This document shows positions 1-64,000 of a DNA stretch of 64,000 bases, piece by piece (within the stretch, counting starts at the first letter, position 1; the number at the start of each line of letters is the position of its first letter). Made by a program: the position numbers and the translations under genes. Source of the stretch: Planomicrobium okeanokoites (GTDB lineage Bacteria; Bacillota; Bacilli; Bacillales_A; Planococcaceae); the NCBI RefSeq assembly GCF_003428875.1, contig NZ_QQRS01000003.1, forward strand, positions 62,001 to 126,000, given 5' to 3'. The notes beneath the pieces are model-generated. The model did not search any database. It saw only the letters and a list, made by a program, of their open reading frames with translations, and was not told the DNA's origin.

Positions 1-2
1 GA

Positions 3-122
3 AAACAGTTTACGCCGAACCCTGTCAACGTGGAGCAATACGAAAAATTGTTTGGGGTATATACTGAAGTGTATGGCCAAACAAAAGAACTGAATGAAAA
101 ATTAACGGCTTTCCGAAAGTGA
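3..122 (+). CDS. C-terminal end of a FGGY-family sugar kinase (partial)
   Basis: Only the last 39 codons are in the window, ending at the TGA at 120-122. The tail reads FTPNPVNVEQYEKLFGVY and then TEVYGQTKELNEKL. It resembles the C-terminus of FGGY carbohydrate kinases such as xylulokinase or gluconokinase, which end with a P-N-x-x-x-x-x-Y-x-x-x-Y-x-x-Y pattern. Those enzymes phosphorylate a sugar with ATP in the cytoplasm. The substrate cannot be read from this fragment. The sugar-related genes that follow fit a carbohydrate role. Confidence 0.5.
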   Translation, partial: KQFTPNPVNVEQYEKLFGVYTEVYGQTKELNEKLTAFRK

Positions 123-205
123 ATCATCCAATAAGAGTCTCAACTATTCGATTGAGGCTCTTATTTGCAAAATCGATGGACAATCAAACAAGGGAGCGTG
201 GAATG

Positions 206-1189
206 ATGAATTATCGGCAAATCGGCAGTACAGACCTGAAAGTAAGCGAATTGAGTTTTGGCACCTGGGCAATCGGCGGTTCCTGGGGCAGCACGAAGGA
301 TGAGGAATCACTTCGCGGACTGGACCGAGCGATGGATGCGGGCGTAAACTTTTTCGATACAGCAGACGTATACGGAGACGGGCATGCAGAAGAACTTTTG
401 GCGAAAGCGACAAAAGGCAAGCATGACGAAATCCACATCGCGACGAAATTTGCACGCGCTGGCGATATTCATGATCCGAAAACCTATTCATTGGAAAGCG
501 TCAGCCAATATGCGGAAAACAGTTTGAAACGGCTGGGCCGTGAACATATCGACCTGTTCCAGATCCATTGTCCGCCGATTGAAATTCTGCGCGATGGCCA
601 GGTGTTTGAAGTGCTTGATCGTTTGAAGGAGCAAGGGAAAATTCGCTATTACGGCGTCAGCGTCGAAACGGTGGAAGAAGGGCTCTTGTGCCTGGAAAAC
701 CCGAACGTCAGCAGTTTGCAGGTGATTTTTAATTTATTCCGCCAGAAACCGGCAACTGAACTTTTCCCTGCAGCAACTGAAAAAAATGTCGGTATCCTGG
801 CCCGCGTGCCGTTGGCAAGTGGTTTATTGACAGGGAAATTCAAGAAAAACGCCGAGTTCGAAGAAGACGACCACCGCAATTTCAACCGCGACGGCCAGGC
901 GTTCAACGTCGGCGAAACGTTTGCCGGACTGGAATTCAATAAAGGCGTGGAATTGGCCGATCAATTATCGTGGATTGCAGAAGGCAGAGGCAATATGACA
1001 CAAGCGTCACTCAAGTGGATCCTGGAGCACGAAGCGGTTTCGTCTGTGATACCGGGCTTTAAGACAGTGGCGCAAGTCGAAGACAATCTGCAGGCGCTGA
1101 ACGCAGCGTCCTACAGCGCTGAAGAGATGAAGAAAATCGAACAGTTCTATAAAGAAGAAGTGGCGGCGAATATCAGAGGACCTTATTAA
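206..1189 (+). CDS. Aldo/keto reductase
   Basis: A 327-residue NADPH-dependent aldo/keto reductase-type TIM barrel. It opens with YRQIGSTDLKVSELSFGTW, carries the family Asp-Tyr pair in FFDTADVYGDGHAEELL, a Lys in IHIATKF and a His in DLFQIHCPP, which together form the expected Asp-Tyr-Lys-His tetrad. A conserved SVIPGFKTVAQVEDN stretch near the end is typical of the coenzyme-binding part. Two adjacent ATGs (203 and 206) follow an AGGGAG at 191-196; 206 has the better spacing, and the longer GTG-initiated frame lacks family similarity. The substrate is unknown. It sits 84 bp after the kinase and 47 bp before the ABC ATPase. Confidence 0.85.
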   Translation: MNYRQIGSTDLKVSELSFGTWAIGGSWGSTKDEESLRGLDRAMDAGVNFFDTADVYGDGHAEELLAKATKGKHDEIHIATKFARAGDIHDPKTYSLESVSQYAENSLKRLGREHIDLFQIHCPPIEILRDGQVFEVLDRLKEQGKIRYYGVSVETVEEGLLCLENPNVSSLQVIFNLFRQKPATELFPAATEKNVGILARVPLASGLLTGKFKKNAEFEEDDHRNFNRDGQAFNVGETFAGLEFNKGVELADQLSWIAEGRGNMTQASLKWILEHEAVSSVIPGFKTVAQVEDNLQALNAASYSAEEMKKIEQFYKEEVAANIRGPY

Positions 1190-1236
1190 GCGTCCGCTAA
1201 TAACCGGCAAGGCAATACATATTCGGAGGGATGAAA

Positions 1237-2334
1237 ATGGCAGGGTTGAATTTAGTCAATATCAAGAAAGTCTATGATAAAGGCGTTGTATCGGTTCAGG
1301 ACTTTAACCTGGAAATCCGCGACAAGGAGTTTCTCGTATTGGTCGGACCGTCCGGCTGCGGAAAATCGACGACACTGAGGATGATCGCCGGACTTGAAGA
1401 CATCACGGAAGGCGATCTGTTCATCGGTGAAAAACGTGTCAACGACGTTTCGCCGAAAGACCGAGACATCGCAATGGTGTTCCAGAACTACGCGCTTTAT
1501 CCGCATATGAATGTCTATGACAACATGGCGTTCAGCTTGAAACTGAAGAAATTGAAGAAAGATGAAATCAAGGAACGAGTCGACAATGCGGCTAAGATTC
1601 TTGGGTTGAACGATTACCTTTACCGTAAACCGAAAGCTTTATCCGGTGGTCAGCGCCAGCGGGTTGCACTGGGCCGCGCAATTGTGCGCGACGCGGAAGT
1701 GTTCCTGATGGATGAACCGTTATCCAACCTGGACGCCAAATTGCGTGTACAGATGCGCACAGAAATCCAGAAATTGCACAGCCGCCTGCAGACGACGACA
1801 GTTTACGTGACGCACGATCAAACAGAAGCGATGACGATGGCGACGCGCCTGGTCGTCATGAAAGACGGATTTATCCAGCAGGTCGGTTCTCCGAAAGAAG
1901 TATACGACGAACCGGATAATATGTTTGTCGGCGGCTTTATCGGTTCTCCCGCGATGAATTTCCTGCGCGGACGTCTCGAAGGCAGCCATTTCGTCATGGG
2001 CGATATCAAGGTGCTGGTTCCGGAAGGGAAATTGAAAGTACTTCGCGAACAAGGTTATGACGGGAAAGAACTCGTTCTCGGCATCCGTCCGGAAGACATC
2101 CATGACGAGCCCGTATTCCTGGATTATTCGCCGGGCACAAAAATCCGTGCGGCAATTGAAGTGGCTGAATTGATGGGCTCGGAAATCGTTCTTTATTCGG
2201 TCGTGGACAATCAGGACTTCGTGGCCCGGGTCGATTCACGTTTCGCGGTGGAAGCCGGACAGACGATTGATATGGCTTTCGATATGAATAAAGTGCATTT
2301 CTTCGATAAGGATTCCGAACTCCGCATCAAATGA
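1237..2334 (+). CDS. MsmX/UgpC-type sugar ABC transporter ATP-binding protein
   Basis: A 365-residue ATPase of the MalK/UgpC/MsmX class. It shows Walker A GPSGCGKST, Q-loop VFQNYALYPHMNVYDN, signature LSGGQRQR, Walker B VFLMDEPLSNLDA and H-loop VTHDQTEAMTMA, followed by a C-terminal regulatory TOBE region of about 130 residues containing LGIRPEDIHDEP. Such proteins energise import of oligosaccharides or glycerol-3-phosphate. No permease or binding protein is adjacent, so it may serve several transporters in trans, as MsmX does in Bacillus subtilis. GGAGG at 1225-1229 favours the second ATG (1237) over 1231. A terminator follows directly. Confidence 0.9.
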   Translation: MAGLNLVNIKKVYDKGVVSVQDFNLEIRDKEFLVLVGPSGCGKSTTLRMIAGLEDITEGDLFIGEKRVNDVSPKDRDIAMVFQNYALYPHMNVYDNMAFSLKLKKLKKDEIKERVDNAAKILGLNDYLYRKPKALSGGQRQRVALGRAIVRDAEVFLMDEPLSNLDAKLRVQMRTEIQKLHSRLQTTTVYVTHDQTEAMTMATRLVVMKDGFIQQVGSPKEVYDEPDNMFVGGFIGSPAMNFLRGRLEGSHFVMGDIKVLVPEGKLKVLREQGYDGKELVLGIRPEDIHDEPVFLDYSPGTKIRAAIEVAELMGSEIVLYSVVDNQDFVARVDSRFAVEAGQTIDMAFDMNKVHFFDKDSELRIK

Positions 2335-2370
2335 TTTTGCCTGTGAGCGGTTTGCTTACAAGTTATAGGG

Positions 2371-2409
2371 ATGCCGCTGAAGGATAACTGTCCTTTGGCG
2401 GCATTTTTT
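2371..2409 (+). terminator. Intrinsic terminator after the MsmX-like ATPase gene
   Basis: ATGCCGC pairs with GCGGCAT and the inner AAGGA pairs with TCCTT, followed by a run of T. It separates the ATPase gene from the oxidoreductase-epimerase pair. Confidence 0.8.
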
Positions 2410-2432
2410 AGTTTGAAGAAAGGGTGATGGAG

Positions 2433-3446
2433 ATGAAGAAGGTCAGATGGGGCGTTCTCAGCACGGCGAAAATCGGCTTGACGCAAGTGATTCCGGCGAT
2501 TAAACGTGCGGGAAATGCGGAGCTTGCAGCTATTGCGAGCCGGAGCGATAAGGTCCATGCGATTGCAGAAGAGCACGGAATTTCAACAGCTTATGAAAGC
2601 TACGAAGCGTTATTGGCAGATAGCGAGATCGACGCAGTGTATATTCCGCTGCCGAATCATCTGCATAAAGAGTGGACGATGAAAGCGGCGGCAGCAGGCA
2701 AACATGTGCTGTGTGAAAAACCGGCGGCGCTGACCGCAGCAGAAGCGGAAGAAATGGTGGCGTTCTGCCGCAGCCAAAACGTGAAATTCGCGGAAGCGTT
2801 CATGTACCAGCTGCATCCGCAGCACAGCCGCGTAAAGGAAATTATGGCTTCAGGAGAAATCGGCGACATCCGGCTGATCCGGTCGAGCCATTCCTTTTAT
2901 CTGGCTGACCGGGACACGAACATCCGCATGGATAAAAAGATGGGCGGCGGCAGCCTGTATGACCTCGGCTGCTATTCGATTCAAGTATTTCGCCATCTGA
3001 CGGATGCTGAACCTTTGGAAGTGCAGGCATTCGCTGAAAGGGACAAGACGGACGGCGTCGATCTGACGGCTCACGGCTGGCTGCGATTCGGTGGCGGTAT
3101 TCGCGCTTTATTCGACTGCAGTTTCGATATGGTGCCGCGCAATGAGTATGAAGTGATCGGAACAAAAGGATCCATCCGTGTGCCACACGCGTTCCGGCCG
3201 GATATTGTCGGCGGTGTGGGGACGATCATCGTCAAAGCGGGCGACGTGCAGCGGACAGAAGAAGTGGACGGCGACAGTTACAGGCTTGAGGGGGAGAATT
3301 TTTCGTCCGCGATTTTGGAGGACCGGGAACCGTGGATCAGCGGCGACTCGACGATCCGCAATATGCGTGTGCTGGACGCTTGCTATGAATCGATTTCATC
3401 GGGTCAGAAGGTTCAACTGTCCGCGGAAGGCAGTGATAGCAAATGA
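2433..3446 (+). CDS. Gfo/Idh/MocA-family oxidoreductase
   Basis: A 337-residue NAD(P)-dependent dehydrogenase of the glucose-fructose oxidoreductase family. The N-terminus has the Rossmann start VRWGVLSTAKIG. The family E-K-P motif is present in LCEKPAALTAAEAEEMV, where the Lys is catalytic in characterised members. The C-terminal half is the substrate-binding sheet domain, with GGGSLYDLGCYSIQ. The ATG at 2433 is chosen because AAAGGG lies 8 bases upstream; 2427 is possible. Its stop overlaps the start of the aldose epimerase gene (ATGA), so the two are translationally coupled and probably act on the same sugar. The substrate is unknown. Confidence 0.85.
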   Translation: MKKVRWGVLSTAKIGLTQVIPAIKRAGNAELAAIASRSDKVHAIAEEHGISTAYESYEALLADSEIDAVYIPLPNHLHKEWTMKAAAAGKHVLCEKPAALTAAEAEEMVAFCRSQNVKFAEAFMYQLHPQHSRVKEIMASGEIGDIRLIRSSHSFYLADRDTNIRMDKKMGGGSLYDLGCYSIQVFRHLTDAEPLEVQAFAERDKTDGVDLTAHGWLRFGGGIRALFDCSFDMVPRNEYEVIGTKGSIRVPHAFRPDIVGGVGTIIVKAGDVQRTEEVDGDSYRLEGENFSSAILEDREPWISGDSTIRNMRVLDACYESISSGQKVQLSAEGSDSK

Positions 3447-4519
3447 CAGTGGAACAGCAGGCGTTCGGAAATTCAGGCAGACAGCCGGTCACGCTTTACA
3501 CAATCAAAAATGGACAGGGGTTCCAGGTTTCCTGCATCAATTATGGCTGCATCATCACAGAAATTCTGGCACCCGACAAGACGGGGCAACCCGAAAATGT
3601 CGTACTGGGATTTGATTCCCTGGAGGAATACGAGCGCGACGTCCATTATCTCGGCGCGGTGGCTGGCCGGTTTGCCGGACGCATCAAAGACGGTGCAGCT
3701 GACATTGCAGGCGCGAGCCATCAATTGTGCCGGAACGCAAACGGCCATCATCTCCACGGCGGCGCTGGCGGATTCCATTCAGTGGTTTGGAACGCCGCGC
3801 CATTTGAAGAGCCGGCCGGCGCAGGTGTGGACTTTACATACATGAGCCCTGACGGCGAAGAAGGCTATCCGGGAAATGTGGAGATGAAGGTGCGCTATAT
3901 GGTCAAACATGACCGCAACGAACTCGTCATTTCCTATAGTGGAACTTCGGACCAGCCCACGCTGCTGAATCCGACGAACCATGCATACTTCAATTTGAGC
4001 GGCAACCTGAAAAGGGATGTGCTCGACCATCATCTGCAGCTGCCAAGTGATGAATTCCTGGAGCTCGGCGCTGACCTGCTGCCGACAGGCACTCTGCTGC
4101 CGGTGGCCGGTACGGTTTTCGATCTTCGGGATGGCAATAAAATACGGCATGCCGCGGAGTCGGATCACCCGCAGACCCGACTTGCCGGGCATGGCTATGA
4201 TCATCCGTTTGTGCTCAGGCAAGCGGCAGGAAACGCCATTTTGCTGGCAGATGAAGAAAGCGGCCGCACGCTTTCGGTGGCGACGACTGAACCGGCTGTT
4301 GTGCTTTACACCGGCAACGGGCTCGGCGGTCCCTATAGTTTGCGCGGCACGCCAGCGAGAAATCACCTGGGTCTTTGCCTGGAAACGCAGAAGCTGCCCG
4401 ATTCATCGCGGCACAAAAATTTCGGTTCATCGGTGCTGGAAGCGGGACAGCGATACCAATCTGAAACGATCTTCAATTTTGGCGTTCTTGGTTCTGCTCC
4501 TATAGAAGAAAAAAGCTGA
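3443..4519 (+). CDS. galM: Aldose 1-epimerase (mutarotase)
   Basis: A 358-residue galactose mutarotase-type protein that interconverts alpha and beta anomers of aldoses. It has the GRFAGRI motif, the HLHGG motif, the catalytic His in NPTNHAYFNLSG and the catalytic Glu in LGLCLETQKLPDS; GHGYDHPFVL carries further substrate-binding residues. The length is normal for the family. The start overlaps the stop of the upstream Gfo/Idh gene, giving a two-gene operon closed by a strong terminator. Confidence 0.9.
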   Translation: MTVEQQAFGNSGRQPVTLYTIKNGQGFQVSCINYGCIITEILAPDKTGQPENVVLGFDSLEEYERDVHYLGAVAGRFAGRIKDGAADIAGASHQLCRNANGHHLHGGAGGFHSVVWNAAPFEEPAGAGVDFTYMSPDGEEGYPGNVEMKVRYMVKHDRNELVISYSGTSDQPTLLNPTNHAYFNLSGNLKRDVLDHHLQLPSDEFLELGADLLPTGTLLPVAGTVFDLRDGNKIRHAAESDHPQTRLAGHGYDHPFVLRQAAGNAILLADEESGRTLSVATTEPAVVLYTGNGLGGPYSLRGTPARNHLGLCLETQKLPDSSRHKNFGSSVLEAGQRYQSETIFNFGVLGSAPIEEKS

Positions 4520-4520
4520 A

Positions 4521-4562
4521 AGAAGCATGCAGCAGGCTCTCCGCCTGGTGCATGCTTCTTCA
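4521..4562 (+). terminator. Intrinsic terminator after galM
   Basis: A long stem: AGAAGCATGC and AGGC on the left pair with GCCT and GCATGCTTCT on the right around a short loop. The downstream T-run is weak. Confidence 0.75.
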
Positions 4563-4694
4563 ATTCAGATAGATTTTTTTAAATTACAACTTACGCCGAA
4601 TAATCTAAATTTTTCAAAATATATACATTCAACTTGAAAAATAAGGTAGCATTAGATAGGAAATGAAAAATTAGACAAAGGGGAGTCAGAACAC

Positions 4695-6014
4695 ATGAAG
4701 GGGATTATTCGTTTTTCAAATAATTTGATGGAAAGATATTTGCCGGATCCGTTTTTATTCGTCATTATCCTGACGCTTGTCGTTTTCGGACTGGGTCTTG
4801 GATTGACCGGTTCTTCACCGGTCGAGATGGTGGCTTTCTGGGGTGAAGGCTTCTGGGCGCTATTGGCGTTCTCGATGCAGATGGTACTGGTATTGGTTAC
4901 GGGATTTGTACTGGCCAGCAGCCCGATTTTCAAAAAGGGCCTTGGCAAACTTGCGAGTTTTGCAAAGTCACCGGGAAGTGCAATTATTTGGGTGACTTTA
5001 GTGTCACTTGCAGCAAGCTGGATCAACTGGGGATTCGGTCTGGTCATCGGGGCTCTGTTTGCGAAAGAATTGGCGAAGCGGGTTGAAAACGTCGACTATC
5101 GCCTGCTGATTGCCAGCGCCTATTCAGGATTCCTGATCTGGCATGCCGGCTTTTCGGGTTCGATTCCTCTGTCAATTGCGACAGACGGCCACCCGTTCGT
5201 GGACCGGATCGGCATCATTCCGACCACAGAAACGATTTTTGCCAGCTATAACCTGATCATCATTGCGGCTTTGGTCATCATTCTTCCGTTATTGAACCGT
5301 TTGATGATGCCGAAAAAAGAAGAAACAGTTACTGTGGATCCAAAGGTATTGGTGGAACCTGAAGTTGAGGAACAACCGGCTAAGGGCGATCAGACGCCTG
5401 CAGAGCGGCTTGAAAACAGCTGGATCCTGTCGATGATCATCGGCGTTCTCGGTATTGCATTCATCGTTTATTATTTCGTCCAAAACGGTTTTGCGTTAAC
5501 ACTCGATTTGGTCAATTTCATGTTCCTGTTCCTCGGCATCCTGTTCCACGGCACGCCGCGGAAATATTTGATCGCCGTTCAGGAAGCGGTCAAAGGGGCT
5601 GGGGGCATCATCGTCCAATTCCCATTCTATGCGGGGATCATGGGCATGATGACGGCTTCGGGACTGGCAGCTGTCATTTCGGAAGCATTCGTCGGCATCT
5701 CGACGACACAGACTTTCCCGCTTTTCGCCTTCCTTAGTGCAGGGCTTGTCAACTTCTTCGTCCCTTCAGGCGGTGGCCAGTGGGCAGTCCAGGCACCGAT
5801 CATGCTTGAAGCGGCGGAAATGCTGGGCAGCGACACGGCGAAAGTCGCCATGGCTGTGGCGTGGGGCGATGCCTGGACGAATATGATCCAGCCGTTCTGG
5901 GCCTTGCCTGCGCTCGCCATTGCAGGTCTCAAAGCCAAAGACATCATGGGCTTCTGTTTGATCGTCCTGTTTGTCAGCGGAGTCGTCATCGGACTCGGCC
6001 TGCTATTCCTTTAA
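4695..6014 (+). CDS. Short-chain fatty acid transporter (AtoE family)
   Basis: A 439-residue polytopic membrane protein resembling AtoE/TIGR00366 transporters, which import butyrate and other short-chain fatty acids. The beginning RFSNNLMERYLPDPFLFVI is typical, as are the motifs NWGFGLVIGALFAKEL and NFFVPSGGGQWAVQAPI. Roughly ten to twelve hydrophobic segments alternate with a charged central loop near residues 205-240 containing many Glu, Lys and Pro. AAAGGGGA lies about 10 bases before the ATG. It is a single-gene unit with its own terminator. Specificity is inferred from family only. Confidence 0.85.
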   Translation: MKGIIRFSNNLMERYLPDPFLFVIILTLVVFGLGLGLTGSSPVEMVAFWGEGFWALLAFSMQMVLVLVTGFVLASSPIFKKGLGKLASFAKSPGSAIIWVTLVSLAASWINWGFGLVIGALFAKELAKRVENVDYRLLIASAYSGFLIWHAGFSGSIPLSIATDGHPFVDRIGIIPTTETIFASYNLIIIAALVIILPLLNRLMMPKKEETVTVDPKVLVEPEVEEQPAKGDQTPAERLENSWILSMIIGVLGIAFIVYYFVQNGFALTLDLVNFMFLFLGILFHGTPRKYLIAVQEAVKGAGGIIVQFPFYAGIMGMMTASGLAAVISEAFVGISTTQTFPLFAFLSAGLVNFFVPSGGGQWAVQAPIMLEAAEMLGSDTAKVAMAVAWGDAWTNMIQPFWALPALAIAGLKAKDIMGFCLIVLFVSGVVIGLGLLFL

Positions 6015-6031
6015 TTCGAAACTGCTGGTTC

Positions 6032-6062
6032 AGCCTTGCCGTCATTGCGGCAAGGCTTTTTT
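6032..6062 (+). terminator. Intrinsic terminator after the atoE-like gene
   Basis: AGCCTTGCCG pairs with CGGCAAGGCT, followed by TTTTTT. The rest of the gap to 6324 is AT-rich and contains only the promoter region of the next operon. Confidence 0.9.
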
Positions 6063-6269
6063 GATGCAAGCAGAAAGGCGAAAATACCGATTTTCAAGCG
6101 ATGGCATAAGAATTTATTATTCTGGAATATCAATAAAACCACTAAAAATAGGCGATTATTTTAACGAATCCTTATGTTGATATAAGCAAAAGTATGAATA
6201 AACCCTAAGATTAGGATCTAAAATTATTTGATAAAAACTGAATAACAAGAAAATACCGTTAAATTCCTT

Positions 6270-6296
6270 TTGTTTTTTAAATGTATAAGCTATAAT
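6270..6296 (+). promoter_or_regulatory. Candidate sigma-A promoter of the TAXI-TRAP operon
   Basis: A perfect TATAAT at 6291-6296 lies 29 bases before the receptor ATG. A TTGTTT-like -35 sits near 6270 with short spacing, so only the -10 is convincing. Confidence 0.4.
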
Positions 6297-6324
6297 TAGA
6301 AAAACTAAAAGAGGGGGCAACAAC

Positions 6325-7314
6325 ATGAAACAGAAAAAATTAAGCGTTTTCATGATGTCGGCAGCTGCGGCATTAGTATTGGCGGCTTGCGGCGGAGGAG
6401 AAGAATCATCTGACAGCGGGTCAGGCGAAGGCGGAGATTCTGAAGGCCTGCAAACGAATATCGTAACGATTGCAACGGGCGGTGCATCAGGACCTTATAA
6501 CATCATCGGAACGACCCTTGCAGACACATACAGCAAAACGTATGACATCAACTCCCGTACCCAGACTACCGGGGCATCGGTTGAAAACGTCAACTTGATC
6601 AAAGAAGATAAAATCGAAATGGCATTCACGATGAGTGACGTGGTCAGCCAGGCTGTCGAAGGAACTGAAGGTTTTGAAGAGCCGACGGATAAAATCAGCC
6701 AAATTGCTGCATTGTATCCGAACTATGTTCAAATCGTGACGACAGCGGATTCAGGCATTGAAACATTTGAAGATCTTCGCGGCAAACGGATTGCTGTCGG
6801 CGACCAGAACTCGGGTGTTGAAGTGAACGCGCGTACACTATTGGAAGGCCACGGCATCACATATGACGATATCGAAGTCGACTACCTTGGCTATGCGGAA
6901 GCGGCAGATGGCCTTCGCGCTGGACAGATCGATGCAGCATTCCTGACAAGCGGATTGCCGAATGCATCACTTCTTGAATTATCGCAATCGCTTGATATCC
7001 GTATGGTATCAATCGACCCTGCAGATGTAGAAAAAATTGCAGAAGACAAATCCTATTTTGTAGCTCTTGAAATACCGGCTGACACCTACGGTAACGAAGA
7101 AGCGATTCCGACAGCAGCGATCATGAACGCTTTGATCGTCAAATCGGATATGAGTGACGACGATGTCTACAAGCTGACAAAGACTTTCTTTGAAAATCTT
7201 GACACTTTGGAGAATTCCCACCAGGCAGCTTCAGATATTTCACTTGAAGCCGCCCAGGAAGGTCTTGTAGCGCCGCTTCACCCAGGAGCCGAACGTTATT
7301 ACAGTGAACAATAA
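6325..7314 (+). CDS. TAXI-family TRAP transporter substrate-binding lipoprotein
   Basis: A 329-residue receptor for a tripartite ATP-independent periplasmic transporter of the TAXI type. It begins with a lipoprotein signal, hydrophobic residues 8-20 and a lipobox LAAC with the lipid-bearing Cys at about residue 22, then an acidic Gly/Ser linker. The mature part starts IVTIATGGASGPYNIIGT, the classic TAXI motif for a bound small organic acid or amino acid. GAGGGGG lies upstream of the ATG. It heads an operon with a DUF1850 protein and a fused permease, which supports the transport role. The substrate is unknown; glutamate or other carboxylates are common in the family. Confidence 0.9.
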   Translation: MKQKKLSVFMMSAAAALVLAACGGGEESSDSGSGEGGDSEGLQTNIVTIATGGASGPYNIIGTTLADTYSKTYDINSRTQTTGASVENVNLIKEDKIEMAFTMSDVVSQAVEGTEGFEEPTDKISQIAALYPNYVQIVTTADSGIETFEDLRGKRIAVGDQNSGVEVNARTLLEGHGITYDDIEVDYLGYAEAADGLRAGQIDAAFLTSGLPNASLLELSQSLDIRMVSIDPADVEKIAEDKSYFVALEIPADTYGNEEAIPTAAIMNALIVKSDMSDDDVYKLTKTFFENLDTLENSHQAASDISLEAAQEGLVAPLHPGAERYYSEQ

Positions 7315-7768
7315 GGTTTTATTGGGGGGAGCATGCTTGCTGGTGCTCCTCTTTTTCCTGCTGTTCAGACTGCCGGTGATCCATTTCGATTTTAGCGATG
7401 AAGAATATTTCCTGACAGAAGATGAATTTACGCTGAAATGGATCCATTCAGTCGAAAAGGAAGAATGGCTTGAAATGTATGAGAGAGACGGCAAAGAACT
7501 GCTGCTGACCGAAACAGTTTTCAAGACATTCGGTGCAGGTGTACCGTCGGACGGGGAAATCATTTCAGCGGAAGATGGCTTCGTCCATATGCGGATCGAC
7601 CGGCACCTTCCGGAAATGAACCTGACAGTTTCTGAGAATGCGCAAACGACTATTATAACTGAAGACAGAACGATTCCGCTGTTTGAGCTGACGGAAGACT
7701 ATGAGTTCGTCACCATATCCGTGCAGCGGATTCATCTTTGGCAGTATATTGGAGGGAAGAAGCTATGA
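7304..7768 (+). CDS. DUF1850 protein of the TRAP operon
   Basis: A 154-residue protein with one N-terminal transmembrane segment (about residues 5-22) and an exported domain. The DUF1850 signature is visible as LKWIHSVEKEEWLEMY followed by TETVFKTFGAGVPSDGE. The GTG start lies inside the receptor gene (11-bp overlap) with no clear binding site, which suggests translational coupling. DUF1850 genes are repeatedly found between TAXI receptors and fused permeases, so an accessory role in this transporter is likely, but its mechanism is not established. Confidence 0.8.
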   Translation: MNNKVLLGGACLLVLLFFLLFRLPVIHFDFSDEEYFLTEDEFTLKWIHSVEKEEWLEMYERDGKELLLTETVFKTFGAGVPSDGEIISAEDGFVHMRIDRHLPEMNLTVSENAQTTIITEDRTIPLFELTEDYEFVTISVQRIHLWQYIGGKKL

Positions 7769-9795
7769 ACAAAGACAACCGGGACCTGAACATTGAAAGT
7801 GTCTCAGCGCATGATGAAGACAAAAACCTGAATCAGGAGATCCTTGAGAAATATGACGTTGACGCGAAAGTCCGGAAATTCACCAATCGCAAGCTGGTGC
7901 TTGTAGTTGCAGCAATTGCCATCGCCTATTCGCTGTTCCATCTGTATGTAACATTTAATCCGCTTCCTGCCCTCCAGGCAAGATCGATCCACGTGGCTGT
8001 CGGTATGGCCCTGATTTTCCTGGTCTATCCGACATTCAAGAAGCAGGATCGCACGAAAATCCCTATCTATGACTGGATCCTGTTTGTTCTCAGTTTGTCG
8101 ACAGCAGGGTACATCATCTATGAATACAATGACATCGTCACGACACGCGGCGGCATTCCGAATAACATGGACATCGTCATGGCCGTGCTCACCGTATTGC
8201 TCGTACTTGAAGGAGCGAGACGGATTACGGGCTTGATCTTGCCTATTTTGGCGCTGATTTTCCTGGCCTACCCGTTCTTCAGCCATAATTTATGGGTGCC
8301 GGATATGCTGATGACCCGTCCGTTCGACTTTGGCGATATTTTCGGCCAACTGTATCTGAAGACAGAAGGCCTGTACTCCACAGCTATTTCTGCTTCACTG
8401 CAATTCATCTTCCTGTTCATCCTGTTCGGCGCATTCCTGGCGAAGTCAGGGATGGGGCAATTGTTCAATGACCTGGCAATGGCCCTTGCCGGCAGCAAGC
8501 AGGGTGGACCTGCAAAAGTAGCGGTCATTTCCAGCGGATTCATGGGAAGCATAAACGGCTCGGCTATCGCAAACGTGGTCGGAACCGGTGCCTTCACGAT
8601 TCCATTGATGAAAAAGATCGGCTACAATAAAAACTTTGCCGGTGCGGTGGAAGCGAGTGCCTCGGTGGGCGGGCAGATTTTGCCGCCGATCATGGGGGCT
8701 TCCGCGTTCATCATGGCTGAAACAACGGGCATCGCTTACGGTACGATTGCGCTTGCTGCTTTGATTCCGGCCGTCCTTTATTTCCTCGGCGTTATCATGC
8801 AGGTGCATTTCCGCGCCGGCAAGCGCAACCTGAAAGGGATTCCGAAAGCGGACCTTCCGGCGACAAAAGAAGTCCTGAAAGAAAAAGGGCATTTGCTGCT
8901 GCCGATCGTCGGTCTGATTTTCATGCTTTACACCGGCTTGCCGATTGCCCAAGCCGCTTTCTATACAATCGTTCTGACTGTGGTCGTAGCGGCGTTCCGC
9001 AAATCGACGCGCATGGGCTTCAAAGATATTTTGGAAGCACTTGAAAACGGTGCACGCCAGTCGTTATCCGTCATGATCGCCTGTGCGGTCGTCGGGATCA
9101 TCATCGGTGTCGTCAGCCTGACCAGCTTTGGTACAGTCATGACTTCAGCCATCACGGCGTTTGGTGCCGGTTCATTGTTCTGGACGCTGTTCCTGACAAT
9201 GCTTGCATCCATCGTGCTTGGCATGGGCTTGCCATCAATCCCTGCTTACATCATTACAGCGACAATGACTGCTCCGGCACTTGCTGAATTCGGCATTCCG
9301 GTACTAGTCGCACATCTATTCGTTTTCTATTTTGGCATTTTCGCCAATATCACACCGCCGGTTGCGCTTGCAGCGTTTGCTGGTGCGGGGATATCGGGCG
9401 GAGATCCGATGCGGACAGGTTTCAACGCGTTGAAACTGTCGATTGCGGGCTTTATCATCCCGTATCTCTTCGTCTATAATCCGGCCATGCTGCTGATCGA
9501 GACAGAAGGGATAGCCACCAATGCCAGGGAGTTTGCATTCCCTCCGGCGATTGAAGTCATTCTGATCACGATCACCGCCATTATCGGGATCATCGGTCTG
9601 AGTGCAGCGGTCGAAGGGTATTTCAAAACACGCCTGAACATCGTGACATCAATTCTGCTCGGTGCAGGAGCGCTGCTGCTGATTGTTCCGGAAACTTACA
9701 CGGATATCATTGGGCTGGTAATTGTGCTCGGCATCTTTGCACTCAACTTCATCAAGGATAAAAGAGAACATAAAGCAGCCGTTTCGTCAGGCTGA
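7765..9795 (+). CDS. TRAP transporter fused permease (DctQM-type)
   Basis: A 676-residue integral membrane protein with a hydrophilic N-terminus of about 40 residues, a short four-helix DctQ-like part and a large DctM-like part, as in the TIGR02123 family. DctM-like stretches include GSINGSAIANVVGTGAFTIP, EASASVGGQILPPIMGA and MGLPSIPAYIITATM. It moves the receptor-delivered solute across the membrane using an ion gradient. GGAGGG at 7751-7756 places the start at 7765, overlapping the DUF1850 stop (ATGA); an upstream in-frame ATG at 7738 is rejected. A bidirectional terminator follows. Confidence 0.93.
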   Translation: MNKDNRDLNIESVSAHDEDKNLNQEILEKYDVDAKVRKFTNRKLVLVVAAIAIAYSLFHLYVTFNPLPALQARSIHVAVGMALIFLVYPTFKKQDRTKIPIYDWILFVLSLSTAGYIIYEYNDIVTTRGGIPNNMDIVMAVLTVLLVLEGARRITGLILPILALIFLAYPFFSHNLWVPDMLMTRPFDFGDIFGQLYLKTEGLYSTAISASLQFIFLFILFGAFLAKSGMGQLFNDLAMALAGSKQGGPAKVAVISSGFMGSINGSAIANVVGTGAFTIPLMKKIGYNKNFAGAVEASASVGGQILPPIMGASAFIMAETTGIAYGTIALAALIPAVLYFLGVIMQVHFRAGKRNLKGIPKADLPATKEVLKEKGHLLLPIVGLIFMLYTGLPIAQAAFYTIVLTVVVAAFRKSTRMGFKDILEALENGARQSLSVMIACAVVGIIIGVVSLTSFGTVMTSAITAFGAGSLFWTLFLTMLASIVLGMGLPSIPAYIITATMTAPALAEFGIPVLVAHLFVFYFGIFANITPPVALAAFAGAGISGGDPMRTGFNALKLSIAGFIIPYLFVYNPAMLLIETEGIATNAREFAFPPAIEVILITITAIIGIIGLSAAVEGYFKTRLNIVTSILLGAGALLLIVPETYTDIIGLVIVLGIFALNFIKDKREHKAAVSSG

Positions 9796-9808
9796 ATAGA
9801 TCGATAAA

Positions 9809-9837
9809 AAAGGGCATGCCTCAATGGCATGCCCTTT
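9809..9837. terminator. Bidirectional terminator between TRAP permease and SDR
   Basis: AAAGGGCATGCC and GGCATGCCCTTT form a perfect 12-bp stem with a 5-base loop. A-run and T-run flanks serve both convergent genes. Confidence 0.9.
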
Positions 9838-9854
9838 GCTTATTTCCCGGGAAA

Positions 9855-10616
9855 TTATTTGGCGGTCTGGCCGCCGTCAATCAAATGTTCAGCGCCTGTG
9901 ATGAAGCGGGCTTCGTCTGAAGCCAGGAACAGTGCCAGATAAGCGACGTCTTCCGGTTCGCCGATGATGCCGAGCGGAATATCCTTCAAGGCATTCGTGG
10001 TCATTGCCTCGTCGTCCAGCACGACAGAAGTCATCGGTGTATTGATGAAGCCGGGATGGATGGAATTGACTCGGATATTATCCGGTCCAAGTTCCACAGC
10101 GGCTCCTTTCGTCAATAAACGCGTCGCACCTTTGGAAGCCGTATAATGGACGCCGGCAGCACCGCCGATGATGCCAGCCATGGAAGAGATATTGACGATG
10201 GAGCCTTTGCCGTTCTTGCGCATTTCCGGCACGACCGCTTTGATGCCGAGGAAATTGCTGGTTGCATTGACCGTCATGAATTTATTCCAGCCGTCCAGAT
10301 CGATTGTATCAATCAGACCGAAGCCTTCCGCGCCGCCGATACCGGCGTTATTGATCAGTATATCCACTTTGCCGAAACGGTTGACAGTTTCTTTTACGAC
10401 CATCTCCCAATCTTCCTGTTTCGTTACGTCATGGTTGAAGGAAAGTGCTTCTCCGCCGGAACTTGTGATTTCTTCAGCTACAGCGTTGACTTTGTCCACC
10501 TGGATATCAGTTGCCACCACTTTCGCGCCTTCTCGGGCGAAAATTCGTGCTTCTTCTGCGCCTTGTCCGCTTCCTGCACCTGTAATAATTGCTACTTTAC
10601 CGTCTAATCTGCCCAT
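9855..10616 (-). CDS. Short-chain dehydrogenase/reductase
   Basis: A 253-residue classical SDR. It has the cofactor motif TGAGSGQG (Gln where Ile is usual), an acidic Asp after the second strand (VVATDIQ), NNAG, the catalytic Ser in VNISSMAG and Tyr-x-x-x-Lys in YTASKGATR, and IRVNSIHPGFINTPM. The Asp suggests NAD preference. AAGGAGG just upstream fixes the ATG at 10616; the longer frame reads into non-coding sequence. The family includes sugar, alcohol and steroid dehydrogenases; the substrate is unknown. It is monocistronic. Confidence 0.9.
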   Translation of the reverse strand: MGRLDGKVAIITGAGSGQGAEEARIFAREGAKVVATDIQVDKVNAVAEEITSSGGEALSFNHDVTKQEDWEMVVKETVNRFGKVDILINNAGIGGAEGFGLIDTIDLDGWNKFMTVNATSNFLGIKAVVPEMRKNGKGSIVNISSMAGIIGGAAGVHYTASKGATRLLTKGAAVELGPDNIRVNSIHPGFINTPMTSVVLDDEAMTTNALKDIPLGIIGEPEDVAYLALFLASDEARFITGAEHLIDGGQTAK

Positions 10617-10740
10617 TTGGAACCTCCTTGTTTTACTGTGTTTTATAAAAGTCTTCCCTGAACCCCATTTTTTAAACAAGATGAAAACAGCTGCCATCAA
10701 ATCGACAAGCAGCCTCGCTAAAAAATGCATAATTTTTCGG

Positions 10741-10746
10741 TATAAT
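10741..10746 (+). promoter_or_regulatory. Candidate -10 element of the lipoprotein gene
   Basis: TATAAT lies 33 bases before the ATG at 10780. No good -35 is seen at the right spacing. Confidence 0.35.
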
Positions 10747-10779
10747 GGACAGAAGGAAAATGAAAGGCAGGGATTTTAT

Positions 10780-11763
10780 ATGAATAAACGATTTTTAACC
10801 GTTGCACTGGCTGCAGGTTTGATTGCTGCAGGATGCAGTGACGGTTCTGATAATGATGCAGCAGAAAATGCGGCACCGCCGGAAGAAGAGGCGACAGAAC
10901 AGGCGGCATCCACAGAAAAAAATGAAACGGATGATTTCCTTGTGCCATTTGATGAAACCCTGACGCATGTGCATGGTATGGGCTATACGGAAAGTGAGGG
11001 CGGTTTGTATTTTGCATCGCATACCGGTTTGAAAGTCTACCGGGACGGCGAGTGGTTTGAGACGGACGGCATGTACAATGATTATATGGGGTTCAACGCA
11101 GTCGATGAAGGCTTCTATACATCGGGGCATCCGGGCATGGATTCGGATTTGCCGAACCCGATCGGCATTCAGAAAAGTACGGACGGCGGCCGTTCACTTG
11201 AAGAGATCGGCTTAGTCGGGGAAACGGACTTTCATTTGATGGCGGCAGGCTACCGCAGCCATGATCTGTTCGTGATGAACCCGCAGGCCAATTCGGAAAT
11301 GGAAGCCGGTTTTTACTTTAGTGACAACGACGGGGCAGACTGGGAGCAATTGGATCCGAAAGGTATCGAAGGCGAAATCATGGCACTCGCAATCCATCCG
11401 GACGACTCGCAGTTAATGGCGGCGGCGAGCAACGCAGGTGTATTCCTGTCGGAAGACGGCGGCGCCACTTTCGAGCGGCTGACTCCAGAAGGCGAGTTTG
11501 GCACAGCGCTTCACTTTACGGACTCGGAATTGCTGTACGCTAGCCACGGCACTGCGGCGGCAATGAAATCCTACTCCTTGAAAGATGGTGAGACGCAATC
11601 GCTTGAGCTTCCGGAATTGGGCGAAGACGGTGCGATTTTTATCGCAGCCAATCCGGCGAAACCGGAAGAAATGGCATTTTACACAGCCATGGGTGACAGC
11701 TACCTTTCAGGTGACGGCGGCGAGACGTGGCAGGAAATTTTGAGTGAAGGGCAGATTCAATAA
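10780..11763 (+). CDS. F510_1955-type glycosylhydrolase-like lipoprotein
   Basis: A 327-residue exported lipoprotein. The signal NKRFLTVALAAGLIAAGCSD gives a lipobox with Cys near residue 19, followed by a Glu/Ala-rich linker to about residue 50. The mature part has repeated BNR-like turns: STDGGRSLEEIG, SDNDGADWEQLD, SEDGGATFERL and SGDGGETWQEI. These mark a beta-propeller of the sortilin or glycosylhydrolase-like type, known in annotation pipelines as the F510_1955 family. No catalytic activity can be assigned. The open frame extends far upstream on the opposite strand of the SDR gene, but the lipoprotein signal fixes the start. It faces a SHOCT and Cys-rich-protein cluster. Confidence 0.7.
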   Translation: MNKRFLTVALAAGLIAAGCSDGSDNDAAENAAPPEEEATEQAASTEKNETDDFLVPFDETLTHVHGMGYTESEGGLYFASHTGLKVYRDGEWFETDGMYNDYMGFNAVDEGFYTSGHPGMDSDLPNPIGIQKSTDGGRSLEEIGLVGETDFHLMAAGYRSHDLFVMNPQANSEMEAGFYFSDNDGADWEQLDPKGIEGEIMALAIHPDDSQLMAAASNAGVFLSEDGGATFERLTPEGEFGTALHFTDSELLYASHGTAAAMKSYSLKDGETQSLELPELGEDGAIFIAANPAKPEEMAFYTAMGDSYLSGDGGETWQEILSEGQIQ

Positions 11764-11819
11764 TCGCTAGGCTGACAAGTTGAATCATTCTGTTATAGCA
11801 TCTTTAAAAGTGCAAACGA

Positions 11820-11852
11820 AAATCCCTTGCCGGCAGAATCGGCAAGGGATTT
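11820..11852. terminator. Bidirectional terminator
   Basis: AAATCCCTTGCCG pairs with CGGCAAGGGATTT. It lies between the lipoprotein gene (+) and the first SHOCT gene (-). Confidence 0.9.
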
Positions 11853-11877
11853 ATTTGAGCCTGAAAAACAAGTTGCA

Positions 11878-12135
11878 CTATCCGCGCTTATCTCCTTCAA
11901 GCTCCCGCATGCGCTCACGGTATTCTTCCGTGCCGATTTCACCGCGGGCGTAGCGCTCTTTGAGCGTTTCAACTGGGCGGTTTGACGACTGGGAAGGGGT
12001 GTTTGCAGATTGTCTACGGCTCGCGGCAATAATCATCCAAACAGCCAGTGCCAGCAGAATCAGCAGAACGATGAGGCCGAAGCCCATGCCCATCCACATC
12101 GTCGGATTGGCATTATGCGGACCATAACTCCACAT
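11878..12135 (-). CDS. SHOCT-domain small membrane protein 1
   Basis: An 85-residue protein. A transmembrane helix covers about residues 16-39 (GFGLIVLLILLALAVWMIIA), then a polar linker, then the SHOCT motif LKERYARGEIGTEEYRERM at the C-terminus. SHOCT domains are short helical modules thought to mediate oligomerisation. GGAGG at 12145-12149 sits 9 bases before the ATG at 12135; an upstream in-frame GTG is too close to it. Function unknown. Two more SHOCT genes lie just upstream on the same strand. Confidence 0.8.
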   Translation of the reverse strand: MWSYGPHNANPTMWMGMGFGLIVLLILLALAVWMIIAASRRQSANTPSQSSNRPVETLKERYARGEIGTEEYRERMRELEGDKRG

Positions 12136-12262
12136 TAAGTTCACCTCCGGTATTGTATTCGTTTTTCTTCTAAACGGTGAGCGCAGCCAGACAAGTTATA
12201 GCTATTGCAATCAGTATACAACATAATAGTCCGAATTTTCTATTTAATTTGAAGTTAAATGA

Positions 12263-12296
12263 AAAAAGCCCTCTTCTATATAACGAGAAGAGGGCC
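12263..12296 (-). terminator. Intrinsic terminator after the Cys-rich protein gene
   Basis: On the minus strand GCCCTCTTCT and AGAAGAGGGC form the stem, followed by TTTTTTC. It ends the Cys-rich-protein transcription unit. Confidence 0.85.
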
Positions 12297-12354
12297 GATT
12301 CGAGAAATTTTCTGTTTTCAACAATATCATATTTCCATTGATTCATGCTGAAGC

Positions 12355-12681
12355 TTATGCAATGTTTTTGCAGGCTTCTGCGCATTTGAAGCAAGCTTCT
12401 GCACAGCGCTGGCAGTGTTCGTGGTCGTGTTTTTTGCATTCATTGCCGCAAGCTTCGCAAATTGTTGCGCAAACCTGTGCCAATTCCTTAACAAACGGTG
12501 AATTGCGGGAAATCGCCTGTTCAAGATAACTGCACATATCCGCGCATTCACGGTCCAGTCGGATACATTCTGCCATCATTTTCACATCGTCTTCTTTTAG
12601 GCAGGCGTCGAAACAATGGTTACATTCGGTCATGCACTCGTGCAAAACCTTCAATAATTCTGCATGTTGTTCATGTGCCAC
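12355..12681 (-). CDS. Cys-rich four-helix-bundle copper-binding protein (DUF326/Csp-like)
   Basis: A 108-residue cytoplasmic protein with about 16 cysteines in helical spacing, for example HECMTECNHCFDAC, AECIRLDRECADMC and CQRCAEACFKCAEAC. This matches the DUF326 family, which includes the copper storage protein Csp, a four-helix bundle that lines its core with Cys thiolates to hold many Cu(I) ions. The start is a GTG at 12681 with GGAGG 7 bases upstream; the longer frame adds an unrelated N-terminus. It lacks a signal peptide, so a cytosolic Csp3-like store is the best guess. Confidence 0.8.
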   Translation of the reverse strand: MAHEQHAELLKVLHECMTECNHCFDACLKEDDVKMMAECIRLDRECADMCSYLEQAISRNSPFVKELAQVCATICEACGNECKKHDHEHCQRCAEACFKCAEACKNIA

Positions 12682-12794
12682 ATTAAAACCTCCAGTTTCA
12701 GATTTTTCTTGCCTCATTATCCTAGTTTTCCTTCTTGCGGTGAATTTAAACATCCTCAAAGGTCTTTATGTTCTGTTGCTCCGATTCAAATCTT

Positions 12795-13049
12795 CTAATG
12801 GGAATGCGGATCGTTTTTCAAATCACTCAGCCGCCGGTGATAATCCTCTTCCGTAATTTCGCCTCTGTCATATTGGTCCTGCAATGTGCGCGCATCGTTA
12901 TTCGCGGGCAATTCATCCACTTTCTGCGATCTCGGGTTATTTTTCGCCATGAAGAACCAGAAGGCGATCAGCACACCGACGATCAATGCGCCAAGACCGG
13001 CTAATAGACGGAGTGGGATGGGGAAAGTCGTCAGTAAAACAAGTTCCAA
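12795..13049 (-). CDS. SHOCT-domain small membrane protein 2
   Basis: An 84-residue protein with an N-terminal transmembrane stretch (about residues 10-34, LRLLAGLGALIVGVLIAFW) and a C-terminal SHOCT motif LQDQYDRGEITEEDYHRRL. Translation probably begins at a TTG at 13049, with GGGAGG at 13059-13064 nine bases upstream. It lies 15 bp downstream of SHOCT protein 3, so the two are cotranscribed. Function unknown. Confidence 0.75.
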   Translation of the reverse strand: MELVLLTTFPIPLRLLAGLGALIVGVLIAFWFFMAKNNPRSQKVDELPANNDARTLQDQYDRGEITEEDYHRRLSDLKNDPHSH

Positions 13050-13064
13050 AACCTTCAGCCTCCC

Positions 13065-13289
13065 TTAGACATTTTTATTCTGTCTCTCTTCTATTTCCCT
13101 CAATCGTCTGTGATATTCCGATTCCGTTATTTCTCCACGTGCAAAGCGGTCTTCCAGTTGCGCTTCCTCTGTCGTCGGCACGCCAGAATCCACACCTTTT
13201 GTCTTTCGGGCTTTTTTAGCCGCGAAGAATGCAACGGCAATGGCAGCAAGCGCCACTACTATAACGAGGACTGTGGTGTACATATCCAT
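13065..13289 (-). CDS. SHOCT-domain small membrane protein 3
   Basis: A 74-residue protein with one transmembrane helix (about residues 4-23, TVLVIVVALAAIAVAFFAA), a basic stretch KKARKTK and a C-terminal SHOCT motif LEDRFARGEITESEYHRRL. AAAGGAG lies 8 bases before the ATG at 13289. It is the first gene of the minus-strand run that continues with SHOCT protein 2 and the Cys-rich protein. Function unknown; the context hints at metal or envelope stress. Confidence 0.75.
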   Translation of the reverse strand: MDMYTTVLVIVVALAAIAVAFFAAKKARKTKGVDSGVPTTEEAQLEDRFARGEITESEYHRRLREIEERQNKNV

Positions 13290-13565
13290 TCCAATCACTC
13301 CTTTATAATTTTTAGGGCGGCATTCCATCTATTATTTATTAAATAATCAGCTCTTTATTCATAGTCTACCCTACTTTAGTCAGAATATTAAGAAATAAAA
13401 TTTTTTATTTTGTAATGAACCAGGTAGTGAAAGTTTCTCGAAATCAGATACAGGGGAAACATTAGTTAAGCATTTAAAAGATGTATTGTACTATAGGAAG
13501 TAGCAAGCATGAGACATGAATAAAGCATCTTGATTTTAATGAGCAGCAGGAAGTGAGGCATAGTT

Positions 13566-14546
13566 ATGTATGTGTTGGGCATAGATGGAGGAGGCACGAA
13601 AACTACGGGAGTCGTGGCTGACGAAAACGGTAAAGTCTATATGGAATCACACACAGGTCCAAGCAACCCGAATAATTTGGGGCAAAGTGAGTTTGAAGAA
13701 GTGCTGAAAGGTTTAGTGGAGGACCTGGAAAAACAGGATCCTGTTATTTTCTCAGAACTGGCAGTCTGTTTTGCAGGCATGTCGGGAGCTGGGGACAGCA
13801 GCCTGCGCGATGCTGAATTTGAAAAATTATTGAAGAAGTTCCTGCCGGATCAGGCAGTAATCATCGTAAAGAACGATGCGTATAATGTCCTTTATTCCGA
13901 GACGCTCGGTAAGCCAGGAATTGTGCAAATTGCGGGGACAGGATCCATTTCGTTTGGAATAAACTCTGAAAATGAAACAGCCCGTTCCGGTGGCTGGGGA
14001 TATTTATTCGATGAGGCGGGCAGTGCTTATCATTTAGGCAATGAAGCTTTGCGCGCTGTCTTTAGAAATTACGACGGACGAGGACCGGAGACTGTATTGA
14101 CGAAGGAAATCATCAAGCACTTCAATGTAAATGACGTGAAGAATCTGGTCGACAAAGTCCATGGGCCTTCACATCCGCGCTCGGTAATAGCACCGTTGGC
14201 TTCCCTGATAATCACTGCGGCAGAAAGCGGTGATCGAGTAGCAATAGAAATCATCCGCCAGGCGTGTGCAGAAATAATGGGATGCATCGAAGCCTGCCAC
14301 AACAAATTATTCACCGCAGATCACCAGACACTTGTTGTCCTGTCAGGCGGCGTATTTGCCAATTCTCTGCAGCTTCTTGCTTGTTTGAGGAAGTTAAGCA
14401 AGAAAAAGCTTCCGAATATTGTATGGCGGCAAGCTCAGGCAGCACCTGTCAGCGGCGCGGTTGTCGGCGGACTTATGGCAATGGGTTTCAAGGGCATCGA
14501 CATAAAAATTACAGAGCGGATAAATCGCCAGTTGCAGAAAAAATGA
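13566..14546 (+). CDS. BadF/BadG-type N-acetylglucosamine (or MurNAc) kinase
   Basis: A 326-residue ASKHA-fold kinase of the BadF/BadG/BcrA/BcrD ATPase family. It opens VLGIDGGGTKTTGVVADENG, the phosphate-1 loop, and has GTGSISFGIN (phosphate-2) and a C-terminal LSGGVFANS adenosine motif. Members phosphorylate GlcNAc or, in MurK, both MurNAc and GlcNAc. It is followed after 30 bp by nagA and then nagB, which fits phosphorylation of cytosolic GlcNAc released in cell-wall turnover. The ATG is preceded by a weak GAGG. Confidence 0.85.
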   Translation: MYVLGIDGGGTKTTGVVADENGKVYMESHTGPSNPNNLGQSEFEEVLKGLVEDLEKQDPVIFSELAVCFAGMSGAGDSSLRDAEFEKLLKKFLPDQAVIIVKNDAYNVLYSETLGKPGIVQIAGTGSISFGINSENETARSGGWGYLFDEAGSAYHLGNEALRAVFRNYDGRGPETVLTKEIIKHFNVNDVKNLVDKVHGPSHPRSVIAPLASLIITAAESGDRVAIEIIRQACAEIMGCIEACHNKLFTADHQTLVVLSGGVFANSLQLLACLRKLSKKKLPNIVWRQAQAAPVSGAVVGGLMAMGFKGIDIKITERINRQLQKK

Positions 14547-14576
14547 TCGTATAAATTTTAAAAAGAAGGTGTCCTG

Positions 14577-15746
14577 ATGACTCGCATGCTGATAAAAAAT
14601 ATACAGCTCGTCCAGCCGGAAGGCGAATTGGCAGAAGGCACGATTCTTATTGAAAACGGCAAAATTGCTGCAGCCTCAACAGAACCGATGACTGATTGGG
14701 AAGGCGATTGTTTTGATGGCGGCGGTTCAATTGCGCTGCCCGGATTTATTGATATACATATCCACGGGGCTGGTGGAGCGGATTTCATGGATGATGACCG
14801 TTCAGCGACTGCTAAGATTGCAGGTGCTTTGCCTGCTGAAGGCACAACGTCCTTTTTGGCGACAACCTTGACGCAATCGCCCGACCGAATTGCAAATGCG
14901 GTTCGGCTTGGCCGGCATTTCATGGAAAATGCAGAACAAGGAGCAGAGATGCTCGGCTTCCATTTGGAAGGTCCATTCATCCATCCGGATCAGGCAGGGG
15001 CCCAACCCTCCGCCTATATCTGCGAACCTTCAATGGAGAAATTGTACGGATGGTTCGGTGACGCCCTTGAAAATTTGAAAATCATCACGATGGCACCGGA
15101 ACAGGATGCCGATTTTCAAGTCATCCGGGAATTGGCTGAACGCGGTGTCATCGTGTCAGCCGGCCATACAACGGCGGATTATGAAACAGTCAGCCATGCA
15201 CAATCAGCTGGCTTGTCGCATTTGACACATTACGGCAACGCCATGCGCGGCTTGCACCACCGGGAGATCGGAGTGGTTGGAGCGGGCATGCTGAATGGAG
15301 AATTATTCTGCGAAATCATCGCGGATGGCATACATCTGTCCCGGGATATGCTGAAACTGATCGTGAAGGTGATCGGGCCGGATCGGTTATTGCTTATCAC
15401 CGACTCGATGCGCGCCAAGGGATTGCCGGACGGTTCCTACACGCTCGGCGACCAGGATGTGACAGTATCGGGCAAGGAAGCGGTGCTCAGTGACGGTAGG
15501 CTTGCCGGCAGTGTACTGAAGATGAATGAAGGGCTGCGGCAGTTACGTGAGGCCGCAGGAATTTCATGGAGTGATGCCATTAAGCTGTCGTCTGAAAATG
15601 CGGCACGCCGGCTTGGAGTTTACAACCGGAAAGGCAGCCTGGATCCGGGGAAGGATGCTGATATCGTGCTGGTCACAGATGATTTCAGTGTCCGAAACAC
15701 CTTTTGCGGAGGAAGGATGTGTTTCGCTCATGATCGATTGGATTAA
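14577..15746 (+). CDS. nagA: N-acetylglucosamine-6-phosphate deacetylase
   Basis: A 389-residue amidohydrolase that removes acetate from GlcNAc-6-P. The metal-site motif IDIHIHGAGGADFMD starts near residue 58. HLEGPFIHPDQAGAQ, SAGHTTADYE, HYGNAMRGLHHRE and the catalytic Asp in LLITDSMRAKG are all present. AGAAGGTG precedes the ATG. The last 17 bases overlap nagB. The product is the substrate of the next enzyme, so the operon turns GlcNAc into fructose-6-phosphate. Confidence 0.95.
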   Translation: MTRMLIKNIQLVQPEGELAEGTILIENGKIAAASTEPMTDWEGDCFDGGGSIALPGFIDIHIHGAGGADFMDDDRSATAKIAGALPAEGTTSFLATTLTQSPDRIANAVRLGRHFMENAEQGAEMLGFHLEGPFIHPDQAGAQPSAYICEPSMEKLYGWFGDALENLKIITMAPEQDADFQVIRELAERGVIVSAGHTTADYETVSHAQSAGLSHLTHYGNAMRGLHHREIGVVGAGMLNGELFCEIIADGIHLSRDMLKLIVKVIGPDRLLLITDSMRAKGLPDGSYTLGDQDVTVSGKEAVLSDGRLAGSVLKMNEGLRQLREAAGISWSDAIKLSSENAARRLGVYNRKGSLDPGKDADIVLVTDDFSVRNTFCGGRMCFAHDRLD

Positions 15747-16440
15747 AGTCAGCAGCTACGAACAGATGAGTGAAATCGCAGCAGACATTTTCACGGAGCA
15801 ATTAGCGAAGAAACCGGACAGTGTGCTGGGCCTCGCAACTGGCGGCAGTCCACTTGGATTTTATAAGGAGATGGTGCGGCGCTGCCAGGCAGAGGAAATA
15901 TCTTTTGCCCGTGCTACGACTTTCAATCTCGACGAATACGTTGGCAAAGGCCCAGGGGATGCTACCAGCTACCACGAATTCATGTGCAGGAATTTATTTC
16001 GTCAAATCGATCTGCCGGAAACGCGCCACCACCTGCCGAATGGTTTGGCCGAGGATCTGGCGGCTGAATGTGTGCGTTATGAAAAGCTGATTGAAGCAAG
16101 CGGCGGCATCGATCTGCAATTGCTCGGAATCGGAGTCAACGGCCATATCGGATTCAATGAACCCGGTTCCCGGTTTGATTCGCGGACACAGGTTATCGAA
16201 TTGACGGAAGCGACCCGGAAATCGAATGCGAGATACTTCGAAAAAGAAGAAGGTATTCCTGCAAAAGCGATCACGATGGGCATTGAAACGATCATGTCCG
16301 CCCGTAAAATTGTGCTGCTGGCTTTCGGAGCCAATAAAACGGATGCGGTAGAGCGCCTGAAGAGCGGTGCCGTAACGGAAGAGTTTCCGGCCAGCGTCCT
16401 GCACAAACATCCGCATGTCACCGTGATATACGGCAAATAA
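15730..16440 (+). CDS. nagB: Glucosamine-6-phosphate deaminase
   Basis: A 236-residue NagB that converts glucosamine-6-P to fructose-6-P and ammonia. Motifs: LGLATGGSPLGFY, the catalytic Asp in TFNLDEYVG, and LLGIGVNGHIGFNEPG. The length is typical of the short Bacillus-type enzyme. The ATG at 15730 lies inside nagA, preceded at a distance by GGAGGAAGG. No GntR-type NagR gene or GlcNAc phosphotransferase gene follows. Instead a large repeat region begins right after the stop. Confidence 0.95.
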   Translation: MIDWIKVSSYEQMSEIAADIFTEQLAKKPDSVLGLATGGSPLGFYKEMVRRCQAEEISFARATTFNLDEYVGKGPGDATSYHEFMCRNLFRQIDLPETRHHLPNGLAEDLAAECVRYEKLIEASGGIDLQLLGIGVNGHIGFNEPGSRFDSRTQVIELTEATRKSNARYFEKEEGIPAKAITMGIETIMSARKIVLLAFGANKTDAVERLKSGAVTEEFPASVLHKHPHVTVIYGK

Positions 16441-16494
16441 TAGAGATGATTTTGGTTGGCGTTGAAGCAGGTTAACGGAGAGTGTGATGGAGTT

Positions 16495-17555
16495 GTCGTA
16501 TAAATGGATTATGATGTCGTATAGAATCGTTTTAGTGTCGTATAAATTGTTTTTAGTGACGGATAGCCGAGTTTAGCTCATACGAATAAAGAAGAGTGTA
16601 AAGTTGCGGCCGCTTCGGCGCTCCGGAGATGCCTTCCGCAACAAGCCTGGCTGGAGTGATGCCAGTCTTGTTGCTTCGGCTACTCCATAGCTGCGCCTTT
16701 GCTCGGAGTAGGGGTTAAGAGGAAAAAAGATGGAAGAAGGAACGGTTCTGGAAGTTTGTTGTCTTTAGTTCATTTCTACGGACCTTCTATTGAATAGGGT
16801 CGTATAGCGTTAGAGCTATGCCATATAGAGGAATCTTGTTGTCGTATAGAACCGTTTTGGTGTCGTATAAATTGTTTTTAGTGACGGATAGCCGATTTTA
16901 GCTCATACGAATAAAGAAGAGTGTAAAGTTGCAGCCGCTTCGGCGCTCCGGAGATGCCTCCCGCAACAAGCCTGGCTGGAGTGATGCCAGTCTTGTTGCT
17001 TCGGCTACTCCATAGCCGCGCCTTTGCTTGGGGTGGGGGTTAAGAGGAAGAAAGTTGGAAGAAGGAGCGGTTCTGGAGGTTTGTTGATTAAGATTTATTT
17101 CTTCTGTACCTTCTATTGAATGGGGACTTATAGCGTTAGAGCTATGCCATATAGAAGGATCTTGTTGTCGTATAGAATCGTTTTGGTGTCGTATAAAACT
17201 TTTTTAGTGTCGGATAGCTAATTTTAGCTTATGCGAATAAAAATGAGTTTAAAGAGCCGCTTCGGCGCTTCGGAGATGCCTCCCGCAACAAGCCTGGCTG
17301 GAGTGATGCCAGTCTTGTTGCTTCGGCTACTCCATAGCTGCGCCTTTGCTCGGAGTAGGGGTTAAGAGGAAAAAAGATGGAAGAAGGAACGGTTCTGGAA
17401 GTTTGTTGTCTTTAGTTCATTTCTACGGACCTTCTATTGAATAGGGTCGTATAGCGTTAGAGCTATGTTATATAGAAGGATCTTGTTGTCGTATAGAATC
17501 GATTTGGTGTCGTATAAATTGTTTTTAGTGACGGATAGCCGAGTTTAACTCATAT
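16495..17555 (+). repeat. Tandem 325-bp macro-repeat carrying GTCGTATA 21-bp arrays and B hairpins
   Basis: The gap after nagB holds four arrays of a 21-bp unit whose core is GTCGTATA (or GTGACGGATA, GCCATATA). They start at about 16495, 16799, 17124 and 17446. Equivalent cores lie at 16537, 16862, 17187 and 17509, so the whole block repeats every 322-325 bp. Between arrays lie B elements (16606-16710, 16931-17035, 17254-17360), each with a stem GCAACAAG-c-CTGGC against GCCAG-t-CTTGTTGC. No coding sequence is credible. Copies differ at only scattered bases, so duplication was recent. Confidence 0.85.
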
Positions 17556-17603
17556 TTCGCCCAAAAGACGCTTTACAAGAAGCTGGGAGGGCTTGGTTTG
17601 AAA

Positions 17604-17643
17604 CAGCTGGCGCACGCCAGCTGCCTGGGGCGGCGAGCCGCCC
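17604..17643. repeat. C-type GC-rich twin hairpin
   Basis: CAGCTGGCG-CA-CGCCAGCTG (17604-17623) is followed by GGGCGGC-GA-GCCGCCC (17628-17643). The same pair of palindromes recurs three times at 20.5-21.1 kb. Confidence 0.85.
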
Positions 17644-17688
17644 GATGAAATCAGCTCTTTTTCTTTTGATTTGCGGTTTTTGTTATTT

Positions 17689-17751
17689 ATCTTACAGTTT
17701 TGAACTTTTATCTTATGATTTCACTTTTTTATTTTACGCTTCGCGTTTCGT
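17689..17751 (-). repeat. CGTAAGAT-type 21-bp array (three units)
   Basis: Three 21-bp units begin ATCTTACAG, ATCTTATGA and ATTTTACGC on the plus strand, that is, CGTAAGAT-like cores on the minus strand. The array lies beyond the C hairpin, opposite in direction to the GTCGTATA array before it. The remaining sequence to the next gene holds only the Fur-like box and promoter. Confidence 0.7.
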
Positions 17752-17975
17752 ATCCAACAATCAGTATTTATGTCCAATTCCACGAATTATAAAACCTTGA
17801 AACTGCTGAAGGCCCATCAGATATCTATAAAAAGCGCCTCTTCTATCCCTCTGGTCAGACTTTCAAAGCCGACCATTGCCCTAGTTGCCTCCCCAAACTC
17901 AATTCCACTCAAGTTTTATTCCTGAAAAAGGCTTCAAAATGATTGTTACAAATAGGTAAAATTTATTAAATTATC

Positions 17976-17990
17976 AAATAATGATTATCA
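17976..17990. promoter_or_regulatory. Fur-family operator candidate
   Basis: AAATAATGATTATCA matches the 7-1-7 Fur inverted repeat TGATAATnATTATCA at 12 of 14 defined positions. It overlaps the -35 region of the nucleotidase promoter. PerR or Zur boxes are similar, so the exact regulator is open. Confidence 0.5.
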
Positions 17991-18012
17991 AAAGCCGCCT
18001 GTTTAGTATAAT
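17985..18012 (+). promoter_or_regulatory. Candidate promoter of the 5'-nucleotidase gene
   Basis: TATAAT at 18007-18012 and TTATCA at 17985-17990 with 16-base spacing. The -35 is inside the Fur-like box, which would suit repression. Confidence 0.5.
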
Positions 18013-18050
18013 TAAATTGATTCGCAAACTAAGCAGAAGGAGCTGGAAGA

Positions 18051-20003
18051 ATGTCAATGTATAGAAGATTGGCGATGGTGCTGGCGGCACTGGTATTAGC
18101 TTTAAGCGGTTTGTTTACCGGAGGAGCCGCGGACGCGGCAAAACCTGATAAGGGCAATAAATTGAAGCCGATCGATGTATCGCTTCGCATAATGGGCACG
18201 ACGGATTTGCATACGAACTTCATGAATTACGATTATTACCAGGATAAAGTGTCCAACGAATTGGGCCTAGCGAAAACGGGTGTGTTAATAGAAGAAGCCC
18301 GCGCGGAAAACCCGAATAATCTTTTATTGGACAACGGAGATTTGATCCAAGGAACGCCGTTCGGCGCGTATAAAGTGTCGGTGGATCCGCTTGAGGAAGG
18401 CGAATTGCACCCGGCATATGCGGCACTCGAATCCCTTGAATTCGATGCGTCGACGCTCGGGAACCACGAGTTCAACTTCGGGTTGGATTATTTGGACGAG
18501 GCATTGGATGATGCTCCGTTCCCGGTGCTTAACGCAAACGTGCTGGATGCGGCAACGGGAGAGAATAAATACCAGCCTTACACAGTAATCGACAAGGAAG
18601 TCGTTGATGAGATGGGCAGAACACGTACGCTGCAAGTAGGCGTCATCGGTGTTGTTGCACCGAAAATCATGCAATGGGACCGTACGCATCTTGAAGGCAA
18701 AGTCATTGCCGAAGACGCTGTGCAGTCAGTTGAGAAATTCATTCCGGAAATGAAAGCGGAAGGGGCTGACGTCATTGTCGTTCTTTCGCATTCAGGAATT
18801 GGCGATGCAACTCATGAAATCGGTGAAGAAGATGTAACGTACCAGATTTCACAAGTCGAAGGTGTTGATGCCATCATCACGGGCCACGACCACGATGTCT
18901 TCCCTGGTGCATACGGTGATTTGCCGAATGTCGATCAGGAAAAAGGCACTATCAACGGCACACCGGTTGTCATGGCCGGCAATTTCGGCAGCCATCTGGG
19001 TGTCATTGATTTGACGTTGAGCCCGCGCGGCAACGGAAAGCGCTGGGTGGTAACTTCCGAGAAAGCGGAACTGCGCGAAATCGATTCAACGACTGGAGAA
19101 GTTGCTGAAGAGGTAGTGGAAGCGGTCAAGGAAGCGCACGAAGGCACGATTGAATACGTTAACACACCGGTTGCTGAAACGACAGCGCCGATCAATAGTT
19201 ATTTTGCTTTGGTGAATGACGATCCATCCATTCAATTGGTCAATAACGCTCAGACTTGGTATGTGGAGCAGCAGGTAGCAGGCACGGCGAACGAGGACTT
19301 GCCGATTCTTTCAGCTGCGGCACCGTTCAAAGCAGGCGGGCGGAATGGCGGCGATTATTACACCAATATCGAAGCCGGACAGATTGCGATTAAAAACGTC
19401 GCTGACTTGTACGTTTTCGACAACACGACATTCGCATTGAAAATGACGGGTGCAGATGTGCAGGAATGGCTGGAAATGTCAGCTGGCCAATTCAATCAGA
19501 TCGATCCGAACGCTGTGGGTGAGCAGCAATTGATCAATAACGATTTCCGTACGTACAACTTCGATGTCATCGACGGCGTCACGTATGAAATCGATGTTAC
19601 GGAGCCGGCGAAATATGACCTGGCCGGCAATGTAATCAATGAAGGCGCAAACCGCATCAAGAACCTTTCTTATGCAGGCGAGCCGATCGATCCGAGCCAG
19701 GAATTCCTGGTAGTGACGAATAATTACCGCGCAAGCGGCAGCTTCCCGGGTGTTGTCAACGCAACGGAAGTGATTGACTATGCTTATGAGAACCGCCAAG
19801 TAGTCATTGATTATTTGGAAGGACTCGGCACCATCGATCCTTCTGCAGACAACAACTGGACATTCGCGCCGGTTGCTGGCGAGCAGTCAATCGTCTTCGA
19901 GACATCCAACAATGCTCAGGACAAAATTCCGGCAGACAGCGGCATCACGTATATTGCGCCGACTGTGAATGGTTTTGCCAAGTATGGCATTGCGATCGAC
20001 TAA
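18051..20003 (+). CDS. Secreted bifunctional metallophosphatase/5'-nucleotidase
   Basis: A 650-residue exported enzyme of the UshA/CpdB/YfkN type, which releases phosphate from extracellular nucleotides. A Sec signal covers about residues 1-30. The calcineurin-like metal motifs follow in order: GTTDLHTNF, LLDNGDLIQG, STLGNHEFNFG, VLSHSGI and ITGHDHDVFPG. The C-terminal 5'-nucleotidase domain begins near residue 355, with APFKAGGRNGG and FDNTTFALKMTG. There is no LPXTG or clear C-terminal anchor, so it is probably released or loosely wall-bound. AGAAGGAG precedes the ATG. A Fur-like box overlaps the promoter. A strong terminator follows. Confidence 0.9.
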   Translation: MSMYRRLAMVLAALVLALSGLFTGGAADAAKPDKGNKLKPIDVSLRIMGTTDLHTNFMNYDYYQDKVSNELGLAKTGVLIEEARAENPNNLLLDNGDLIQGTPFGAYKVSVDPLEEGELHPAYAALESLEFDASTLGNHEFNFGLDYLDEALDDAPFPVLNANVLDAATGENKYQPYTVIDKEVVDEMGRTRTLQVGVIGVVAPKIMQWDRTHLEGKVIAEDAVQSVEKFIPEMKAEGADVIVVLSHSGIGDATHEIGEEDVTYQISQVEGVDAIITGHDHDVFPGAYGDLPNVDQEKGTINGTPVVMAGNFGSHLGVIDLTLSPRGNGKRWVVTSEKAELREIDSTTGEVAEEVVEAVKEAHEGTIEYVNTPVAETTAPINSYFALVNDDPSIQLVNNAQTWYVEQQVAGTANEDLPILSAAAPFKAGGRNGGDYYTNIEAGQIAIKNVADLYVFDNTTFALKMTGADVQEWLEMSAGQFNQIDPNAVGEQQLINNDFRTYNFDVIDGVTYEIDVTEPAKYDLAGNVINEGANRIKNLSYAGEPIDPSQEFLVVTNNYRASGSFPGVVNATEVIDYAYENRQVVIDYLEGLGTIDPSADNNWTFAPVAGEQSIVFETSNNAQDKIPADSGITYIAPTVNGFAKYGIAID

Positions 20004-20022
20004 TAAAATTTTGAGTAAGTGG

Positions 20023-20050
20023 CCCATCCGCGGGAGCGGGTGGGTTTTTT
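20023..20050 (+). terminator. Intrinsic terminator after the nucleotidase gene
   Basis: CCCATCCGC-GGGA-GCGGGTGGG followed by TTTTTT. Confidence 0.9.
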
Positions 20051-20088
20051 GCTGGGTTTTTGGTGATATTCGCTTTGGCATGTAAGCT

Positions 20089-20172
20089 ATCGTATAAATC
20101 TATTTTGATGTCGTATAGAATCGTTTTGATGTCGTATAACTTGATAACGGTGACGGATAGCTGGTTTTGCCT
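20089..20172 (+). repeat. GTCGTATA 21-bp array
   Basis: Cores at 20089 (ATCGTATA), 20110, 20131 and 20152 (GACGGATA) are exactly 21 bp apart, immediately after the nucleotidase terminator. Confidence 0.85.
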
Positions 20173-20210
20173 CATATATAATAAATGGACATTAAAGTAA
20201 GAGGGAGTTC

Positions 20211-20315
20211 GTAGCCGCTTTGGCGCTCTGGAGAAGCCTCCCGCAACAAGCCTGGCTGGAGTGATGCCAGTCTTGTTGCTTCGGCCACTCCAATGCCGCG
20301 CCTTTGCTTGGGATG
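20211..20315 (+). repeat. B element, fourth copy
   Basis: Nearly identical to the B elements in the nagB downstream region, with the stem GCAACAAG/CTTGTTGC extended by CTGGC/GCCAG. No open frame is convincing. Confidence 0.75.
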
Positions 20316-20402
20316 GGGTTGGGAGCAGGAGAGTTGAAGAGGAGAGGATTCTGGAAGTGTGTTGTTTCGAGTTTATTTCTGCGGGTCCTTCTATTGAATG
20401 GG

Positions 20403-20507
20403 GGCGTATAGCTTGAGGGAGATGTCGTATAGATTGGTTTTGGTGTCGTATAGAGTCGCTTTATTGTCGTATAAATCGGTTTTAGTGACGGATAGCCGAT
20501 TTTAGTT
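20403..20507 (+). repeat. GTCGTATA 21-bp array, five units
   Basis: Cores at 20403, 20424, 20445, 20466 and 20487, all 21 bp apart; the last is the variant GACGGATA. Confidence 0.85.
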
Positions 20508-20560
20508 CATTTCCATCAAAAATGTCGCCAAATAAGAAGCTACAAGAGATTGGTTTGAAA

Positions 20561-21195
20561 CAGCTGGCGCACGCCAGCTGTCTGGGGCGGCGCGCCACCC
20601 GATCAAAGCAGTTCTTGGTCGGGTGACTTATAGTCTTTGTTTTTTATCTTACGTTTTTGAAGTTCTATCTTACGTTTTTGTGTTTCTATCTTACGATTTC
20701 ATCATGCTATCTTACGGTTTGTGTTTCTTATCGAACATTAAATAAAATTACCACTTTTCTCAAAGAGGTCAAAATCGGTTTTGAAACAGCTGGCGCACGC
20801 CAGCTGTCTGGGGCGGCGCGCCGGCCGATCAAAGCAGTTCTTGCACTATTGTCTTATGGTTTTTGTTTTTAATCTTATGTTTTTGAAGTTCTATCTTACG
20901 TTTTTACGCTTTTATCTTACGATTTCATCATGCTATCTTACGGTTTGTGTTTCTTATCGAACATTAAATAAAATTACCTCTTTTCTCAAAGAGGACAAAA
21001 TTGGTATTGAAACAGCTGGCGCACGCCAGCTGCCTGGGGCGGCGCGCCGCCCGATCACAACAGTTCTTGCTCTGTTGTCTTATGGTTTTTGTTTTTTATC
21101 TTACGGTTTGGGATTTTTATCTTACGTTTTTGAAGTTCTATCTTACGATTTCGCGATTCTATTTTATGTTTGAGAATTTTTATCTAACGGTTCTT
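20561..21195 (-). repeat. Three copies of a 226-bp module: C twin hairpin plus CGTAAGAT 21-bp array
   Basis: C hairpins begin at 20561, 20787 and 21013, and the following arrays begin at 20625, 20851 and 21077; each series is exactly 226 bp apart. Array units read ATCTTACG plus 13 variable bases, so the CGTAAGAT core is on the minus strand. That makes the arrays sense-oriented downstream of the minus-strand oxidoreductase gene, whose stop is at 21206. Open frames across the arrays encode seven-residue repeats such as FYLTFLC and are by-products of the 21-bp period. Confidence 0.85.
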
Positions 21196-21205
21196 GCGTC
21201 TGCTT

Positions 21206-22684
21206 CTAGACCAACCGCTTCAAAGCAATGGAGCGGGCGGCGTGGATGCCGCTTGTGGCTGCGCCGATTGTGCCGCCGCCTGGGAAGACGTGGTCGCCGC
21301 AGACGTAGAGGTTGGGAATGCCGGAATGATGCGAGATGGAATTGAACAGGGCGGAGTCCAAGGTTTGGGGGAAGCCGCCGACGAAGCCGTTCGGTCTGCC
21401 GGTGTAACGCTCCCATGCTTTTGGCGCGCCTGTTTCAAGATGCACAATTGATTCGCGGAAACCGGGAATTTGCTGTTCGATTGCCTGGAGCAAGCGCTCA
21501 GTTAGGATTTCTCTGGTGGCTTCATATTTTTCCTGCGTATCCCAAAAGCCGGCTTTGGAATGGGTGGAAATTGTCACGGTCTGATAGCCGTCAGGCGCGC
21601 GTAAAGTGTCGCCCGGAAGAGAGGCGGACATGAAAAAGTGGGCACCTTCAGCCATGCCGGCTCCTGTTGAAATCTGCCGGAAAGGAGGCAGTGGCTGAGT
21701 CAGTTTACTGGAATCGATCGCAATATAGAGAGTCATGGTGGTCCATGTTTCACTTGTTGCACCCTCGAGCAGGGGCTTTTTCAACTTGCTTGCAAGTTCA
21801 GGTGTCAGCATGCCAGGCAGCAGGTGGAGCGGGGCATTGACGATGACTGCATCGGCTTGATATTGATTGCCACGGTGATCGGTTGCCTGCCAGCCCTTAT
21901 CGGTTTGCGCCAATTGGGTGACGGTGCGGCGCTTTTTCAGCACGCCGCCGTTCTCTGTTATGCTGTCGCCCATGAGCTCGGCAAAGCGGTACAGTCCGCC
22001 GGGTACGTAATATGCACCTTCATGATAGATATCGAGCGCTACGGCAGCCAGCAAATATGACACATCTTCGGAGCCGGTCTGCATGCTGTCGATCAGGAGA
22101 CCGTCCAGCATATGGCGGAACGCGGAGAGCTGTTCAAGGCCGTGGTGTTTCAGACGGTTGCCGAGCGTCTTATTGAAATGCTGAAGAAGTTTCACATGGA
22201 CCGGGCGGATGGCGCCAGTCAAGGCTGCCCATTCCTTCGCTGTTGCCGGTGGCAGTGCAGGAAGCGGGCCCATCAATGTGCGGACGATTGAAGCGGTCTC
22301 GTAGATTTCTTTGTAAAAGGAGCGGATCTTCGACTCGTAGGCGGGGAAGTGGCTGACGATTTGATCGACATGCTGGTCCCGGTCTTTGATGAATACAAAT
22401 TTATGATCAGGGTGGATCATTTCCATTACCGTTTCCAATGGTTCGAGCGGAAACGGCTTCCCGAGGAACCGGAAAATCCGTTCATGGATGCCGCCGCTCT
22501 CCAGACCCATGCCGAGCGTGGCACCGGCAGGGTAGAGGAATTGATGCCGTTTGAATTTCCCTGCGCATCCGCCCAGTTCCGAAGATGCTTCGAGAAGTGT
22601 GACGCGTTCCCCGTTTTTTGCCAGCAGCGCACCAGCGGTCAATCCGCCGATGCCGGCGCCTATAACTAAGATGTTTTTCGGCAT
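21206..22684 (-). CDS. Phytoene desaturase-like FAD-dependent oxidoreductase
   Basis: A 492-residue flavoprotein of the CrtI/CrtN/CrtO-like amine-oxidase family. The N-terminal dinucleotide-binding motif is VIGAGIGGLTAGALLAKNGE ending in an acidic residue (LLEAS). The C-terminal FAD motif is NLYVCGDHVFPGGGTIGAA with a GIHAAR end. Carotenoid desaturases, oxidases and retinol saturases share this fold. No squalene synthase-like or other crt gene is adjacent, so a carotenoid role is only plausible. GGAGGGG places the start at the ATG at 22684 rather than the GTG at 22690. Its 3' end abuts the 21-bp arrays with no ordinary terminator. Confidence 0.75.
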   Translation of the reverse strand: MPKNILVIGAGIGGLTAGALLAKNGERVTLLEASSELGGCAGKFKRHQFLYPAGATLGMGLESGGIHERIFRFLGKPFPLEPLETVMEMIHPDHKFVFIKDRDQHVDQIVSHFPAYESKIRSFYKEIYETASIVRTLMGPLPALPPATAKEWAALTGAIRPVHVKLLQHFNKTLGNRLKHHGLEQLSAFRHMLDGLLIDSMQTGSEDVSYLLAAVALDIYHEGAYYVPGGLYRFAELMGDSITENGGVLKKRRTVTQLAQTDKGWQATDHRGNQYQADAVIVNAPLHLLPGMLTPELASKLKKPLLEGATSETWTTMTLYIAIDSSKLTQPLPPFRQISTGAGMAEGAHFFMSASLPGDTLRAPDGYQTVTISTHSKAGFWDTQEKYEATREILTERLLQAIEQQIPGFRESIVHLETGAPKAWERYTGRPNGFVGGFPQTLDSALFNSISHHSGIPNLYVCGDHVFPGGGTIGAATSGIHAARSIALKRLV

Positions 22685-22929
22685 GTCCACCCCTCCTTGG
22701 GAATTTTATTGATACACAATCGAATTTATTTGAAATGAAATTTTTTGAATATGGAAAAGATGCGGATTTCGGAATAGCCAGGCAAAAATTGCGAAGCTTA
22801 ACGTATTTATTAAAGTACCATAATTACTGGCGGCGAGAAAATCTGTGGATTGCAAAGATGCATAATATTCCATATTCTCACAGCTGTCCGGTTGTGCTAC
22901 GCTGAATACAATAAATGGAGGGATTGAAG

Positions 22930-23472
22930 ATGTTTACATACCGGATTGATGAAGAGTTATCGCTGAAATTATTGGAAGACAAAGATGCAGAGCGTGTGTT
23001 TGAGCTGACGGACGGTTCACGCGCTTATTTGAAGGAATGGCTGCCGTGGCTGGATTACACGAAAAAAGTAGAGGATTCGCGCGATTTTATTCGCATGAGC
23101 CGACAGAATTACGCTGAAAATAAAACCTTGAATACGGGAATTGTCTATAAAGGGGAAATTGTCGGTTTGGCTGGGTTCAATGAACTGGCGTGGGCGAATA
23201 AGACGGCGAAGATCGGTTATTGGCTGGGGCAGGATTACCAGGGGCACGGGATTATGACGCGGGTGGCGGAAGCGCTGACGGACATTTCGTTTGGGCATCT
23301 GGGCATGAACCGTACGGAAATCCGTGTGGCGACAGGAAATCTGAAAAGCCGCGGAATTCCGGAACGTCTCGGTTATACGGAAGAAGGGACGCTGCGCCAG
23401 GTGGAATGGCTGTATGACCATTTTGTCGATCACATTGTTTACGGAATGCTTGCATCAGAGTGGAAAAAGTAA
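22930..23472 (+). CDS. GNAT-family N-acetyltransferase (RimL-like)
   Basis: A 180-residue acetyltransferase of the RimJ/RimL/YdaF group, which modifies protein N-termini or small amines with acetyl-CoA. The family start FTYRIDEELSLKLLEDKDAE, the segment YLKEWLPWLDYT, and the acetyl-CoA loop region IGYWLGQDYQGHGIMTRV are visible. GGAGGG at 22917-22922 supports the ATG at 22930; the ATG at 22915 overlaps that site. It sits 18 bp before an ABC exporter gene pair and may share its transcript. Substrate unknown. Confidence 0.85.
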   Translation: MFTYRIDEELSLKLLEDKDAERVFELTDGSRAYLKEWLPWLDYTKKVEDSRDFIRMSRQNYAENKTLNTGIVYKGEIVGLAGFNELAWANKTAKIGYWLGQDYQGHGIMTRVAEALTDISFGHLGMNRTEIRVATGNLKSRGIPERLGYTEEGTLRQVEWLYDHFVDHIVYGMLASEWKK

Positions 23473-23490
23473 AACGAGCGGGGTGCTGAC

Positions 23491-24213
23491 ATGAATCACA
23501 TGATCCGGGTCAAAGGTTTGAGCAAGAGTTTCGGAAAGCAGCGCGTGTTGAAGGACATCGAGTTGACGGTGGCTGAAGGGCAGATCTATGGGTTGATCGG
23601 TCCGTCCGGCTCCGGCAAGACGACGCTCGTCAAGATGATCGTCGGCATTGATTCACCGGATTCAGGGACAGTGACAGTTATGGACAAACGGGTGCCGGAT
23701 TTGGGTCTGCTGCAGGATATCGGTTATATGGCGCAGTCGGATGCCTTGTATCTTGAATTGACCGGCAAAGAGAACCTGGCGTTTTTTGCATCGCTATTCA
23801 ACTTGAAAGGAAGCAGGCTGAAAGAACGGATTGACTACGTGGCAAAAATAGTGGATCTGGAAACTTCTTTGAATAAGAAAGTCGCCGCCTATTCCGGCGG
23901 CATGAAGCGGCGGCTGTCGCTTGCGATTGCATTGGTCCATGATCCGAAGCTGCTGATCCTGGATGAGCCGACGGTCGGCATCGATCCCGAATTGCGGCAG
24001 TCCGTTTGGCAGGAGCTGCTCGAATTGATGGCCCAGGGCAAAACGATCGTACTGACGACTCATGTCATGGACGAAGCGGCGAAATGCGAGATGATTGCGC
24101 TGGTCCGTGATGGCGGAATTTTAGCGAGCGGCTCGCCTGAAGAGTTGAAAGCGAAATTCGGCGCGTCTGATCTGGAAGGCGTCTTTCTGGCAGCGGGGAG
24201 GGGAGCGAAATGA
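23491..24213 (+). CDS. ABC transporter ATP-binding protein (ABC-2 exporter)
   Basis: A 240-residue ATPase. Walker A GPSGSGKTT, signature YSGGMKRRLS, Walker B KLLILDEPTVGID and the H-loop LTTHVMDEA are intact. The MKRR signature and short length are typical of drug, antibiotic or lipid exporters paired with ABC-2 permeases. GGGGTG precedes the ATG. The stop overlaps the permease start (ATGA), so both are made together. Confidence 0.9.
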   Translation: MNHMIRVKGLSKSFGKQRVLKDIELTVAEGQIYGLIGPSGSGKTTLVKMIVGIDSPDSGTVTVMDKRVPDLGLLQDIGYMAQSDALYLELTGKENLAFFASLFNLKGSRLKERIDYVAKIVDLETSLNKKVAAYSGGMKRRLSLAIALVHDPKLLILDEPTVGIDPELRQSVWQELLELMAQGKTIVLTTHVMDEAAKCEMIALVRDGGILASGSPEELKAKFGASDLEGVFLAAGRGAK

Positions 24214-25247
24214 GAATTACAGCTCTCGTGAAACGCATCATGCTGCAGATGTTCCGGGACAAACGGACATTGGCGCTGCTGTTTCTGGCGCCGTTGCTGG
24301 TCCTGACATTGATGTACCTGATTTTCGACAGCAATGAGGAAGAAATGAAATTGGGTGTAGTGGGCGGAAATGACATGCTCATTGAAACCCTGGAAACGCA
24401 AGGGATTCAAGTGGAGGATTTTGAGTCGGCTGACAACGGCACAGTATTGGAAAATAGGCTGGACGGCTTGCTTGAAATAGAAGCTGATGGCGCGATGTTG
24501 ACGCTGGAGAACGATGATCCGGCGAAAGCGAAAGCGCTGTTGGCACAGATCAGCCAGATTCTGGCGCTGCAGGGGCAAGGATCTGCGGAACAAAACACTT
24601 CCAGCCCTGCACTCGAAACCGATTATATTTATGGCAATGAAGACACGGAATTTTTTGATATGATCGGACCGATTCTGGTCGGCTTCTTCGTCTTCTTTTT
24701 CGTTTTTCTCATTTCAGGAATCGGCTTATTGAAGGAGCGCGTTTCCGGCACTTTGGAACGGGTATTGGCAACACCCGTCAAACGCTGGGAAATCGTTGCG
24801 GCATATTTGACGGGCTTCGGCATATTCGCGGTAATACAGACGACGATCGTCGTTTTCTTTGCCATCTGGATTCTTGATATGGTGATGGAAGGTGAAATTT
24901 GGCATGTCATCGTCATCAATTTGATGCTTGCGCTTGTGGCGCTGTCGCTCGGAATTTTATTGTCCACGTTTGCGGGATCTGAATTCCAGATGGTCCAGTT
25001 CATCCCGCTGGTCATTGTGCCGCAGATCTTTTTCTCCGGCCTTTTTCCGCTCGACGGCATGGCGGACTGGCTGCAGAATCTGGGCCGCATCATGCCGCTC
25101 TATTACGGGGCTGACGCGCTGAAAGCCGTGATGTATAGAGGGGAAGGGCTCATCGATGTATGGGAAGATCTGCTGGTATTGGGTCTTTTCGCGTTATTAT
25201 TCATCGTCTTGAATATCCTGGCGCTGAAGAGATATAGAAAATTATAG
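24210..25247 (+). CDS. ABC-2 type transporter permease
   Basis: A 345-residue ABC-2 permease. One transmembrane helix lies near residues 20-37. A large extracytoplasmic domain follows to about 145, then five helices (about 150-340). FLISGIGLLKERVSGTLER and ATPVKRWEIV are characteristic of the family, as is QIFFSGLFPLDGM. With the ATPase it forms an exporter; substrates of this class include antibiotics, detergents and lipids, and nothing here narrows the choice. Confidence 0.9.
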   Translation: MRITALVKRIMLQMFRDKRTLALLFLAPLLVLTLMYLIFDSNEEEMKLGVVGGNDMLIETLETQGIQVEDFESADNGTVLENRLDGLLEIEADGAMLTLENDDPAKAKALLAQISQILALQGQGSAEQNTSSPALETDYIYGNEDTEFFDMIGPILVGFFVFFFVFLISGIGLLKERVSGTLERVLATPVKRWEIVAAYLTGFGIFAVIQTTIVVFFAIWILDMVMEGEIWHVIVINLMLALVALSLGILLSTFAGSEFQMVQFIPLVIVPQIFFSGLFPLDGMADWLQNLGRIMPLYYGADALKAVMYRGEGLIDVWEDLLVLGLFALLFIVLNILALKRYRKL

Positions 25248-25319
25248 TTTATTTTAGCCCTGTCCCCGTTTATCATGAATAATAGAGAAACAATAAATTA
25301 CAGCATGGAGGAAGACAGA

Positions 25320-25607
25320 ATGAAATTTTTAGGAATCGGAATTGTCACGGCGGCCATCAGCTTGTTGCTCGGCTATTTTCTGGAAGACTGGAACCTGGCA
25401 TTCCTGATCGCGGGAATCCTTGGAATCGTCGGTGTCCTGTGGGCATTGCTGTTTTCAGGTGTACTTAAAGGGAACAGCGGCATGGAGCGCATGACCAGCT
25501 CTGAACGCCGCAAGGAAAGCGCAAGACGCAACGCAAGAATGAGAAACGCGTTTCTATTCGCATTGCCGAATCTATTGGCTGCCCTCGCAGCTTTGTGGAT
25601 TTTCTGA
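25320..25607 (+). CDS. DUF5316-like small membrane protein
   Basis: A 95-residue protein with hydrophobic helices at about residues 3-20, 26-46 and 77-94 and a Ser/Arg-rich polar loop (MTSSERRKESARRNARM). The arrangement resembles DUF5316 proteins of Bacillales. GGAGGAAGAC lies before the ATG at 25320; the in-frame ATG at 25275 lacks a binding site. Function unknown. A terminator follows. Confidence 0.65.
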   Translation: MKFLGIGIVTAAISLLLGYFLEDWNLAFLIAGILGIVGVLWALLFSGVLKGNSGMERMTSSERRKESARRNARMRNAFLFALPNLLAALAALWIF

Positions 25608-25624
25608 TATGACTTACCGAAATG

Positions 25625-25659
25625 ACCTTCGAGCCAAATGGGCTCGGAGGTTATTTTTT
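25625..25659 (+). terminator. Intrinsic terminator
   Basis: ACCTTCGAGCC pairs with GGCTCGGAGGT (one mismatch or wobble), followed by TTATTTTTTA. Confidence 0.8.
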
Positions 25660-25744
25660 ATTTGCATAAAGGTTTTTTAAAACATTACGGCGAATTAAAT
25701 CTGAGTATATGAGATAATTTGGAAAAGGATTGAGGAGGCGCGAT

Positions 25745-25960
25745 GTGCTAAAGAAGATTCTGATAGTTGCCGCACTTATGGTTCTGGGATTCATCATGAA
25801 AGATATAAGAAATGGTGAAGGAATGGTTTTGGAAAATATTCTGATATACGGCGGCATAGCTTTGGGAGTTATCGCGTTCAAGGAATGGGTGGAAGTGCCC
25901 TACGATTGGGATAAGCATAAAAATAAAGATAAGGATAAAGAGAAGAAAAATCTTGGTTAG
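25745..25960 (+). CDS. Small membrane protein of unknown function
   Basis: A 71-residue protein with a GTG start at 25745, GGAGG 6 bases upstream (25734-25738). It begins VLKKILIVAALMVLGFIMK, has a second hydrophobic stretch (NILIYGGIALGVIAF) and ends in a Lys/Asp-rich charged tail. It probably spans the membrane twice. Not recognised. It is expressed just before a methyltransferase gene but separated by 127 bp. Confidence 0.55.
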   Translation: MLKKILIVAALMVLGFIMKDIRNGEGMVLENILIYGGIALGVIAFKEWVEVPYDWDKHKNKDKDKEKKNLG

Positions 25961-26087
25961 ATTTTGATTTCTATTATAGGTTATATTTCATTTGCGAAAA
26001 CAACCGAGAACACCACAAGGTTTCCATTTTCAGAAAAAGGGGAATACTTTGGGAACAAATTTTTTTAGAAGCGAAGGAGGGCATCCG

Positions 26088-26846
26088 ATGTTGGGATATT
26101 ACAGCAAGCTATCAACGGAAGTCTATGGAGTCGATAAACCGATAGGGACATCGTTCGGCGATGTGGAATTCTATCTGGACCGGCTCGCCGGCATCACCGG
26201 GCGCATTCTTGAACCGGCAACCGGTACCGGGCGCATGCTCGTGCCTTTGCTTGAGAATAATCTGAGCGTGGACGGATTCGACAGTTCACCGGAAATGCTG
26301 GAGATGTGCAAAAAGAATTGTGAGGAGCGGGGGTTGACCCCGAATCTGTTTGAAGCGGATATGCTCACTTTTTCACTTGGCACGGAATATGAAGCTATCG
26401 TTGTTCCGGCCGGAACTTTCCTGCTGCTGCATGAACGGGAAGCGTCGATCAAAGCGCTGAAGAATTTCCATCAGCATTTGAAACCGGGCGGCAAGCTGAT
26501 CATGGATCTTTATTTGCCGACGGACAATGAAGTCGGGAATTCGACGCTGCGTTCGTGGGAACTGGAAGACGGCGAAGTGATCACGCTTGAAACGACGATA
26601 AAAGAAATCGATCACATCAATCAATTCAGCGTGTCGCATAACCGCTATGAGCGATGGAAATCCGGCAAGCTGCTGGATACGGAGCTCGAACGTTTTGCGA
26701 TGCGCTGGTATGGTGTTGAGGAATTCCGCACGATACTTGAAAATCACGGCTATCGCGATATTGTGATTTCCGCTGATTACCAATACGGACAATATCCGGA
26801 CAGTCCGAAGCAGAGTATCACGTTTGAAGCGGTTGCGGAGAAATAA
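26088..26846 (+). CDS. Class I SAM-dependent methyltransferase
   Basis: A 252-residue methyltransferase with SAM motif I ILEPATGTGRMLVPLL, an acidic residue after strand 2 (VDGFDSS), and a motif II region IVVPAGTFLLLHE. The C-terminal sheet contains FEAVAEK. AAGGAGG at 26074-26080 sits 7 bases before the ATG at 26088; the frame upstream of it is not coding-like. Substrate unknown. It ends at a bidirectional terminator. Confidence 0.85.
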   Translation: MLGYYSKLSTEVYGVDKPIGTSFGDVEFYLDRLAGITGRILEPATGTGRMLVPLLENNLSVDGFDSSPEMLEMCKKNCEERGLTPNLFEADMLTFSLGTEYEAIVVPAGTFLLLHEREASIKALKNFHQHLKPGGKLIMDLYLPTDNEVGNSTLRSWELEDGEVITLETTIKEIDHINQFSVSHNRYERWKSGKLLDTELERFAMRWYGVEEFRTILENHGYRDIVISADYQYGQYPDSPKQSITFEAVAEK

Positions 26847-26855
26847 TGGAAGCAA

Positions 26856-26888
26856 AAAGAGCCTGGAAATTTCTCCAGGCTCTTATCT
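26856..26888. terminator. Bidirectional terminator
   Basis: AAGAGCCTGGA and TCCAGGCTCTT form a perfect stem. It separates the methyltransferase (+) from the YozG-like regulator (-). Confidence 0.9.
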
Positions 26889-26894
26889 TTGGGG

Positions 26895-27119
26895 TTATTT
26901 CACTGTCGTTTCTTCGTCATTCCGGTATTCCAGAATGTCGCCAGGCTGGCAATCGAGGGCTTTGCAGATGGCCTCGAGAGTTGAAAAGCGGATCGCTTTC
27001 GCTTTGCCATTTTTCAGGATGGACAGGTTGGCCATCGTGATGCCGACTTTTTCTGTCAATTCCGTCACGCTCATTTTCCGTTTTGCCAACATAACATCAA
27101 TATTGATAATAATCGCCAT
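26895..27119 (-). CDS. YozG-like XRE transcriptional regulator
   Basis: A 74-residue single-domain helix-turn-helix protein. MLAKRKMSVTELTEKVGIT and LSILKNGKAKAIRFSTLEAI form the HTH, and CKALDCQPGDILEY is the usual end of this Cro/C1 subfamily. GAGGTGA precedes the ATG at 27119. It directly follows a DUF2975 membrane protein gene, a pairing found widely in Firmicutes. The partner may control it in a membrane-linked way; that is inference. Confidence 0.85.
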   Translation of the reverse strand: MAIIINIDVMLAKRKMSVTELTEKVGITMANLSILKNGKAKAIRFSTLEAICKALDCQPGDILEYRNDEETTVK

Positions 27120-27129
27120 TATCGTCACC

Positions 27130-27609
27130 TCAGACCGTTAAATCGTTTTCAGATTTTATTTCAATCGCATTTTCAAAAAGCTTTTGGAGCACTGCCGCAA
27201 AAACGGCGATGACAAAGGCACCGAATGTAATGACCATGCCAAGTCCGCCAAGACCAGGCGCATCATCGACCTGTGCCATATACAAGATGAGCGGCAAGCA
27301 TAAAATGTAGATTCCCGTTATGGTCAGCGCGCAATACTTGATGTTTTTCAGCGCCTTGACCGACAGTTCCGAGAACGCGATGTTCTTGTCAATATAGCTC
27401 AGCAGCTTAAGCGACTGGTACAGCGCAATAAAATAGGCGATTGCCGTTATATAGAGGGCAATCATGAAGATCCATTGCAGGAAAGCCCATTCCGGCAAGA
27501 GTTCAGCTACAAATGAGCTGAGCGGCGGCACGACGAATATGCAGATTGCCAGTACCGGCAGCGCCATCAAAACGATGACGATTTTCAAAAAGATGGTTTC
27601 CCGTTTCAT
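27130..27609 (-). CDS. DUF2975 membrane protein
   Basis: A 159-residue protein with four predicted helices (about residues 8-30, 43-62, 85-107 and 121-142) separated by short loops, matching the DUF2975 layout. GAGGTG lies 7 bases before the ATG at 27609. Ten bases separate it from the YozG-like regulator gene, so the two form one transcript. Function unknown; it is probably the membrane partner of the regulator. Confidence 0.8.
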   Translation of the reverse strand: MKRETIFLKIVIVLMALPVLAICIFVVPPLSSFVAELLPEWAFLQWIFMIALYITAIAYFIALYQSLKLLSYIDKNIAFSELSVKALKNIKYCALTITGIYILCLPLILYMAQVDDAPGLGGLGMVITFGAFVIAVFAAVLQKLFENAIEIKSENDLTV

Positions 27610-27747
27610 ATTCAGCACCTCGTTCACAATTTCTTATATTGAAGATACCATAAATTTTATCGAATATCAATAAATAATTATTGAATATGAATTGGTTTAT
27701 ATAATAATCCTACAAATTAATAAATCTCAGCCCATGGAACTGAGATT

Positions 27748-28044
27748 TTATTTCCCGCCAAAATAAACGGTGAACAGGAACCCATTCATCACCAAAGCCA
27801 GCAAAGGTATAGCCGCAATAAATGCAGATGCAACAAGTTCTCTTTTAGCTCTCTTTGAATTTGCCAGAACGATACTGATCAGAGAAAGCAGATTTATGAC
27901 GAAAATGGAGATGAAAATACCCAGCAATATATTTTGATTTAGTTCGCCGCCTAATCTTGCGGTATGTTCAGCAACAATTACTGCCAATAACCCCGCAAGT
28001 CCCAATACGAAAGAAGTGATAAACCATTTTGCGAATCTGTTCAT
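27748..28044 (-). CDS. Three-helix membrane protein of unknown function
   Basis: A 98-residue protein with helices at about residues 7-25, 39-61 and 71-94 and basic loops. GAGGAG precedes the ATG at 28044. It is not recognised. It stands alone between divergently placed neighbours. Confidence 0.65.
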   Translation of the reverse strand: MNRFAKWFITSFVLGLAGLLAVIVAEHTARLGGELNQNILLGIFISIFVINLLSLISIVLANSKRAKRELVASAFIAAIPLLALVMNGFLFTVYFGGK

Positions 28045-28146
28045 AGTTTTCTCCTCACTTAAGTTAACAAGATAAGTTGATTATTAATGGTAAAATGAAT
28101 ACAGAGTTTACATAGTAGAGGCATATTTGAAAAGGGGGAGGATATT

Positions 28147-28485
28147 ATGAAAAAGGTGTTGATCCTGATTGGCGTGGTACTTATTTTCTTTATTTTTTTC
28201 TACTTTGATAATCCTCCTGAATTCGAGCCTTATATAGAAGGTTATGTAGTAGAAGCAGACATTAACAGACTTTTAGTTGTCAGCGGTATATCTGAAGAAC
28301 AAGCGGAAAATATGAATCAGAAAGAAGTTGTGAACCTTTCGAACGTGGAGGCGATTTGGGTCAGCAAGTATAACTTTTTCCGATTCAGAGAAGGACAGAA
28401 AGTAAGAGTTTGGATAAGCGGAAGTGTGGCAGAATCCTTTCCGGCACAAGCAAAAGCAGATTATGTAGAAATAGTCCGTGATTGA
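28147..28485 (+). CDS. DUF3221-like exported protein
   Basis: A 112-residue protein with an N-terminal hydrophobic anchor (VLILIGVVLIFFIFFYF) and an extracellular beta domain. IEGYVVEADINRLLVVSG is the DUF3221 signature, and the end FREGQKVRVWISGSV resembles an OB-like fold. AAGGGGGAGG precedes the ATG. Function unknown. Confidence 0.7.
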   Translation: MKKVLILIGVVLIFFIFFYFDNPPEFEPYIEGYVVEADINRLLVVSGISEEQAENMNQKEVVNLSNVEAIWVSKYNFFRFREGQKVRVWISGSVAESFPAQAKADYVEIVRD

Positions 28486-28556
28486 TTTCTTGATTATTAA
28501 TTAGTGAAAGTATTAATGAAATTGATTAATTAGCTATTGAAAATAGGACGGAAAGT

Positions 28557-28583
28557 AAAGCTCAGTTCAGTGAACTGAGCTTT
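28557..28583 (+). terminator. Palindromic hairpin, probable terminator
   Basis: AAAGCTCAGTTCA-G-TGAACTGAGCTTT is a perfect palindrome 71 bp after the DUF3221 gene. The T-run is short. Confidence 0.55.
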
Positions 28584-28633
28584 ACAATTTGTTCAGAAAG
28601 AAGGGGAGGAAACCGAAATTCCTTTCTATTCTA

Positions 28634-28816
28634 TTATTGCCCCGCATCCTTCATGCGGTGGCTGGCATTGATGTAAAACAAGGTGGCGATGATGAAAAGA
28701 ATGACTGTCAACATCGTCGCGATCCCTGAATAATCGCCGTCAAAGAAACTGAAATTCGCTAAGTTGACGAACATGATGAGAATCAGGCTTATGTATAATC
28801 CTTTGAGCTGGTTCAA
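28634..28816 (-). CDS. Two-helix small membrane protein
   Basis: A 60-residue protein with hydrophobic stretches LYISLILIMFVNLANF and GIATMLTVILFIIATLFY. A TTG start at 28816 is chosen because GGAGG lies 7 bases upstream. It follows another small membrane protein gene and is probably in its operon. Not recognised. Confidence 0.55.
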   Translation of the reverse strand: MNQLKGLYISLILIMFVNLANFSFFDGDYSGIATMLTVILFIIATLFYINASHRMKDAGQ

Positions 28817-28859
28817 GGGTTCACCTCCAAACACTTGCACACAAAACAGCATTTATTTC

Positions 28860-29120
28860 TTACATGACCATGCTCAAAAAGAATGGTGCTGCTAAAAGGC
28901 CGAAGATTATTAGGACCCCGAGTTTGCCGTCCATTTTTCTGCGCAGAAATTCGAAGTGTTCCTCAAGTTTTTGAGAGACGACAAGCAGTCCGAAAAACAA
29001 AGCCATATAAACGGCGTAGGCAGCCCAGCGGTTTTCACCAAGCCTTGGTTCAATGCCGAAGAAAAAGACGCTCAGCAAAATCATGACCAGCACCATATAA
29101 AGAAGCGTACCAACCTTCAT
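28860..29120 (-). CDS. Three-helix membrane protein of unknown function
   Basis: An 86-residue protein with helices at about residues 4-22, 32-48 and 66-85 and a charged loop EEHFEFLRRKMDGK between the second and third. GGTGGAG precedes the ATG. It is 12 bp from the DUF1801 gene upstream and 43 bp from the next small gene, so a three-gene operon is likely. Not recognised. Confidence 0.6.
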   Translation of the reverse strand: MKVGTLLYMVLVMILLSVFFFGIEPRLGENRWAAYAVYMALFFGLLVVSQKLEEHFEFLRRKMDGKLGVLIIFGLLAAPFFLSMVM

Positions 29121-29132
29121 AATAACTCCACC

Positions 29133-29489
29133 TTACTTCCTGTTAAGATCAACCGCATCCCAGATCAAAAACTTCAATTTCTCTTCATCAATTTCGTCCG
29201 CTTTACGGATCCGGACGTGGCGCATCTTCTTGCCGTCGCCTTCGAGCAATCCGTTGCGGTCTTCCAGTTCGGTGCCGCGGTAGAAGCCGAAATTCACGTG
29301 ACTCTTCGCAGTCTGCATATAGCACACGAGCCCTTCTTTCGAATAGCTCGGTTTTGACCATTTGATCCCTTCCTCGATTTCCGGATAAGCTTCAAACACC
29401 ACGCCTCTCAAGCGTTTGACGATTGCCTGTACCGGTTCGCCCAGCCCGTCGATCCATTCGTCCACTTGCGGATCCAATCTGCTTTGCAT
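29133..29489 (-). CDS. DUF1801 domain protein
   Basis: A 118-residue cytoplasmic protein of the DUF1801 (YdhG-like) fold. The marks are VDEWIDGLGEPVQAIVKRLR, IKWSKPSYSKEGLVCYM, HVNFGFYRGTEL and LLEGDGKKMRHVRIR. Some relatives have been linked to intracellular iron handling, but the function is not settled. It heads a minus-strand operon with two small membrane proteins. Confidence 0.8.
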   Translation of the reverse strand: MQSRLDPQVDEWIDGLGEPVQAIVKRLRGVVFEAYPEIEEGIKWSKPSYSKEGLVCYMQTAKSHVNFGFYRGTELEDRNGLLEGDGKKMRHVRIRKADEIDEEKLKFLIWDAVDLNRK

Positions 29490-29597
29490 CCTTGCCGCCC
29501 CCTTATTCGTCTATTGTTATACTCATTATAACGTTAATGATGAGCCAATTGGGGATAGTTTACAGAATCGTTGATGCGAATAAAATCGGAAATTAAG

Positions 29598-29643
29598 TTT
29601 TATTTATAAATTAAATAATGTTACATTTTATTTATAAATAAAA
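29598..29643. promoter_or_regulatory. Paired palindromic operator upstream of the XRE gene
   Basis: TTTTATTTATAAATTAAA (29598-29615) and the perfect palindrome TTTTATTTATAAATAAAA (29626-29643) start 28 bp apart. They end 16 bases before the regulator ATG and may overlap its promoter, as expected for autoregulation. Confidence 0.5.
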
Positions 29644-29659
29644 CTAGAGGTGTGAGGAA

Positions 29660-30085
29660 ATGGAGTTCAATGCGAAGAATTTTGGGCAGATCCTGCGGTT
29701 TCTGAGGGAGCATGACGGCTTGTCGATGCTGTCGCTGGGGAAAAAGCTGGGGACGTCGGCCAGCCGCATCAAGAGTTGGGAAAACGGTGACTCGGTGCCG
29801 TCGGCGAAATGGATTGTGATGCTGAGCAGCGTGCTGGATGTGCCGGTGGATGTGCTGCTGATTACGCCGAAAGAAGAAATCGTGCATTACAGCGACGCGG
29901 AATGGGACGACATCATGAACGGCGTCGGGCCGGGAGATAAAGTGTTGGCGGAAGAGCCGGTAGTGCCGGAGCTGACGAAGGCTGATTATTTGGAGAGGCT
30001 GCTGTCGATTTCGTCGGGGTTGACCAAGCAGGATGTGTTGGAGTTATATACATTAGCGAAGGTGAAGGCGGAAAAAGGGAATTGA
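29660..30085 (+). CDS. XRE-family transcriptional regulator
   Basis: A 141-residue regulator. The N-terminal HTH covers about residues 5-60: FGQILRFLREHDGLSML, GTSASRIKSWENGDSVPS and WIVMLSSVLDVPVDVLL. The C-terminal part is acidic and ends in a helix (LERLLSISSGLTKQDVLELYTLA). GAGGTGTGAGGA precedes the ATG. A paired palindrome sits just upstream, suggesting it controls itself. Its targets are unknown. Confidence 0.8.
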   Translation: MEFNAKNFGQILRFLREHDGLSMLSLGKKLGTSASRIKSWENGDSVPSAKWIVMLSSVLDVPVDVLLITPKEEIVHYSDAEWDDIMNGVGPGDKVLAEEPVVPELTKADYLERLLSISSGLTKQDVLELYTLAKVKAEKGN

Positions 30086-30100
30086 CTGCCAAAAAAGCTC

Positions 30101-30215
30101 GAACGCGGATATATTTTTTTGAGCGCAGATATAATCTGCTGAACACGGATATAATTTTTTGAACGCGGATATAATCTCCTGAACGCGGATATAATTTTTT
30201 GAACACGGATATATG
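30101..30215 (+). repeat. GCGGATATA array with a 20-bp period
   Basis: Six units begin GAACGCGGATATA, GAGCGCAGATATA, GAACACGGATATA and so on at 30101, 30121, 30141, 30161, 30181 and 30201: exactly 20 bp apart. The array begins 15 bp after the XRE gene stop. The alternation of TTTTTT and CTGCT or CTCCT spacers suggests an underlying 40-bp duplication. Confidence 0.85.
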
Positions 30216-30268
30216 AAATAAGGAAGCCAAACCAGCATCTCACAAAGGTCAAAAGCATAAGAAAGGAC

Positions 30269-30349
30269 GCTTTTCGCTAGCGAAAAGCCCTGATTAGAGC
30301 AGATCCTAAAACAAAAAACAAAAAAAGACGCATTTCGCTTGCGAAATGC
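30269..30349. repeat. Two TTTCGC hairpins
   Basis: GCTTTTCGC-TA-GCGAAAAGC (30269-30288) and GCATTTCGC-TT-GCGAAATGC (30330-30349). The second keeps the stem through a paired change. A third copy is at 50804-50823, next to another array. Confidence 0.75.
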
Positions 30350-30388
30350 ATCCATTAAAAATGGTTTTAAGAAGGTTTCGTCAAAAAA

Positions 30389-30425
30389 CGCCGCGGCTGA
30401 TATTTCAGCCGTGGCATTTTTTTTT
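30389..30425. terminator. Bidirectional terminator
   Basis: GCCGCGGCTGA and CAGCCGTGGC pair, with TTTTTTTTT on the plus side and AAAAAA before the stem. It ends the acetyltransferase transcript (-) and the array transcript (+). Confidence 0.85.
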
Positions 30426-30984
30426 ATATTTCTATTTCCTTGATAACACGGGCTGGATTCCCGCCGACCACCGAATTGGACGGCACGTCTTTCACGACAA
30501 CTGCACCTGAAGCAATGATGGCGTTATCGCCGACTGTCACTCCAGGATTGATGACGGCGCGTCCGCCGATCCACACATTATTGCCGATGGTTACAGGTTT
30601 TCCGAACTCTTTGCCGGCATTGCGCTCATTCGGATCAAGCGGGTGGGCAGCCGTATAAATGTGGACACCCGGGCCAAGGAGGCAATTGTCGCCAAAGCGG
30701 ATTTCACATACATCCAGCAGGCACGTATCGAAATTGGCATAGAAATTCTCGCCGATGTGGATATTATAGCCATAATCGCAGCGGATATTAGGCTCAACAA
30801 AAAATTTGTCACCCGTCGAACCGATCAATTCCTTCAACAGCAGCTTCCGATCCGTACCATCCATCTCGGAAGACTTATTGAACAACCGACTCAAACGCCG
30901 CGCATTCAGCCGCTCATTCTGCAATGTATTGTCCTTCGGATCATACATCTCCCCGTCCAACATCTTCTGCTTCTCACTTTTCAC
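30424..30984 (-). CDS. Maltose/galactoside O-acetyltransferase-like protein
   Basis: A 186-residue left-handed beta-helix acetyltransferase of the Maa/LacA/NodL type. [14 protein letters not shown] is the maltose acetyltransferase N-domain. The hexapeptide repeats follow, with catalytic His in [12 protein letters not shown] and the acetyl-CoA region [24 protein letters not shown] (about residues 131-155). It transfers acetyl to sugar hydroxyls in the cytoplasm. The GTG start at 30984 follows a modest AAAGGGG. Monocistronic. Confidence 0.9.
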
Positions 30985-31116
30985 CCTGCATCGCCCCTTT
31001 GTCTGAAACTTGCTACCGCCATTATAGCAGTTTCTTTTGCTGTCACTCCAATAAACCCGGAAATGCCGTTAATTAAAGAAGGATTGTATTCATTTAACAG
31101 ACAGCGGATGAGAGCT

Positions 31117-31430
31117 GCCATATAGCAAGATGTTAGTGTCGTATAGATGATGGATAGTGTCGTATAAGCGTTTTTTGTTGTCGCATAAGCTTTTTAACAT
31201 CACAACACTCTCTTAACTACTACTCACTCAGTAAAAAAGCAGGATGGTCGCAGTCCGCCGCGCGGACTGCTGGGGCGGGGCCAGAGCCCCGCCCGTCTTT
31301 CGGCCAATAAGGGGGCTGCTCTTTGGCTGAAGGTTCGATGGCATATAGAGAAGCTTTATTGCCGTATAGAAAACTTTTGTTGTCGTATGGATAGAAGGCA
31401 GTATCGTTTAAACAGATTTTATTAACCTAT
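31117..31430 (+). repeat. Composite element: GTCGTATA array, D twin hairpin, second array
   Basis: Cores at 31117, 31138, 31159 and 31180, then GCAGTCCGC/GCGGACTGC (31250-31270) and GGGCGGGGC/GCCCCGCCC (31273-31294), then cores at 31340, 31361, 31382 and 31403. The second array begins 223 bp after the first. The element fills the divergent gap 30985-31525 and is the reverse complement in polarity of the copies at 40.5 and 43.5 kb. Confidence 0.85.
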
Positions 31431-31525
31431 AGAGATTTTCATCTCACAATTGAAATAAACCACTCTCAAGACGGAGGCATTTTCCACCAAAAAACGGGGT
31501 ATGAGTTCCATAAGGAGTGATAGGG

Positions 31526-32200
31526 ATGGCATTCGACTATGATTTGGATTATGAGAAATTGGATCTGCGGAAGAATCCGGAGCTTTACCGGGTCGGCAAA
31601 GGGGAGCAGGGCGTGTTGCTGGTCGAGCCTTACAAGAGTGAGATTTTGCCGCATTGGCGATTCAAGACGCCGGAAATTGCACAGGAGTCGTGTGACAAGA
31701 TTTCGGATATGTTCGAGGAATACCGCAAGCAGGATGATTTTGTCGGCATGGACATGGCGCGGAAATTCATCCAGATGGGCTATACGCGGGCGCGGCGCTA
31801 CACGAATTATAAGGGCGGCCGCAAATACAATGAAGACCGCACCATCAAAGAGCGCCAAATCGATCCGGTGAAAGCCGAGTCGGCGGCGATTTTCAAGAAG
31901 CGCTGGGATGAAATCCGGGAAGACGAGGATTACAACCGGCGCAAACGGGAGCACCAGCATAAATACGGTGAGTTAAAATCTAAAAATAAAAAGGCGGATC
32001 AATCAATGGGCGAGAACGATTTTCCAAAAGGAGTCGGCAAGCCGGCGACAAGAGCGCTGATCGGAGCGGGTTACACGAAGGTCGAACAATTGAAAGACGC
32101 CACGGAAAAAGAAATCCTGGAGCTGCATGGTGTCGGTCCGAAAGCGATTAAAGTATTGAAGCAGGAACTCGCTTCAAAAGGACTGGAATTTAAAAAGTGA
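31526..32200 (+). CDS. DUF4385 protein with a C-terminal helix-hairpin-helix domain
   Basis: A 224-residue protein in two parts. Residues 1 to about 155 match DUF4385: FDYDLDYEKLDLRKNPELY, GEQGVLLVEPYKSEILPHW and FVGMDMARKFIQMGYTRAR. A Lys-rich linker follows. Residues about 165-224 (FPKGVGKPATRALIGAGY, LHGVGPKAIKVLKQEL) form a helix-hairpin-helix unit like the C-terminal domain of RNA polymerase alpha, usually DNA-binding. GGAG lies 9 bases before the ATG at 31526. Family function is unknown; the HhH part suggests nucleic-acid contact. Confidence 0.75.
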   Translation: MAFDYDLDYEKLDLRKNPELYRVGKGEQGVLLVEPYKSEILPHWRFKTPEIAQESCDKISDMFEEYRKQDDFVGMDMARKFIQMGYTRARRYTNYKGGRKYNEDRTIKERQIDPVKAESAAIFKKRWDEIREDEDYNRRKREHQHKYGELKSKNKKADQSMGENDFPKGVGKPATRALIGAGYTKVEQLKDATEKEILELHGVGPKAIKVLKQELASKGLEFKK

Positions 32201-32205
32201 AAACA

Positions 32206-32237
32206 AAAACGCCACTCCAATAGGAACGGCGTTTTAA
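32206..32237. terminator. Bidirectional terminator
   Basis: AAAACGCC and GGCGTTTT form the stem, with A- and T-run flanks, between the DUF4385 gene (+) and the HIT gene (-). Confidence 0.75.
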
Positions 32238-32677
32238 ACTGCGGTCATTTCACTGACAAGCTGTGCCAGACGCTCACGCGTCTCCGGCAACTTGTCTTTG
32301 ATCGCTTCATTATCCCAAACATCATCCGTATAAAAGCTGGAGAAGTCCTGATCTTCATGGCGTGGCACGATGTGCATATGGAAATGCGTCAAGTCGTCAA
32401 AGGTGCCGCCGTTCTGGCAGATTGAAATGCCGTCCGGTGCATACGCCATTTTGATGGCACGCGACAGCAATTGCGCCGCCTTCATCACCGATACAGCCGT
32501 TTCTGTATCGAATTCATCGATGAATCTGTAATGCTGTTTCGGCAAAATCAGCACATGGCCTTCATTGAACGGGTCGTGGTCAAGAATGCACGTAATCCAT
32601 TCGTTTTCATAAACCACATGCGTTTCCAATTCGTTATTGGCCAGCTTGCAGCCCAGGCAGTCCTCTGTCTTTTTCAT
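32234..32677 (-). CDS. HIT-family nucleotide hydrolase
   Basis: A 147-residue protein of the histidine triad family. The triad is HFHMHIVPR near residue 108, and GHVLILPKQHYRFIDE is the family upstream segment. CLGCKLANNELETHVVYEN at the start is typical of HIT proteins that bind zinc or AMP derivatives. GGAAGGAG before the ATG at 32677 sets the start; the frame runs 10 codons further without a site. It probably hydrolyses AMP-amidates or dinucleotide polyphosphates. Confidence 0.9.
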   Translation of the reverse strand: MKKTEDCLGCKLANNELETHVVYENEWITCILDHDPFNEGHVLILPKQHYRFIDEFDTETAVSVMKAAQLLSRAIKMAYAPDGISICQNGGTFDDLTHFHMHIVPRHEDQDFSSFYTDDVWDNEAIKDKLPETRERLAQLVSEMTAV

Positions 32678-32700
32678 ATCCTGTGCTCCTTCCGGGTTTA

Positions 32701-33003
32701 TTACCACATCGGTTCGTTTTCGTTTGTCAATTCAGCCATTTGCGGATACGTCAGCATGAAGACGGCGAACAGAAACAGCGCGACCGCCAGTACTGAGACG
32801 ATTTCCAGGTCAAACAGCCAGGCGGAACCGATTAAAAGCGGTGCCGGGAAAAAGTTTGCAATCCCCATTCGTTTCCGTGATTTCCTGGTCAGGTATTGCG
32901 TTTTGCCGCATTCCGGGCATTCCATTCCTTCGCCAAGCGTAAACGATTTACGCAAAGTCGTTCCCCATGACCATTCATTGTTGCAATTCTCGCAGTGTGG
33001 CAT
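32701..33003 (-). CDS. TIGR04104-like zinc-ribbon membrane protein
   Basis: A 100-residue protein. An N-terminal zinc ribbon (CENCNNEWSW and MECPECGKTQYLT, two Cys-x-x-Cys pairs) is followed by basic residues and two transmembrane helices. GGAGG lies 7 bases before the ATG at 33003. Such proteins are common and uncharacterised in Bacillales. It lies 23 bp before the HIT gene, so they may be cotranscribed. Confidence 0.75.
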   Translation of the reverse strand: MPHCENCNNEWSWGTTLRKSFTLGEGMECPECGKTQYLTRKSRKRMGIANFFPAPLLIGSAWLFDLEIVSVLAVALFLFAVFMLTYPQMAELTNENEPMW

Positions 33004-33107
33004 CTGAAGTCCTCCATTCGAATCCAATAATTTCTTTTCATGCTAAAGCATGCAGCCAATAAATTCCACAACATTTCCCGGGAAATAAAAGCTGGGGAAG
33101 AATAGAA

Positions 33108-33326
33108 TCACTTTTCAGTGTCCGATTCCTTCTTTTTTTTACGGTAGCGGAAACGCCAGCTATAATAGATGGCCAAACCGATCATCATGATTAAGAAGGG
33201 CAGATATCTGGATGTGGGTTCACTCGTGAACAAAGCGATGGTACCAAGGATAAAAACAGGGAGCATAATCATAAACCACATCTTCACTTCTTTATTCTTG
33301 AAACTCATGTCAACCCGTTCCGCCAA
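33108..33326 (-). CDS. Small membrane protein of unknown function
   Basis: About 72 residues with two hydrophobic helices (MWFMIMLPVFILGTIALF and YLPFLIMMIGLAIYYSW) and a strongly basic then acidic tail. The start is uncertain. A TTG at 33326 has AAGGGG 8 bases upstream; an ATG at 33308 would remove six residues. Not recognised. Confidence 0.5.
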   Translation of the reverse strand: MAERVDMSFKNKEVKMWFMIMLPVFILGTIALFTSEPTSRYLPFLIMMIGLAIYYSWRFRYRKKKKESDTEK

Positions 33327-33521
33327 CTTCCTCACCCCTTGCAAAAAATTTCTAATGGTTTCATTAATATCATGCTATAGTATTTATACGATTGGAACTC
33401 TTGGAAGTTTCATGGAATTCCTCTTGTGAAATATAAATTGAAAAATAGGAGCGGAGCACGCAACCTCCCTCGAAAAGAAGCGTTTAATAGGAAGAGATAA
33501 CAATAGAAAGCAGGATGAAAC

Positions 33522-34349
33522 ATGGAATGGTTGGATTTACTGAAAGCCCTCATTTTGGGCTTTGTGGAAGGCATGACAGAATTCGCGCCGGTATCGTCAA
33601 CGGGACACTTGATCATCGTCGATGATATGTGGCTGAAATCGCAGGAATTCCTCGGGAAATACCCGGCAAATACATTTAAGATCGTCATACAATTAGGCTC
33701 GATTCTGGCAGTGGTAGTCGTGTTCTGGAAGCGGCTGTTCAGCCTGGTCGGCTTGTATAAAATCGAAGGGCAAACTGCCAATACCAGCTTCAACTTATTG
33801 CACGTCATCGTCGGCATGCTGCCGGCAGTCGTGCTCGGCTTCGCTTTCAAAGACCTGATCGATGACCATTTATTCGGCGTCGAAACCGTCATTTATGCCT
33901 TGATCGCCGGATCGATCCTGATGATCGCTGCCGACAAATTCGGGCCGAAGACGCCAACTGTCAACAGTCTCGATGAAATCACTTATATACAGGCATTCAA
34001 AGTCGGAATGGTGCAATGTCTGTCGCTTTGGCCAGGCTTTTCGCGCTCGGGCGCAACGATTTCCGGCGGCGTACTGTTCGGCCTCAACCACCGCACCGCC
34101 GCGGATTTCACTTTCATCATGGCCGTGCCGATCATGTTCGGCGCAAGCCTTGTGTCGGTCCTGAAAAACTGGGACACATTGTCGATGGATTACCTGTCGT
34201 TTTACATCGTCGGCTTCGTCAGCGCATTCATCTTCGCTTTGATTTCCATCCGTTTCTTCCTGAAACTGATTTCGAAAGTCAAATTGATGCCGTTCGCCAT
34301 TTACCGACTGGTACTCGCGGCAATCCTGATCGTCATCGTTTTCTTCTAA
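33522..34349 (+). CDS. uppP: Undecaprenyl-diphosphatase
   Basis: A 275-residue integral membrane enzyme of the BacA/UppP family, which regenerates undecaprenyl phosphate for cell-wall synthesis and gives bacitracin tolerance. The catalytic motifs are intact: EGMTEFAPVSSTGHLIIVDD near residue 17 and PGFSRSGATISGG near residue 172. About eight hydrophobic helices are visible. The binding site before the ATG is weak (GCAGG). A terminator follows. Confidence 0.95.
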   Translation: MEWLDLLKALILGFVEGMTEFAPVSSTGHLIIVDDMWLKSQEFLGKYPANTFKIVIQLGSILAVVVVFWKRLFSLVGLYKIEGQTANTSFNLLHVIVGMLPAVVLGFAFKDLIDDHLFGVETVIYALIAGSILMIAADKFGPKTPTVNSLDEITYIQAFKVGMVQCLSLWPGFSRSGATISGGVLFGLNHRTAADFTFIMAVPIMFGASLVSVLKNWDTLSMDYLSFYIVGFVSAFIFALISIRFFLKLISKVKLMPFAIYRLVLAAILIVIVFF

Positions 34350-34361
34350 AATAAAAGCCAG

Positions 34362-34402
34362 CGGATCGAGAGTGGCAGATTGCTCTTGATCCGTTATTTT
34401 TT
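34362..34402 (+). terminator. Intrinsic terminator after uppP
   Basis: CGGATCGAGAG pairs with CTCTTGATCCG, followed by TTATTTTTTA. Confidence 0.75.
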
Positions 34403-34474
34403 ATGGAATAAATTCAGTGTCAACAGAGAGCCTTATGGTAAAATGACAAAAATGGAAAAAAGGGGTATGTCGAC

Positions 34475-35020
34475 ATGCAGTATTTTATTGGCATTGTGCC
34501 GCCTGAAAGTGAATTGGAGAAACTGAAGGAATTCAGGAAACAATGGCCGGCGAACCGGATCGATGATTTGGTCGAACCGCATATCACGCTGAAAGCGCAA
34601 GGCGGCCTCAGCGCTGACGAAGGCTGGCTCGAGAACGTGAAAGCGGCGGCTGCTGACTTTCCGGCTTTCAGGGTCCAACTCGCGGAACCGCGCTTTTTCG
34701 GCGAAGACGTTTTGTATCTGAGCATGGATTCACCGGAAGTCAACGAACTGCACAGCGTTTTGGTCGAAGCGGTCGGCTCCAACCCGGAACAGATTGCCCA
34801 ATATTTTGAACTGGACCAGTTCGTGGCGCATTTGACTTTAGCCAAGACGTCGCACGGGGTATCGCAGGAAGAACTGAAGAAAATGGCGGCAGCAGCCAGT
34901 CAGGAACTTGCGCCTTATCCGGATTTTCAGGTGGATTCGATCCGGATTTACCGGATGCAGGATGAGCAGCGGAGATATGAAAAGTATTTGGAAGTGCCTC
35001 TAAAAAAGATGTCTAACTAA
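34475..35020 (+). CDS. 2'-5' RNA ligase-family protein (2H phosphoesterase)
   Basis: A 181-residue 2H phosphoesterase-fold protein. The two catalytic His-x-Thr motifs are PHITLKAQ (about residue 36) and AHLTLAKT (about residue 116). The overall form resembles YjcG of Bacillus. Members cleave or form 2',5' or cyclic phosphodiester bonds in RNA or cyclic nucleotides. AAAAGGGG precedes the ATG. Natural substrate unknown. Confidence 0.85.
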   Translation: MQYFIGIVPPESELEKLKEFRKQWPANRIDDLVEPHITLKAQGGLSADEGWLENVKAAAADFPAFRVQLAEPRFFGEDVLYLSMDSPEVNELHSVLVEAVGSNPEQIAQYFELDQFVAHLTLAKTSHGVSQEELKKMAAAASQELAPYPDFQVDSIRIYRMQDEQRRYEKYLEVPLKKMSN

Positions 35021-35071
35021 AAAAGAGATGCTGTAGTGAGTATATTACTCAAAACAGCATCTCTTTTTTCA
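35020..35071. terminator. Bidirectional terminator
   Basis: AAAAAGAGATGCTGT and ACAGCATCTCTTTTT form a 15-bp stem around a 19-base loop, between convergent genes. It overlaps the end of the lipoprotein gene. Confidence 0.9.
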
Positions 35072-35806
35072 CTTTTTCATCCCCCTCAAAAAATCAAACA
35101 TTTCCTCTACATCATCCGACTTGAACAGCATGCCTTTTCCGTCAAAGACGAGGACTACCGGAAACTCTTCAATCTCCAGTTCTTCTTTGAAATCCACCAC
35201 GAAATCCTTATCGTATTCGTGCCAGGAAGCACCAACCTGTTTCCCGATTTCTTCGAGTATTTCATTGGCCTTCTCGAATAGGGGTTCGGCATCCTTCATC
35301 TCTTTAGGCAATCTTTCCCCGTACTCATACATGATTACAATCCTTATTCCATCGTTGGACGCCAGCAGCTGTTCGTATTTTTCTTCGTATGTCATATCCA
35401 ATAAAATAATCTCTTCTGCATAGCCTTCAAAACTGTCTCCTCTTGGCGGGTTGATCTGCACTTTTTGCCCGAATTTGATGTCATCAAGAGAAGCTTCGGT
35501 GCCGTCTTCATTTCTTACGATAGTTTCGTCGTCATAATGGGCATCGTAGCCGATTCCTTCTTCAGTTGTAACTGGCCCGTCATGCCGTTTTTCCCATTCT
35601 GCAATTCCGACTCCCAGAATCTTGCGTTCCTTATCCGGCGGACCGGATGTGCCGACCATTTTATCGTCTTCGTATTGAGTGGCTGCAGACTGGTCAACTG
35701 GTTCATCCTCATAAATTGTTTCTTCGACAGTATCTTCGGTGCCGCATGCGGAAAGCGTTAATGCAATAAACAAAAGACTCACTGCATGCAATGATTTGAA
35801 TTTCAT
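35069..35806 (-). CDS. Lipoprotein with a thioredoxin-like C-terminal region
   Basis: A 245-residue lipoprotein. The signal SLHAVSLLFIALTLSAC gives a lipobox with Cys at about residue 21. Residues about 60-135 contain GVGIAEWEKRHD and FGQKVQINPPRGDSFEGYAEEI, similar to a small beta domain seen in DUF3221-like proteins. The C-terminal part (KYEQLLASNDGIRIVIMYEYG, EEFPVVLVFDGKGMLF) looks like a degenerate thioredoxin fold without Cys-x-x-Cys. Function unknown. The minus-strand gene has its own terminator. Confidence 0.6.
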   Translation of the reverse strand: MKFKSLHAVSLLFIALTLSACGTEDTVEETIYEDEPVDQSAATQYEDDKMVGTSGPPDKERKILGVGIAEWEKRHDGPVTTEEGIGYDAHYDDETIVRNEDGTEASLDDIKFGQKVQINPPRGDSFEGYAEEIILLDMTYEEKYEQLLASNDGIRIVIMYEYGERLPKEMKDAEPLFEKANEILEEIGKQVGASWHEYDKDFVVDFKEELEIEEFPVVLVFDGKGMLFKSDDVEEMFDFLRGMKK

Positions 35807-35967
35807 CTCTTTACTCCTCTCGAATGGACGCCTTTTTTAAGAAATGGCTATGACGTTCTTATGTCATTTAAGTGTCATGTGATACTTCCTTCTCACGGTT
35901 AGCCAATAAATGATTCGTCTATATACCCAGTAGACTGCAACCAGCTGAAAACGTTTCACGTTAGCGC

Positions 35968-36004
35968 AAACGCCCTTCAAATCTATTGCTGATTCGAAGG
36001 GCGC
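35968..36004 (-). terminator. Probable terminator after a small membrane protein gene
   Basis: CGCCCTTC and GAAGGGCG pair across an 18-base loop. The minus-strand T-run is short (GTTTG). Confidence 0.5.
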
Positions 36005-36047
36005 TGCCGGTTAATAGTCTTGCTGTCATTCTTGGATTAATAATTCT

Positions 36048-36269
36048 TTATTCGTCCGCTTCATTATAGAAATTGCATTCAAACACTTTCACTTCAAAGC
36101 CGGACTTCACGACTTTCGGGAAGCCACCCTGGTCATAGCATTGATCCGAAGAGGTTTTCACCTGCTGGTAGCTGAAATAGGATTGCGTTAGGAAGACGGC
36201 GCTTGAAATCAGCAGGACTCCGGCGAATAAAAGGAATAATTTTTGCCACGCGTTCAATTTGTTTTTCAT
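36048..36269 (-). CDS. Small single-pass exported protein
   Basis: A 73-residue protein with one helix (KLFLLFAGVLLISSAVFLTQ) and an outside domain with two Cys (SSDQCYDQGGFPKVVKS, VFECNFYNE) that could form a disulfide. AGGAG sits 8 bases before the ATG at 36269. Similar YNEADE-ended proteins occur in Bacillales. Function unknown. Confidence 0.6.
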   Translation of the reverse strand: MKNKLNAWQKLFLLFAGVLLISSAVFLTQSYFSYQQVKTSSDQCYDQGGFPKVVKSGFEVKVFECNFYNEADE

Positions 36270-36454
36270 GAGGGACACTCCTGTCAGACATTAGATGGTT
36301 TTATTAACATAACTAAAGGCTAACATAATTTGGCAGGAGTGACAGCCGAATTCCAAAAAAATTAATGAAATCTGATAAATCCGTAAAAAAGTGAATCTTT
36401 TCCAGTAGTTCAAACGTCTAAAGGATATAGGAAAAAAGCAGAGGGGTTTTTTGT

Positions 36455-37369
36455 ATGCTGAAAAAGATTGTACTGGCAGGCGGTACCGGTTTTATCGGAC
36501 AATATTTGGAACGCACATATACAAATCAGGGCTATATCGTACATATCATTTCGAGGCAGCCGGGGCAGATCTCATGGAACGACGAGGCGGCGATGGTGGA
36601 TGCACTGGAAAATGCGGGTATGGTCATTAATTTAGCTGGGAAATCGGTAAACTGCCGTTATAACGAAAAAAACAAGCGGGAAATCTATGAATCCCGGACG
36701 CGGACGACTGAAGCGCTGGGCAAGGCGATCGGGAAATGCCAGAACCCGCCGGAGCTTTGGATCAATTCCAGCACGGCGACGATATACCGCCACGCGGAAG
36801 ACCGGCCGATGACGGAAGCGACGGGGGAGCTCGGCACAGGATTTTCAGTGGATGTCGGAAAAGCGTGGGAAGATGTCTTCTTCCGTTTCAATCTGCCGAA
36901 AACCCGTCAAATCGCCTTGCGCCTTGCCATTGTGCTCGGAGCGGACGGCGGAGTGATGGAACCGTACATCAATATGGTGCGCTTCGGCCTTGGCGGCAAG
37001 CAAGGCGAAGGCAAGCAGATGTTCAGCTGGATTCATATCGAAGATGTCTACCGGATCATCGAATTCCTGAAACAGCGAAAAGATTTGAGCGGTATCTTCA
37101 ATGCTTCTTCTCCGAATCCGGTGACCAATAAAGAATTGATGGAGCAGATGCGGAAAGTGATGGGACGCCGCAGAGGGTTGCCTGCACCGGAATGGATGCT
37201 CGAAATGGGCGCCGTATTCATCGGCACCGAAACGGAACTGATTTTGAAAAGCCGCTGGGTGGTGCCGGAGCGGCTTGAAAGAGCGGGTTTCCGTTTCAGC
37301 TATGACCGCCTGGACCGCGCCTTATGGCAAATTCTCCAGGAACAAAAGCAAGAACAAGAACAGTATTAG
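36455..37369 (+). CDS. TIGR01777-family NAD-dependent epimerase-like protein
   Basis: A 304-residue extended-SDR protein like YfhF/YfcH. The NAD(P) motif is VLAGGTGFIGQYL. VINLAGKSVNCRYNEKNKREIYESR is the family mark. SSTATIYRHAEDRPMTE and the C-terminal FSWIHIEDVYRIIEFL support it. AGAGGGG precedes the ATG. Function not established. A terminator follows at once. Confidence 0.85.
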   Translation: MLKKIVLAGGTGFIGQYLERTYTNQGYIVHIISRQPGQISWNDEAAMVDALENAGMVINLAGKSVNCRYNEKNKREIYESRTRTTEALGKAIGKCQNPPELWINSSTATIYRHAEDRPMTEATGELGTGFSVDVGKAWEDVFFRFNLPKTRQIALRLAIVLGADGGVMEPYINMVRFGLGGKQGEGKQMFSWIHIEDVYRIIEFLKQRKDLSGIFNASSPNPVTNKELMEQMRKVMGRRRGLPAPEWMLEMGAVFIGTETELILKSRWVVPERLERAGFRFSYDRLDRALWQILQEQKQEQEQY

Positions 37370-37371
37370 GC

Positions 37372-37402
37372 GCTGTTCCGCTTTATGGCGGGGCAGTTTT
37401 TT
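37372..37402 (+). terminator. Intrinsic terminator
   Basis: CTGTTCCGC and GCGGGGCAG pair (with G-U pairs), followed by TTTTTTG. Confidence 0.75.
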
Positions 37403-37561
37403 GATTTATATAGGAGAGAATTTCCTATGGAAAGAGGAAATCCGTTAAGTTTGGGGAACATAGTTTAGTAGAGAGTAAAGAACAAACGTTTAAAGATAAA
37501 AATTCATTTCTTGCAGAAGACCGAGTATAATCTTTTAAAAGAAGAGATAAGGGGGAAGACG

Positions 37562-38218
37562 ATGAAATACTTTACTAAAGAATGGTATGACGAAATGCAA
37601 GTGTCCGGTTTTCTGACCTTCCCTGAAACCGAAGAAGAATGGGAAGAAGGCCAGGCCGCCTACCGGGAGCAAGGCATCGACCCGCAAGAAGTGCACCGCC
37701 GTGACCTCGAAGATAAGAAAAGGGATCTTCTGAAGTTTTTGCCTGATTCCTTTCATCCATATATTTATGACGGTACGCTCAATTCAACGTATCCGACTCC
37801 GGAACTCCGCGAAATGGCGGACAGATGGGAAGCGGATTACGAAACCCGCTTTGACGCGCTGTTGGATGATTACAGTCGGCATTATGAATCCATCAAGGAA
37901 TTTTTGCCGCCAGGTGCGATTCAGCTGACGGAAAAAAGCCTGCATGATTGCATCGTGAAAAATGTGGATCATCCAGCTGACGGCGAACTCGTCCTCGTGA
38001 TCGATTGCAACAGTGGCTTCCATTACTTCAAGGATGTCAAAGTGAAATTCACCGGGGTCAGCGAAGCCATAATTCCTGAAGACATTACCGGTGCCTGGTG
38101 GTTATATAATGAGATTTATTTGAACGGTGATCAAGTTGAGTTACATGTGCTGTTCGATACCCCGATGACGGAAGTGACCATCGTTTTCAAAGACATTCAA
38201 ATTGAGGAATTGGAATAA
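37562..38218 (+). CDS. DUF4085 protein
   Basis: A 218-residue soluble acidic protein. MKYFTKEWYDEMQVSGFLTF and the following Glu-rich helix are typical of DUF4085. The C-terminal half is beta-rich and repeats short DI and EL strands (TEVTIVFKDIQIEELE). AAGGGGGAAG lies before the ATG at 37562. The family is uncharacterised. Confidence 0.7.
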   Translation: MKYFTKEWYDEMQVSGFLTFPETEEEWEEGQAAYREQGIDPQEVHRRDLEDKKRDLLKFLPDSFHPYIYDGTLNSTYPTPELREMADRWEADYETRFDALLDDYSRHYESIKEFLPPGAIQLTEKSLHDCIVKNVDHPADGELVLVIDCNSGFHYFKDVKVKFTGVSEAIIPEDITGAWWLYNEIYLNGDQVELHVLFDTPMTEVTIVFKDIQIEELE

Positions 38219-38405
38219 AACCAGTTTTTCTTTTTGAGTTTATCTGTTAATAAATTCCTTTTAATAAGCCGATAGAACCTATAAAGTATACAAAATCAAA
38301 AAATATCATTCTTTTTAAATTATTATTACAAAAATTACACCTTTTATTTCAACTGGGAGTTTAGCCTTAGATTAGGCGGGTAGTTTGAGATAGAGGGGTG
38401 ACAAA

Positions 38406-38711
38406 ATGCGAGCAGATGACCGTTTGATCAAAGCTTTATTAAAGCAGGATAAAAAAGCGTTCGAAGAATTATACGACCGCTATCATTTATTGCTGTGGAA
38501 AATTGTCGCTGAAGCCGAAGCCGATCATCACATTTGCGAGCAGCTTGTCACACAGGTATTTAAACACGTATGGCAAAAACCGCATGAATTCATTGGCGAT
38601 AAAAGGCTGGCATTACTGTTGATTGAATGCTGCCGCGCCAAGATGAAGGAGCGTCCCAGGCCGAAGCCGGTTTGCGGAAAGCCAATAGAACCACAAGCAT
38701 GCTGCGGATAA
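38406..38711 (+). CDS. Short sigma-70 region 2-like protein
   Basis: A 101-residue protein resembling only the N-terminal region 2 of an ECF sigma factor: DDRLIKALLKQDKKAFEELY and DRYHLLLWKIVAEAEADHH, then VTQVFKHVWQKPHEF. No region 4 DNA-binding HTH follows. The C-terminus is Pro/Cys-rich (PRPKPVCGKPIEPQACCG). GAGGGGTGAC precedes the ATG. It could be a truncated sigma factor or a sigma-like regulator. A terminator follows and there is no second open frame that restores region 4. Confidence 0.6.
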   Translation: MRADDRLIKALLKQDKKAFEELYDRYHLLLWKIVAEAEADHHICEQLVTQVFKHVWQKPHEFIGDKRLALLLIECCRAKMKERPRPKPVCGKPIEPQACCG

Positions 38712-38732
38712 CGATTCCGCAGCTTTTTTGTT
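38700..38732 (+). terminator. Intrinsic terminator after the sigma-like gene
   Basis: GCTGCGGA pairs with TTCCGCAGC, followed by TTTTTTG. Confidence 0.85.
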
Positions 38733-38737
38733 GTTCA

Positions 38738-39370
38738 TTAACGGACAATAAACCAATACACACAGACAATCCCCAGATCGCCGAGGCCGTGGCCGATGAT
38801 GGTGGCGGTGATCGAACCGGTGCGTTCACGGATATAGCCCCAGAACAATCCGGCTATCAGCACGGGGATGACGGCGACGAGCGTGTAGGCGACTTCGAAA
38901 AGCTGCATGACCGTCAGCACATGGTAGAGCGTATAAAAGGCGGCAGTCACGATAATGGCGTTGGCGGCACTGCCTTTTGTGCGGATCTTTTCGAACATAT
39001 AACCCCGCCAATAGACTTCTTCCAGCACCGGATTGAGCAGAAGCAGCACCAGCACAAGCAAAATTTCAGCCGGTCCGATGAAGCCCCAATCGACGAGCAG
39101 TTCCCGCAAGGATTCCACATCCAGCAGGTATTCGTGCAGCCAGATCATCCCGCCGAAAATGAAGATGAAGAAAACCCCTCCGCTGGTAATTCCCAAAAGG
39201 AGCCCTTGCTTCGATAAGCGCATGCGCTCTTTCGGAAAAGCTTTGCCGAGAAGTGGCGCTCCGAGCAGCCAGCCATAAAAAAGCATAAACGTAGCCGCGA
39301 CATTTTCTATTACATAGAGGCCGATGTACATCATGATCGTCGGACCGATCAGCAATAACATCATTTTCAT
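38738..39370 (-). CDS. CPBP-family intramembrane metalloprotease
   Basis: A 210-residue multi-helix membrane protein of the CAAX/Abi (CPBP) family. Motif 1 is LEEVYWRGYMFEKIR with the Glu-Glu and Arg residues, motif 2 is FYTLYHVLT with the His, and a third His follows in IIGHGLGDLG. These residues form the intramembrane active site. The start overlaps the stop of the hydrolase gene by 4 bp (ATGA), so both are translated together. Targets are unknown. Confidence 0.88.
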   Translation of the reverse strand: MKMMLLLIGPTIMMYIGLYVIENVAATFMLFYGWLLGAPLLGKAFPKERMRLSKQGLLLGITSGGVFFIFIFGGMIWLHEYLLDVESLRELLVDWGFIGPAEILLVLVLLLLNPVLEEVYWRGYMFEKIRTKGSAANAIIVTAAFYTLYHVLTVMQLFEVAYTLVAVIPVLIAGLFWGYIRERTGSITATIIGHGLGDLGIVCVYWFIVR

Positions 39371-40173
39371 CGCAATCTCTCCGAATCATCTGCGTAGTAG
39401 TCCGCTGCAATCGGCTTTAAAAAGCCATCAACCACAGCATTGAATTTCCTGAACGACCGCGGCGGCACCTGATGGTCTCCGCCTTCAATGAACATGACTT
39501 GCGTCTGCGGCGCTGCTCGCTGAAATGGGATGCGGTAATGATGCATCGGTTTTTCGAGAGATCCGTAAACGAGCAGGATCGGCATCTTCAGCCGATGCAG
39601 CGAATGGGTCGACACATAATCCAAGCCGGTCCGGCAGAATTCATACGAACGCTGCGGATCCGATTTCCGCGCAAGACGGTAAATCTTTTTATCATCACCG
39701 GGATAGTATTTATTGAGCTTCGCCTGCAGCTTTGCAGCAACCGACACCATCCGGAATTTCGAAAGGTACATCACGGATTTGATGAAGAATTTCGGTGAAA
39801 AATTATTCAACTCCGAATAACCGCCGGACAGGATGACGGCAATCGTCCGTTCGGGATAATTGAGCGCAAACTCCTGCGCCACCAAGCCGCCGTGCGAATA
39901 GCCGCAGACGACGACTTGGTCGATGCCGATCCGGTCGAGCAGTTTTCTGAGATGCTCCGCCAGCAGATGGATTGTCAGCGGCGTGTCGCCTTTCGTGCTG
40001 TTACCGTGGCCGGCCATATCGAAAAAGATGGTCTGGTATTCCTCGGCCAGCGGCTCCTGATGCATAAATACATTATGCGCCATCACGAACGGATGAATGA
40101 AGACAATCGGCAGTCCTTCACCTTTTGTCTGGTAATAAAGCGTCAGCGAGTCATCGATTTTGGCATAGGGCAT
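39367..40173 (-). CDS. Alpha/beta-fold hydrolase
   Basis: A 268-residue hydrolase. The oxyanion segment is PIVFIHPFVMAHNVF, the nucleophile elbow VVCGYSHGGLVAQEFA, and the catalytic His lies in EGGDHQVPPRSF. The expected acid residue falls in VYGSLEKPMHH, where Glu replaces the usual Asp. TAGGAG precedes the ATG. The substrate is not known. It is coupled to a CPBP protease gene. Confidence 0.85.
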   Translation of the reverse strand: MPYAKIDDSLTLYYQTKGEGLPIVFIHPFVMAHNVFMHQEPLAEEYQTIFFDMAGHGNSTKGDTPLTIHLLAEHLRKLLDRIGIDQVVVCGYSHGGLVAQEFALNYPERTIAVILSGGYSELNNFSPKFFIKSVMYLSKFRMVSVAAKLQAKLNKYYPGDDKKIYRLARKSDPQRSYEFCRTGLDYVSTHSLHRLKMPILLVYGSLEKPMHHYRIPFQRAAPQTQVMFIEGGDHQVPPRSFRKFNAVVDGFLKPIAADYYADDSERLR

Positions 40174-40240
40174 AAACGGGAATCACTCCTAAATGATAGA
40201 TGATTGTCTATATTAGTTGTTTAGAGAATAACTTTTTATA

Positions 40241-40342
40241 ATTCACTTCGGCGCTATGGACAAGCCTCCCGCAATAAGCCGAGAAGACCACTCGTCTTAT
40301 TGCTCCGGTCGGCATTCGCCTGCTCCTGAGCCGCGCCGGCGT
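40241..40342 (+). repeat. Diverged B element
   Basis: CACTTCGGCGCTATGGACAA begins a copy similar to the B elements at 16.6-20.3 kb. Its main stem is GCAATAAG (40271-40278) and CTTATTGC (40295-40302), where other copies have GCAACAAG and CTTGTTGC: a paired change that keeps pairing. Confidence 0.65.
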
Positions 40343-40368
40343 TGAGAGAAATTTCTAAAGATAGAGAG

Positions 40369-40442
40369 AAAAACAGTGAAGACTCTTGCTTTAGCAGCGG
40401 AATGTTGAAATTCACTCGGATGTTGAGCTTGAGTTAGCACTG
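40369..40442 (+). repeat. Degenerate X element
   Basis: AAAACAGTGAAGACTC, TTCACTCGG and GAGTTAGCAC match the 52.2-kb X element in order but the outer 3' arm is lost. Confidence 0.45.
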
Positions 40443-40540
40443 ATAACAATCAGTTACTAGTTCAGTTAATGTAAGTGGAATACCCTTGAAAAGGGAGGGG
40501 TAAAACGTGTTGGGTTGAGCTTGTGTGAGGAGATGGAGTT

Positions 40541-40848
40541 TATACGACAGCAAACCGCCGCTATACGACAGCAAAAGTAATCTATACGACACTAAAAATC
40601 GCTTATACGACATCTAACCGTCACCCAAAGAGCGAAACCCCTTATTGGCCGAAACCGGGCGGGGCAGCAGCCCCGCCCCAGCAGTCCGCGCGGCGGACTG
40701 CGACCAATCGGATCTCCAAGCGAGTGAGTGGATGTGGATTGGGATACGTGAGTATGCGAAGTCTATACGACAACAAACCGCCGCTATACGATAACAAAAG
40801 CAATCTATACGACACTAAAAATCGCTTATACGACATCACCCCCCAATT
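40541..40848 (-). repeat. Composite element: two GTCGTATA arrays around a D twin hairpin
   Basis: TATACGAC cores on the plus strand at 40541, 40562, 40583 and 40604, twin hairpin GGGCGGGGC/GCCCCGCCC (40657-40678) with GCAGTCCGC/GCGGACTGC (40681-40701), then cores at 40764, 40785, 40806 and 40827. Total 308 bp. It lies in the divergent gap between the hydrolase and carboxypeptidase genes. Confidence 0.9.
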
Positions 40849-41053
40849 CATCCCGCGTCTCGCAACCCAAGATATGAGAATGGATGCAGATACATAAATT
40901 ATTTGATGTAAAAACAAGAACTATTGTTTAATTTAACCTATTTGGACCATGCAATAATAATTCATTCGGTCGATATATTAATGCATAAATTATGTATATT
41001 ATTAAAATTAGTTAATATTTATACATTTTTATTCAAATAGGGGAGAGTGGAAT

Positions 41054-43423
41054 ATGAAGAAGTCAGTCAGTGTTTTATTGGCAGCAAGCCTTTTGGCGTC
41101 TGCGCCGTGGTCATCGGTTGTGGCGGACTCGCCGAAAGTTACATACGTAAATGCGCTTGAAGAGCAGGACGGCAGCAAATTCAACAGTGAAAACTATGAT
41201 TTTAAGAAGTTTTCGGCAATCGGACCGAAATTGGAAGAAATCGCAAAATCGTCCAACCGCGTAAAAGTGGAGGTGACAGGCACCTCGTCTGATGGCCACC
41301 CGTTGTATGTTGTGACGATTGCAGACCCTGAATCGCAAGGCAAGTTCGGCAAGATCCAGGCTTTGCGCAAGCAGATGTTCAAAAATCCGGGGAAAGCACA
41401 GGATTGGGTAGCGGAAAATCCGGATTTCAAAGTGCCGATCATGATCAACGGTTCGATTCACGGCACGGAATTTGTCGGCAGTGACGCGACTTTGCAGCTG
41501 ATCGAACGTTTTGCGACGCAAAACGATGACACCACAAAAGAGATTTTGGCGAATAACGTCCTCATTTTCAATGTCGTGGCAAACCCGGATGGCCGTGTCG
41601 ACGCGACGCGTTTTAACGGCGAAGGCATCGACTTGAACCGCGATTTCGTCACCCAGTCACAGCCGGAAACCCAGCAGACGGTTGAGTTGATTACCGAATG
41701 GAATCCGATGGTGTTCCTGGATACCCACGGCTACGTGAAAAATTATGCGCCGAACAAGCAGGGCTTGATCGAGCCATGTACGCCGCCGCATAATCCGAAC
41801 TATGAATACGATCTGTACAATAAATGGGCTTACGGCCAAGCCGAAGCGATGGAAGCGGAAATCATGGGCAATAAAGCGGGATACGAAGGTGCGCTTTATC
41901 AGGACATGACGGGTACTTACGTGCCGCAGCGTGACGATGCGGCTGGCTGGGATGATTATCCGCCGATCTTCACGCCGATGTATGCGATGTACCACGGTGC
42001 ATATGGCCACACACTTGAAGCGCCGACCAATGATGAAGACGGCGTGAAATGGATGTACGATGCGGTGATGGGTGCATTGAAATACGCCACAGACAATAAA
42101 CAGGAAATGATCTCTGACCAGATGGAAGTGTTCGAACGCGGCATCAATTTCGACCACCCGACCCACGCAGAAGGTTTCTTCCCGAAAGCATACGTTTTGC
42201 CGGTCGATGAACAGGATCCGACTGTCACTGAAAAAGCGGTCAACCATTTGATCAAAAACGACATCGACGTCGTGCGCGCTTCCAAAGCGTTCACCGTTGA
42301 AGGCGTAACATACGACAAAGGCTCTTACATCGTCCACATGAATCAGGCGAAGGCCGGTCTTGCCAACACATTCCTTTGGGATGGCGAGGATATCACGAAC
42401 GATACGCCTTCTATGTATGACATTTCCGCATGGAGCTTGCCAGAACTTTGGGGCTTCGAGGCGAATCCTGTGACGACGGCTGTTGATGTTGCAGCGGCGA
42501 AAGTCAAAGAAGTGAAAAACCAAGGTGCAGTTTCCGGCAAAGGGCCGTTCGTCATCCCGAATTCTTCCGTGCAAGCGGTCGAACTCGTCAACAACTTGCT
42601 CGCTTCTGGCGTTGAAGTGAAGCGCGGTGCGGAAGGCTATTTCTATACAGCAGCTCCTGCCAATAAAATTGCGGCTGCCGTAAAAGAATCCGGCCTGCAA
42701 ATCGAGTCGGCAAAAATGCCCGCTGACGCTGAAGCAATTTCTTCTGTCAAAGTAGCTTTGCTTGAAGACGGCGGGATGAATAAACAGCAAACCCACGCCG
42801 GCATGAACTTGGCACTTGAGCGTCTCGGATTTGATGTAACCGAATTGTCGCCGGTTGAAGTGGTAGAAGCGGGTCTTAGCGGATTCGATGCTTTCATTTA
42901 CAACGGCACTGAAAGTCTGATTTCACCGACTCAGTCACGTGAAGGGAATAAAGAATTCGGTTTCCAAAATCCTGCACAGTATGACGCATTCAAAGCGAAT
43001 GTTGAAAGCTTCATTGCTGATGGCGGCAAATACATCGCAGCAGGTGCCGGCGCATCCCGCGCAACGAAATCGCTCGGCTTGACGGATGCGACAGTCAACG
43101 TCGGCGGCTCCAACAGCAACGGCATCGTCTCCATCGACTACGACGGCAGCGGCCTGACAGCCGGCTACAGCCAGGACGATATCGGTTTCGTCTACCGTCC
43201 GGTTTGGTACAGCGGAGTCGAAGCGGATGAAGTACAAGCGTCTTACGACGAAGGTGACTTCTTCATCGCCGGCCACTGGAAAGGCAGCGAAGCCGCAGCC
43301 AGCCAGCCCGTATTAATCCAGGAAAACGACAAGGACGTAACGCTGATCGGTCTCGAGCCAGCATTCCGCGACCATACGGATTACCTGTTCCGTCTGATGT
43401 CCAATGCATTGTTTACTAAATGA
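41054..43423 (+). CDS. Secreted M14-family zinc carboxypeptidase
   Basis: A 789-residue exported peptidase. A Sec signal spans about residues 1-24 (LLAASLLASAPWSSVVADS). The zinc site is His-x-x-Glu in GSIHGTEFVG plus His in FLDTHGYV; GIDLNRDF carries substrate-binding Asn-Arg and YGHTLEAP the catalytic Glu. Residues about 480-789 form an extra region (KVALLEDGGMNKQQTHAGMN, GLSGFDAFIYNG) like a class I glutamine amidotransferase or ThuA fold. GGGGAG precedes the ATG. It probably trims extracellular peptides. Confidence 0.88.
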   Translation: MKKSVSVLLAASLLASAPWSSVVADSPKVTYVNALEEQDGSKFNSENYDFKKFSAIGPKLEEIAKSSNRVKVEVTGTSSDGHPLYVVTIADPESQGKFGKIQALRKQMFKNPGKAQDWVAENPDFKVPIMINGSIHGTEFVGSDATLQLIERFATQNDDTTKEILANNVLIFNVVANPDGRVDATRFNGEGIDLNRDFVTQSQPETQQTVELITEWNPMVFLDTHGYVKNYAPNKQGLIEPCTPPHNPNYEYDLYNKWAYGQAEAMEAEIMGNKAGYEGALYQDMTGTYVPQRDDAAGWDDYPPIFTPMYAMYHGAYGHTLEAPTNDEDGVKWMYDAVMGALKYATDNKQEMISDQMEVFERGINFDHPTHAEGFFPKAYVLPVDEQDPTVTEKAVNHLIKNDIDVVRASKAFTVEGVTYDKGSYIVHMNQAKAGLANTFLWDGEDITNDTPSMYDISAWSLPELWGFEANPVTTAVDVAAAKVKEVKNQGAVSGKGPFVIPNSSVQAVELVNNLLASGVEVKRGAEGYFYTAAPANKIAAAVKESGLQIESAKMPADAEAISSVKVALLEDGGMNKQQTHAGMNLALERLGFDVTELSPVEVVEAGLSGFDAFIYNGTESLISPTQSREGNKEFGFQNPAQYDAFKANVESFIADGGKYIAAGAGASRATKSLGLTDATVNVGGSNSNGIVSIDYDGSGLTAGYSQDDIGFVYRPVWYSGVEADEVQASYDEGDFFIAGHWKGSEAAASQPVLIQENDKDVTLIGLEPAFRDHTDYLFRLMSNALFTK

Positions 43424-43425
43424 AG

Positions 43426-43463
43426 ATGAGAGGGAGGAGCCATGGGGCTTCTCTCTTTTTTTG
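43426..43463 (+). terminator. Intrinsic terminator after the carboxypeptidase gene
   Basis: AGAGGGAGGAGCC and GGCTTCTCTCT pair around ATGG, followed by TTTTTTT. Confidence 0.8.
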
Positions 43464-43489
43464 TGGTGTTAGTGTTAGCATATTCGGCT

Positions 43490-43797
43490 TATACGACACC
43501 AAAATGACGTTATACGACAACAAAAGCAATCTATACGACACTAAAAATCCCATATACGACATCTAACCGTGACCCAAAGAACCAAACCCCTTATTGGCCG
43601 AAAACGGGCGGAGGCCGAAGCCCCGCCCCAGCAGTCCGCGCGGCGGACTGCGACCAATCGGATCTCCAGCCGAGTGAGGGAATGTGAATTGGGGCACGTG
43701 AGGATACTGAGTCTATACGACAACAAACCGACGCTATACGATACTAAAAGAGAGCTATACGTCAACAAATGGTATCCATACGACATAGCCCCCCATA
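43490..43797 (-). repeat. Composite element: two GTCGTATA arrays around a D twin hairpin
   Basis: TATACGAC cores at 43490, 43511, 43532 and 43553, a D hairpin at 43606-43651 (its first palindrome imperfect), then cores at 43714, 43735, 43756 and 43777. It is 308 bp, the same as the copy at 40.5 kb and in the same polarity. It lies between convergent genes. Confidence 0.9.
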
Positions 43798-43845
43798 AAA
43801 AAAGAAGCCACGGATTAACCGCAGCTCCTTTGAAATAAATCCTAT

Positions 43846-44217
43846 TCAAATTTTCACTTTCAACAAACGCTGCTCTTCCTCTTCCTTCGGCACAATCATA
43901 AACTTGGAAACTAGGAACGCCGCCAAAAACAGGGAACAGGCAAACGCCGTGTTATTGCTGTTGATGAGCGCGTGCTGCACAGTATCCGTACGAATATGAG
44001 ACAGCGTGCCGACCGCCACATTCAGCAGATACGAACCGAAGAATCCGGCGAAGGCGATGACCATCAAATAATGCCCAGCCAATTTTCTTTTATCGAAACG
44101 CGTTTCCCACCTGGTCGTCCGCTTGATTGCCAATGTGTCCCGAATCTGCCACACCAGCGCATAACCGAATCCACCTATCGTCAGCGCCACAAAAATATAG
44201 CCTATGAAATTCTCCAT
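43846..44217 (-). CDS. Four-helix membrane protein of unknown function
   Basis: A 123-residue protein with hydrophobic stretches at about residues 4-22, 46-66 and 85-105 and basic loops (LAIKRTTRWETRFDKRK). GGGGAGGC lies before the ATG at 44217. Not recognised. It ends in an acidic and basic tail. The nearest minus-strand gene upstream (the SnoaL-like gene) ends 35 bp away. Confidence 0.6.
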   Translation of the reverse strand: MENFIGYIFVALTIGGFGYALVWQIRDTLAIKRTTRWETRFDKRKLAGHYLMVIAFAGFFGSYLLNVAVGTLSHIRTDTVQHALINSNNTAFACSLFLAAFLVSKFMIVPKEEEEQRLLKVKI

Positions 44218-44252
44218 ACTCCAGCCTCCCCATTTCATTTATTCACAGTGAA

Positions 44253-44681
44253 TCAGAACACTTCATGCGTATTTTTCGCTAATGCGCCGAGCTCATAAAG
44301 AATCGCCGCATCGCTGTTCTCGCACCACATCTCGCTGACTTTTCCGTCTGTAAATGTAAACAGGATCATACCCGTTTCCTTGACGCGCTGATCCTCAGCC
44401 GGAATATTGAACCAGCCGCCTTTGTACGTCATCCAGCCCGTGTAGCGCACGACCAGCTTACTGTCCTGCTCGATTACATCGTCCAAAGTCCACTCGTCGT
44501 CATGGAAAACCTGCCGGTACCACTTCATGAAGCCTTTCATCTGCTCACGGGAATTTTCGCCGTTCCTCGAATGGTAGACGAAATCTTCCGTCGTCAATTC
44601 TTCAAGCACGCTCAAATCGCCTTTTGTAAAATACTCCGCAAACCATCGCTCTGCAACCATTCTTTTCTCACTGCTCACCAT
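44253..44681 (-). CDS. SnoaL/NTF2-like protein
   Basis: A 142-residue cone-shaped NTF2-fold protein. VAERWFAEYFTKGDLSVLEE, EDFVYHSRNGENSREQMKGF and GWFNIPAEDQRVKETGMIL match ester cyclase or SnoaL-like families. The fold binds small molecules, and no catalytic set is certain. GGAGG precedes the ATG, which overlaps the end of the upstream membrane protein gene by 14 bp. Confidence 0.8.
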   Translation of the reverse strand: MVSSEKRMVAERWFAEYFTKGDLSVLEELTTEDFVYHSRNGENSREQMKGFMKWYRQVFHDDEWTLDDVIEQDSKLVVRYTGWMTYKGGWFNIPAEDQRVKETGMILFTFTDGKVSEMWCENSDAAILYELGALAKNTHEVF

Positions 44682-44937
44682 TGTCTACCTCCATAAAATT
44701 ATCAGTTCGTTTTTCTTTAAACAAAAATCTATAGATTCCCCAAATAATAAATCCTATACCACACAATATGAATAAAGAGAAGATCCTCCATATCAAAGCG
44801 GGCGGCGGGATGCTGCTGCCATCCCCAATCGGTCCGATTCGCGGGGCCGTTAACTCGTGGATTGCCAAGAAGGATAAGAGAATCATGGCAATTCCACCAT
44901 ACAGCAGCACATGCTTTTTCATCCGTTCCCTTGTCAT
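44668..44937 (-). CDS. Small two-helix membrane protein
   Basis: An 89-residue protein with helices LLYGGIAMILLSFLAIHEL and IFSLFILCGIGFIIWGIYRF and a short Gly/Pro-rich outside loop between them. The ATG at 44937 has GGAG 8 bases upstream; longer starts lack a site. It overlaps the SnoaL-like gene and forms its operon. Not recognised. Confidence 0.6.
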   Translation of the reverse strand: MTRERMKKHVLLYGGIAMILLSFLAIHELTAPRIGPIGDGSSIPPPALIWRIFSLFILCGIGFIIWGIYRFLFKEKRTDNFMEVDNGEQ

Positions 44938-45050
44938 TGGCATCGCTCCGTTTCCTTTTAATAAAAGATACTGATTATTAATACGTTCTGACTGCACTCA
45001 AGTTTCAAAAAATGGAAGTAATTCCTTTTAAGGAGAGAGGCATCATTTTA

Positions 45051-46100
45051 TTATTCATTCAATAAAAACGCAATCAGTTCATCAACATCCTCATATTTCA
45101 TCCTATCTTCATATCCAATTTCCAGGCTGTCACCCGACAGATCGTCCGCTTCCAGAGAAATGGTTTCCACCCGGATTTCTGGTTCCAGATGCGTTGCGAT
45201 AAAGCCAAAGATTGTTTCCAGGTCTTCCGCAAAATAAGGGTTGCCCGAAGTGAAGCCATCTTCCTGGTACGTAATTGTTATATGAGCAGATGTGCATTCT
45301 GCAGTTTCGCTCACTTCTATACAGTGTAACCAAGGGTCTTCGTCATCCCCGTGCTCTTTGGCAAATTGATTGCCGAAATAGAAACGCTCGTTTTCAATAG
45401 CAGCTGCTTCATCTTGCAGCTGGCGCACCAATTCATGGGAAACTATTAGCGGATGGTATGTCTTTAATATGGTCAAAAACTCTTCTTTATTTTTAGCTTC
45501 AGCGAGTGGTTCCATGAAAAGATCCAGGGAATAGGAGGAGGATTCATCGGCGATAACAATATTATCAAGGTCGGCCTGACTCTCCACGATCAACTGGTAG
45601 AGGGTGTAGTAACGGTCCAGTCCATCTGCCGCAAACATTTTAAAATTTATACCTTCATGATCCATCAAGATTAAGGAAATGGATTCATAATTATAATTCA
45701 ACCGAATGTCGGGATTCTCTTCACCTGTGAAACCCATTTCCTTGATAACCGGAATAACGGTTTTTAATTTCTGAAATTCTTTATCCGCTTCCAGTGCATA
45801 TGAATAATCATCTTCGATTACTGAATGATCGGAAGAATCAACAATGACATTAAAGCGTATATCTTCATCGGTTTCAGGAGATACGATGAATTCAGGCGAG
45901 GCGCCCATTCCATACGTCCGTGTCTCGATAATATCTATTTCAAAGCCATATTTTTCTTCTATATAATTCTTGACGACATAATCAGGCGGAGCATTTTCCA
46001 TTAACGGAGAGAATTGAAAATAGAGATAGCCGATACTGACTGCAATCAAGGCAACGAACAGGCCAACCACACTTAGAATAATTTTCATCGTTTTGCTCAC
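45051..46100 (-). CDS. Membrane-anchored protein of unknown function
   Basis: A 349-residue protein with one N-terminal helix (about residues 5-27) and a large acidic exported domain. Repeated strand-rich patches (DPWLHCIEVSETAECTSAH) contain two Cys that might pair. A GTG start is preceded by GGAGGGGG. Not recognised. Its 5' end faces the divergent neighbour at 46224. Confidence 0.55.
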   Translation of the reverse strand: MSKTMKIILSVVGLFVALIAVSIGYLYFQFSPLMENAPPDYVVKNYIEEKYGFEIDIIETRTYGMGASPEFIVSPETDEDIRFNVIVDSSDHSVIEDDYSYALEADKEFQKLKTVIPVIKEMGFTGEENPDIRLNYNYESISLILMDHEGINFKMFAADGLDRYYTLYQLIVESQADLDNIVIADESSSYSLDLFMEPLAEAKNKEEFLTILKTYHPLIVSHELVRQLQDEAAAIENERFYFGNQFAKEHGDDEDPWLHCIEVSETAECTSAHITITYQEDGFTSGNPYFAEDLETIFGFIATHLEPEIRVETISLEADDLSGDSLEIGYEDRMKYEDVDELIAFLLNE

Positions 46101-46223
46101 TATTATCCCCCTCCAGCTCTACTCTAATTAAACCACAATTCTGTATATTGTCATGGATTTTTTTGGTAATATTAATGAAAAGAAAAAACTTGTGAAAACT
46201 GGAGTCAGAAGGGGGGAGCGGTT

Positions 46224-46778
46224 ATGCGGAAACGGTTTTTGATGGTCCTGGTTGGGCTTGCTGCTGTAATTGTCGTCGGCTGGCTTGCCATGTGGTTCAT
46301 CGCAACATATGAGCCGACACCCGATCAGCGAGAAGTTGAAGAAATTGTGCACGAACGGGATCTGGTGGAATTTGGGGAAGTCGAAGGGGCGTTTTTGCTG
46401 ACTCCCCGAAACTATGGCTATTACGACAGTGAGAATATCTACGTTGTTGAGCAGTATCTCGATAAAGGCGGCGATTATGCCAGCCAATATGCTGTCATTG
46501 AAAAAGGTGCGGCGTTAACGGAATCCGACAAGCCAGTAATTGAACAGCTTGCCGCTAAAGAGACATTCCAAAATGATTATGTGGATGATTTCCAAGTGCT
46601 TTCGAAACACCGTGTGACTGTCTTTAGAAATGAAGAAAAAACCGAGGAGCATTGGTTTTTCAAAGTGACCTATAAATATGACGGCGAGTACTTTTTGACA
46701 TTCGTGCTTCCGGAACCAGCCATCGAAAACAGATTCAACTTTTTTGCGGAGGGTTATGAGCAATTTTTGCAGTTTTAA
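46224..46778 (+). CDS. Membrane-anchored protein of unknown function
   Basis: A 184-residue protein with an N-terminal helix (LMVLVGLAAVIVVGWLAMWF) and a mixed soluble domain after it. GGGGGGAG precedes the ATG. No known motif was seen. It ends before a 21-bp array. Confidence 0.55.
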   Translation: MRKRFLMVLVGLAAVIVVGWLAMWFIATYEPTPDQREVEEIVHERDLVEFGEVEGAFLLTPRNYGYYDSENIYVVEQYLDKGGDYASQYAVIEKGAALTESDKPVIEQLAAKETFQNDYVDDFQVLSKHRVTVFRNEEKTEEHWFFKVTYKYDGEYFLTFVLPEPAIENRFNFFAEGYEQFLQF

Positions 46779-46832
46779 TTAAGGGAAGAAAGCAGCTGTG
46801 AGCATCCAGATCTTTTACTGGATGACTGGATT

Positions 46833-46935
46833 TATACGGCAAAAAAGTTTATACGTCACTATAACGCCGCTATACGACACCATAAGCAATCTATACGACA
46901 CCAAATCGAATCTATACGACATCGCCACCACAAAA
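46833..46935 (-). repeat. GTCGTATA array between convergent genes
   Basis: TATACGAC-type cores on the plus strand at 46833, 46850, 46871, 46892 and 46913; all but the first interval (17 bp) are 21 bp. No D hairpin is attached. The array is sense-oriented downstream of the DUF817 gene on the minus strand. Confidence 0.85.
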
Positions 46936-46939
46936 AGTC

Positions 46940-46984
46940 CAAAAGAAAGCAGCCGCGATAATCAATCGCAGCTGCTTTCTTTCA
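46940..46984. terminator. Bidirectional terminator
   Basis: AAAGAAAGCAGCCGCGAT and ATCGCAGCTGCTTTCTTT pair around a short loop. It ends the DUF817 gene and the plus-strand unit. Confidence 0.9.
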
Positions 46985-47776
46985 TTCCAGTTTCAATTCG
47001 CTTTCACCAACAAGCTCCCTCTCCCCAAGGCCACTCTTCACCCGCTTCAGCTGGGCGACAATGATGATGCTGATGATGACCAATAGCGCCCAGGAACTGA
47101 TTTTGCCGATGTGGACGATGGTCCAGGCGGCTTGCTGGTCGGGGTATTGCCAGGCGCCGAAAAAGGTGGTGATGTTTTCGGCGATCCAGATGAAGAATCC
47201 GATTAGCACGAATGCCAGCAGGAGCGGCATCTTGAAGACGCGATCAAGCAGACGGAACGACACAAACGTTTTGAAGAACACGATGACGAGCAGCGCTTTC
47301 AGCACCCAGCGTACATCATACGAGAAATGATGCGTGAAAAAGTTCAGGTAGATCAGCGCGCTGATGCCGCCGGCGTAGACGGCTTTCGGCCAGTGGATCA
47401 TCTGCAGGTCGAGTCGCCGCCACGACTGGATGATGTAGCTCGCAACGCTTGCGTACATGAAGCCGCTGTAGAGCGGCACGCCGAACACCTTGCTGTAGGC
47501 GTCTTCGGGATAGGCCCAGGAACCCATATGCACTTTGAAGATTTCGAGTGCCAGGCCAATCAGGTGAAAGACGCAGATCGTCTTCAATTCGTCTTTCGTT
47601 TCAAGGCCGGATGTCAGCATGAAAACCTGTCCGAGAAGGCAGGCGATCAGCAGGAAATCATAGCGCGGCAAATAGGGAATCTCGACAAATTTCGAAACGG
47701 CCAGCGCAGCGAAGATGATGAGCGGGAAGATGCAGGCAAGCGCTTGCTGCCACGTAAAATGGATCAGGTATTTCAC
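46982..47776 (-). CDS. DUF817 membrane protein
   Basis: A 264-residue polytopic protein with about eight helices. HMGSWAYPEDAYSKVFGVPL, FFTHHFSYDVRWVL and FGAWQYPDQQAAWTIVHIGK are DUF817 landmarks. GGAGG lies 9 bases before a GTG start at 47776. The family has no settled function. A terminator ends it on the minus strand. Confidence 0.85.
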   Translation of the reverse strand: MKYLIHFTWQQALACIFPLIIFAALAVSKFVEIPYLPRYDFLLIACLLGQVFMLTSGLETKDELKTICVFHLIGLALEIFKVHMGSWAYPEDAYSKVFGVPLYSGFMYASVASYIIQSWRRLDLQMIHWPKAVYAGGISALIYLNFFTHHFSYDVRWVLKALLVIVFFKTFVSFRLLDRVFKMPLLLAFVLIGFFIWIAENITTFFGAWQYPDQQAAWTIVHIGKISSWALLVIISIIIVAQLKRVKSGLGERELVGESELKLE

Positions 47777-47947
47777 GGTTCGGCACCTCCGGTTTTATTC
47801 GAATAAAGCTCTTAGCTTAAGAAGACGACAGTGCCGGGGCTCAGGTTTCCTACAGAAAAATAAAGGATTATCAGAATTTACAGAGAATTTATAATTATAT
47901 AGAATATGGCTATTGTCGCTTGAGCAGAATTGAATGGAGGGAAACGG

Positions 47948-50017
47948 ATGGACAAAAAGCTTCTCGGGATTTTTGCATTTATACTTTTGATCATTCTCCT
48001 TGCAGGCTGTCAGGAAGAACCGGAAGAAGAGACGACGGCGGACGAAGCGAAATCGGAAGAGACGTCGCAGGCAGAAACGCGGGCGCAGCAGTACATCGAG
48101 CTGTGGAACAACCAGGAATTTTCGAAGATGTATGGTTCCTTCCTGAATAAGGGCTCGAAAGACGTCTACGGCTCCCAAAATTTTGTGGCGTGGCAGGAAG
48201 ACATTTATGAACAGCTCGGCGTCAGCGATGTCAATGTGACGTATACGCCGCCGGAAGAAGCGGTGGATTACGCGGCGGACATGCCGGCGGATTTTGACAT
48301 CCACGTGGAGATGGAGACGATGGCGGGGCCGGTTGAATTCGACCAGACGCTGACGCTCCTGTACGAAACACATCAGGAGATGGAGGACTGGTTTGTCGAA
48401 TGGAACCCGACGTACATTTTGCCGCGGCTTGAAATGGGCGATGAAGTCGAGGTGCGTCTGACGGAACCGGTGCGCGGTGAGCTCGTCGACCGCAACGACA
48501 AGCCGATTGCCGTCAACAGCGACGCGATGATGGTCGGCGTCGTGCCACAGAATTTCAATACGCCGGAGCAGAAGGAAAAACTGGCCCGGGCACTTGAGAT
48601 GGATGTATCGGACATCGAAGCGGCCATGAATAAAAGCTGGGTGCAGCCGCATTATTTCGTGCCGATCAAACAAGTGCCGTCGAGCGACCAGCTGATGCTT
48701 GACCGCGTCTTCGCGGTGCCGGGCACGAAACAGGAGCCATCGGAGTTCCGTGAATATCCTTACGGCGAAGCGCTTGCGCATCTGACCGGCTATATCGGGC
48801 CGATTACGGGCGAGCAATTGGAGCAGTTGAAAGACCAAGGCTACGGCCCGAATGATATGATCGGCCGCCAAGGATTGGAGCGGGCGCTCGAAGACCGCCT
48901 GCGCGGCAAACCGGGCATGCAGGTCATCGCCCATAAACCGGCAGCGGGCACGGATCCTGTGACACTGTATGAAAACGATGCAGGCGAAGGCGAAGTCATC
49001 AAACTGACGATCGATGCCGAACTGCAGAAATCGATATTCGAATCGATGGCGGGTGAGCCCGGTGCCAGCGCTGCGGTCGACCCGGAAACCGGTGAAACCC
49101 TGGCACTGGTCAGTTCACCGTCCTACAATCCGAACGAATTCGTGAAAGGCATCACCGGCTCACGCTACCAGGAGCTGAACGATGCCAAGAACAAACCGCT
49201 GTTCAACCGTTTTGCCGCTTCCTATTCACCGGGCTCGGCAATCAAACCGGTGACCGCGGCGATCGGGCTTGAAGCAGGTGCCATCGATCCGGAAGAAGGC
49301 ATCGACATCGAAGGCAAACGCTGGCAGCTGAACGGTTCATGGGGCGGCTTCCATATTACGCGCCTTCACGATGACGTCAAAAATCCGGTCGATTTGCACA
49401 AAGCATTGGTCTATTCGGATAATATTTATTTCGCGCAAAAAGGGCTGGATATCGGCCGCGAAGACATGATCGACGGCTTCAAGGACTTCGGCTTCACGGA
49501 AGATATTCCGTTCGTGCTGAACCTGCAGCCGTCGCAGATTACGAATAACGGCTCGCTCGGCTCCGATGGCCAGACAGCGGACACGGCTTACGGCCAGGGT
49601 CAGATGCTCGTCAACATCCTGCATCTTGCGACAATGTACGAGCCGTTCCTGAACGGCGGCACGATGTACGAAGCCTCAATCTTCCTGGAAGAAGACGAGC
49701 CGACCGTCTGGAAAGAAGGACTGGTGAGCGACAACCACGCGGAGCTGCTGCAGACAGCGATGCGAAGCGCCATCACTGACGGCTACGCGAAATCCGCCAA
49801 TATCGGCGAAGTCGCTGTCGCCGGCAAGACAGGCACCGCCGAACTCAAGATGCGCACAGGTGACGCAGGCAAGGAAAACGGTTACTTCGTCGGCTACGAC
49901 TCCGAGAACCCGAACGCCATCATCGCCATGATGATCGAAGGGATCGAAGATGAGTCGAACGGCAGTGATTATGTGGCCGGCAAAGTGGCGGGCGTGTTGA
50001 AGGCTCACAAGGAATAA
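47948..50017 (+). CDS. Penicillin-binding transpeptidase lipoprotein (PBP3/MecA type)
   Basis: A 689-residue membrane-anchored class B PBP that cross-links peptidoglycan. A lipobox (LLAGC, Cys near residue 19) and acidic linker precede an NTF2-like MecA N-domain (QQYIELWNNQEFSKMYG). A dimerisation domain follows (LVDRNDKPIAVNSDAMMVGV). The transpeptidase motifs are SxxK in YSPGSAIKPVTA (about residue 424), SxN in VYSDNIYFA and KTGT in VAGKTGTAEL. The architecture is that of Bacillus subtilis PbpC and MecA; resistance is not implied. TGGAGGG supports the ATG at 47948. Confidence 0.9.
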   Translation: MDKKLLGIFAFILLIILLAGCQEEPEEETTADEAKSEETSQAETRAQQYIELWNNQEFSKMYGSFLNKGSKDVYGSQNFVAWQEDIYEQLGVSDVNVTYTPPEEAVDYAADMPADFDIHVEMETMAGPVEFDQTLTLLYETHQEMEDWFVEWNPTYILPRLEMGDEVEVRLTEPVRGELVDRNDKPIAVNSDAMMVGVVPQNFNTPEQKEKLARALEMDVSDIEAAMNKSWVQPHYFVPIKQVPSSDQLMLDRVFAVPGTKQEPSEFREYPYGEALAHLTGYIGPITGEQLEQLKDQGYGPNDMIGRQGLERALEDRLRGKPGMQVIAHKPAAGTDPVTLYENDAGEGEVIKLTIDAELQKSIFESMAGEPGASAAVDPETGETLALVSSPSYNPNEFVKGITGSRYQELNDAKNKPLFNRFAASYSPGSAIKPVTAAIGLEAGAIDPEEGIDIEGKRWQLNGSWGGFHITRLHDDVKNPVDLHKALVYSDNIYFAQKGLDIGREDMIDGFKDFGFTEDIPFVLNLQPSQITNNGSLGSDGQTADTAYGQGQMLVNILHLATMYEPFLNGGTMYEASIFLEEDEPTVWKEGLVSDNHAELLQTAMRSAITDGYAKSANIGEVAVAGKTGTAELKMRTGDAGKENGYFVGYDSENPNAIIAMMIEGIEDESNGSDYVAGKVAGVLKAHKE

Positions 50018-50027
50018 AGATGAGTGG

Positions 50028-50058
50028 GAAGAAGCGGCTGCGGCTGCTTCTTTTTTTG
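50028..50058 (+). terminator. Intrinsic terminator after the PBP gene
   Basis: AGAAGCGGC and GGCTGCTTCT pair (one mismatch), followed by TTTTTTT. Confidence 0.75.
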
Positions 50059-50070
50059 CGGTTTTTGGCG

Positions 50071-50178
50071 AGTTGGGCATAAAACGGGTGAAGTTGGGCA
50101 TATTCGGATCAAAGTTGGGCATAAAAGGAGTAAAGTTGGGCATATTCAGCATGAAGTTGGGCATAAAATTTTGGGAGG
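50071..50178 (+). repeat. AGTTGGGCATA array, 21-bp period
   Basis: Cores at 50071, 50092, 50113, 50134 and 50155, each 21 bp apart, begin 13 bp after the PBP terminator and run in the gene's direction. Confidence 0.9.
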
Positions 50179-50320
50179 CAGCACCTGCCGTTTGTTTTCA
50201 AGATGAGATAAAACTTAATAATAGAATGACTGTATAAATCCTCCTCTTTTACCATTTTATTCAGAATACTTATGTTAAGCTTGAAGGAGACGAAATAAGA
50301 GGTAAAGGGGTAATTTATCT

Positions 50321-50755
50321 ATGTATGAACAAGGGGGAGACCCGGATTTTTGGTGGAAATTTTTATTGCTGCTGGTATTTGTAATCTTGTCGTCTATGGC
50401 ATTCAACTTCATCACAAGAAAAATATTCAAAGTGGAGCGGCAGAAACTCTTTTCCTATAACCATATAAATGAAAAGCATAAGAAGGTTGATTGGACGATC
50501 AGGCTTTCGACGATTGCTCTTCTGATCATAGGATTCGCTATAAACAGCACTCGGAATCCAACCGAATGGTTCTGGTTTTTCCAAACCTGGTTTATTCTGA
50601 TTCTTTTTATCTTCAGTTCACAAACAGCGAAAGCAATAATGGAGCGTAAGTATGCGGAAAACAGAAACAGATATAAAGTGACAATCAGTGAAAGTGTCTT
50701 TATTATGTTCATTTTCTTAACGTTATACCTGACTGATTTCTGGGGATTATTATAA
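50321..50755 (+). CDS. DUF4181-like membrane protein
   Basis: A 144-residue protein with four hydrophobic helices. FNFITRKIFKVERQKLFSYNH, KVDWTIRLSTIALLIIG and TISESVFIMFIFLTLYL resemble DUF4181 proteins of Bacillales. AAAGGGG precedes the ATG. Function unknown. It is followed by a hairpin and a second array. Confidence 0.7.
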   Translation: MYEQGGDPDFWWKFLLLLVFVILSSMAFNFITRKIFKVERQKLFSYNHINEKHKKVDWTIRLSTIALLIIGFAINSTRNPTEWFWFFQTWFILILFIFSSQTAKAIMERKYAENRNRYKVTISESVFIMFIFLTLYLTDFWGLL

Positions 50756-50803
50756 TCTGTGAATGATGTTAAGGGTTATTCACCAGTCAAAACCCAAATG
50801 GAT

Positions 50804-50823
50804 GCTTTTCGCAGGCGAAAAGC
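50804..50823. repeat. TTTCGC hairpin
   Basis: GCTTTTCGC-AG-GCGAAAAGC, nearly the same as the hairpin at 30269. Confidence 0.7.
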
Positions 50824-50842
50824 GAAAGTGCGAAAGACCGAA

Positions 50843-50878
50843 AACTGCCCTGGCCCAAGTGGCCCAGGGCAGTTTATT
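50843..50878 (+). terminator. Intrinsic terminator
   Basis: AACTGCCCTGGCC and GGCCCAGGGCAGTT form a strong stem followed by TATT, so the T-run is poor. Confidence 0.65.
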
Positions 50879-50881
50879 GCG

Positions 50882-50986
50882 AGTTGGGAGTAAAAGCGGT
50901 GAAGTTGGGAGTAAACACAGCAAAGTTGGGAGTAAATCGCATGAAGTTGGGAGTATTCGGACCAAAGTTGGGAGTAAAGCAAAATA
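50882..50986 (+). repeat. AGTTGGGAGTA array, 21-bp period
   Basis: Cores at 50882, 50903, 50924, 50945 and 50966, each 21 bp apart. They closely resemble the 50.07-kb array but have GAGTA in place of GCATA in the core. Confidence 0.9.
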
Positions 50987-51053
50987 GAGGAATATTCGTC
51001 TCGCACAAGGAATAGAATGTTAACAACACATCAACTTCAAATGGAGGTCTCTC

Positions 51054-51533
51054 ATGAAAATGCTGTTTCATTACAATTGGAAAGTCAGGGAAGAATGGTA
51101 CGCATGGTGCGAAGGAGTCAGTGAAGAGGAATTGCTGAAGAAACGGACAGGGGGCGTCGGCAGCATCCTGGAAACGCTGTTCCACAACATTGACGTGGAA
51201 TGGAGCTGGATCCGCGTGTTAAAAGGGGAAGACGATTTCAAGGAAGACTTCGAAGGCTACCGAAGCTTGGAAAAAGTGCGCGAACTGGATGCCCGGTTCA
51301 AGCCGGAAGTCGAGGAGTTTGTCGCCAATTGGGACAGCAGCATGGAAGACCGCGTGCTCGTTTCCACCGGCAAAGACGGCACCGAATACACCGATCCATG
51401 GGGCGAAGTGATGCGGCATATCATCGCGCACGAAATCCATCACATCGGCCAATTATCGGTCTGGTCACGGGAACTGGACCGCGAACCGGTGTCGGCGGAT
51501 TTGTTGGGCAGGGGATTAAGCGATAATCAATAA
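51054..51533 (+). CDS. DinB/YfiT-like metal-dependent protein
   Basis: A 159-residue four-helix DinB-fold protein. The metal-binding His residues lie in TLFHNIDVEWSWIR and HEIHHIGQLSVW, the latter the standard HExxH-like DinB signature. Members act as thiol transferases or metal-dependent hydrolases; substrate unknown here. GGAGG lies before the ATG. Monocistronic. Confidence 0.85.
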   Translation: MKMLFHYNWKVREEWYAWCEGVSEEELLKKRTGGVGSILETLFHNIDVEWSWIRVLKGEDDFKEDFEGYRSLEKVRELDARFKPEVEEFVANWDSSMEDRVLVSTGKDGTEYTDPWGEVMRHIIAHEIHHIGQLSVWSRELDREPVSADLLGRGLSDNQ

Positions 51534-51683
51534 AGCGGGAGGGCAGAGGGTGAAATCTTTGTCCTCTTTTCATATGCAAAAACTTGACGCCCATCAAGGG
51601 AATCACCGCCAAACAGGCATAAGATGAAATTAAAGAACGGAACGTTTCCACGAATACATAAAAATAAGAAAGGAAGGATTCAC

Positions 51684-52049
51684 ATGTTCAGCTTATCTTT
51701 CATTCCAACATTAACCCAGGACGTTCCGTTCTTGTCACTTATGCAGGAAAATTTATGGCTGTTCATCCCGGCGATTGTCGTGCTGTGGCTGTCGTTGCTC
51801 ATGCGTGTGAGAAAAGTGCTGGCGGCACAAGTGTTACTGCTGATCGGAATATTCATTGCGTGGAATATCGCTTCCGAAGCTTTATTCATCGGTATGATGG
51901 TGCTGCAGACAGCTCTCTCCATTTGGATGCTGATCCGGGTGGTCATCGAAATCGAATGGTCCTACTCGCGCCGGCTGGAGAAAACGCATTTCATCCCGCG
52001 CAACATCACAAAAGGAGGGAACGCCGGCATCCGTGATTATCGGTTCTGA
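51684..52049 (+). CDS. Membrane protein of unknown function
   Basis: A 121-residue protein with hydrophobic stretches at about residues 21-40 and 46-90 and a polar, basic end (YSRRLEKTHFIPRNITKGG). AAGGAAGG precedes the ATG at 51684; the longer frame begins without a site. Not recognised. Confidence 0.55.
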   Translation: MFSLSFIPTLTQDVPFLSLMQENLWLFIPAIVVLWLSLLMRVRKVLAAQVLLLIGIFIAWNIASEALFIGMMVLQTALSIWMLIRVVIEIEWSYSRRLEKTHFIPRNITKGGNAGIRDYRF

Positions 52050-52157
52050 CGTTAAAACGTCTGAGCAGTTGTTAGCTGGAAAATTATTAAGGTGTAGAGA
52101 ATTTGCCGATTTCTAAATTTATTTTCAGATTTTCTTAAACTATAAAAAGGATCCTGA

Positions 52158-52318
52158 GATATGGAGTAAAACAGCGAAGACTCCCAGGGGAGTAGAAATG
52201 GAGTTGGTTTTCCAACTCCATTTCGGCGAAGTGTTGAGATCCACTCGGGCGAAGGGGACCGAGCCCGAGTTAGCTCAGCGCAAGCCCCCAGGAAAGCGAA
52301 GCTGTTTTACGCAATATC
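52158..52318 (+). repeat. X element, copy 1 (longest)
   Basis: The element is bounded by GATAT and ATATC. AAAACAGC and GCTGTTTT form the outer stem, GAG-ATCCACTCGGGC and GCCCGAGTTAGCTC an inner arm. An extra hairpin ATGGAGTTGG-TTTT-CCAACTCCAT (about 52198-52221) is absent from the other copies. The rest of the gap 52050-52382 is a terminator and AT-rich sequence. Confidence 0.8.
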
Positions 52319-52349
52319 GTTTTTACGTTACTTTATTCAAAAACTAAAA

Positions 52350-52381
52350 CGCCCGGACACAAAAGTGTCCAGGCCTTTTAA
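52350..52381. terminator. Bidirectional terminator
   Basis: GCCCGGACAC and GTGTCCAGGC pair around AAAA, with A- and T-run flanks, before the VOC gene end. Confidence 0.75.
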
Positions 52382-52382
52382 T

Positions 52383-52772
52383 TCACTCCTCCAACAGCTC
52401 CATCACCGCAAAATAATTCTCTTCATCATCCGCAAAATTGAAGCTGCGGCCGATGCCCATATTCACCAGCTCGCCGGTCACCACGCCACGTTCCTTGAAA
52501 TCCGCGTACAGCTTGTCGACATTGTCCGTATAGAACATCAGCGAAGGCGTGCCCAGATTCAGCTCCGGTGACATCTTCGAAATGACTTCCTTGTCATGCA
52601 GAACAATCGTCGTCGCTGAATCCTCCGCCGGCGCAATCTCGATCCAACGGATGCCCATCTCCTCCGAACCCTCATCCGCAATCACCGTGAACCCAGCCTT
52701 CTCCGTCCAGAATTTCACCGCCTTGTCCTGATCTGCCACATACACCATCACTTGCCCGAGCTTTTTGATCAA
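52383..52772 (-). CDS. VOC-family protein
   Basis: A 129-residue glyoxalase/bleomycin-resistance-fold protein. LGQVMVYVADQDKAVKFWTE, RWIEIAPAEDSATTIVL and SLMFYTDNVDKLYADFKE are characteristic. The TTG start at 52772 has AAGGAG 8 bases upstream, better than the in-frame GTG at 52781. Enzyme activity unknown. Monocistronic. Confidence 0.85.
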   Translation of the reverse strand: MIKKLGQVMVYVADQDKAVKFWTEKAGFTVIADEGSEEMGIRWIEIAPAEDSATTIVLHDKEVISKMSPELNLGTPSLMFYTDNVDKLYADFKERGVVTGELVNMGIGRSFNFADDEENYFAVMELLEE

Positions 52773-52849
52773 CCCAACCACTCCTTCGACAAATATCTTC
52801 TACGAAATAAAATTCGGGATGCCAATGCCAAAAACCTTCTATGAAAATA

Positions 52850-52884
52850 AAAAACGTCCGGACAATAACTTATGCCCGGACGTC
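52850..52884 (-). terminator. Intrinsic terminator
   Basis: On the minus strand ACGTCCGGG and CCGGACGT pair, followed by TTTTTTA, after the 53.1-kb two-gene unit. Confidence 0.8.
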
Positions 52885-52899
52885 AATAAATTTTGCTCA

Positions 52900-53172
52900 T
52901 TAATTCTCTCTCGTTAAAGCCTGCTCCGCCTTATACTTATCTTCTTTCTGTACAAAAAAGTCGTATTCGGTAGTATCCACAATCGCGTTCCGCACAAACT
53001 GGTCGGCCATATGCGTGGATGAATCGTAAGTCTTAGCAGTTATTTTCAATTTCGCATCAAAGTCGATCCCTGCGCCGTTCAAACGGCTCGACGCGCGGTA
53101 ATAGCTGTCTTGCCCAAAAGCCGTATACACCAAATGCTTCTTCTTGAAAAATAAAAACCTGATCAAATCCAT
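52900..53172 (-). CDS. Small soluble protein of unknown function
   Basis: A 90-residue protein, MDLIRFLFFKKKHLVYTAFG at the start, then mixed polar sequence with no transmembrane segment after the first 10 residues. GGAAGGGG places the start at 53172 (53181 is too close). It follows a 53-residue gene by 24 bp on the same strand. Not recognised. Confidence 0.55.
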   Translation of the reverse strand: MDLIRFLFFKKKHLVYTAFGQDSYYRASSRLNGAGIDFDAKLKITAKTYDSSTHMADQFVRNAIVDTTEYDFFVQKEDKYKAEQALTREN

Positions 53173-53196
53173 CCGATTCATCCCCTTCCGGAATAT

Positions 53197-53358
53197 CTAC
53201 CGTCTGCGCAGCTCCTCAGCAATCTGCTTCAGATATGCATTGCGTTCCTTCGTCAAATTCAGCCACATGACAATTACAAATATCGCAATTACGATTGGCA
53301 ATAAAGAAAGTAAAAGTCCTATAACCGGAAATATCGTAAACATCGCGTCACCCATCAT
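53197..53358 (-). CDS. Short single-helix protein (53 residues)
   Basis: A short gene of 54 codons. AGGAGGG at 53366-53372 is 7 bases before the ATG at 53358. The protein has one membrane helix (TIFPVIGLLLSLLPIVIAI and beyond) and then a basic amphipathic tail NLTKERNAYLKQIAEELRRR. It precedes the 90-residue gene and probably forms its operon. Function unknown. Confidence 0.6.
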   Translation of the reverse strand: MMGDAMFTIFPVIGLLLSLLPIVIAIFVIVMWLNLTKERNAYLKQIAEELRRR

Positions 53359-53638
53359 CAATCATCCCTCCTAGTACTTACTATACGGCTATACTTGGAA
53401 AATGTTTCAATAAAAAGAAACTCCATCAGTTTAATAAAATGATGTGAGGTTACATAAAGTTGAACAGGATTCTTTGGTTAATTTCATGTGCAAATCCAGG
53501 AATACAATATTGTTTATTTATTACGATAATCGGAGTAGTGTTTATAAGAACAATAGAAAAGTAGTGGTTTTGTAAAAATTTAAAAAGAAGATTCCCTCTG
53601 TTTTAGCTTTCAAAAATACAAACGAGGAGATGAATTCT

Positions 53639-54529
53639 TTGAAAAAAATTTCGTATAGTCTGGTTATTTTATTGATGTTGAGCCTGGTGTTTTTACTTTA
53701 TTCGAATTTAAAATTTGGAAATGGGGAGCGCTCATCTCTCAATTCCAATGAAATTTTGAATGTGGCACACCGGGGTGCTTCCGGTCATGCTCCTGAGCAT
53801 ACATTAGCCGCATATGAATTGGGAGAGCAGATGAAGGGCGATTTTATAGAAGTCGATTTGCAGATGACTGAAGATGGAGTTCTTATCGCCATGCATGATG
53901 AAAAGGTCGATAGGACAACTGATGGTTCCGGATTTGTTAAAGACATGACATTGGCTGAAATTAAGCAGCTTGATGCCGGTTCCTGGTTCAATGAAGCTTA
54001 TCCGGATAAAGCTAAACCGGATTACGCAGGACTTACAGTGCCGACCTTGGAAGAAATTATTGGGGAGTTTGGCAGAGGATCGAGATACTATATCGAAACC
54101 AAGGCTCCGGATGTATATCCGGGAATGCAAGAAGAATTACTGCGGGTTCTATATAATCATAAATTGATTGGATCAAATGAGGCGTCCAGTAAAGTTTTGG
54201 TTCAATCTTTCAGTGCTGACAGTTTATTAGAAATCCATGAATTGGATCCTGAAGTTCCTTTGATCCAATTGATTTCTTACTCAGAACCGGCAACGATCAC
54301 TGATCAGGAGATATCAGCAATTAAAGAATATGCACTTGGCATTGGGACCAGTTATACGAGTATTGATAAAGAGTACGTCGAAAAAATTCGGGAAAATGAA
54401 TTATTGATTCATCCATTCCTCGTGAATTCAAAAGCTGACATGGAACGGTTGTTGGAGTGGGGAGTCACTGGCATGTTTACAAACTTCCCGGACCGTTTGG
54501 ATGAAGTGCTGAAAAGCAGAGGCGATTAA
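53639..54529 (+). CDS. Glycerophosphodiester phosphodiesterase
   Basis: A 296-residue exported GDPD that splits glycerophosphodiesters (or lipoteichoic-acid fragments) to glycerol-3-phosphate and an alcohol. An N-terminal membrane anchor is at about residues 4-22. The catalytic residues are in VAHRGASGHAPEHTLAAY, IEVDLQMTEDGVLIAMHDE and YIETKAPDVYPG. GAGGAG supports the TTG at 53639; the ATG at 53630 directly abuts the site. A terminator follows. Confidence 0.88.
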   Translation: MKKISYSLVILLMLSLVFLLYSNLKFGNGERSSLNSNEILNVAHRGASGHAPEHTLAAYELGEQMKGDFIEVDLQMTEDGVLIAMHDEKVDRTTDGSGFVKDMTLAEIKQLDAGSWFNEAYPDKAKPDYAGLTVPTLEEIIGEFGRGSRYYIETKAPDVYPGMQEELLRVLYNHKLIGSNEASSKVLVQSFSADSLLEIHELDPEVPLIQLISYSEPATITDQEISAIKEYALGIGTSYTSIDKEYVEKIRENELLIHPFLVNSKADMERLLEWGVTGMFTNFPDRLDEVLKSRGD

Positions 54530-54547
54530 AGAAATATACAGCAGTAA

Positions 54548-54578
54548 AAACCCGAGTGGTAATGCCGCTCGGGGTTTC
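54548..54578 (+). terminator. Intrinsic terminator after the GDPD gene
   Basis: AAACCCGAG and CTCGGGGTTT form a stem, with a weak T-run. Confidence 0.6.
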
Positions 54579-54602
54579 AACTTATTGAGAAAGCTAGGAA
54601 AC

Positions 54603-54734
54603 CGACATTCCACAAAACAGCTTCGCTTTCCTGGTGGCTCGCACTGAGCTAACTCGGTCTCGTTTCACTTCGTCCGAGTGGATCTCAGTAAATCGCTTAC
54701 TCACCTGGGAGTCTTCGCTGTTTTGTTCCATGTC
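54603..54734 (-). repeat. X element, copy 2 (reverse orientation)
   Basis: Reverse complement of the 52.2-kb element without the extra internal hairpin. AAAACAGC/GCTGTTTT and ACTCGG/CCGAGT stems are kept. The rest of the gap to 54871 has only a weak hairpin near 54829-54840. Confidence 0.8.
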
Positions 54735-54871
54735 TTAGAACCGCTTTCTATAAAGAAATAATCAAGCTATTTTTGTTTTCCAAGAGAAATAACCACGTGT
54801 TTCTTTAGATATAAAATGTAGCAGCAGGCAGCACCCTGCGGAACGCGTCCGTCTGTTTCTGAATCGCTTTG

Positions 54872-55213
54872 CTAGCTTACAGACTCTTCCTCCGGCGTAC
54901 CCAGCCGGTCCGTCAATGTTCTGTAAATATCATCAAAATGATGCTCTTCGTAGAACATCTCGTTATACGAAGCGGAACGGATAATCGCTTCCTTATCGAC
55001 TTTCACGACTTCGATCTGCACCGAATTGCTCTTGCCGGTCTCATCAATCTCACGCCGCTTCTCCTTCGCGAACGCATCCACATCGCGCGGCTCATACTGG
55101 CGGAACGTCTCCACGACTTCATTGAACACCGATATCGTATCTTCCTCGCTCTTGAACAGCCAATAATAATCCTTCTTCGCACTCGACAGGTGCAAATTCA
55201 ATTGATAATGCAT
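54872..55213 (-). CDS. Small soluble protein of unknown function
   Basis: A 113-residue protein starting HYQLNLHLSSAKKDYYWLF, with a charged middle (AFAKEKRREIDETGKSN) and an acidic helical end. GGAGG lies 7 bases before the ATG at 55213. No known domain was recognised. It is flanked by repeat elements on both sides. Confidence 0.55.
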   Translation of the reverse strand: MHYQLNLHLSSAKKDYYWLFKSEEDTISVFNEVVETFRQYEPRDVDAFAKEKRREIDETGKSNSVQIEVVKVDKEAIIRSASYNEMFYEEHHFDDIYRTLTDRLGTPEEESVS

Positions 55214-55399
55214 GTATAGTCCTCCTTCGGGAATAAAAAACCTATTTTCAATATGTTGTTCTATACCCGATTCTGGAGCGGGAAACCTTCTGACGGAGAA
55301 GTCCGCCAACAGCCTATTCGTGAGATAAGGAGGTGAAACCGTAAGATAAGTGGGACAAATTATAAGTTATTTTAGTACATCTTAAATTATTACAGTAGC

Positions 55400-55531
55400 C
55401 GATATTCCGCAAAACAGCTCCGCTTGCCTGGTGGCTTGCACTGAGCTAACTCGGCCTCGTTCCACTTCGTCCGAGTGGATCTCAGCACTTCGCTTGGTCA
55501 CCTGGGCGTCTTCGCTGTTTTGCTCCATATC
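55400..55531 (-). repeat. X element, copy 3 (reverse orientation)
   Basis: Like copy 2, bounded by GATATTCCGC and CCATATC. It shares all stems with copies 1 and 2. Confidence 0.8.
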
Positions 55532-55668
55532 TCTGGAGACTTCTCTTAGCACCTATGCTTAAAGCACCAAAGTGAATAATTTAAGCTAATTCTGTATTTC
55601 AACTTACATTGATAAAAAACATGAACATTCTCTTCAAAAGAAAAGAAACCATATATTACCCGAAAAAC

Positions 55669-55886
55669 GGGCGGGGCCACCAGCCCCGCCCAAAGCAGTC
55701 CGCCATGGCGGACTGCGACCAATCAGTTCTTTGCCCCAGAGTGAGGGGAAGGAAAAATAGGTGACGTTAACTAAAATGAGTTATACGTCACATAAAATAT
55801 TCTATACGGCAACAAAACAATTCTATACGACACTAAAATCAAGTTATACGTCAACATGCCCACTCTATCCGTCACTCAAAATGCTA
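55669..55886 (-). repeat. D twin hairpin followed by a GTCGTATA array
   Basis: GGGCGGGGC/GCCCCGCCC (55669-55691) and GCAGTCCGC/GCGGACTGC (55695-55716), then plus-strand cores TATACGTC, TATACGGC, TATACGAC, TATACGTC and TATCCGTC at 55782, 55803, 55824, 55845 and 55866. Polarity matches the 40.5-kb composite, but the left array is missing. The rest of the gap is unremarkable. Confidence 0.85.
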
Positions 55887-56004
55887 AACCCATCTTGAAC
55901 CTATCCCTTATTTGGGTTAAATTGGTAGATAGGCGCCATGTCATCTATAACAGAACATACATAATCTATTGCACCAAAAAATAGCGGAAGGAACGGATGA
56001 ACAT

Positions 56005-56622
56005 ATGAAAAAGATAACGAGAGCTTTCTATTTCAGCGTAGCGATTGCTCTGTTGGCGGGATGCGGCAACGATGTGGAGCCGGAAGCGACGGACTCAGAG
56101 CAGACGCCAGCGGCTGAAACGCCAGCCGAGGAAACAGAGGATGGCGCGACAACGGACCAAAGTAGGGAAGAGGATGATTCCGCAGCTAAGGAATCCGAAA
56201 CTAGCGAATCAGAAGACACAGACTCTGAAACAGGGGAATCCGAGTTGGACGCCTACTCCAGCGAACAGATCGAATACGCCAGAGTGTGGCTGCAGCTCGG
56301 ACCGAACCAGGAAATCGACGGTTTGTATGTGAAGCAAATTCCGTCAGGCACGCCGCTTAATCCGAATGATGAGACGAGCGGCGTCTATCCGGAAGACGTC
56401 ATCCAGCTGGCGGGCTCGCGCCTTGTGGATGGTTCCGTGACATACAGCGGCAACGGCGACGGAACGATCAATGTATACAATGTGCCGCTGCGCTGGGACG
56501 GGGAATATCCGGCTGGCGAAGAGTTCTATGAAGAGCTTATCAATGATACCGAACTTGTGGAGATCGACACGGGAGACGACGAAGAAGTCATCCGTTTGAT
56601 CAAGTTGCAGGAAACAGAATAA
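56005..56622 (+). CDS. Lipoprotein of unknown function
   Basis: A 205-residue lipoprotein. The lipobox ALLAGCGND follows a short hydrophobic signal. An acidic Glu/Thr/Ser linker covers about residues 25-80, typical of Bacillales surface lipoproteins. The exported domain contains ARVWLQLGPNQEIDGLYVKQ and YSGNGDGTINVYNVPLRWDG. The domain is not recognised. GGAAGGAACGG precedes the ATG. A bidirectional terminator follows. Confidence 0.65.
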   Translation: MKKITRAFYFSVAIALLAGCGNDVEPEATDSEQTPAAETPAEETEDGATTDQSREEDDSAAKESETSESEDTDSETGESELDAYSSEQIEYARVWLQLGPNQEIDGLYVKQIPSGTPLNPNDETSGVYPEDVIQLAGSRLVDGSVTYSGNGDGTINVYNVPLRWDGEYPAGEEFYEELINDTELVEIDTGDDEEVIRLIKLQETE

Positions 56623-56629
56623 CGAAAAA

Positions 56630-56680
56630 ACACCTTCAATCCGCGTACATAAAAAATGTACCGAACCGAAGGTGTTTTAT
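56630..56680. terminator. Bidirectional terminator
   Basis: AAAACACCTTC and GAAGGTGTTTT enclose an inner GTACAT/ATGTAC stem. Confidence 0.85.
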
Positions 56681-56694
56681 TTATCCAACTGAAA

Positions 56695-57411
56695 TTAAGG
56701 ATTCGTCGACCAAAGGCCAGCTGACTTCAACAGCACGCGCGGATGCAGTTTCAACTGGGCAACCATCATCTGCGCCATATCTTCAGGCTGCATGACTTTG
56801 TCCGGATTGCCGTCCGTCAAATTAGACTCGATCGCGAGGTCAGTCGCAACGGTGCTCGGCGTCAAGGCAGTCACACGGATGTTGTGCTTTCTGACTTCCA
56901 GCATCAACGATTCCGTGAGTCCCATCAAACCGAATTTCGATGCGCTGTACGCGCTGGTTATCGGTGCCCCTTTTTGGCCCGCAGTCGACGCGATATTGAT
57001 AATCTCGCCAGACTCGCGCTCGATCATTTGCGGCAGAACGGCACGCGTTACATAATAAACGCCCATCAGGTTCGTGTCGATGATCGCTTTCCATTCTTCC
57101 GGCGACAGTTCCATGAACTTGCCGAATTTGCCGATGCCAGCGTTGTTGATCAGAATATCGATTGATCCAAGTTCTTCTGTTATATGTTCAACTGCTGCGT
57201 TGACCGCTTCCATATCCGCGACGTCCGCCACAGCGAATACCGTTTTCACGCCGTATTGCTCCAGCTCCGCAGCCACTTTCTCCAAGTTTGCAGCCGTGCG
57301 TCCGACTAATCCTACATTAATGCCTTCCGCTGCGAAAGCGATCGCCGTAGCCCGGCCGATCCCTTTACCGGCTCCTGTGATTAACGCGTTTTTCCCTTTT
57401 ATATCTTGCAT
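56695..57411 (-). CDS. 3-ketoacyl-ACP reductase-like SDR
   Basis: A 238-residue classical [15 protein letters not shown] is the NADP(H) loop, with Arg in [11 protein letters not shown] suggesting NADP preference. NNAG and [11 protein letters not shown] complete the active site. It resembles FabG-type or other general reductases. The substrate is unknown. Monocistronic, with GAGGAG upstream of the start. Confidence 0.88.
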
Positions 57412-57568
57412 AATGAACAGCTCCTCTAATATCGTTTCGTCATCTAGTGTAGCAAAGAGGGCAGGTGAAAATCCAAGTGGAGAACTTGGGGAGGAATAAA
57501 AATGACAGCAGAAGGGAGGTCTGCTGTCAGTGAAAGTATATTTTGTTGTTCATATATCTGGAGGGGAC

Positions 57569-58120
57569 CTACTCGATCAAATTATCGCCCTCATCATAAA
57601 AGGTTAAATCAACCGGAAAAGCTCGTTCCACGTCACTTGGTATCTTCACGGATTGCAAAAACCTCTGATCATCCGATATATCGAATGTAATATCATACTC
57701 CCCGCTGAGAGCCGTTGCTAAAACATGGTCAACCGTCAAATCAGGATTTTCGCCGTATAAAATCAAATATTCCCCTTTATTGGTTTCAATGACTTGATAA
57801 GAAGAGTTAAGGAAACCGGAGCCATATCCTGCATGGTCGATCTTAAACTTTCCATTCAACCCTTTCAACAAGCGCGCATAACCGAAATCACCATCATCCA
57901 ATTGAAAAAAGATGATATGGGAAGTGGTATCCGCTATTTGTTTCACCTCTAATACTTCAGGATTAAGCTCTTCGCTGGGTGGCCGGTTCAGCCAGGTATC
58001 CAGATTGGCTTGAATGGCTGCTTCATTATCTTCAATATAATATTCATTCGTATAATAAATAGAAAACCCTATCACCGCTACAGCAATTATAGCAACGAAG
58101 AGCAGTATTATTTTTTTCAG
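57569..58120 (-). CDS. Membrane-anchored protein with a probable CTG start
   Basis: A 183-residue protein if read from a CTG at 58118-58120. The frame from CTG gives a basic start (KK), then a membrane helix (IILLFVAIIAVAVIGFSIYY). GGAGG lies 7 bases upstream. The first ATG/GTG/TTG codon in frame is a GTG at 58075, in the middle of the helix. The exported domain (TTSHIIFFQLDDGDFGYARL) is not recognised. The terminator was not identified. Confidence 0.55.
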   Translation of the reverse strand: MKKIILLFVAIIAVAVIGFSIYYTNEYYIEDNEAAIQANLDTWLNRPPSEELNPEVLEVKQIADTTSHIIFFQLDDGDFGYARLLKGLNGKFKIDHAGYGSGFLNSSYQVIETNKGEYLILYGENPDLTVDHVLATALSGEYDITFDISDDQRFLQSVKIPSDVERAFPVDLTFYDEGDNLIE

Positions 58121-58188
58121 ATAAATGCCTCCTTTAGTAATGAACTTAACTTATGAGCGATTCTATTCTGCTCATCTGATTACCTCTA

Positions 58189-58383
58189 TTATTTTTTATT
58201 GGGGAAATAGGCTGCCCCAGCATATTTCTTCATTCTCCAAGCACTGATAACAGTCATAATAAGACCCGCAATCAAAATATAAATGGTATATTCTCCTGAT
58301 CTCTCCATTAAAAAAACCATCAATGCACTGACAGTAAGCCCTACGCTGATTCCCGTCATAATAACCCAGAATAACAGCTTCAT
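58189..58383 (-). CDS. Small two-helix membrane protein
   Basis: A 64-residue protein with helices LLFWVIMTGISVGLTVSALM and YTIYILIAGLIMTVISAW and a basic tail. AAAGGCGG lies before the ATG at 58383. Not recognised. It lies upstream of the CTG-start gene, 68 bp away on the same strand. Confidence 0.55.
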   Translation of the reverse strand: MKLLFWVIMTGISVGLTVSALMVFLMERSGEYTIYILIAGLIMTVISAWRMKKYAGAAYFPNKK

Positions 58384-58618
58384 ATTTAGCCGCCTTTCTT
58401 CATTAAGCACATGATTCTTCTTAATTAAAACTTAAAGAATTCCCTAACACTTTGAGAATCTCACCATCTGAAATAATTCTTATATAAATTATAAGCGTAT
58501 CATCCAAATAAAGGAAGTATCTTATTGTCAGTATTCTTAATACACAGTTTGTTTACTCCTGAAAAATTCGGGAACACTACCAGACAAGTTGATTTTTAAT
58601 TTAAAGGAGGAAACATAA

Positions 58619-59296
58619 ATGGCTAAAGTATTAGCAGTCCTATCAAGCGGACACAAAGACGAGGAAAACAATTACGAAACCGGCTGGTGGGGTGAAGAAT
58701 TATTCGCACCGATGGAAATTTTAGAAGAAGCGGGGCATGAATTGGAACTGGCTTCACCGCTCGGCGGCAAACCGACAATCGACCAGGCGAGCCTGACGGA
58801 AGAAACGGATCCACAAGGGAAGTACAAGAAAATGTATGAAGAGGGCTTGGCTGACAATACCAAAAAGCTGTCGGACATCAATCCCGAAGACTATGACGCA
58901 GTGTTCATCGTAGGCGGCCACGGTGCCATGTTTGACCTGGCGAAAAACGAAGCCTTGCACAACATCATTAATGGCGTCTACGACAACGGCAACATCGTGT
59001 CGGCCGTCTGCCACGGACCAGCTCCGTTGATCTGGACAAAACGTCCAAACGGCAAAAGCATCATCGATGGACTTGACGTAACAGGCTATCCTGAAAACGT
59101 TGAACCTGAAGGTCTTCCAGCTTTATTGCCATTCAGCCTTGAAGAGGAAATGGATAAAGTAGGGAACTACACAGCGGACCAAAAAGTGGTCTGGGGCAAT
59201 GAGCAATTGTTGACGGGACGCGACCCGTTTTCTGCTGAAGAGTTGGGCAACGAATTGGTGAAAGCACTGGATAAACGCAGCAAGAAGGAAGACTGA
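58619..59296 (+). CDS. DJ-1/PfpI-family glutamine amidotransferase-like protein
   Basis: A 225-residue Hsp31-like protein. The nucleophile elbow is VSAVCHGPAPLIW with Cys at about residue 136, and FIVGGHGAMFDLA carries the family Gly-Gly-His. Relatives act as glyoxalase III or deglycase, or chaperone. AAAGGAGG precedes the ATG. It is followed after 3 bp by a monooxygenase-like gene, so both may handle reactive carbonyls or quinones. Confidence 0.88.
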   Translation: MAKVLAVLSSGHKDEENNYETGWWGEELFAPMEILEEAGHELELASPLGGKPTIDQASLTEETDPQGKYKKMYEEGLADNTKKLSDINPEDYDAVFIVGGHGAMFDLAKNEALHNIINGVYDNGNIVSAVCHGPAPLIWTKRPNGKSIIDGLDVTGYPENVEPEGLPALLPFSLEEEMDKVGNYTADQKVVWGNEQLLTGRDPFSAEELGNELVKALDKRSKKED

Positions 59297-59299
59297 GCG

Positions 59300-59584
59300 A
59301 TGGAACCCATCGTCGTTACAGCCATCCTGAAACCCAAGGAACACATGGAAGCACAGCTATTGGCGGAACTGAACAAAGTACAGGAAGCGTCGCGCGCTGA
59401 AGCCGGCTGCCTGCATTATGTGCTCCACCAATCGATCGAAGACGACACGTTCGTCCTCCACGAAACGTGGCAGGACATCGACGCCCTGCAGAACCACATC
59501 GGCTCCGCCCATTACCAGGAATACCGCACGAATACGGCGGATCTGGTGGAAAAGCGGGAAGTCTTTAAGCTGAAGGTACTTTAA
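59300..59584 (+). CDS. Antibiotic biosynthesis monooxygenase-domain protein (YgiN-like)
   Basis: A 94-residue dimeric ferredoxin-like barrel. VTAILKPKEHMEAQLLAELN, EAGCLHYVLHQSIEDD and FVLHETWQDIDALQNHI are typical of the ABM or quinol monooxygenase family. The start lies 3 bp after the DJ-1-like stop. A strong terminator follows. Confidence 0.85.
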   Translation: MEPIVVTAILKPKEHMEAQLLAELNKVQEASRAEAGCLHYVLHQSIEDDTFVLHETWQDIDALQNHIGSAHYQEYRTNTADLVEKREVFKLKVL

Positions 59585-59601
59585 ATCAATAAAACCAAAT
59601 G

Positions 59602-59641
59602 CAGAACTCCGCGAACGATTGCGGAGTTCTGCATTTTTTTT
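59602..59641 (+). terminator. Intrinsic terminator
   Basis: GCAGAACTCCGC and GCGGAGTTCTGC form a 12-bp stem followed by ATTTTTTTTT. Confidence 0.95.
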
Positions 59642-59693
59642 GTAAGAGGGAAGGAAGGGAAAAGGAGAGGTGTAAATATTAAGTGAATCCGCT

Positions 59694-60000
59694 TATACGA
59701 CACTAAAAATGTTCTATACGATAACAAACAGAGTCTATACGACAACATCATCCGGCTATACGAAAACAAATCCCCGCTATACGAAAACAACCCCATTTAT
59801 TACCCGAAAAACGGGCGGGGCTGCAGCCCCGCCCAAAGCCGTCCGCCCCGGCGGACGGCGACCAATCAGCTTTTCATCAGAGAGTGGAGCAAAAATGGAT
59901 TCGTTAGATACCAAGGCGAAACCGTAAGATAAAATACTCAATCCGTAAGATAAAAACTGAAAACCATAAGATAAAAACCGAAAACCATAACAAAAAATAA
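59694..60000 (-). repeat. Composite element joining GTCGTATA and CCGTAAGATA arrays around a D hairpin
   Basis: TATACGAC cores at 59694, 59715, 59736, 59757 and 59778, D hairpin at 59813-59859 with GCCGTCCGC/GCGGACGGC, then CCGTAAGATA cores at 59922, 59943, 59964 and 59985. Total 307 bp. Here the second array is a different class from the first, on the opposite strand. It fills the convergent gap 59585-60067. Confidence 0.9.
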
Positions 60001-60067
60001 AAACAGCACCGCCAGAAGACGGTGCTGAATCAATTTTTTAATTTGCTTCCATATAAAATACCCAACA

Positions 60068-60385
60068 TCAAAAAGTAGACCTGAATATTATTACACCCAT
60101 TATCATAAACAATTGTATAAGAATCCCGGCAATACTGAAATTGAGGCCTGCGACTGCTATGCCTCTGCCGCCTTCTCCTGTCCACGCCATCTCATTCACC
60201 GCTTTTCCGTATAACACGATACCGAAGATGCCGATAGCTATCCCGAAAAAAGGTAAAACGTATGAAAAAATATCAAAAAATAAACCGAAAAATGGCAGCG
60301 GGATTGAAAGCAGCCCCACTATTAAAGTGGCTACAGCTTTGCCATTAGTCACCGAACTATTATCTGGAGGCGTGTTATCGACCAT
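60068..60385 (-). CDS. DUF4190-like membrane protein 1
   Basis: A 105-residue protein with a polar N-terminus (VDNTPPDNSSVTNG) and two long hydrophobic stretches. GKAVNEMAWTGEGGRGIAVAGL is the DUF4190 loop between helices. GGAG lies 7 bases before the ATG at 60385. It follows a paralogue 45 bp upstream. Function unknown. Confidence 0.75.
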   Translation of the reverse strand: MVDNTPPDNSSVTNGKAVATLIVGLLSIPLPFFGLFFDIFSYVLPFFGIAIGIFGIVLYGKAVNEMAWTGEGGRGIAVAGLNFSIAGILIQLFMIMGVIIFRSTF

Positions 60386-60430
60386 TTTTATTCTCCTCAA
60401 TATTTTAATGGAACAGCTATAAAAGCGGAA

Positions 60431-60727
60431 TTACATAATCGCCATGTCAAAGAATGCTATCGACGAAAACAGGAACCACATCAATACCATGAACAGCTGT
60501 GAAAGAATCCCGACAATACTGCAGATCAAGCCGGAAATTGCCAGCCCTTTGCCGCCTTCACCAGTCAAGGCTATCTCGTTTCTCGCTTTTCGGTAGACCA
60601 CCAAGCCGATGATCCCAAGAAACAGCCCCAGCAATGGGATCAGGATTGAAAGAATCCCCAATGTTAACGTAATGATCGAATTGCTGTTGGTTTCCAGCTT
60701 CCTGCTATTGTAATTTTCTTCAACCAA
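60431..60727 (-). CDS. DUF4190-like membrane protein 2
   Basis: A 98-residue paralogue of the next gene, sharing ARNEIALTGEGGKGLAISGL in the middle. Two main hydrophobic stretches are visible. A TTG start has GGGAG 8 bases upstream. It is likely cotranscribed with its neighbour. The gap from 60728 to 61064 holds only an imperfect hairpin (GCGCCTTC/GAAGGGGC near 60845-60865) and AT-rich sequence. Confidence 0.7.
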   Translation of the reverse strand: MVEENYNSRKLETNSNSIITLTLGILSILIPLLGLFLGIIGLVVYRKARNEIALTGEGGKGLAISGLICSIVGILSQLFMVLMWFLFSSIAFFDMAIM

Positions 60728-61064
60728 TTTAATCTCTCCCCCTCGTTCAATATTCTATTTCTTTTCAAACCTTCTTCTATTCATTGTACCAATAATATCC
60801 ATCTAATATAGAAGAATTTTAAATTTTCATTCAAATAAAAACAGCGCCTTCAACAGAAGGGGCTTCAATTTAAATTCTAAAATAACTACTGTGAACAGCT
60901 GCATCGGTGATTTCATTTCAACTCGAAAGCTTGTACAATGTGATGAATAGCAAATTATACTGCTATATTTGCAATGCCCATTAAATGCATGCCACTAGTG
61001 AAGAATGCAATCTTATGAATCGAATGGAAATATGAAAAAGGATTTTCGGATGGAGGAATAAAAT

Positions 61065-62282
61065 ATGCAACATAAATATGCAAGAAGAGCCAATGCACTG
61101 GAGCCATCTGAAATGCGCTTGATCTTATCTTCTTCAGAACGGCCTGAATTGATTTCGTTTGCGGGCGGGCTTCCGGCATCGGAGCTGTTTCCCATCGAAG
61201 AATTGAAGGCGGCAAGCCATGCTGTCCTGACGGATCAGGGAGCTGCTTCTCTTCAATACACATCCACGATGGGGTATATCCCGCTTCGCCAAGCGGTGAT
61301 GGAGCGAATGCAAGCCATCGGAATCCAATCGGATTTGCAGCAGGTGATGATCACATCAGGCTCCCAGCAGGCGATTGACCTGACAGGAAGAGTATTTCTG
61401 GACGAAGGCGATACCGTCATCTGCGAAAGCCCGACGTATCTTGCGGCCATCAACGCCTTTAACGCCTACCATGCAAATATCGTGGACGTGGAGATGGATG
61501 AAGACGGCATGAAGATGGATGCGCTGGAGCGGTGCCTGCAAGAAAATCCGCAAGCTAAATTCATCTACACGATCCCTGATTTTCAAAATCCGACGGGCAG
61601 GACACTTGCGCTTGAACGAAGAAAGCGGATGATTGAACTCGCCAATCAGTTCGATGTGCTGATTTTGGAAGACGATCCATACGGAGCCATCCGTTTTTCA
61701 GGAACCCCGATTCCACCCATCAAACAATTTGATACAGAAGGACGCGTCATTTACCTCAGTTCTTTTTCGAAGATTTTTGCACCCGGCCTCCGTTTAGGCT
61801 GGATTTGTGCAGAAGAGGAAATACTCGAAAAGTACGCAGGCTTCAAAGAATCCGCTGACATGCATACCGACGGCCTGGCACAGCAGATGACCGCAAAGTA
61901 CATGGAACTGTATGATCTGGACGCCCATATCGAAACCATCAAAGCCGTCTACAGGGAACGATGTGAAACCATGTTGGATTGCATCGCTAACTATTTCCCT
62001 GAAAACATTTCATTCAATAAACCAGAAGGGGGATTATTCATTTGGGCAGAGCTTCCTGACTCCATGAATGCCGGTGACATCGCGTTGAAGTGCATGAAAA
62101 ATAACGTGGCATTTGTACCCGGTGCACCTTTCTACGTCAAAGGACCACAAAAAAACACGATGCGGCTGAACTTCTCCAATTCAAATCCGGAGCAGATCAA
62201 AGAAGGCATGAAGCGCATCGCTGAAGTGCTGCACAGTGAATTCAGTTCAGTGAATCGACCTATCGAAGAATTAGTCAAATAA
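61065..62282 (+). CDS. PLP-dependent aminotransferase (class I/II)
   Basis: A 405-residue aminotransferase resembling LysN/2-aminoadipate and MocR-linked enzymes but without an N-terminal regulator domain. SFAGGLPASELFP, ITSGSQQAIDLTGRVFLDEG and IPDFQNPTGRTLALERR are typical; the PLP Lys is in LSSFSKIFAPGLRLGW. The C-terminal Arg lies in KNTMRLNFSNSNPEQI. GGAGG precedes the ATG. The amino donor cannot be told. It is followed by the inserted transposon. Confidence 0.9.
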   Translation: MQHKYARRANALEPSEMRLILSSSERPELISFAGGLPASELFPIEELKAASHAVLTDQGAASLQYTSTMGYIPLRQAVMERMQAIGIQSDLQQVMITSGSQQAIDLTGRVFLDEGDTVICESPTYLAAINAFNAYHANIVDVEMDEDGMKMDALERCLQENPQAKFIYTIPDFQNPTGRTLALERRKRMIELANQFDVLILEDDPYGAIRFSGTPIPPIKQFDTEGRVIYLSSFSKIFAPGLRLGWICAEEEILEKYAGFKESADMHTDGLAQQMTAKYMELYDLDAHIETIKAVYRERCETMLDCIANYFPENISFNKPEGGLFIWAELPDSMNAGDIALKCMKNNVAFVPGAPFYVKGPQKNTMRLNFSNSNPEQIKEGMKRIAEVLHSEFSSVNRPIEELVK

Positions 62283-62337
62283 ACGCTGTGACTCCAGCAG
62301 CGAGTCATAGTGAAAGAGCCCCTTCCGCAAAGGAGGG

Positions 62338-62349
62338 CACTGAAAAACT
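62338..62349. repeat. Left terminal inverted repeat of the IS
   Basis: CACTGAAAAACT, matched by the right end in inverted orientation over 12 bp. Confidence 0.65.
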
Positions 62350-62378
62350 CTTCCTTGGAATCAGCGGGAGATTAATAA

Positions 62379-62421
62379 AAGAGTCAGAAGGCAGGATTTC
62401 CTGCCTTCTGACTCTTTTTTT
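62379..62421. terminator. Bidirectional terminator inside the IS left end
   Basis: AGAGTCAGAAGGCAGG and CCTGCCTTCTGACTCT form a 16-bp stem with T-runs on both sides. Confidence 0.95.
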
Positions 62422-62427
62422 GCCCCT

Positions 62428-63903
62428 TTATTGATCTGCAGCTTGCCTGCGTTCATCCAGTAATCGAAGAATTCGTTTCAGGTTCACGGTGAAAATCGCC
62501 ATGGCGCCTTGCAAGGCCATGCCGCTCAATCCGGCGCCGGAAGTCACTCGATACCCGTGCCGATTCTTCAGTTCACCGTTCTTAGCTTCGATTTTGTACC
62601 GCTCTTTGACCGCTTTTTTGAAGAACTCACTTTCCTGAAAATCTCTTTGGATTGCGTGTTCAGTGGATTTAATGGAGACAGAGTAAGTCTTGCTTTTAGC
62701 GCCTTCCTTGTAACAGCCTTCCCGTAATGGGCAACGCTTACAGCGTTCGATATCAAAAAAATAGGTGTTCTTTTGATTTTTTCCGACGCCTTTTTTGCCT
62801 TGTCGAGCTTTCCGGATCGCCATATGGCCTGCTTTACAGACATACATGCCCGCGTCTTTATTGAAGTCGAATTCGTCTTCTTTTTTTCGATAGCCATCCG
62901 TAATTAGGGGATTCAGTTTTGAAATGAGGCAGATGTGATTTTTCTCTGCATACTGCAGATTACTTTTTTCCGAATACGCCGTATCTCCAATGACCGTATT
63001 AACATTGACGCCAGCGGCGCAACTCTTTTCAATGAGAGATTGAAGAAGTTTCCCATCGTTTTTTTCACCGGTGGTCACGATCGCCGCTGTGACGAGACGC
63101 TCGACACTCATAGCGAGATGGGTTTTATAGCCGAAAAACGCTGTATCTGCAGATTTATGCCCGGTTCGGGCATCTGGATCTTTAGAACAGCGCAGCTGTT
63201 CGATGTCATCCGCCATCGTTTCTTCCAGGAGACGAAGCGACTCTCCGATTTTCGGATTGGCAGAAAGACTGGGAACCCGTTCAATCGAAGCGATCAATTC
63301 CTTGCAATAATTGAGTTCTGCTTCGAGGTCATCTTTTGTGTTCTTCTTCGGAAACTGTTCCTTCATGGACTCATTCACTGAATAAATGTTTTTACGCAAT
63401 TTCCGGGACTGATCCTGCAGGATCTCTTGTGGTTTTTTCAAGTGGTAACGGGATTGGGTATGAGTGGCATCGACGATAATGGTTCCTGTTTCAATCAGGT
63501 CAAGGGCAATCGCAATGGCGATGGTCTTTTCGATGAGGAGGTCTAAAAGGCGGCTGTCTTCAAGGCGAAGTTTACGGAATTTGGTTAACGAACTTGGGTC
63601 AATCACCGATTCCTCTGGGGCCATATCCAGAAAAAACTTATAGGAGAGATCAAATTTCGAGCGTTCTACCAAATCCACATCTGAGAGCGGATTCATGCTT
63701 TTCAGGAGCAGGTACTTGAACATGCGAATAGGATGGATGGCCATCCGGCCATTGTCAGAACAGTATTTCTCCGCCAGTTCCTGGGTAACGAATGAGAAAT
63801 CGACCAGTTCATTGATGCGGCGGAAAATGTGGTCTTGGGGAATGACAATATCATAAAGAGCTACATAAGGACTGGGTTTCATGGATGGTCTGTCTGGCAT
63901 CAT
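62428..63903 (-). CDS. IS1182-family transposase
   Basis: A 491-residue DDE transposase, full length. The N-terminal domain (YVALYDIVIPQDHIFRRINE, MFKYLLLKSMNPLSDVDLVE) is the DUF772 type. The catalytic core runs from GTIIVDATHTQSRYHL through VIGDTAYSEKSNLQ and RYKIEAKNGELKNRHGY, which carry the DDE acids. A Cys-rich segment (RCKRCPLREGCYKEG) is present. AAGGAGGG precedes the ATG. No frameshift or stop is seen, so it may be active. Confidence 0.93.
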   Translation of the reverse strand: MMPDRPSMKPSPYVALYDIVIPQDHIFRRINELVDFSFVTQELAEKYCSDNGRMAIHPIRMFKYLLLKSMNPLSDVDLVERSKFDLSYKFFLDMAPEESVIDPSSLTKFRKLRLEDSRLLDLLIEKTIAIAIALDLIETGTIIVDATHTQSRYHLKKPQEILQDQSRKLRKNIYSVNESMKEQFPKKNTKDDLEAELNYCKELIASIERVPSLSANPKIGESLRLLEETMADDIEQLRCSKDPDARTGHKSADTAFFGYKTHLAMSVERLVTAAIVTTGEKNDGKLLQSLIEKSCAAGVNVNTVIGDTAYSEKSNLQYAEKNHICLISKLNPLITDGYRKKEDEFDFNKDAGMYVCKAGHMAIRKARQGKKGVGKNQKNTYFFDIERCKRCPLREGCYKEGAKSKTYSVSIKSTEHAIQRDFQESEFFKKAVKERYKIEAKNGELKNRHGYRVTSGAGLSGMALQGAMAIFTVNLKRILRLLDERRQAADQ

Positions 63904-63937
63904 GGTTATCCCTCCTTGAATTTAGAACCAGTATACA

Positions 63938-63984
63938 ACAAAAAAGCACCGAATTTCTAAAAATCAGAAATTCGGTGCTTTTTC
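63938..63984 (-). terminator. Terminator upstream of the transposase gene
   Basis: AAAAAGCACCGAATTTCT and AGAAATTCGGTGCTTTTT form an 18-bp stem. On the minus strand it is followed by TTTTTTG before the transposase start, so it would stop read-in from outside. Confidence 0.85.
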
Positions 63985-63988
63985 TTGA

Positions 63989-64000
63989 AGTTTTTCAGTG
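63989..64000. repeat. Right terminal inverted repeat of the IS
   Basis: AGTTTTTCAGTG, the reverse complement of the left end. Confidence 0.65.

Follow-up and report, generated by a model that had tools for sequence, protein, structure and literature searches.

Intergenic direct-repeat arrays with several core words on a 20-21 bp lattice in Planomicrobium okeanokoites

Described direct-repeat systems and the present arrays

The closest published system is that of the STAR elements of Staphylococcus, whose function is unknown and which the accessible text of their description presents as one 14-bp core with spacers of 40-44 bp (PMC3532100). Like them, the arrays that we analyzed in a 64-kb stretch of Planomicrobium okeanokoites DNA (hereafter the window) are intergenic direct repeats with a conserved core, locus- or lineage-specific spacers, variable copy number and patchy occurrence, but they comprise many cores at a period of 20-21 bp, with spacers of about 10-13 bp. 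The STAR core, T(G/A/T)TGTTG(G/T)GGCCC(C/A), gave two matches with two mismatches in the window (3.13 expected), none of them inside an array. Repeats of the heptamer TAACTGA, with an unknown binder, occur as numerous sets of intergenic direct repeats in widely separated lineages; in the accessible part of that paper, however, the word of seven bases lies, in one strain, mostly just 5' of start codons, and a helical lattice is not mentioned (PMC4679880). Two adjacent heptamers with up to two mismatches were not found in the window. Helically phased high-affinity H-NS sites nucleate cooperative assembly on DNA but, as far as the available text goes, these are two sites about ten turns apart in a regulatory element (PMC5418058), whereas the window holds many two-turn arrays. 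No account of such arrays was found in the open-access literature, subscription papers lying mostly outside the search.

In plasmid iterons, direct repeats recur about every two turns of the helix and are bound by a protein on one of its faces; the present arrays share this spacing of about 20-22 bp. However, iterons lie next to a rep gene at a replication origin, whereas our arrays are dispersed over many chromosomal gaps and use many core words; a search of 30 proteins of the window and 10 encoded beside arrays in other stretches of the same genome found no Rep family member. A plasmid origin was rejected on the lack of a plasmid match for one array block, and a phage origin after three viral scans led to one contig each, the examined L150 and L151 having just two units each. 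In CRISPR arrays, repeats of some 23-47 bp alternate with unique spacers that are longer, whereas here cores of 8-12 bp recur at a period of 20-21 bp. REP elements are palindromic and associated with Y1 transposases; with REP/BIME elements and their RAYTs the arrays share an intergenic, gene-end location with hairpins close by, but the 99% complete genome of P. okeanokoites has no match to the Y1 transposase domain (Y1_Tnp, PF01797). LytTR proteins bind 9-bp repeats with 12-bp gaps, that is, direct repeats two turns apart like ours, although their operators lie upstream of promoters and 23 of 38 array gaps are convergent. AgrA, in the accessible part of the source, recognises a pair of direct repeats located 5' of promoters.

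The lattice and its core words

Arrays were called by lag self-match over the window, with at least 62% equality over 42 compared positions (Table 1). Lag 21 gave 22 clusters, lag 42 gave 14 and lag 63 gave 4; lags 20, 40 and 60 gave one each, all from the GCGGATATA array, and apart from single clusters at lags 15 and 61 and two at lag 33 the other lags from 8 to 63 gave none. No cluster appeared at lags 19-22 in 20 Markov-3 simulations of the window. In this window of 65 predicted genes, the 22 lag-21 arrays and the lag-20 array occupy 11 gaps, where the sequence-only reading had counted at least ten, and the cores, the 20- and 21-bp periods and the 3-6 units per array are broadly as it described them. 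The phased arrays are genuine and more extensive than that reading stated, since they occur far outside the window: across 513 kb of the P. okeanokoites genome 73 of 77 lag-21 clusters were intergenic, arrays elsewhere reach about 20 units, and twelve core words were distinguished by eye in arrays of the window and other stretches of the same genome. A gathering-score Rfam search of the window matched no structured RNA.

Table 1. Arrays and hairpins located in the window
Feature	Position	Strand	Basis
GTCGTATA array, 21 bp	16484..16578	+	lag self-match, core reading
GTCGTATA array, 21 bp, first units degenerate	16817..16900	+	lag self-match, core reading
GTCGTATA array, 21 bp	17141..17230	+	lag self-match, core reading
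GTCGTATA array, 21 bp	17464..17546	+	lag self-match, core reading
CCGTAAGATA-type array, 21 bp, degenerate	17674..17748	-	lag self-match, core reading
GTCGTATA array, 21 bp	20076..20167	+	lag self-match, core reading
GTCGTATA array, 21 bp	20396..20497	+	lag self-match, core reading
CCGTAAGATA array, 21 bp	20618..20733	-	lag self-match, core reading
CCGTAAGATA array, 21 bp	20841..20958	-	lag self-match, core reading
CCGTAAGATA array, 21 bp	21058..21199	-	lag self-match, core reading
GAACGCGGATATAAT array, 20 bp	30093..30226	+	lag self-match, core reading, relatives' gaps
CTTTTCGC and ATTTCGC hairpins adjoining 20-bp array	30265..30350		
GTCGTATA array, 21 bp	31128..31200	+	lag self-match, core reading
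GTCGTATA-type array, degenerate, 21 bp	31325..31396	+	lag self-match, core reading
GTCGTATA array, 21 bp	40527..40620	-	lag self-match, core reading
GC-rich hairpin pair separating two GTCGTATA arrays	40640..40712		
GTCGTATA array, 21 bp	40757..40845	-	lag self-match, core reading
GTCGTATA array, 21 bp	43474..43574	-	lag self-match, core reading, relative's gap
GTCGTATA array, 21 bp	43706..43771	-	lag self-match, core reading
GTCGTATA array, 21 bp	46840..46936	-	lag self-match, core reading, relatives' gaps
AGTTGGGCATA array, 21 bp	50066..50181	+	lag self-match, core reading
CTTTTCGC hairpin adjoining AGTTGGGAGTA array	50804..50826		
AGTTGGGAGTA array, 21 bp, 5 units	50871..50991	+	lag self-match, core reading, relatives' gaps
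GACGTATA/GTCGTATA array, 21 bp	55762..55886	-	lag self-match, core reading
GTCGTATA array, 21 bp	59685..59814	-	lag self-match, core reading
CCGTAAGATA array, 21 bp	59892..60018	+	lag self-match, core reading

Taking the four main classes together, consecutive cores less than 42 bp apart stood at exactly 21 bp in 252 of 253 cases (same-strand neighbours: TGTCGTATA 53, CGTAAGATA 56, AGTTGGGCRTA 85 and AGTTGGGARTA 58); AGTTGGGARTA added one step of 20 bp, and the other 25 core pairs within 70 bp all lay at 42 or 63 bp. The claim that 21 bp represents two helical turns is strengthened by similar arrays in other genera, some with intervals alternating between 20 and 21 bp, and by an excess of A+T periodicity at 10-10.5 bp (power 0.206 against 0.100 after column permutation). 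In one G110 array the intervals alternate through the first nine. Spacers of one array were no more similar to each other than to those of other arrays (identity within/between 0.51/0.52, 0.57/0.60, 0.48/0.51, 0.43/0.52 and 0.62/0.64), so the units are not fresh copies, and simple tandem duplication is contradicted.

Single-linkage clustering of cores chained 206 of 215 arrays and was unusable for classes; the class table rests on hand-chosen reference words, which 23 of the 215 arrays do not fit. Cores are seldom found as isolated intergenic sites and are largely confined to arrays, AGTTGGGARTA having 41 copies inside arrays and none elsewhere. They are degenerate throughout the array at 31325 and in parts of those at 16817, 17674 and 55762. 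That every core ends in TA with A-rich sequence after it proved too simple a statement, with exceptions among GTCGTATA cores, which are followed by G/A and then mixed bases including a T-run, and among AGTTGGGC/A-RTA cores, followed by AA or TT in most units. The sister cores AGTTGGGC and AGTTGGGA differ by one base, and neighbouring units were never mixed (85 CC, 59 AA, 0 mixed; 144 to 0). This fits the suggestion of different partners, although no partner was identified.

Genomic setting and turnover between relatives

Arrays favour convergent gaps (23 of 38 array gaps against 54 of all 264 gaps; odds ratio 9.6, p 3e-9). Such gaps are also sites where neutral insertions do least harm. Orientation relative to the adjoining genes is variable. 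In the window, GTCGTATA arrays lie on the + strand left of 31.4 kb and on the - strand right of 40.5 kb; a reading by replication polarity was dropped because AGTTGGG arrays point both ways on contigs C12 and C22. A replication terminus at the window was also rejected, as the window has no dif-like site and GC skew shows no clean switch; a dif-like site lies on another contig of the genome.

Mismatch between 42 orthologous array pairs, three class-switched pairs being dropped, was 7.9% in cores, 25.3% in spacers and 20.2% in intergenic flanks. A less detection-biased test of 35 comparisons gave 14.2%, 30.8% and 18.7%, a modest constraint on cores relative to flanks; both tests supersede a first count of 47 pairs that included the class-switched ones (13.7%, 28.1% and 19.1%). 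In the 35 comparisons, indels of 1-3 bp numbered 6 in 2,140 array bp against 88 in 13,219 flank bp, those of 4-19 bp 0 against 28 and those of unit size 12 against 1. Depletion in arrays was not clear for indel runs of 2-16 bp in the 42 pairs (10 in 3,095 array bp against 54 in 13,893 flank bp, the flank runs being tallied at 2-11 bp, with none of 12-16 bp occurring). Spacer length changes between species mostly by whole units, and spacer letters vary freely. Selection for spacing, as had been proposed, is supported by the near-exact period within and between species, the depletion of 1-bp indels, the common whole-unit changes and the free spacer letters.

The check set out in the sequence-only reading did not refute it: arrays lie well outside the window, and spacing is near-fixed between relatives, with a few 20-bp steps. 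Cores do turn over, and another class may stand in the same gap of a sister species. The gap of the 30093..30226 array has a 20-bp period with other cores in the relatives G005, G007, G026 and G060 and no array in G063; that of the array at 43474..43574 is occupied by CGTAAGATA arrays in G005; that at 46840..46936 has no array in G005 and G007; and the AGTTGGGAGTA array at 50871..50991 corresponds to a single unit in G007 and G026. Arrays are patchy among species: the AGTTGGGNRTA pair is absent from 34 of 46 genomes of the genus, and four other Planococcus genomes (240 kb scanned) yielded one doubtful array; their role is thus dispensable within the genus.

Possible roles of the arrays

The reading that we favour, with moderate confidence, is that an array is a DNA platform in phase with the helix, bound cooperatively by sequence-specific proteins, most likely with a structural or boundary role between genes. 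Near-identical recognition words two helical turns apart would set protein copies on one face of the helix, where they may assemble cooperatively, and different core words would serve as separate addresses, whose readers are probably different or diverged proteins. These complexes would stand in mostly untranscribed intergenic DNA, preferably between convergent genes, and would act on chromosome structure or as a boundary (roadblock, supercoil or domain), most likely not as single-promoter operators. The lattice, the pattern of cores and spacers, the location, the constraint on length and the near-confinement of cores to arrays are observed; the protein, its cooperativity, the lack of transcription and the boundary role are inferences. 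To read so many core classes would take either a large number of proteins or a single family whose specificity can change. A wider and quite tentative proposal is an addressing system at transcription-unit boundaries in several Bacillales lineages, combining a vocabulary of core words, phased arrays and one fast-diversifying, oligomerising DNA-binding family; core turnover at a fixed lattice in one gap would then be co-evolution of address and reader. As a whole, the earlier interpretation is partly supported.

The arrays might instead be selfish or neutral dispersed repeats of the REP or MITE kind, spreading with hairpins into harmless gaps and merely inheriting their lattice. Arrays together with GC-rich hairpins do make up longer tandem units (about 325 and 226 bp), 7 of 38 array gaps but 0 of 226 others contain CTTTTCGC-type hairpins, convergent gaps are safe, occurrence is patchy, and four array-bearing relatives (G005, G007, G060 and G063) have Y1_Tnp (RAYT) matches. 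We nevertheless regard this origin as rather unlikely, because 1-bp and short indels are depleted though spacer letters outpace flanks, spacers of one array are not mutual copies, and Y1_Tnp gave no match in G003 and G026 either, both array-bearing. Selfish DNA of this kind would still be a repeat class that keeps its length better than its spacer sequence. Shape-based sites for DNA wrapping or gyrase between convergent genes, with a role like that of BIMEs, would agree with the A+T periodicity and the location, but the cores are exact, one-base sister classes never mix and spacers are free in sequence, and shape alone would not call for such cores; we consider these sites improbable.

Of the 78 gene ends that face an array, 62 have a predicted terminator ahead of it, and a role at the DNA level is therefore favoured over one in RNA. 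RNA elements acting in 3' untranslated regions would suit the 13 sides where no terminator was detected and the 3 where it lies only past the array, but orientation to the adjoining genes is not fixed, and we hold such elements to be very improbable. Less probable still are operators of the usual kind for regulators that bind direct repeats, such as LytTR proteins: the 21-bp geometry is identical, yet arrays prefer gene ends over promoters and few cores stand alone between genes. For targets of TnpB-like RNA-guided proteins, with a 5' TA-rich motif and a seed, speak the reverse strand of several cores (by eye, T/A-rich bases, TA and then the address word) and one TnpB match in the array-bearing relative G003. 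However, PF07282 and PF01385 gave no match in the P. okeanokoites genome or in G005, G007, G026, G060 and G063; the TnpB version of RNA-guided reading is largely refuted and, in our estimate, extremely improbable. RAYT and TnpB, both absent from the P. okeanokoites genome, were rejected as partners there.

If the platform reading is true, the arrays would be dispersed, multi-address protein landing sites of fixed helical geometry with no known reader, and would offer a fresh perspective on the separation of transcription units in bacterial chromosomes. Sister species provide a natural comparison, since one gap may contain core A in one of them and core B, a single unit or no array in others. 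A scan of 50 proteins, encoded by window genes and by neighbours of arrays, showed ordinary, unrelated functions and identified no binding protein, and no gene family common to array neighbours was seen among 20. One of the 50, an HTH_3 protein, is encoded at 29660-30085 by a gene that ends 8 bp ahead of the 20-bp array.

Spacing and geometry of the arrays

When the window was compared with itself, a shift (lag) of 21 bp gave 22 separate clusters and one of 20 bp a single cluster, other non-multiple lags gave 0-2 each, and Markov simulations of the window gave none at lags 19-22. Written out in rows, every array consisted of a core that stayed constant and a spacer that varied; in the window they occupy 11 gaps. 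In the stretches read from this genome and its relatives, consecutive cores were 21 bp apart in 53 steps for TGTCGTATA, 56 for CGTAAGATA, 85 for AGTTGGGCRTA and 58 for AGTTGGGARTA. The single exception in the four main classes was a 20-bp step, and the 25 remaining pairs within 70 bp stood at 42 or 63 bp. The GCGATTA class was looser, with spacings of 19 (n=2), 20 (n=17), 21 (n=1) and longer (n=7). CGCSGATATA was spaced at 20 bp in 23/23 listed places from six genomes of the window's family and at 21 bp in 10/10 places in G411, a genome of another family. A few 20-bp steps occurred inside 21-bp classes in the compared genomes G008 and G063, and mixed 20/21 arrays also in stretches of Neobacillus and Bacillus sp. 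SD088; for one core in G110 the intervals alternate 20,21 for the first nine and are mostly 20 thereafter. The quantity common to the arrays is two helical turns rather than one unit length. A+T power at 10-10.5 bp was in excess, at 0.206 versus 0.100 in permuted columns (84 arrays).

Distribution and turnover of core classes

The source genome (3.3 Mb, 27 contigs, 99% complete) was searched for core pairs with patterns that permitted spacings other than 21 bp. All 27 neighbouring GTCGTATA pairs and all 21 CGTAAGATA pairs lay at 21 bp; AGTTGGGNRTA gave 65 pairs (contigs C12, C21 and C22) and CGCSGATATA 19, with 10/10 of those listed at 20 bp. Exact GTCGTATA pairs were found on C5 and on the window's own contig, C21, and CGTAAGATA extended the array contigs to C19 and C23. 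In 513 kb of this genome (the window plus 24 stretches, most picked for pattern hits; 21% of bases intergenic), clusters at lags 19, 20, 21 and 22 numbered 0, 11, 73 and 1 in intergenic DNA and 0, 0, 4 and 0 in coding DNA. Five stretches not selected by hits (100 kb) held two lag-21 and two lag-20 clusters, so array density is uneven. By our reading the genome uses twelve core words, including the four main ones; further cores are GARCGCSGATATAAT and TGCGSGCGATTA at 20 bp and CGCGGATAAA, TCGCYGATAAA, TGATCGGCTA, TTGTTTGCGTTATA and TTGCGTGCGATT at 21 bp. The GGACAGTATT-type core was seen at lag 20 in this genome and at lag 21 in its relatives, which contribute AGTTGATCGTA, AGTTGCTCGTA and others.

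Exact GTCGTATA pairs recurred in 3 of the 35 same-genus relatives searched (G005, G007 and G026, on two contigs each), and of the 46 genomes in the genus set, 6 had CGTAAGATA pairs and 12 had AGTTGGGNRTA pairs. One doubtful array was found in 240 kb from four other Planococcus genomes, two of which (G061 and G064) have AGTTGGGNRTA pairs elsewhere. CGCSGATATA pairs were present in 7/398 Bacilli genomes and 4/145 genera. Arrays of like style appeared in sampled stretches, many picked around pattern hits, of Neobacillus, G380, G110 and G411; one in G380 has about 20 units with core CGRGATAAAC. Three lag-20/21 intergenic clusters in G048 and G036 resembled A-rich or coding-like sequence, and stretches of G037 had none at lag 20/21 and several at other lags. 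A Chitinophagaceae MAG carried 21-bp arrays with less variable spacers.

Sister species often have arrays in matching gaps, though the core class can differ. In the gap at 43.4 kb of the window, this genome and G007 have GTCGTATA, G005 has CGTAAGATA, and G063 has the two together. At 30.1 kb the 20-bp period is kept in five genomes, the core being mostly CGCGGATATA here, CGTWGATATA in G005, G007 and G026, and CGRCGGATATA in G060; in G063 the array is absent from this gap. The 50.9 kb array counts five units in this genome and in G005, and G007 and G026 have one unit each. Arrays of AGTTGGGC and AGTTGGGA are in many cases close neighbours; between consecutive cores, 85 pairs were CC, 59 AA and none mixed, and three carried another base.

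Constraint on core, spacer and length

Spacers of one array were no more alike than those of different arrays, and in four of five classes units two apart were more alike than adjacent ones. Among 42 pairs of orthologous arrays from sister genomes (three class-switched pairs left out), mismatch was 7.9% in cores, 25.3% in spacers, 20.2% in intergenic and 12.1% in coding flanks, a test biased towards constraint because core patterns in one compared sequence defined the arrays. There, 1-bp indel runs numbered 3 in 3,095 array bp versus 126 in 13,893 flank bp, and 21-bp runs 8 versus 3; for 2-16 bp runs (10 versus 54) depletion was not clear. In a three-way test that kept class-switched pairs and took array detection from a third genome, mismatch was 14.2% in cores, 30.8% in spacers and 18.7% in flanks (Fisher p, core versus flank, 3e-4). 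Runs of 1-3 bp numbered 6 in 2,140 array bp versus 88 in 13,219 flank bp (p 0.035), those of 4-19 bp 0 versus 28, and those of unit size 12 versus 1 (p 6e-10). The signal of constraint is weaker than in the 42-pair test and its direction is unchanged.

Gene context and possible readers

Among gaps of 60 bp or longer, 38 of 264 contained arrays, and 23/38 of these were convergent versus 54/264 of all gaps (odds ratio 9.6, p 3e-9); judged from this position, the arrays may act as boundaries between convergent genes. A simple hairpin-plus-T rule devised for this analysis predicted a terminator ahead of the array on 62 of the 78 gene sides that face one; on 3 sides the terminator came only after the array, and on 13 the rule found none. 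Since predicted terminators precede the array on most facing sides and also occur on 48/62 sides of array-free convergent gaps, the arrays are no terminator substitute. Core copies in/out of arrays were 41/0 for AGTTGGGARTA, 42/3 for CGTAAGATA, 53/10 for TGTCGTATA (three of the ten from an array truncated by a stretch end), 42/8 for AGTTGGGCRTA (five of the eight from an array missed by the scan), 12/6 for CGCSGATATA and 9/4 for TGATCGGCTA; the corresponding counts in a single Markov-3 simulated set were 0, 1, 8, 0, 3 and 0.

Because spacer letters are free while spacer length is kept, cores are exact, arrays are core-pure and their positions lie beyond terminators, the arrays point to sequence-specific proteins, the putative readers, which would assemble in phase on array DNA. 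Plasmid iterons have repeats at like spacing and share the one-face-of-helix principle, in a different context. TnpB-type (RNA-guided) and RAYT-type (Y1 transposase) systems were excluded in this genome, within reach of Pfam models. STAR elements have the architecture, the lineage-specific spacers and a function not known in common with the arrays and differ in core and spacing (PMC3532100).

Scanned proteins near arrays had ordinary functions. The end of an HTH_3 (XRE-like) gene lies 8 bp before the 20-bp GCGGATATA array, and the encoded protein is a possible candidate reader of that array. The CTTTTCGC...GCGAAAAG (or ATTTCGC...GCGAAAT) hairpin was seen in 7/38 array gaps versus 0/226 other gaps. 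Paired GC-rich hairpins, several within an ATTGG/CCAAT outer stem, lie between or beside GTCGTATA arrays, and together they resemble a composite element.

Coordinates of individual features (L-numbers are other stretches read)
Feature	Window	Other stretches
CTTTTCGC...GCGAAAAG/ATTTCGC hairpins	30265-30350, 50804-50826	L065, L066, L078
Paired GC-rich hairpins	31254-31292, 40640-40712, 43590-43670, 55655-55730, 59800-59870	
Tandem array-plus-hairpin units, periods 325 and 226 bp	16515-17554, 20554-21152	
HTH_3 gene	29660-30085	
AAACAGC...GCTGTTTTGC element	55400-55540	L078:18200-18300
DDE-type transposase gene	62428-63903	
21-bp array of G380		L167:10631-11100
GGGTT repeat run		L061:5020-5127

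Other elements were also noticed. Two gaps hold a long, structured dispersed element, AAACAGC...GCTGTTTTGC, that carries a TTGCACTGAGCTAACTCGG motif; a GGGTT repeat run lies in a gap near the end of contig C5, and a DDE-type transposase gene with DUF772 stands at the window's end. In Methylobacter (L016, L021 and L040), TATACGACA repeats adjoin a TTACGTTA motif, which we take to be integron-like in appearance.
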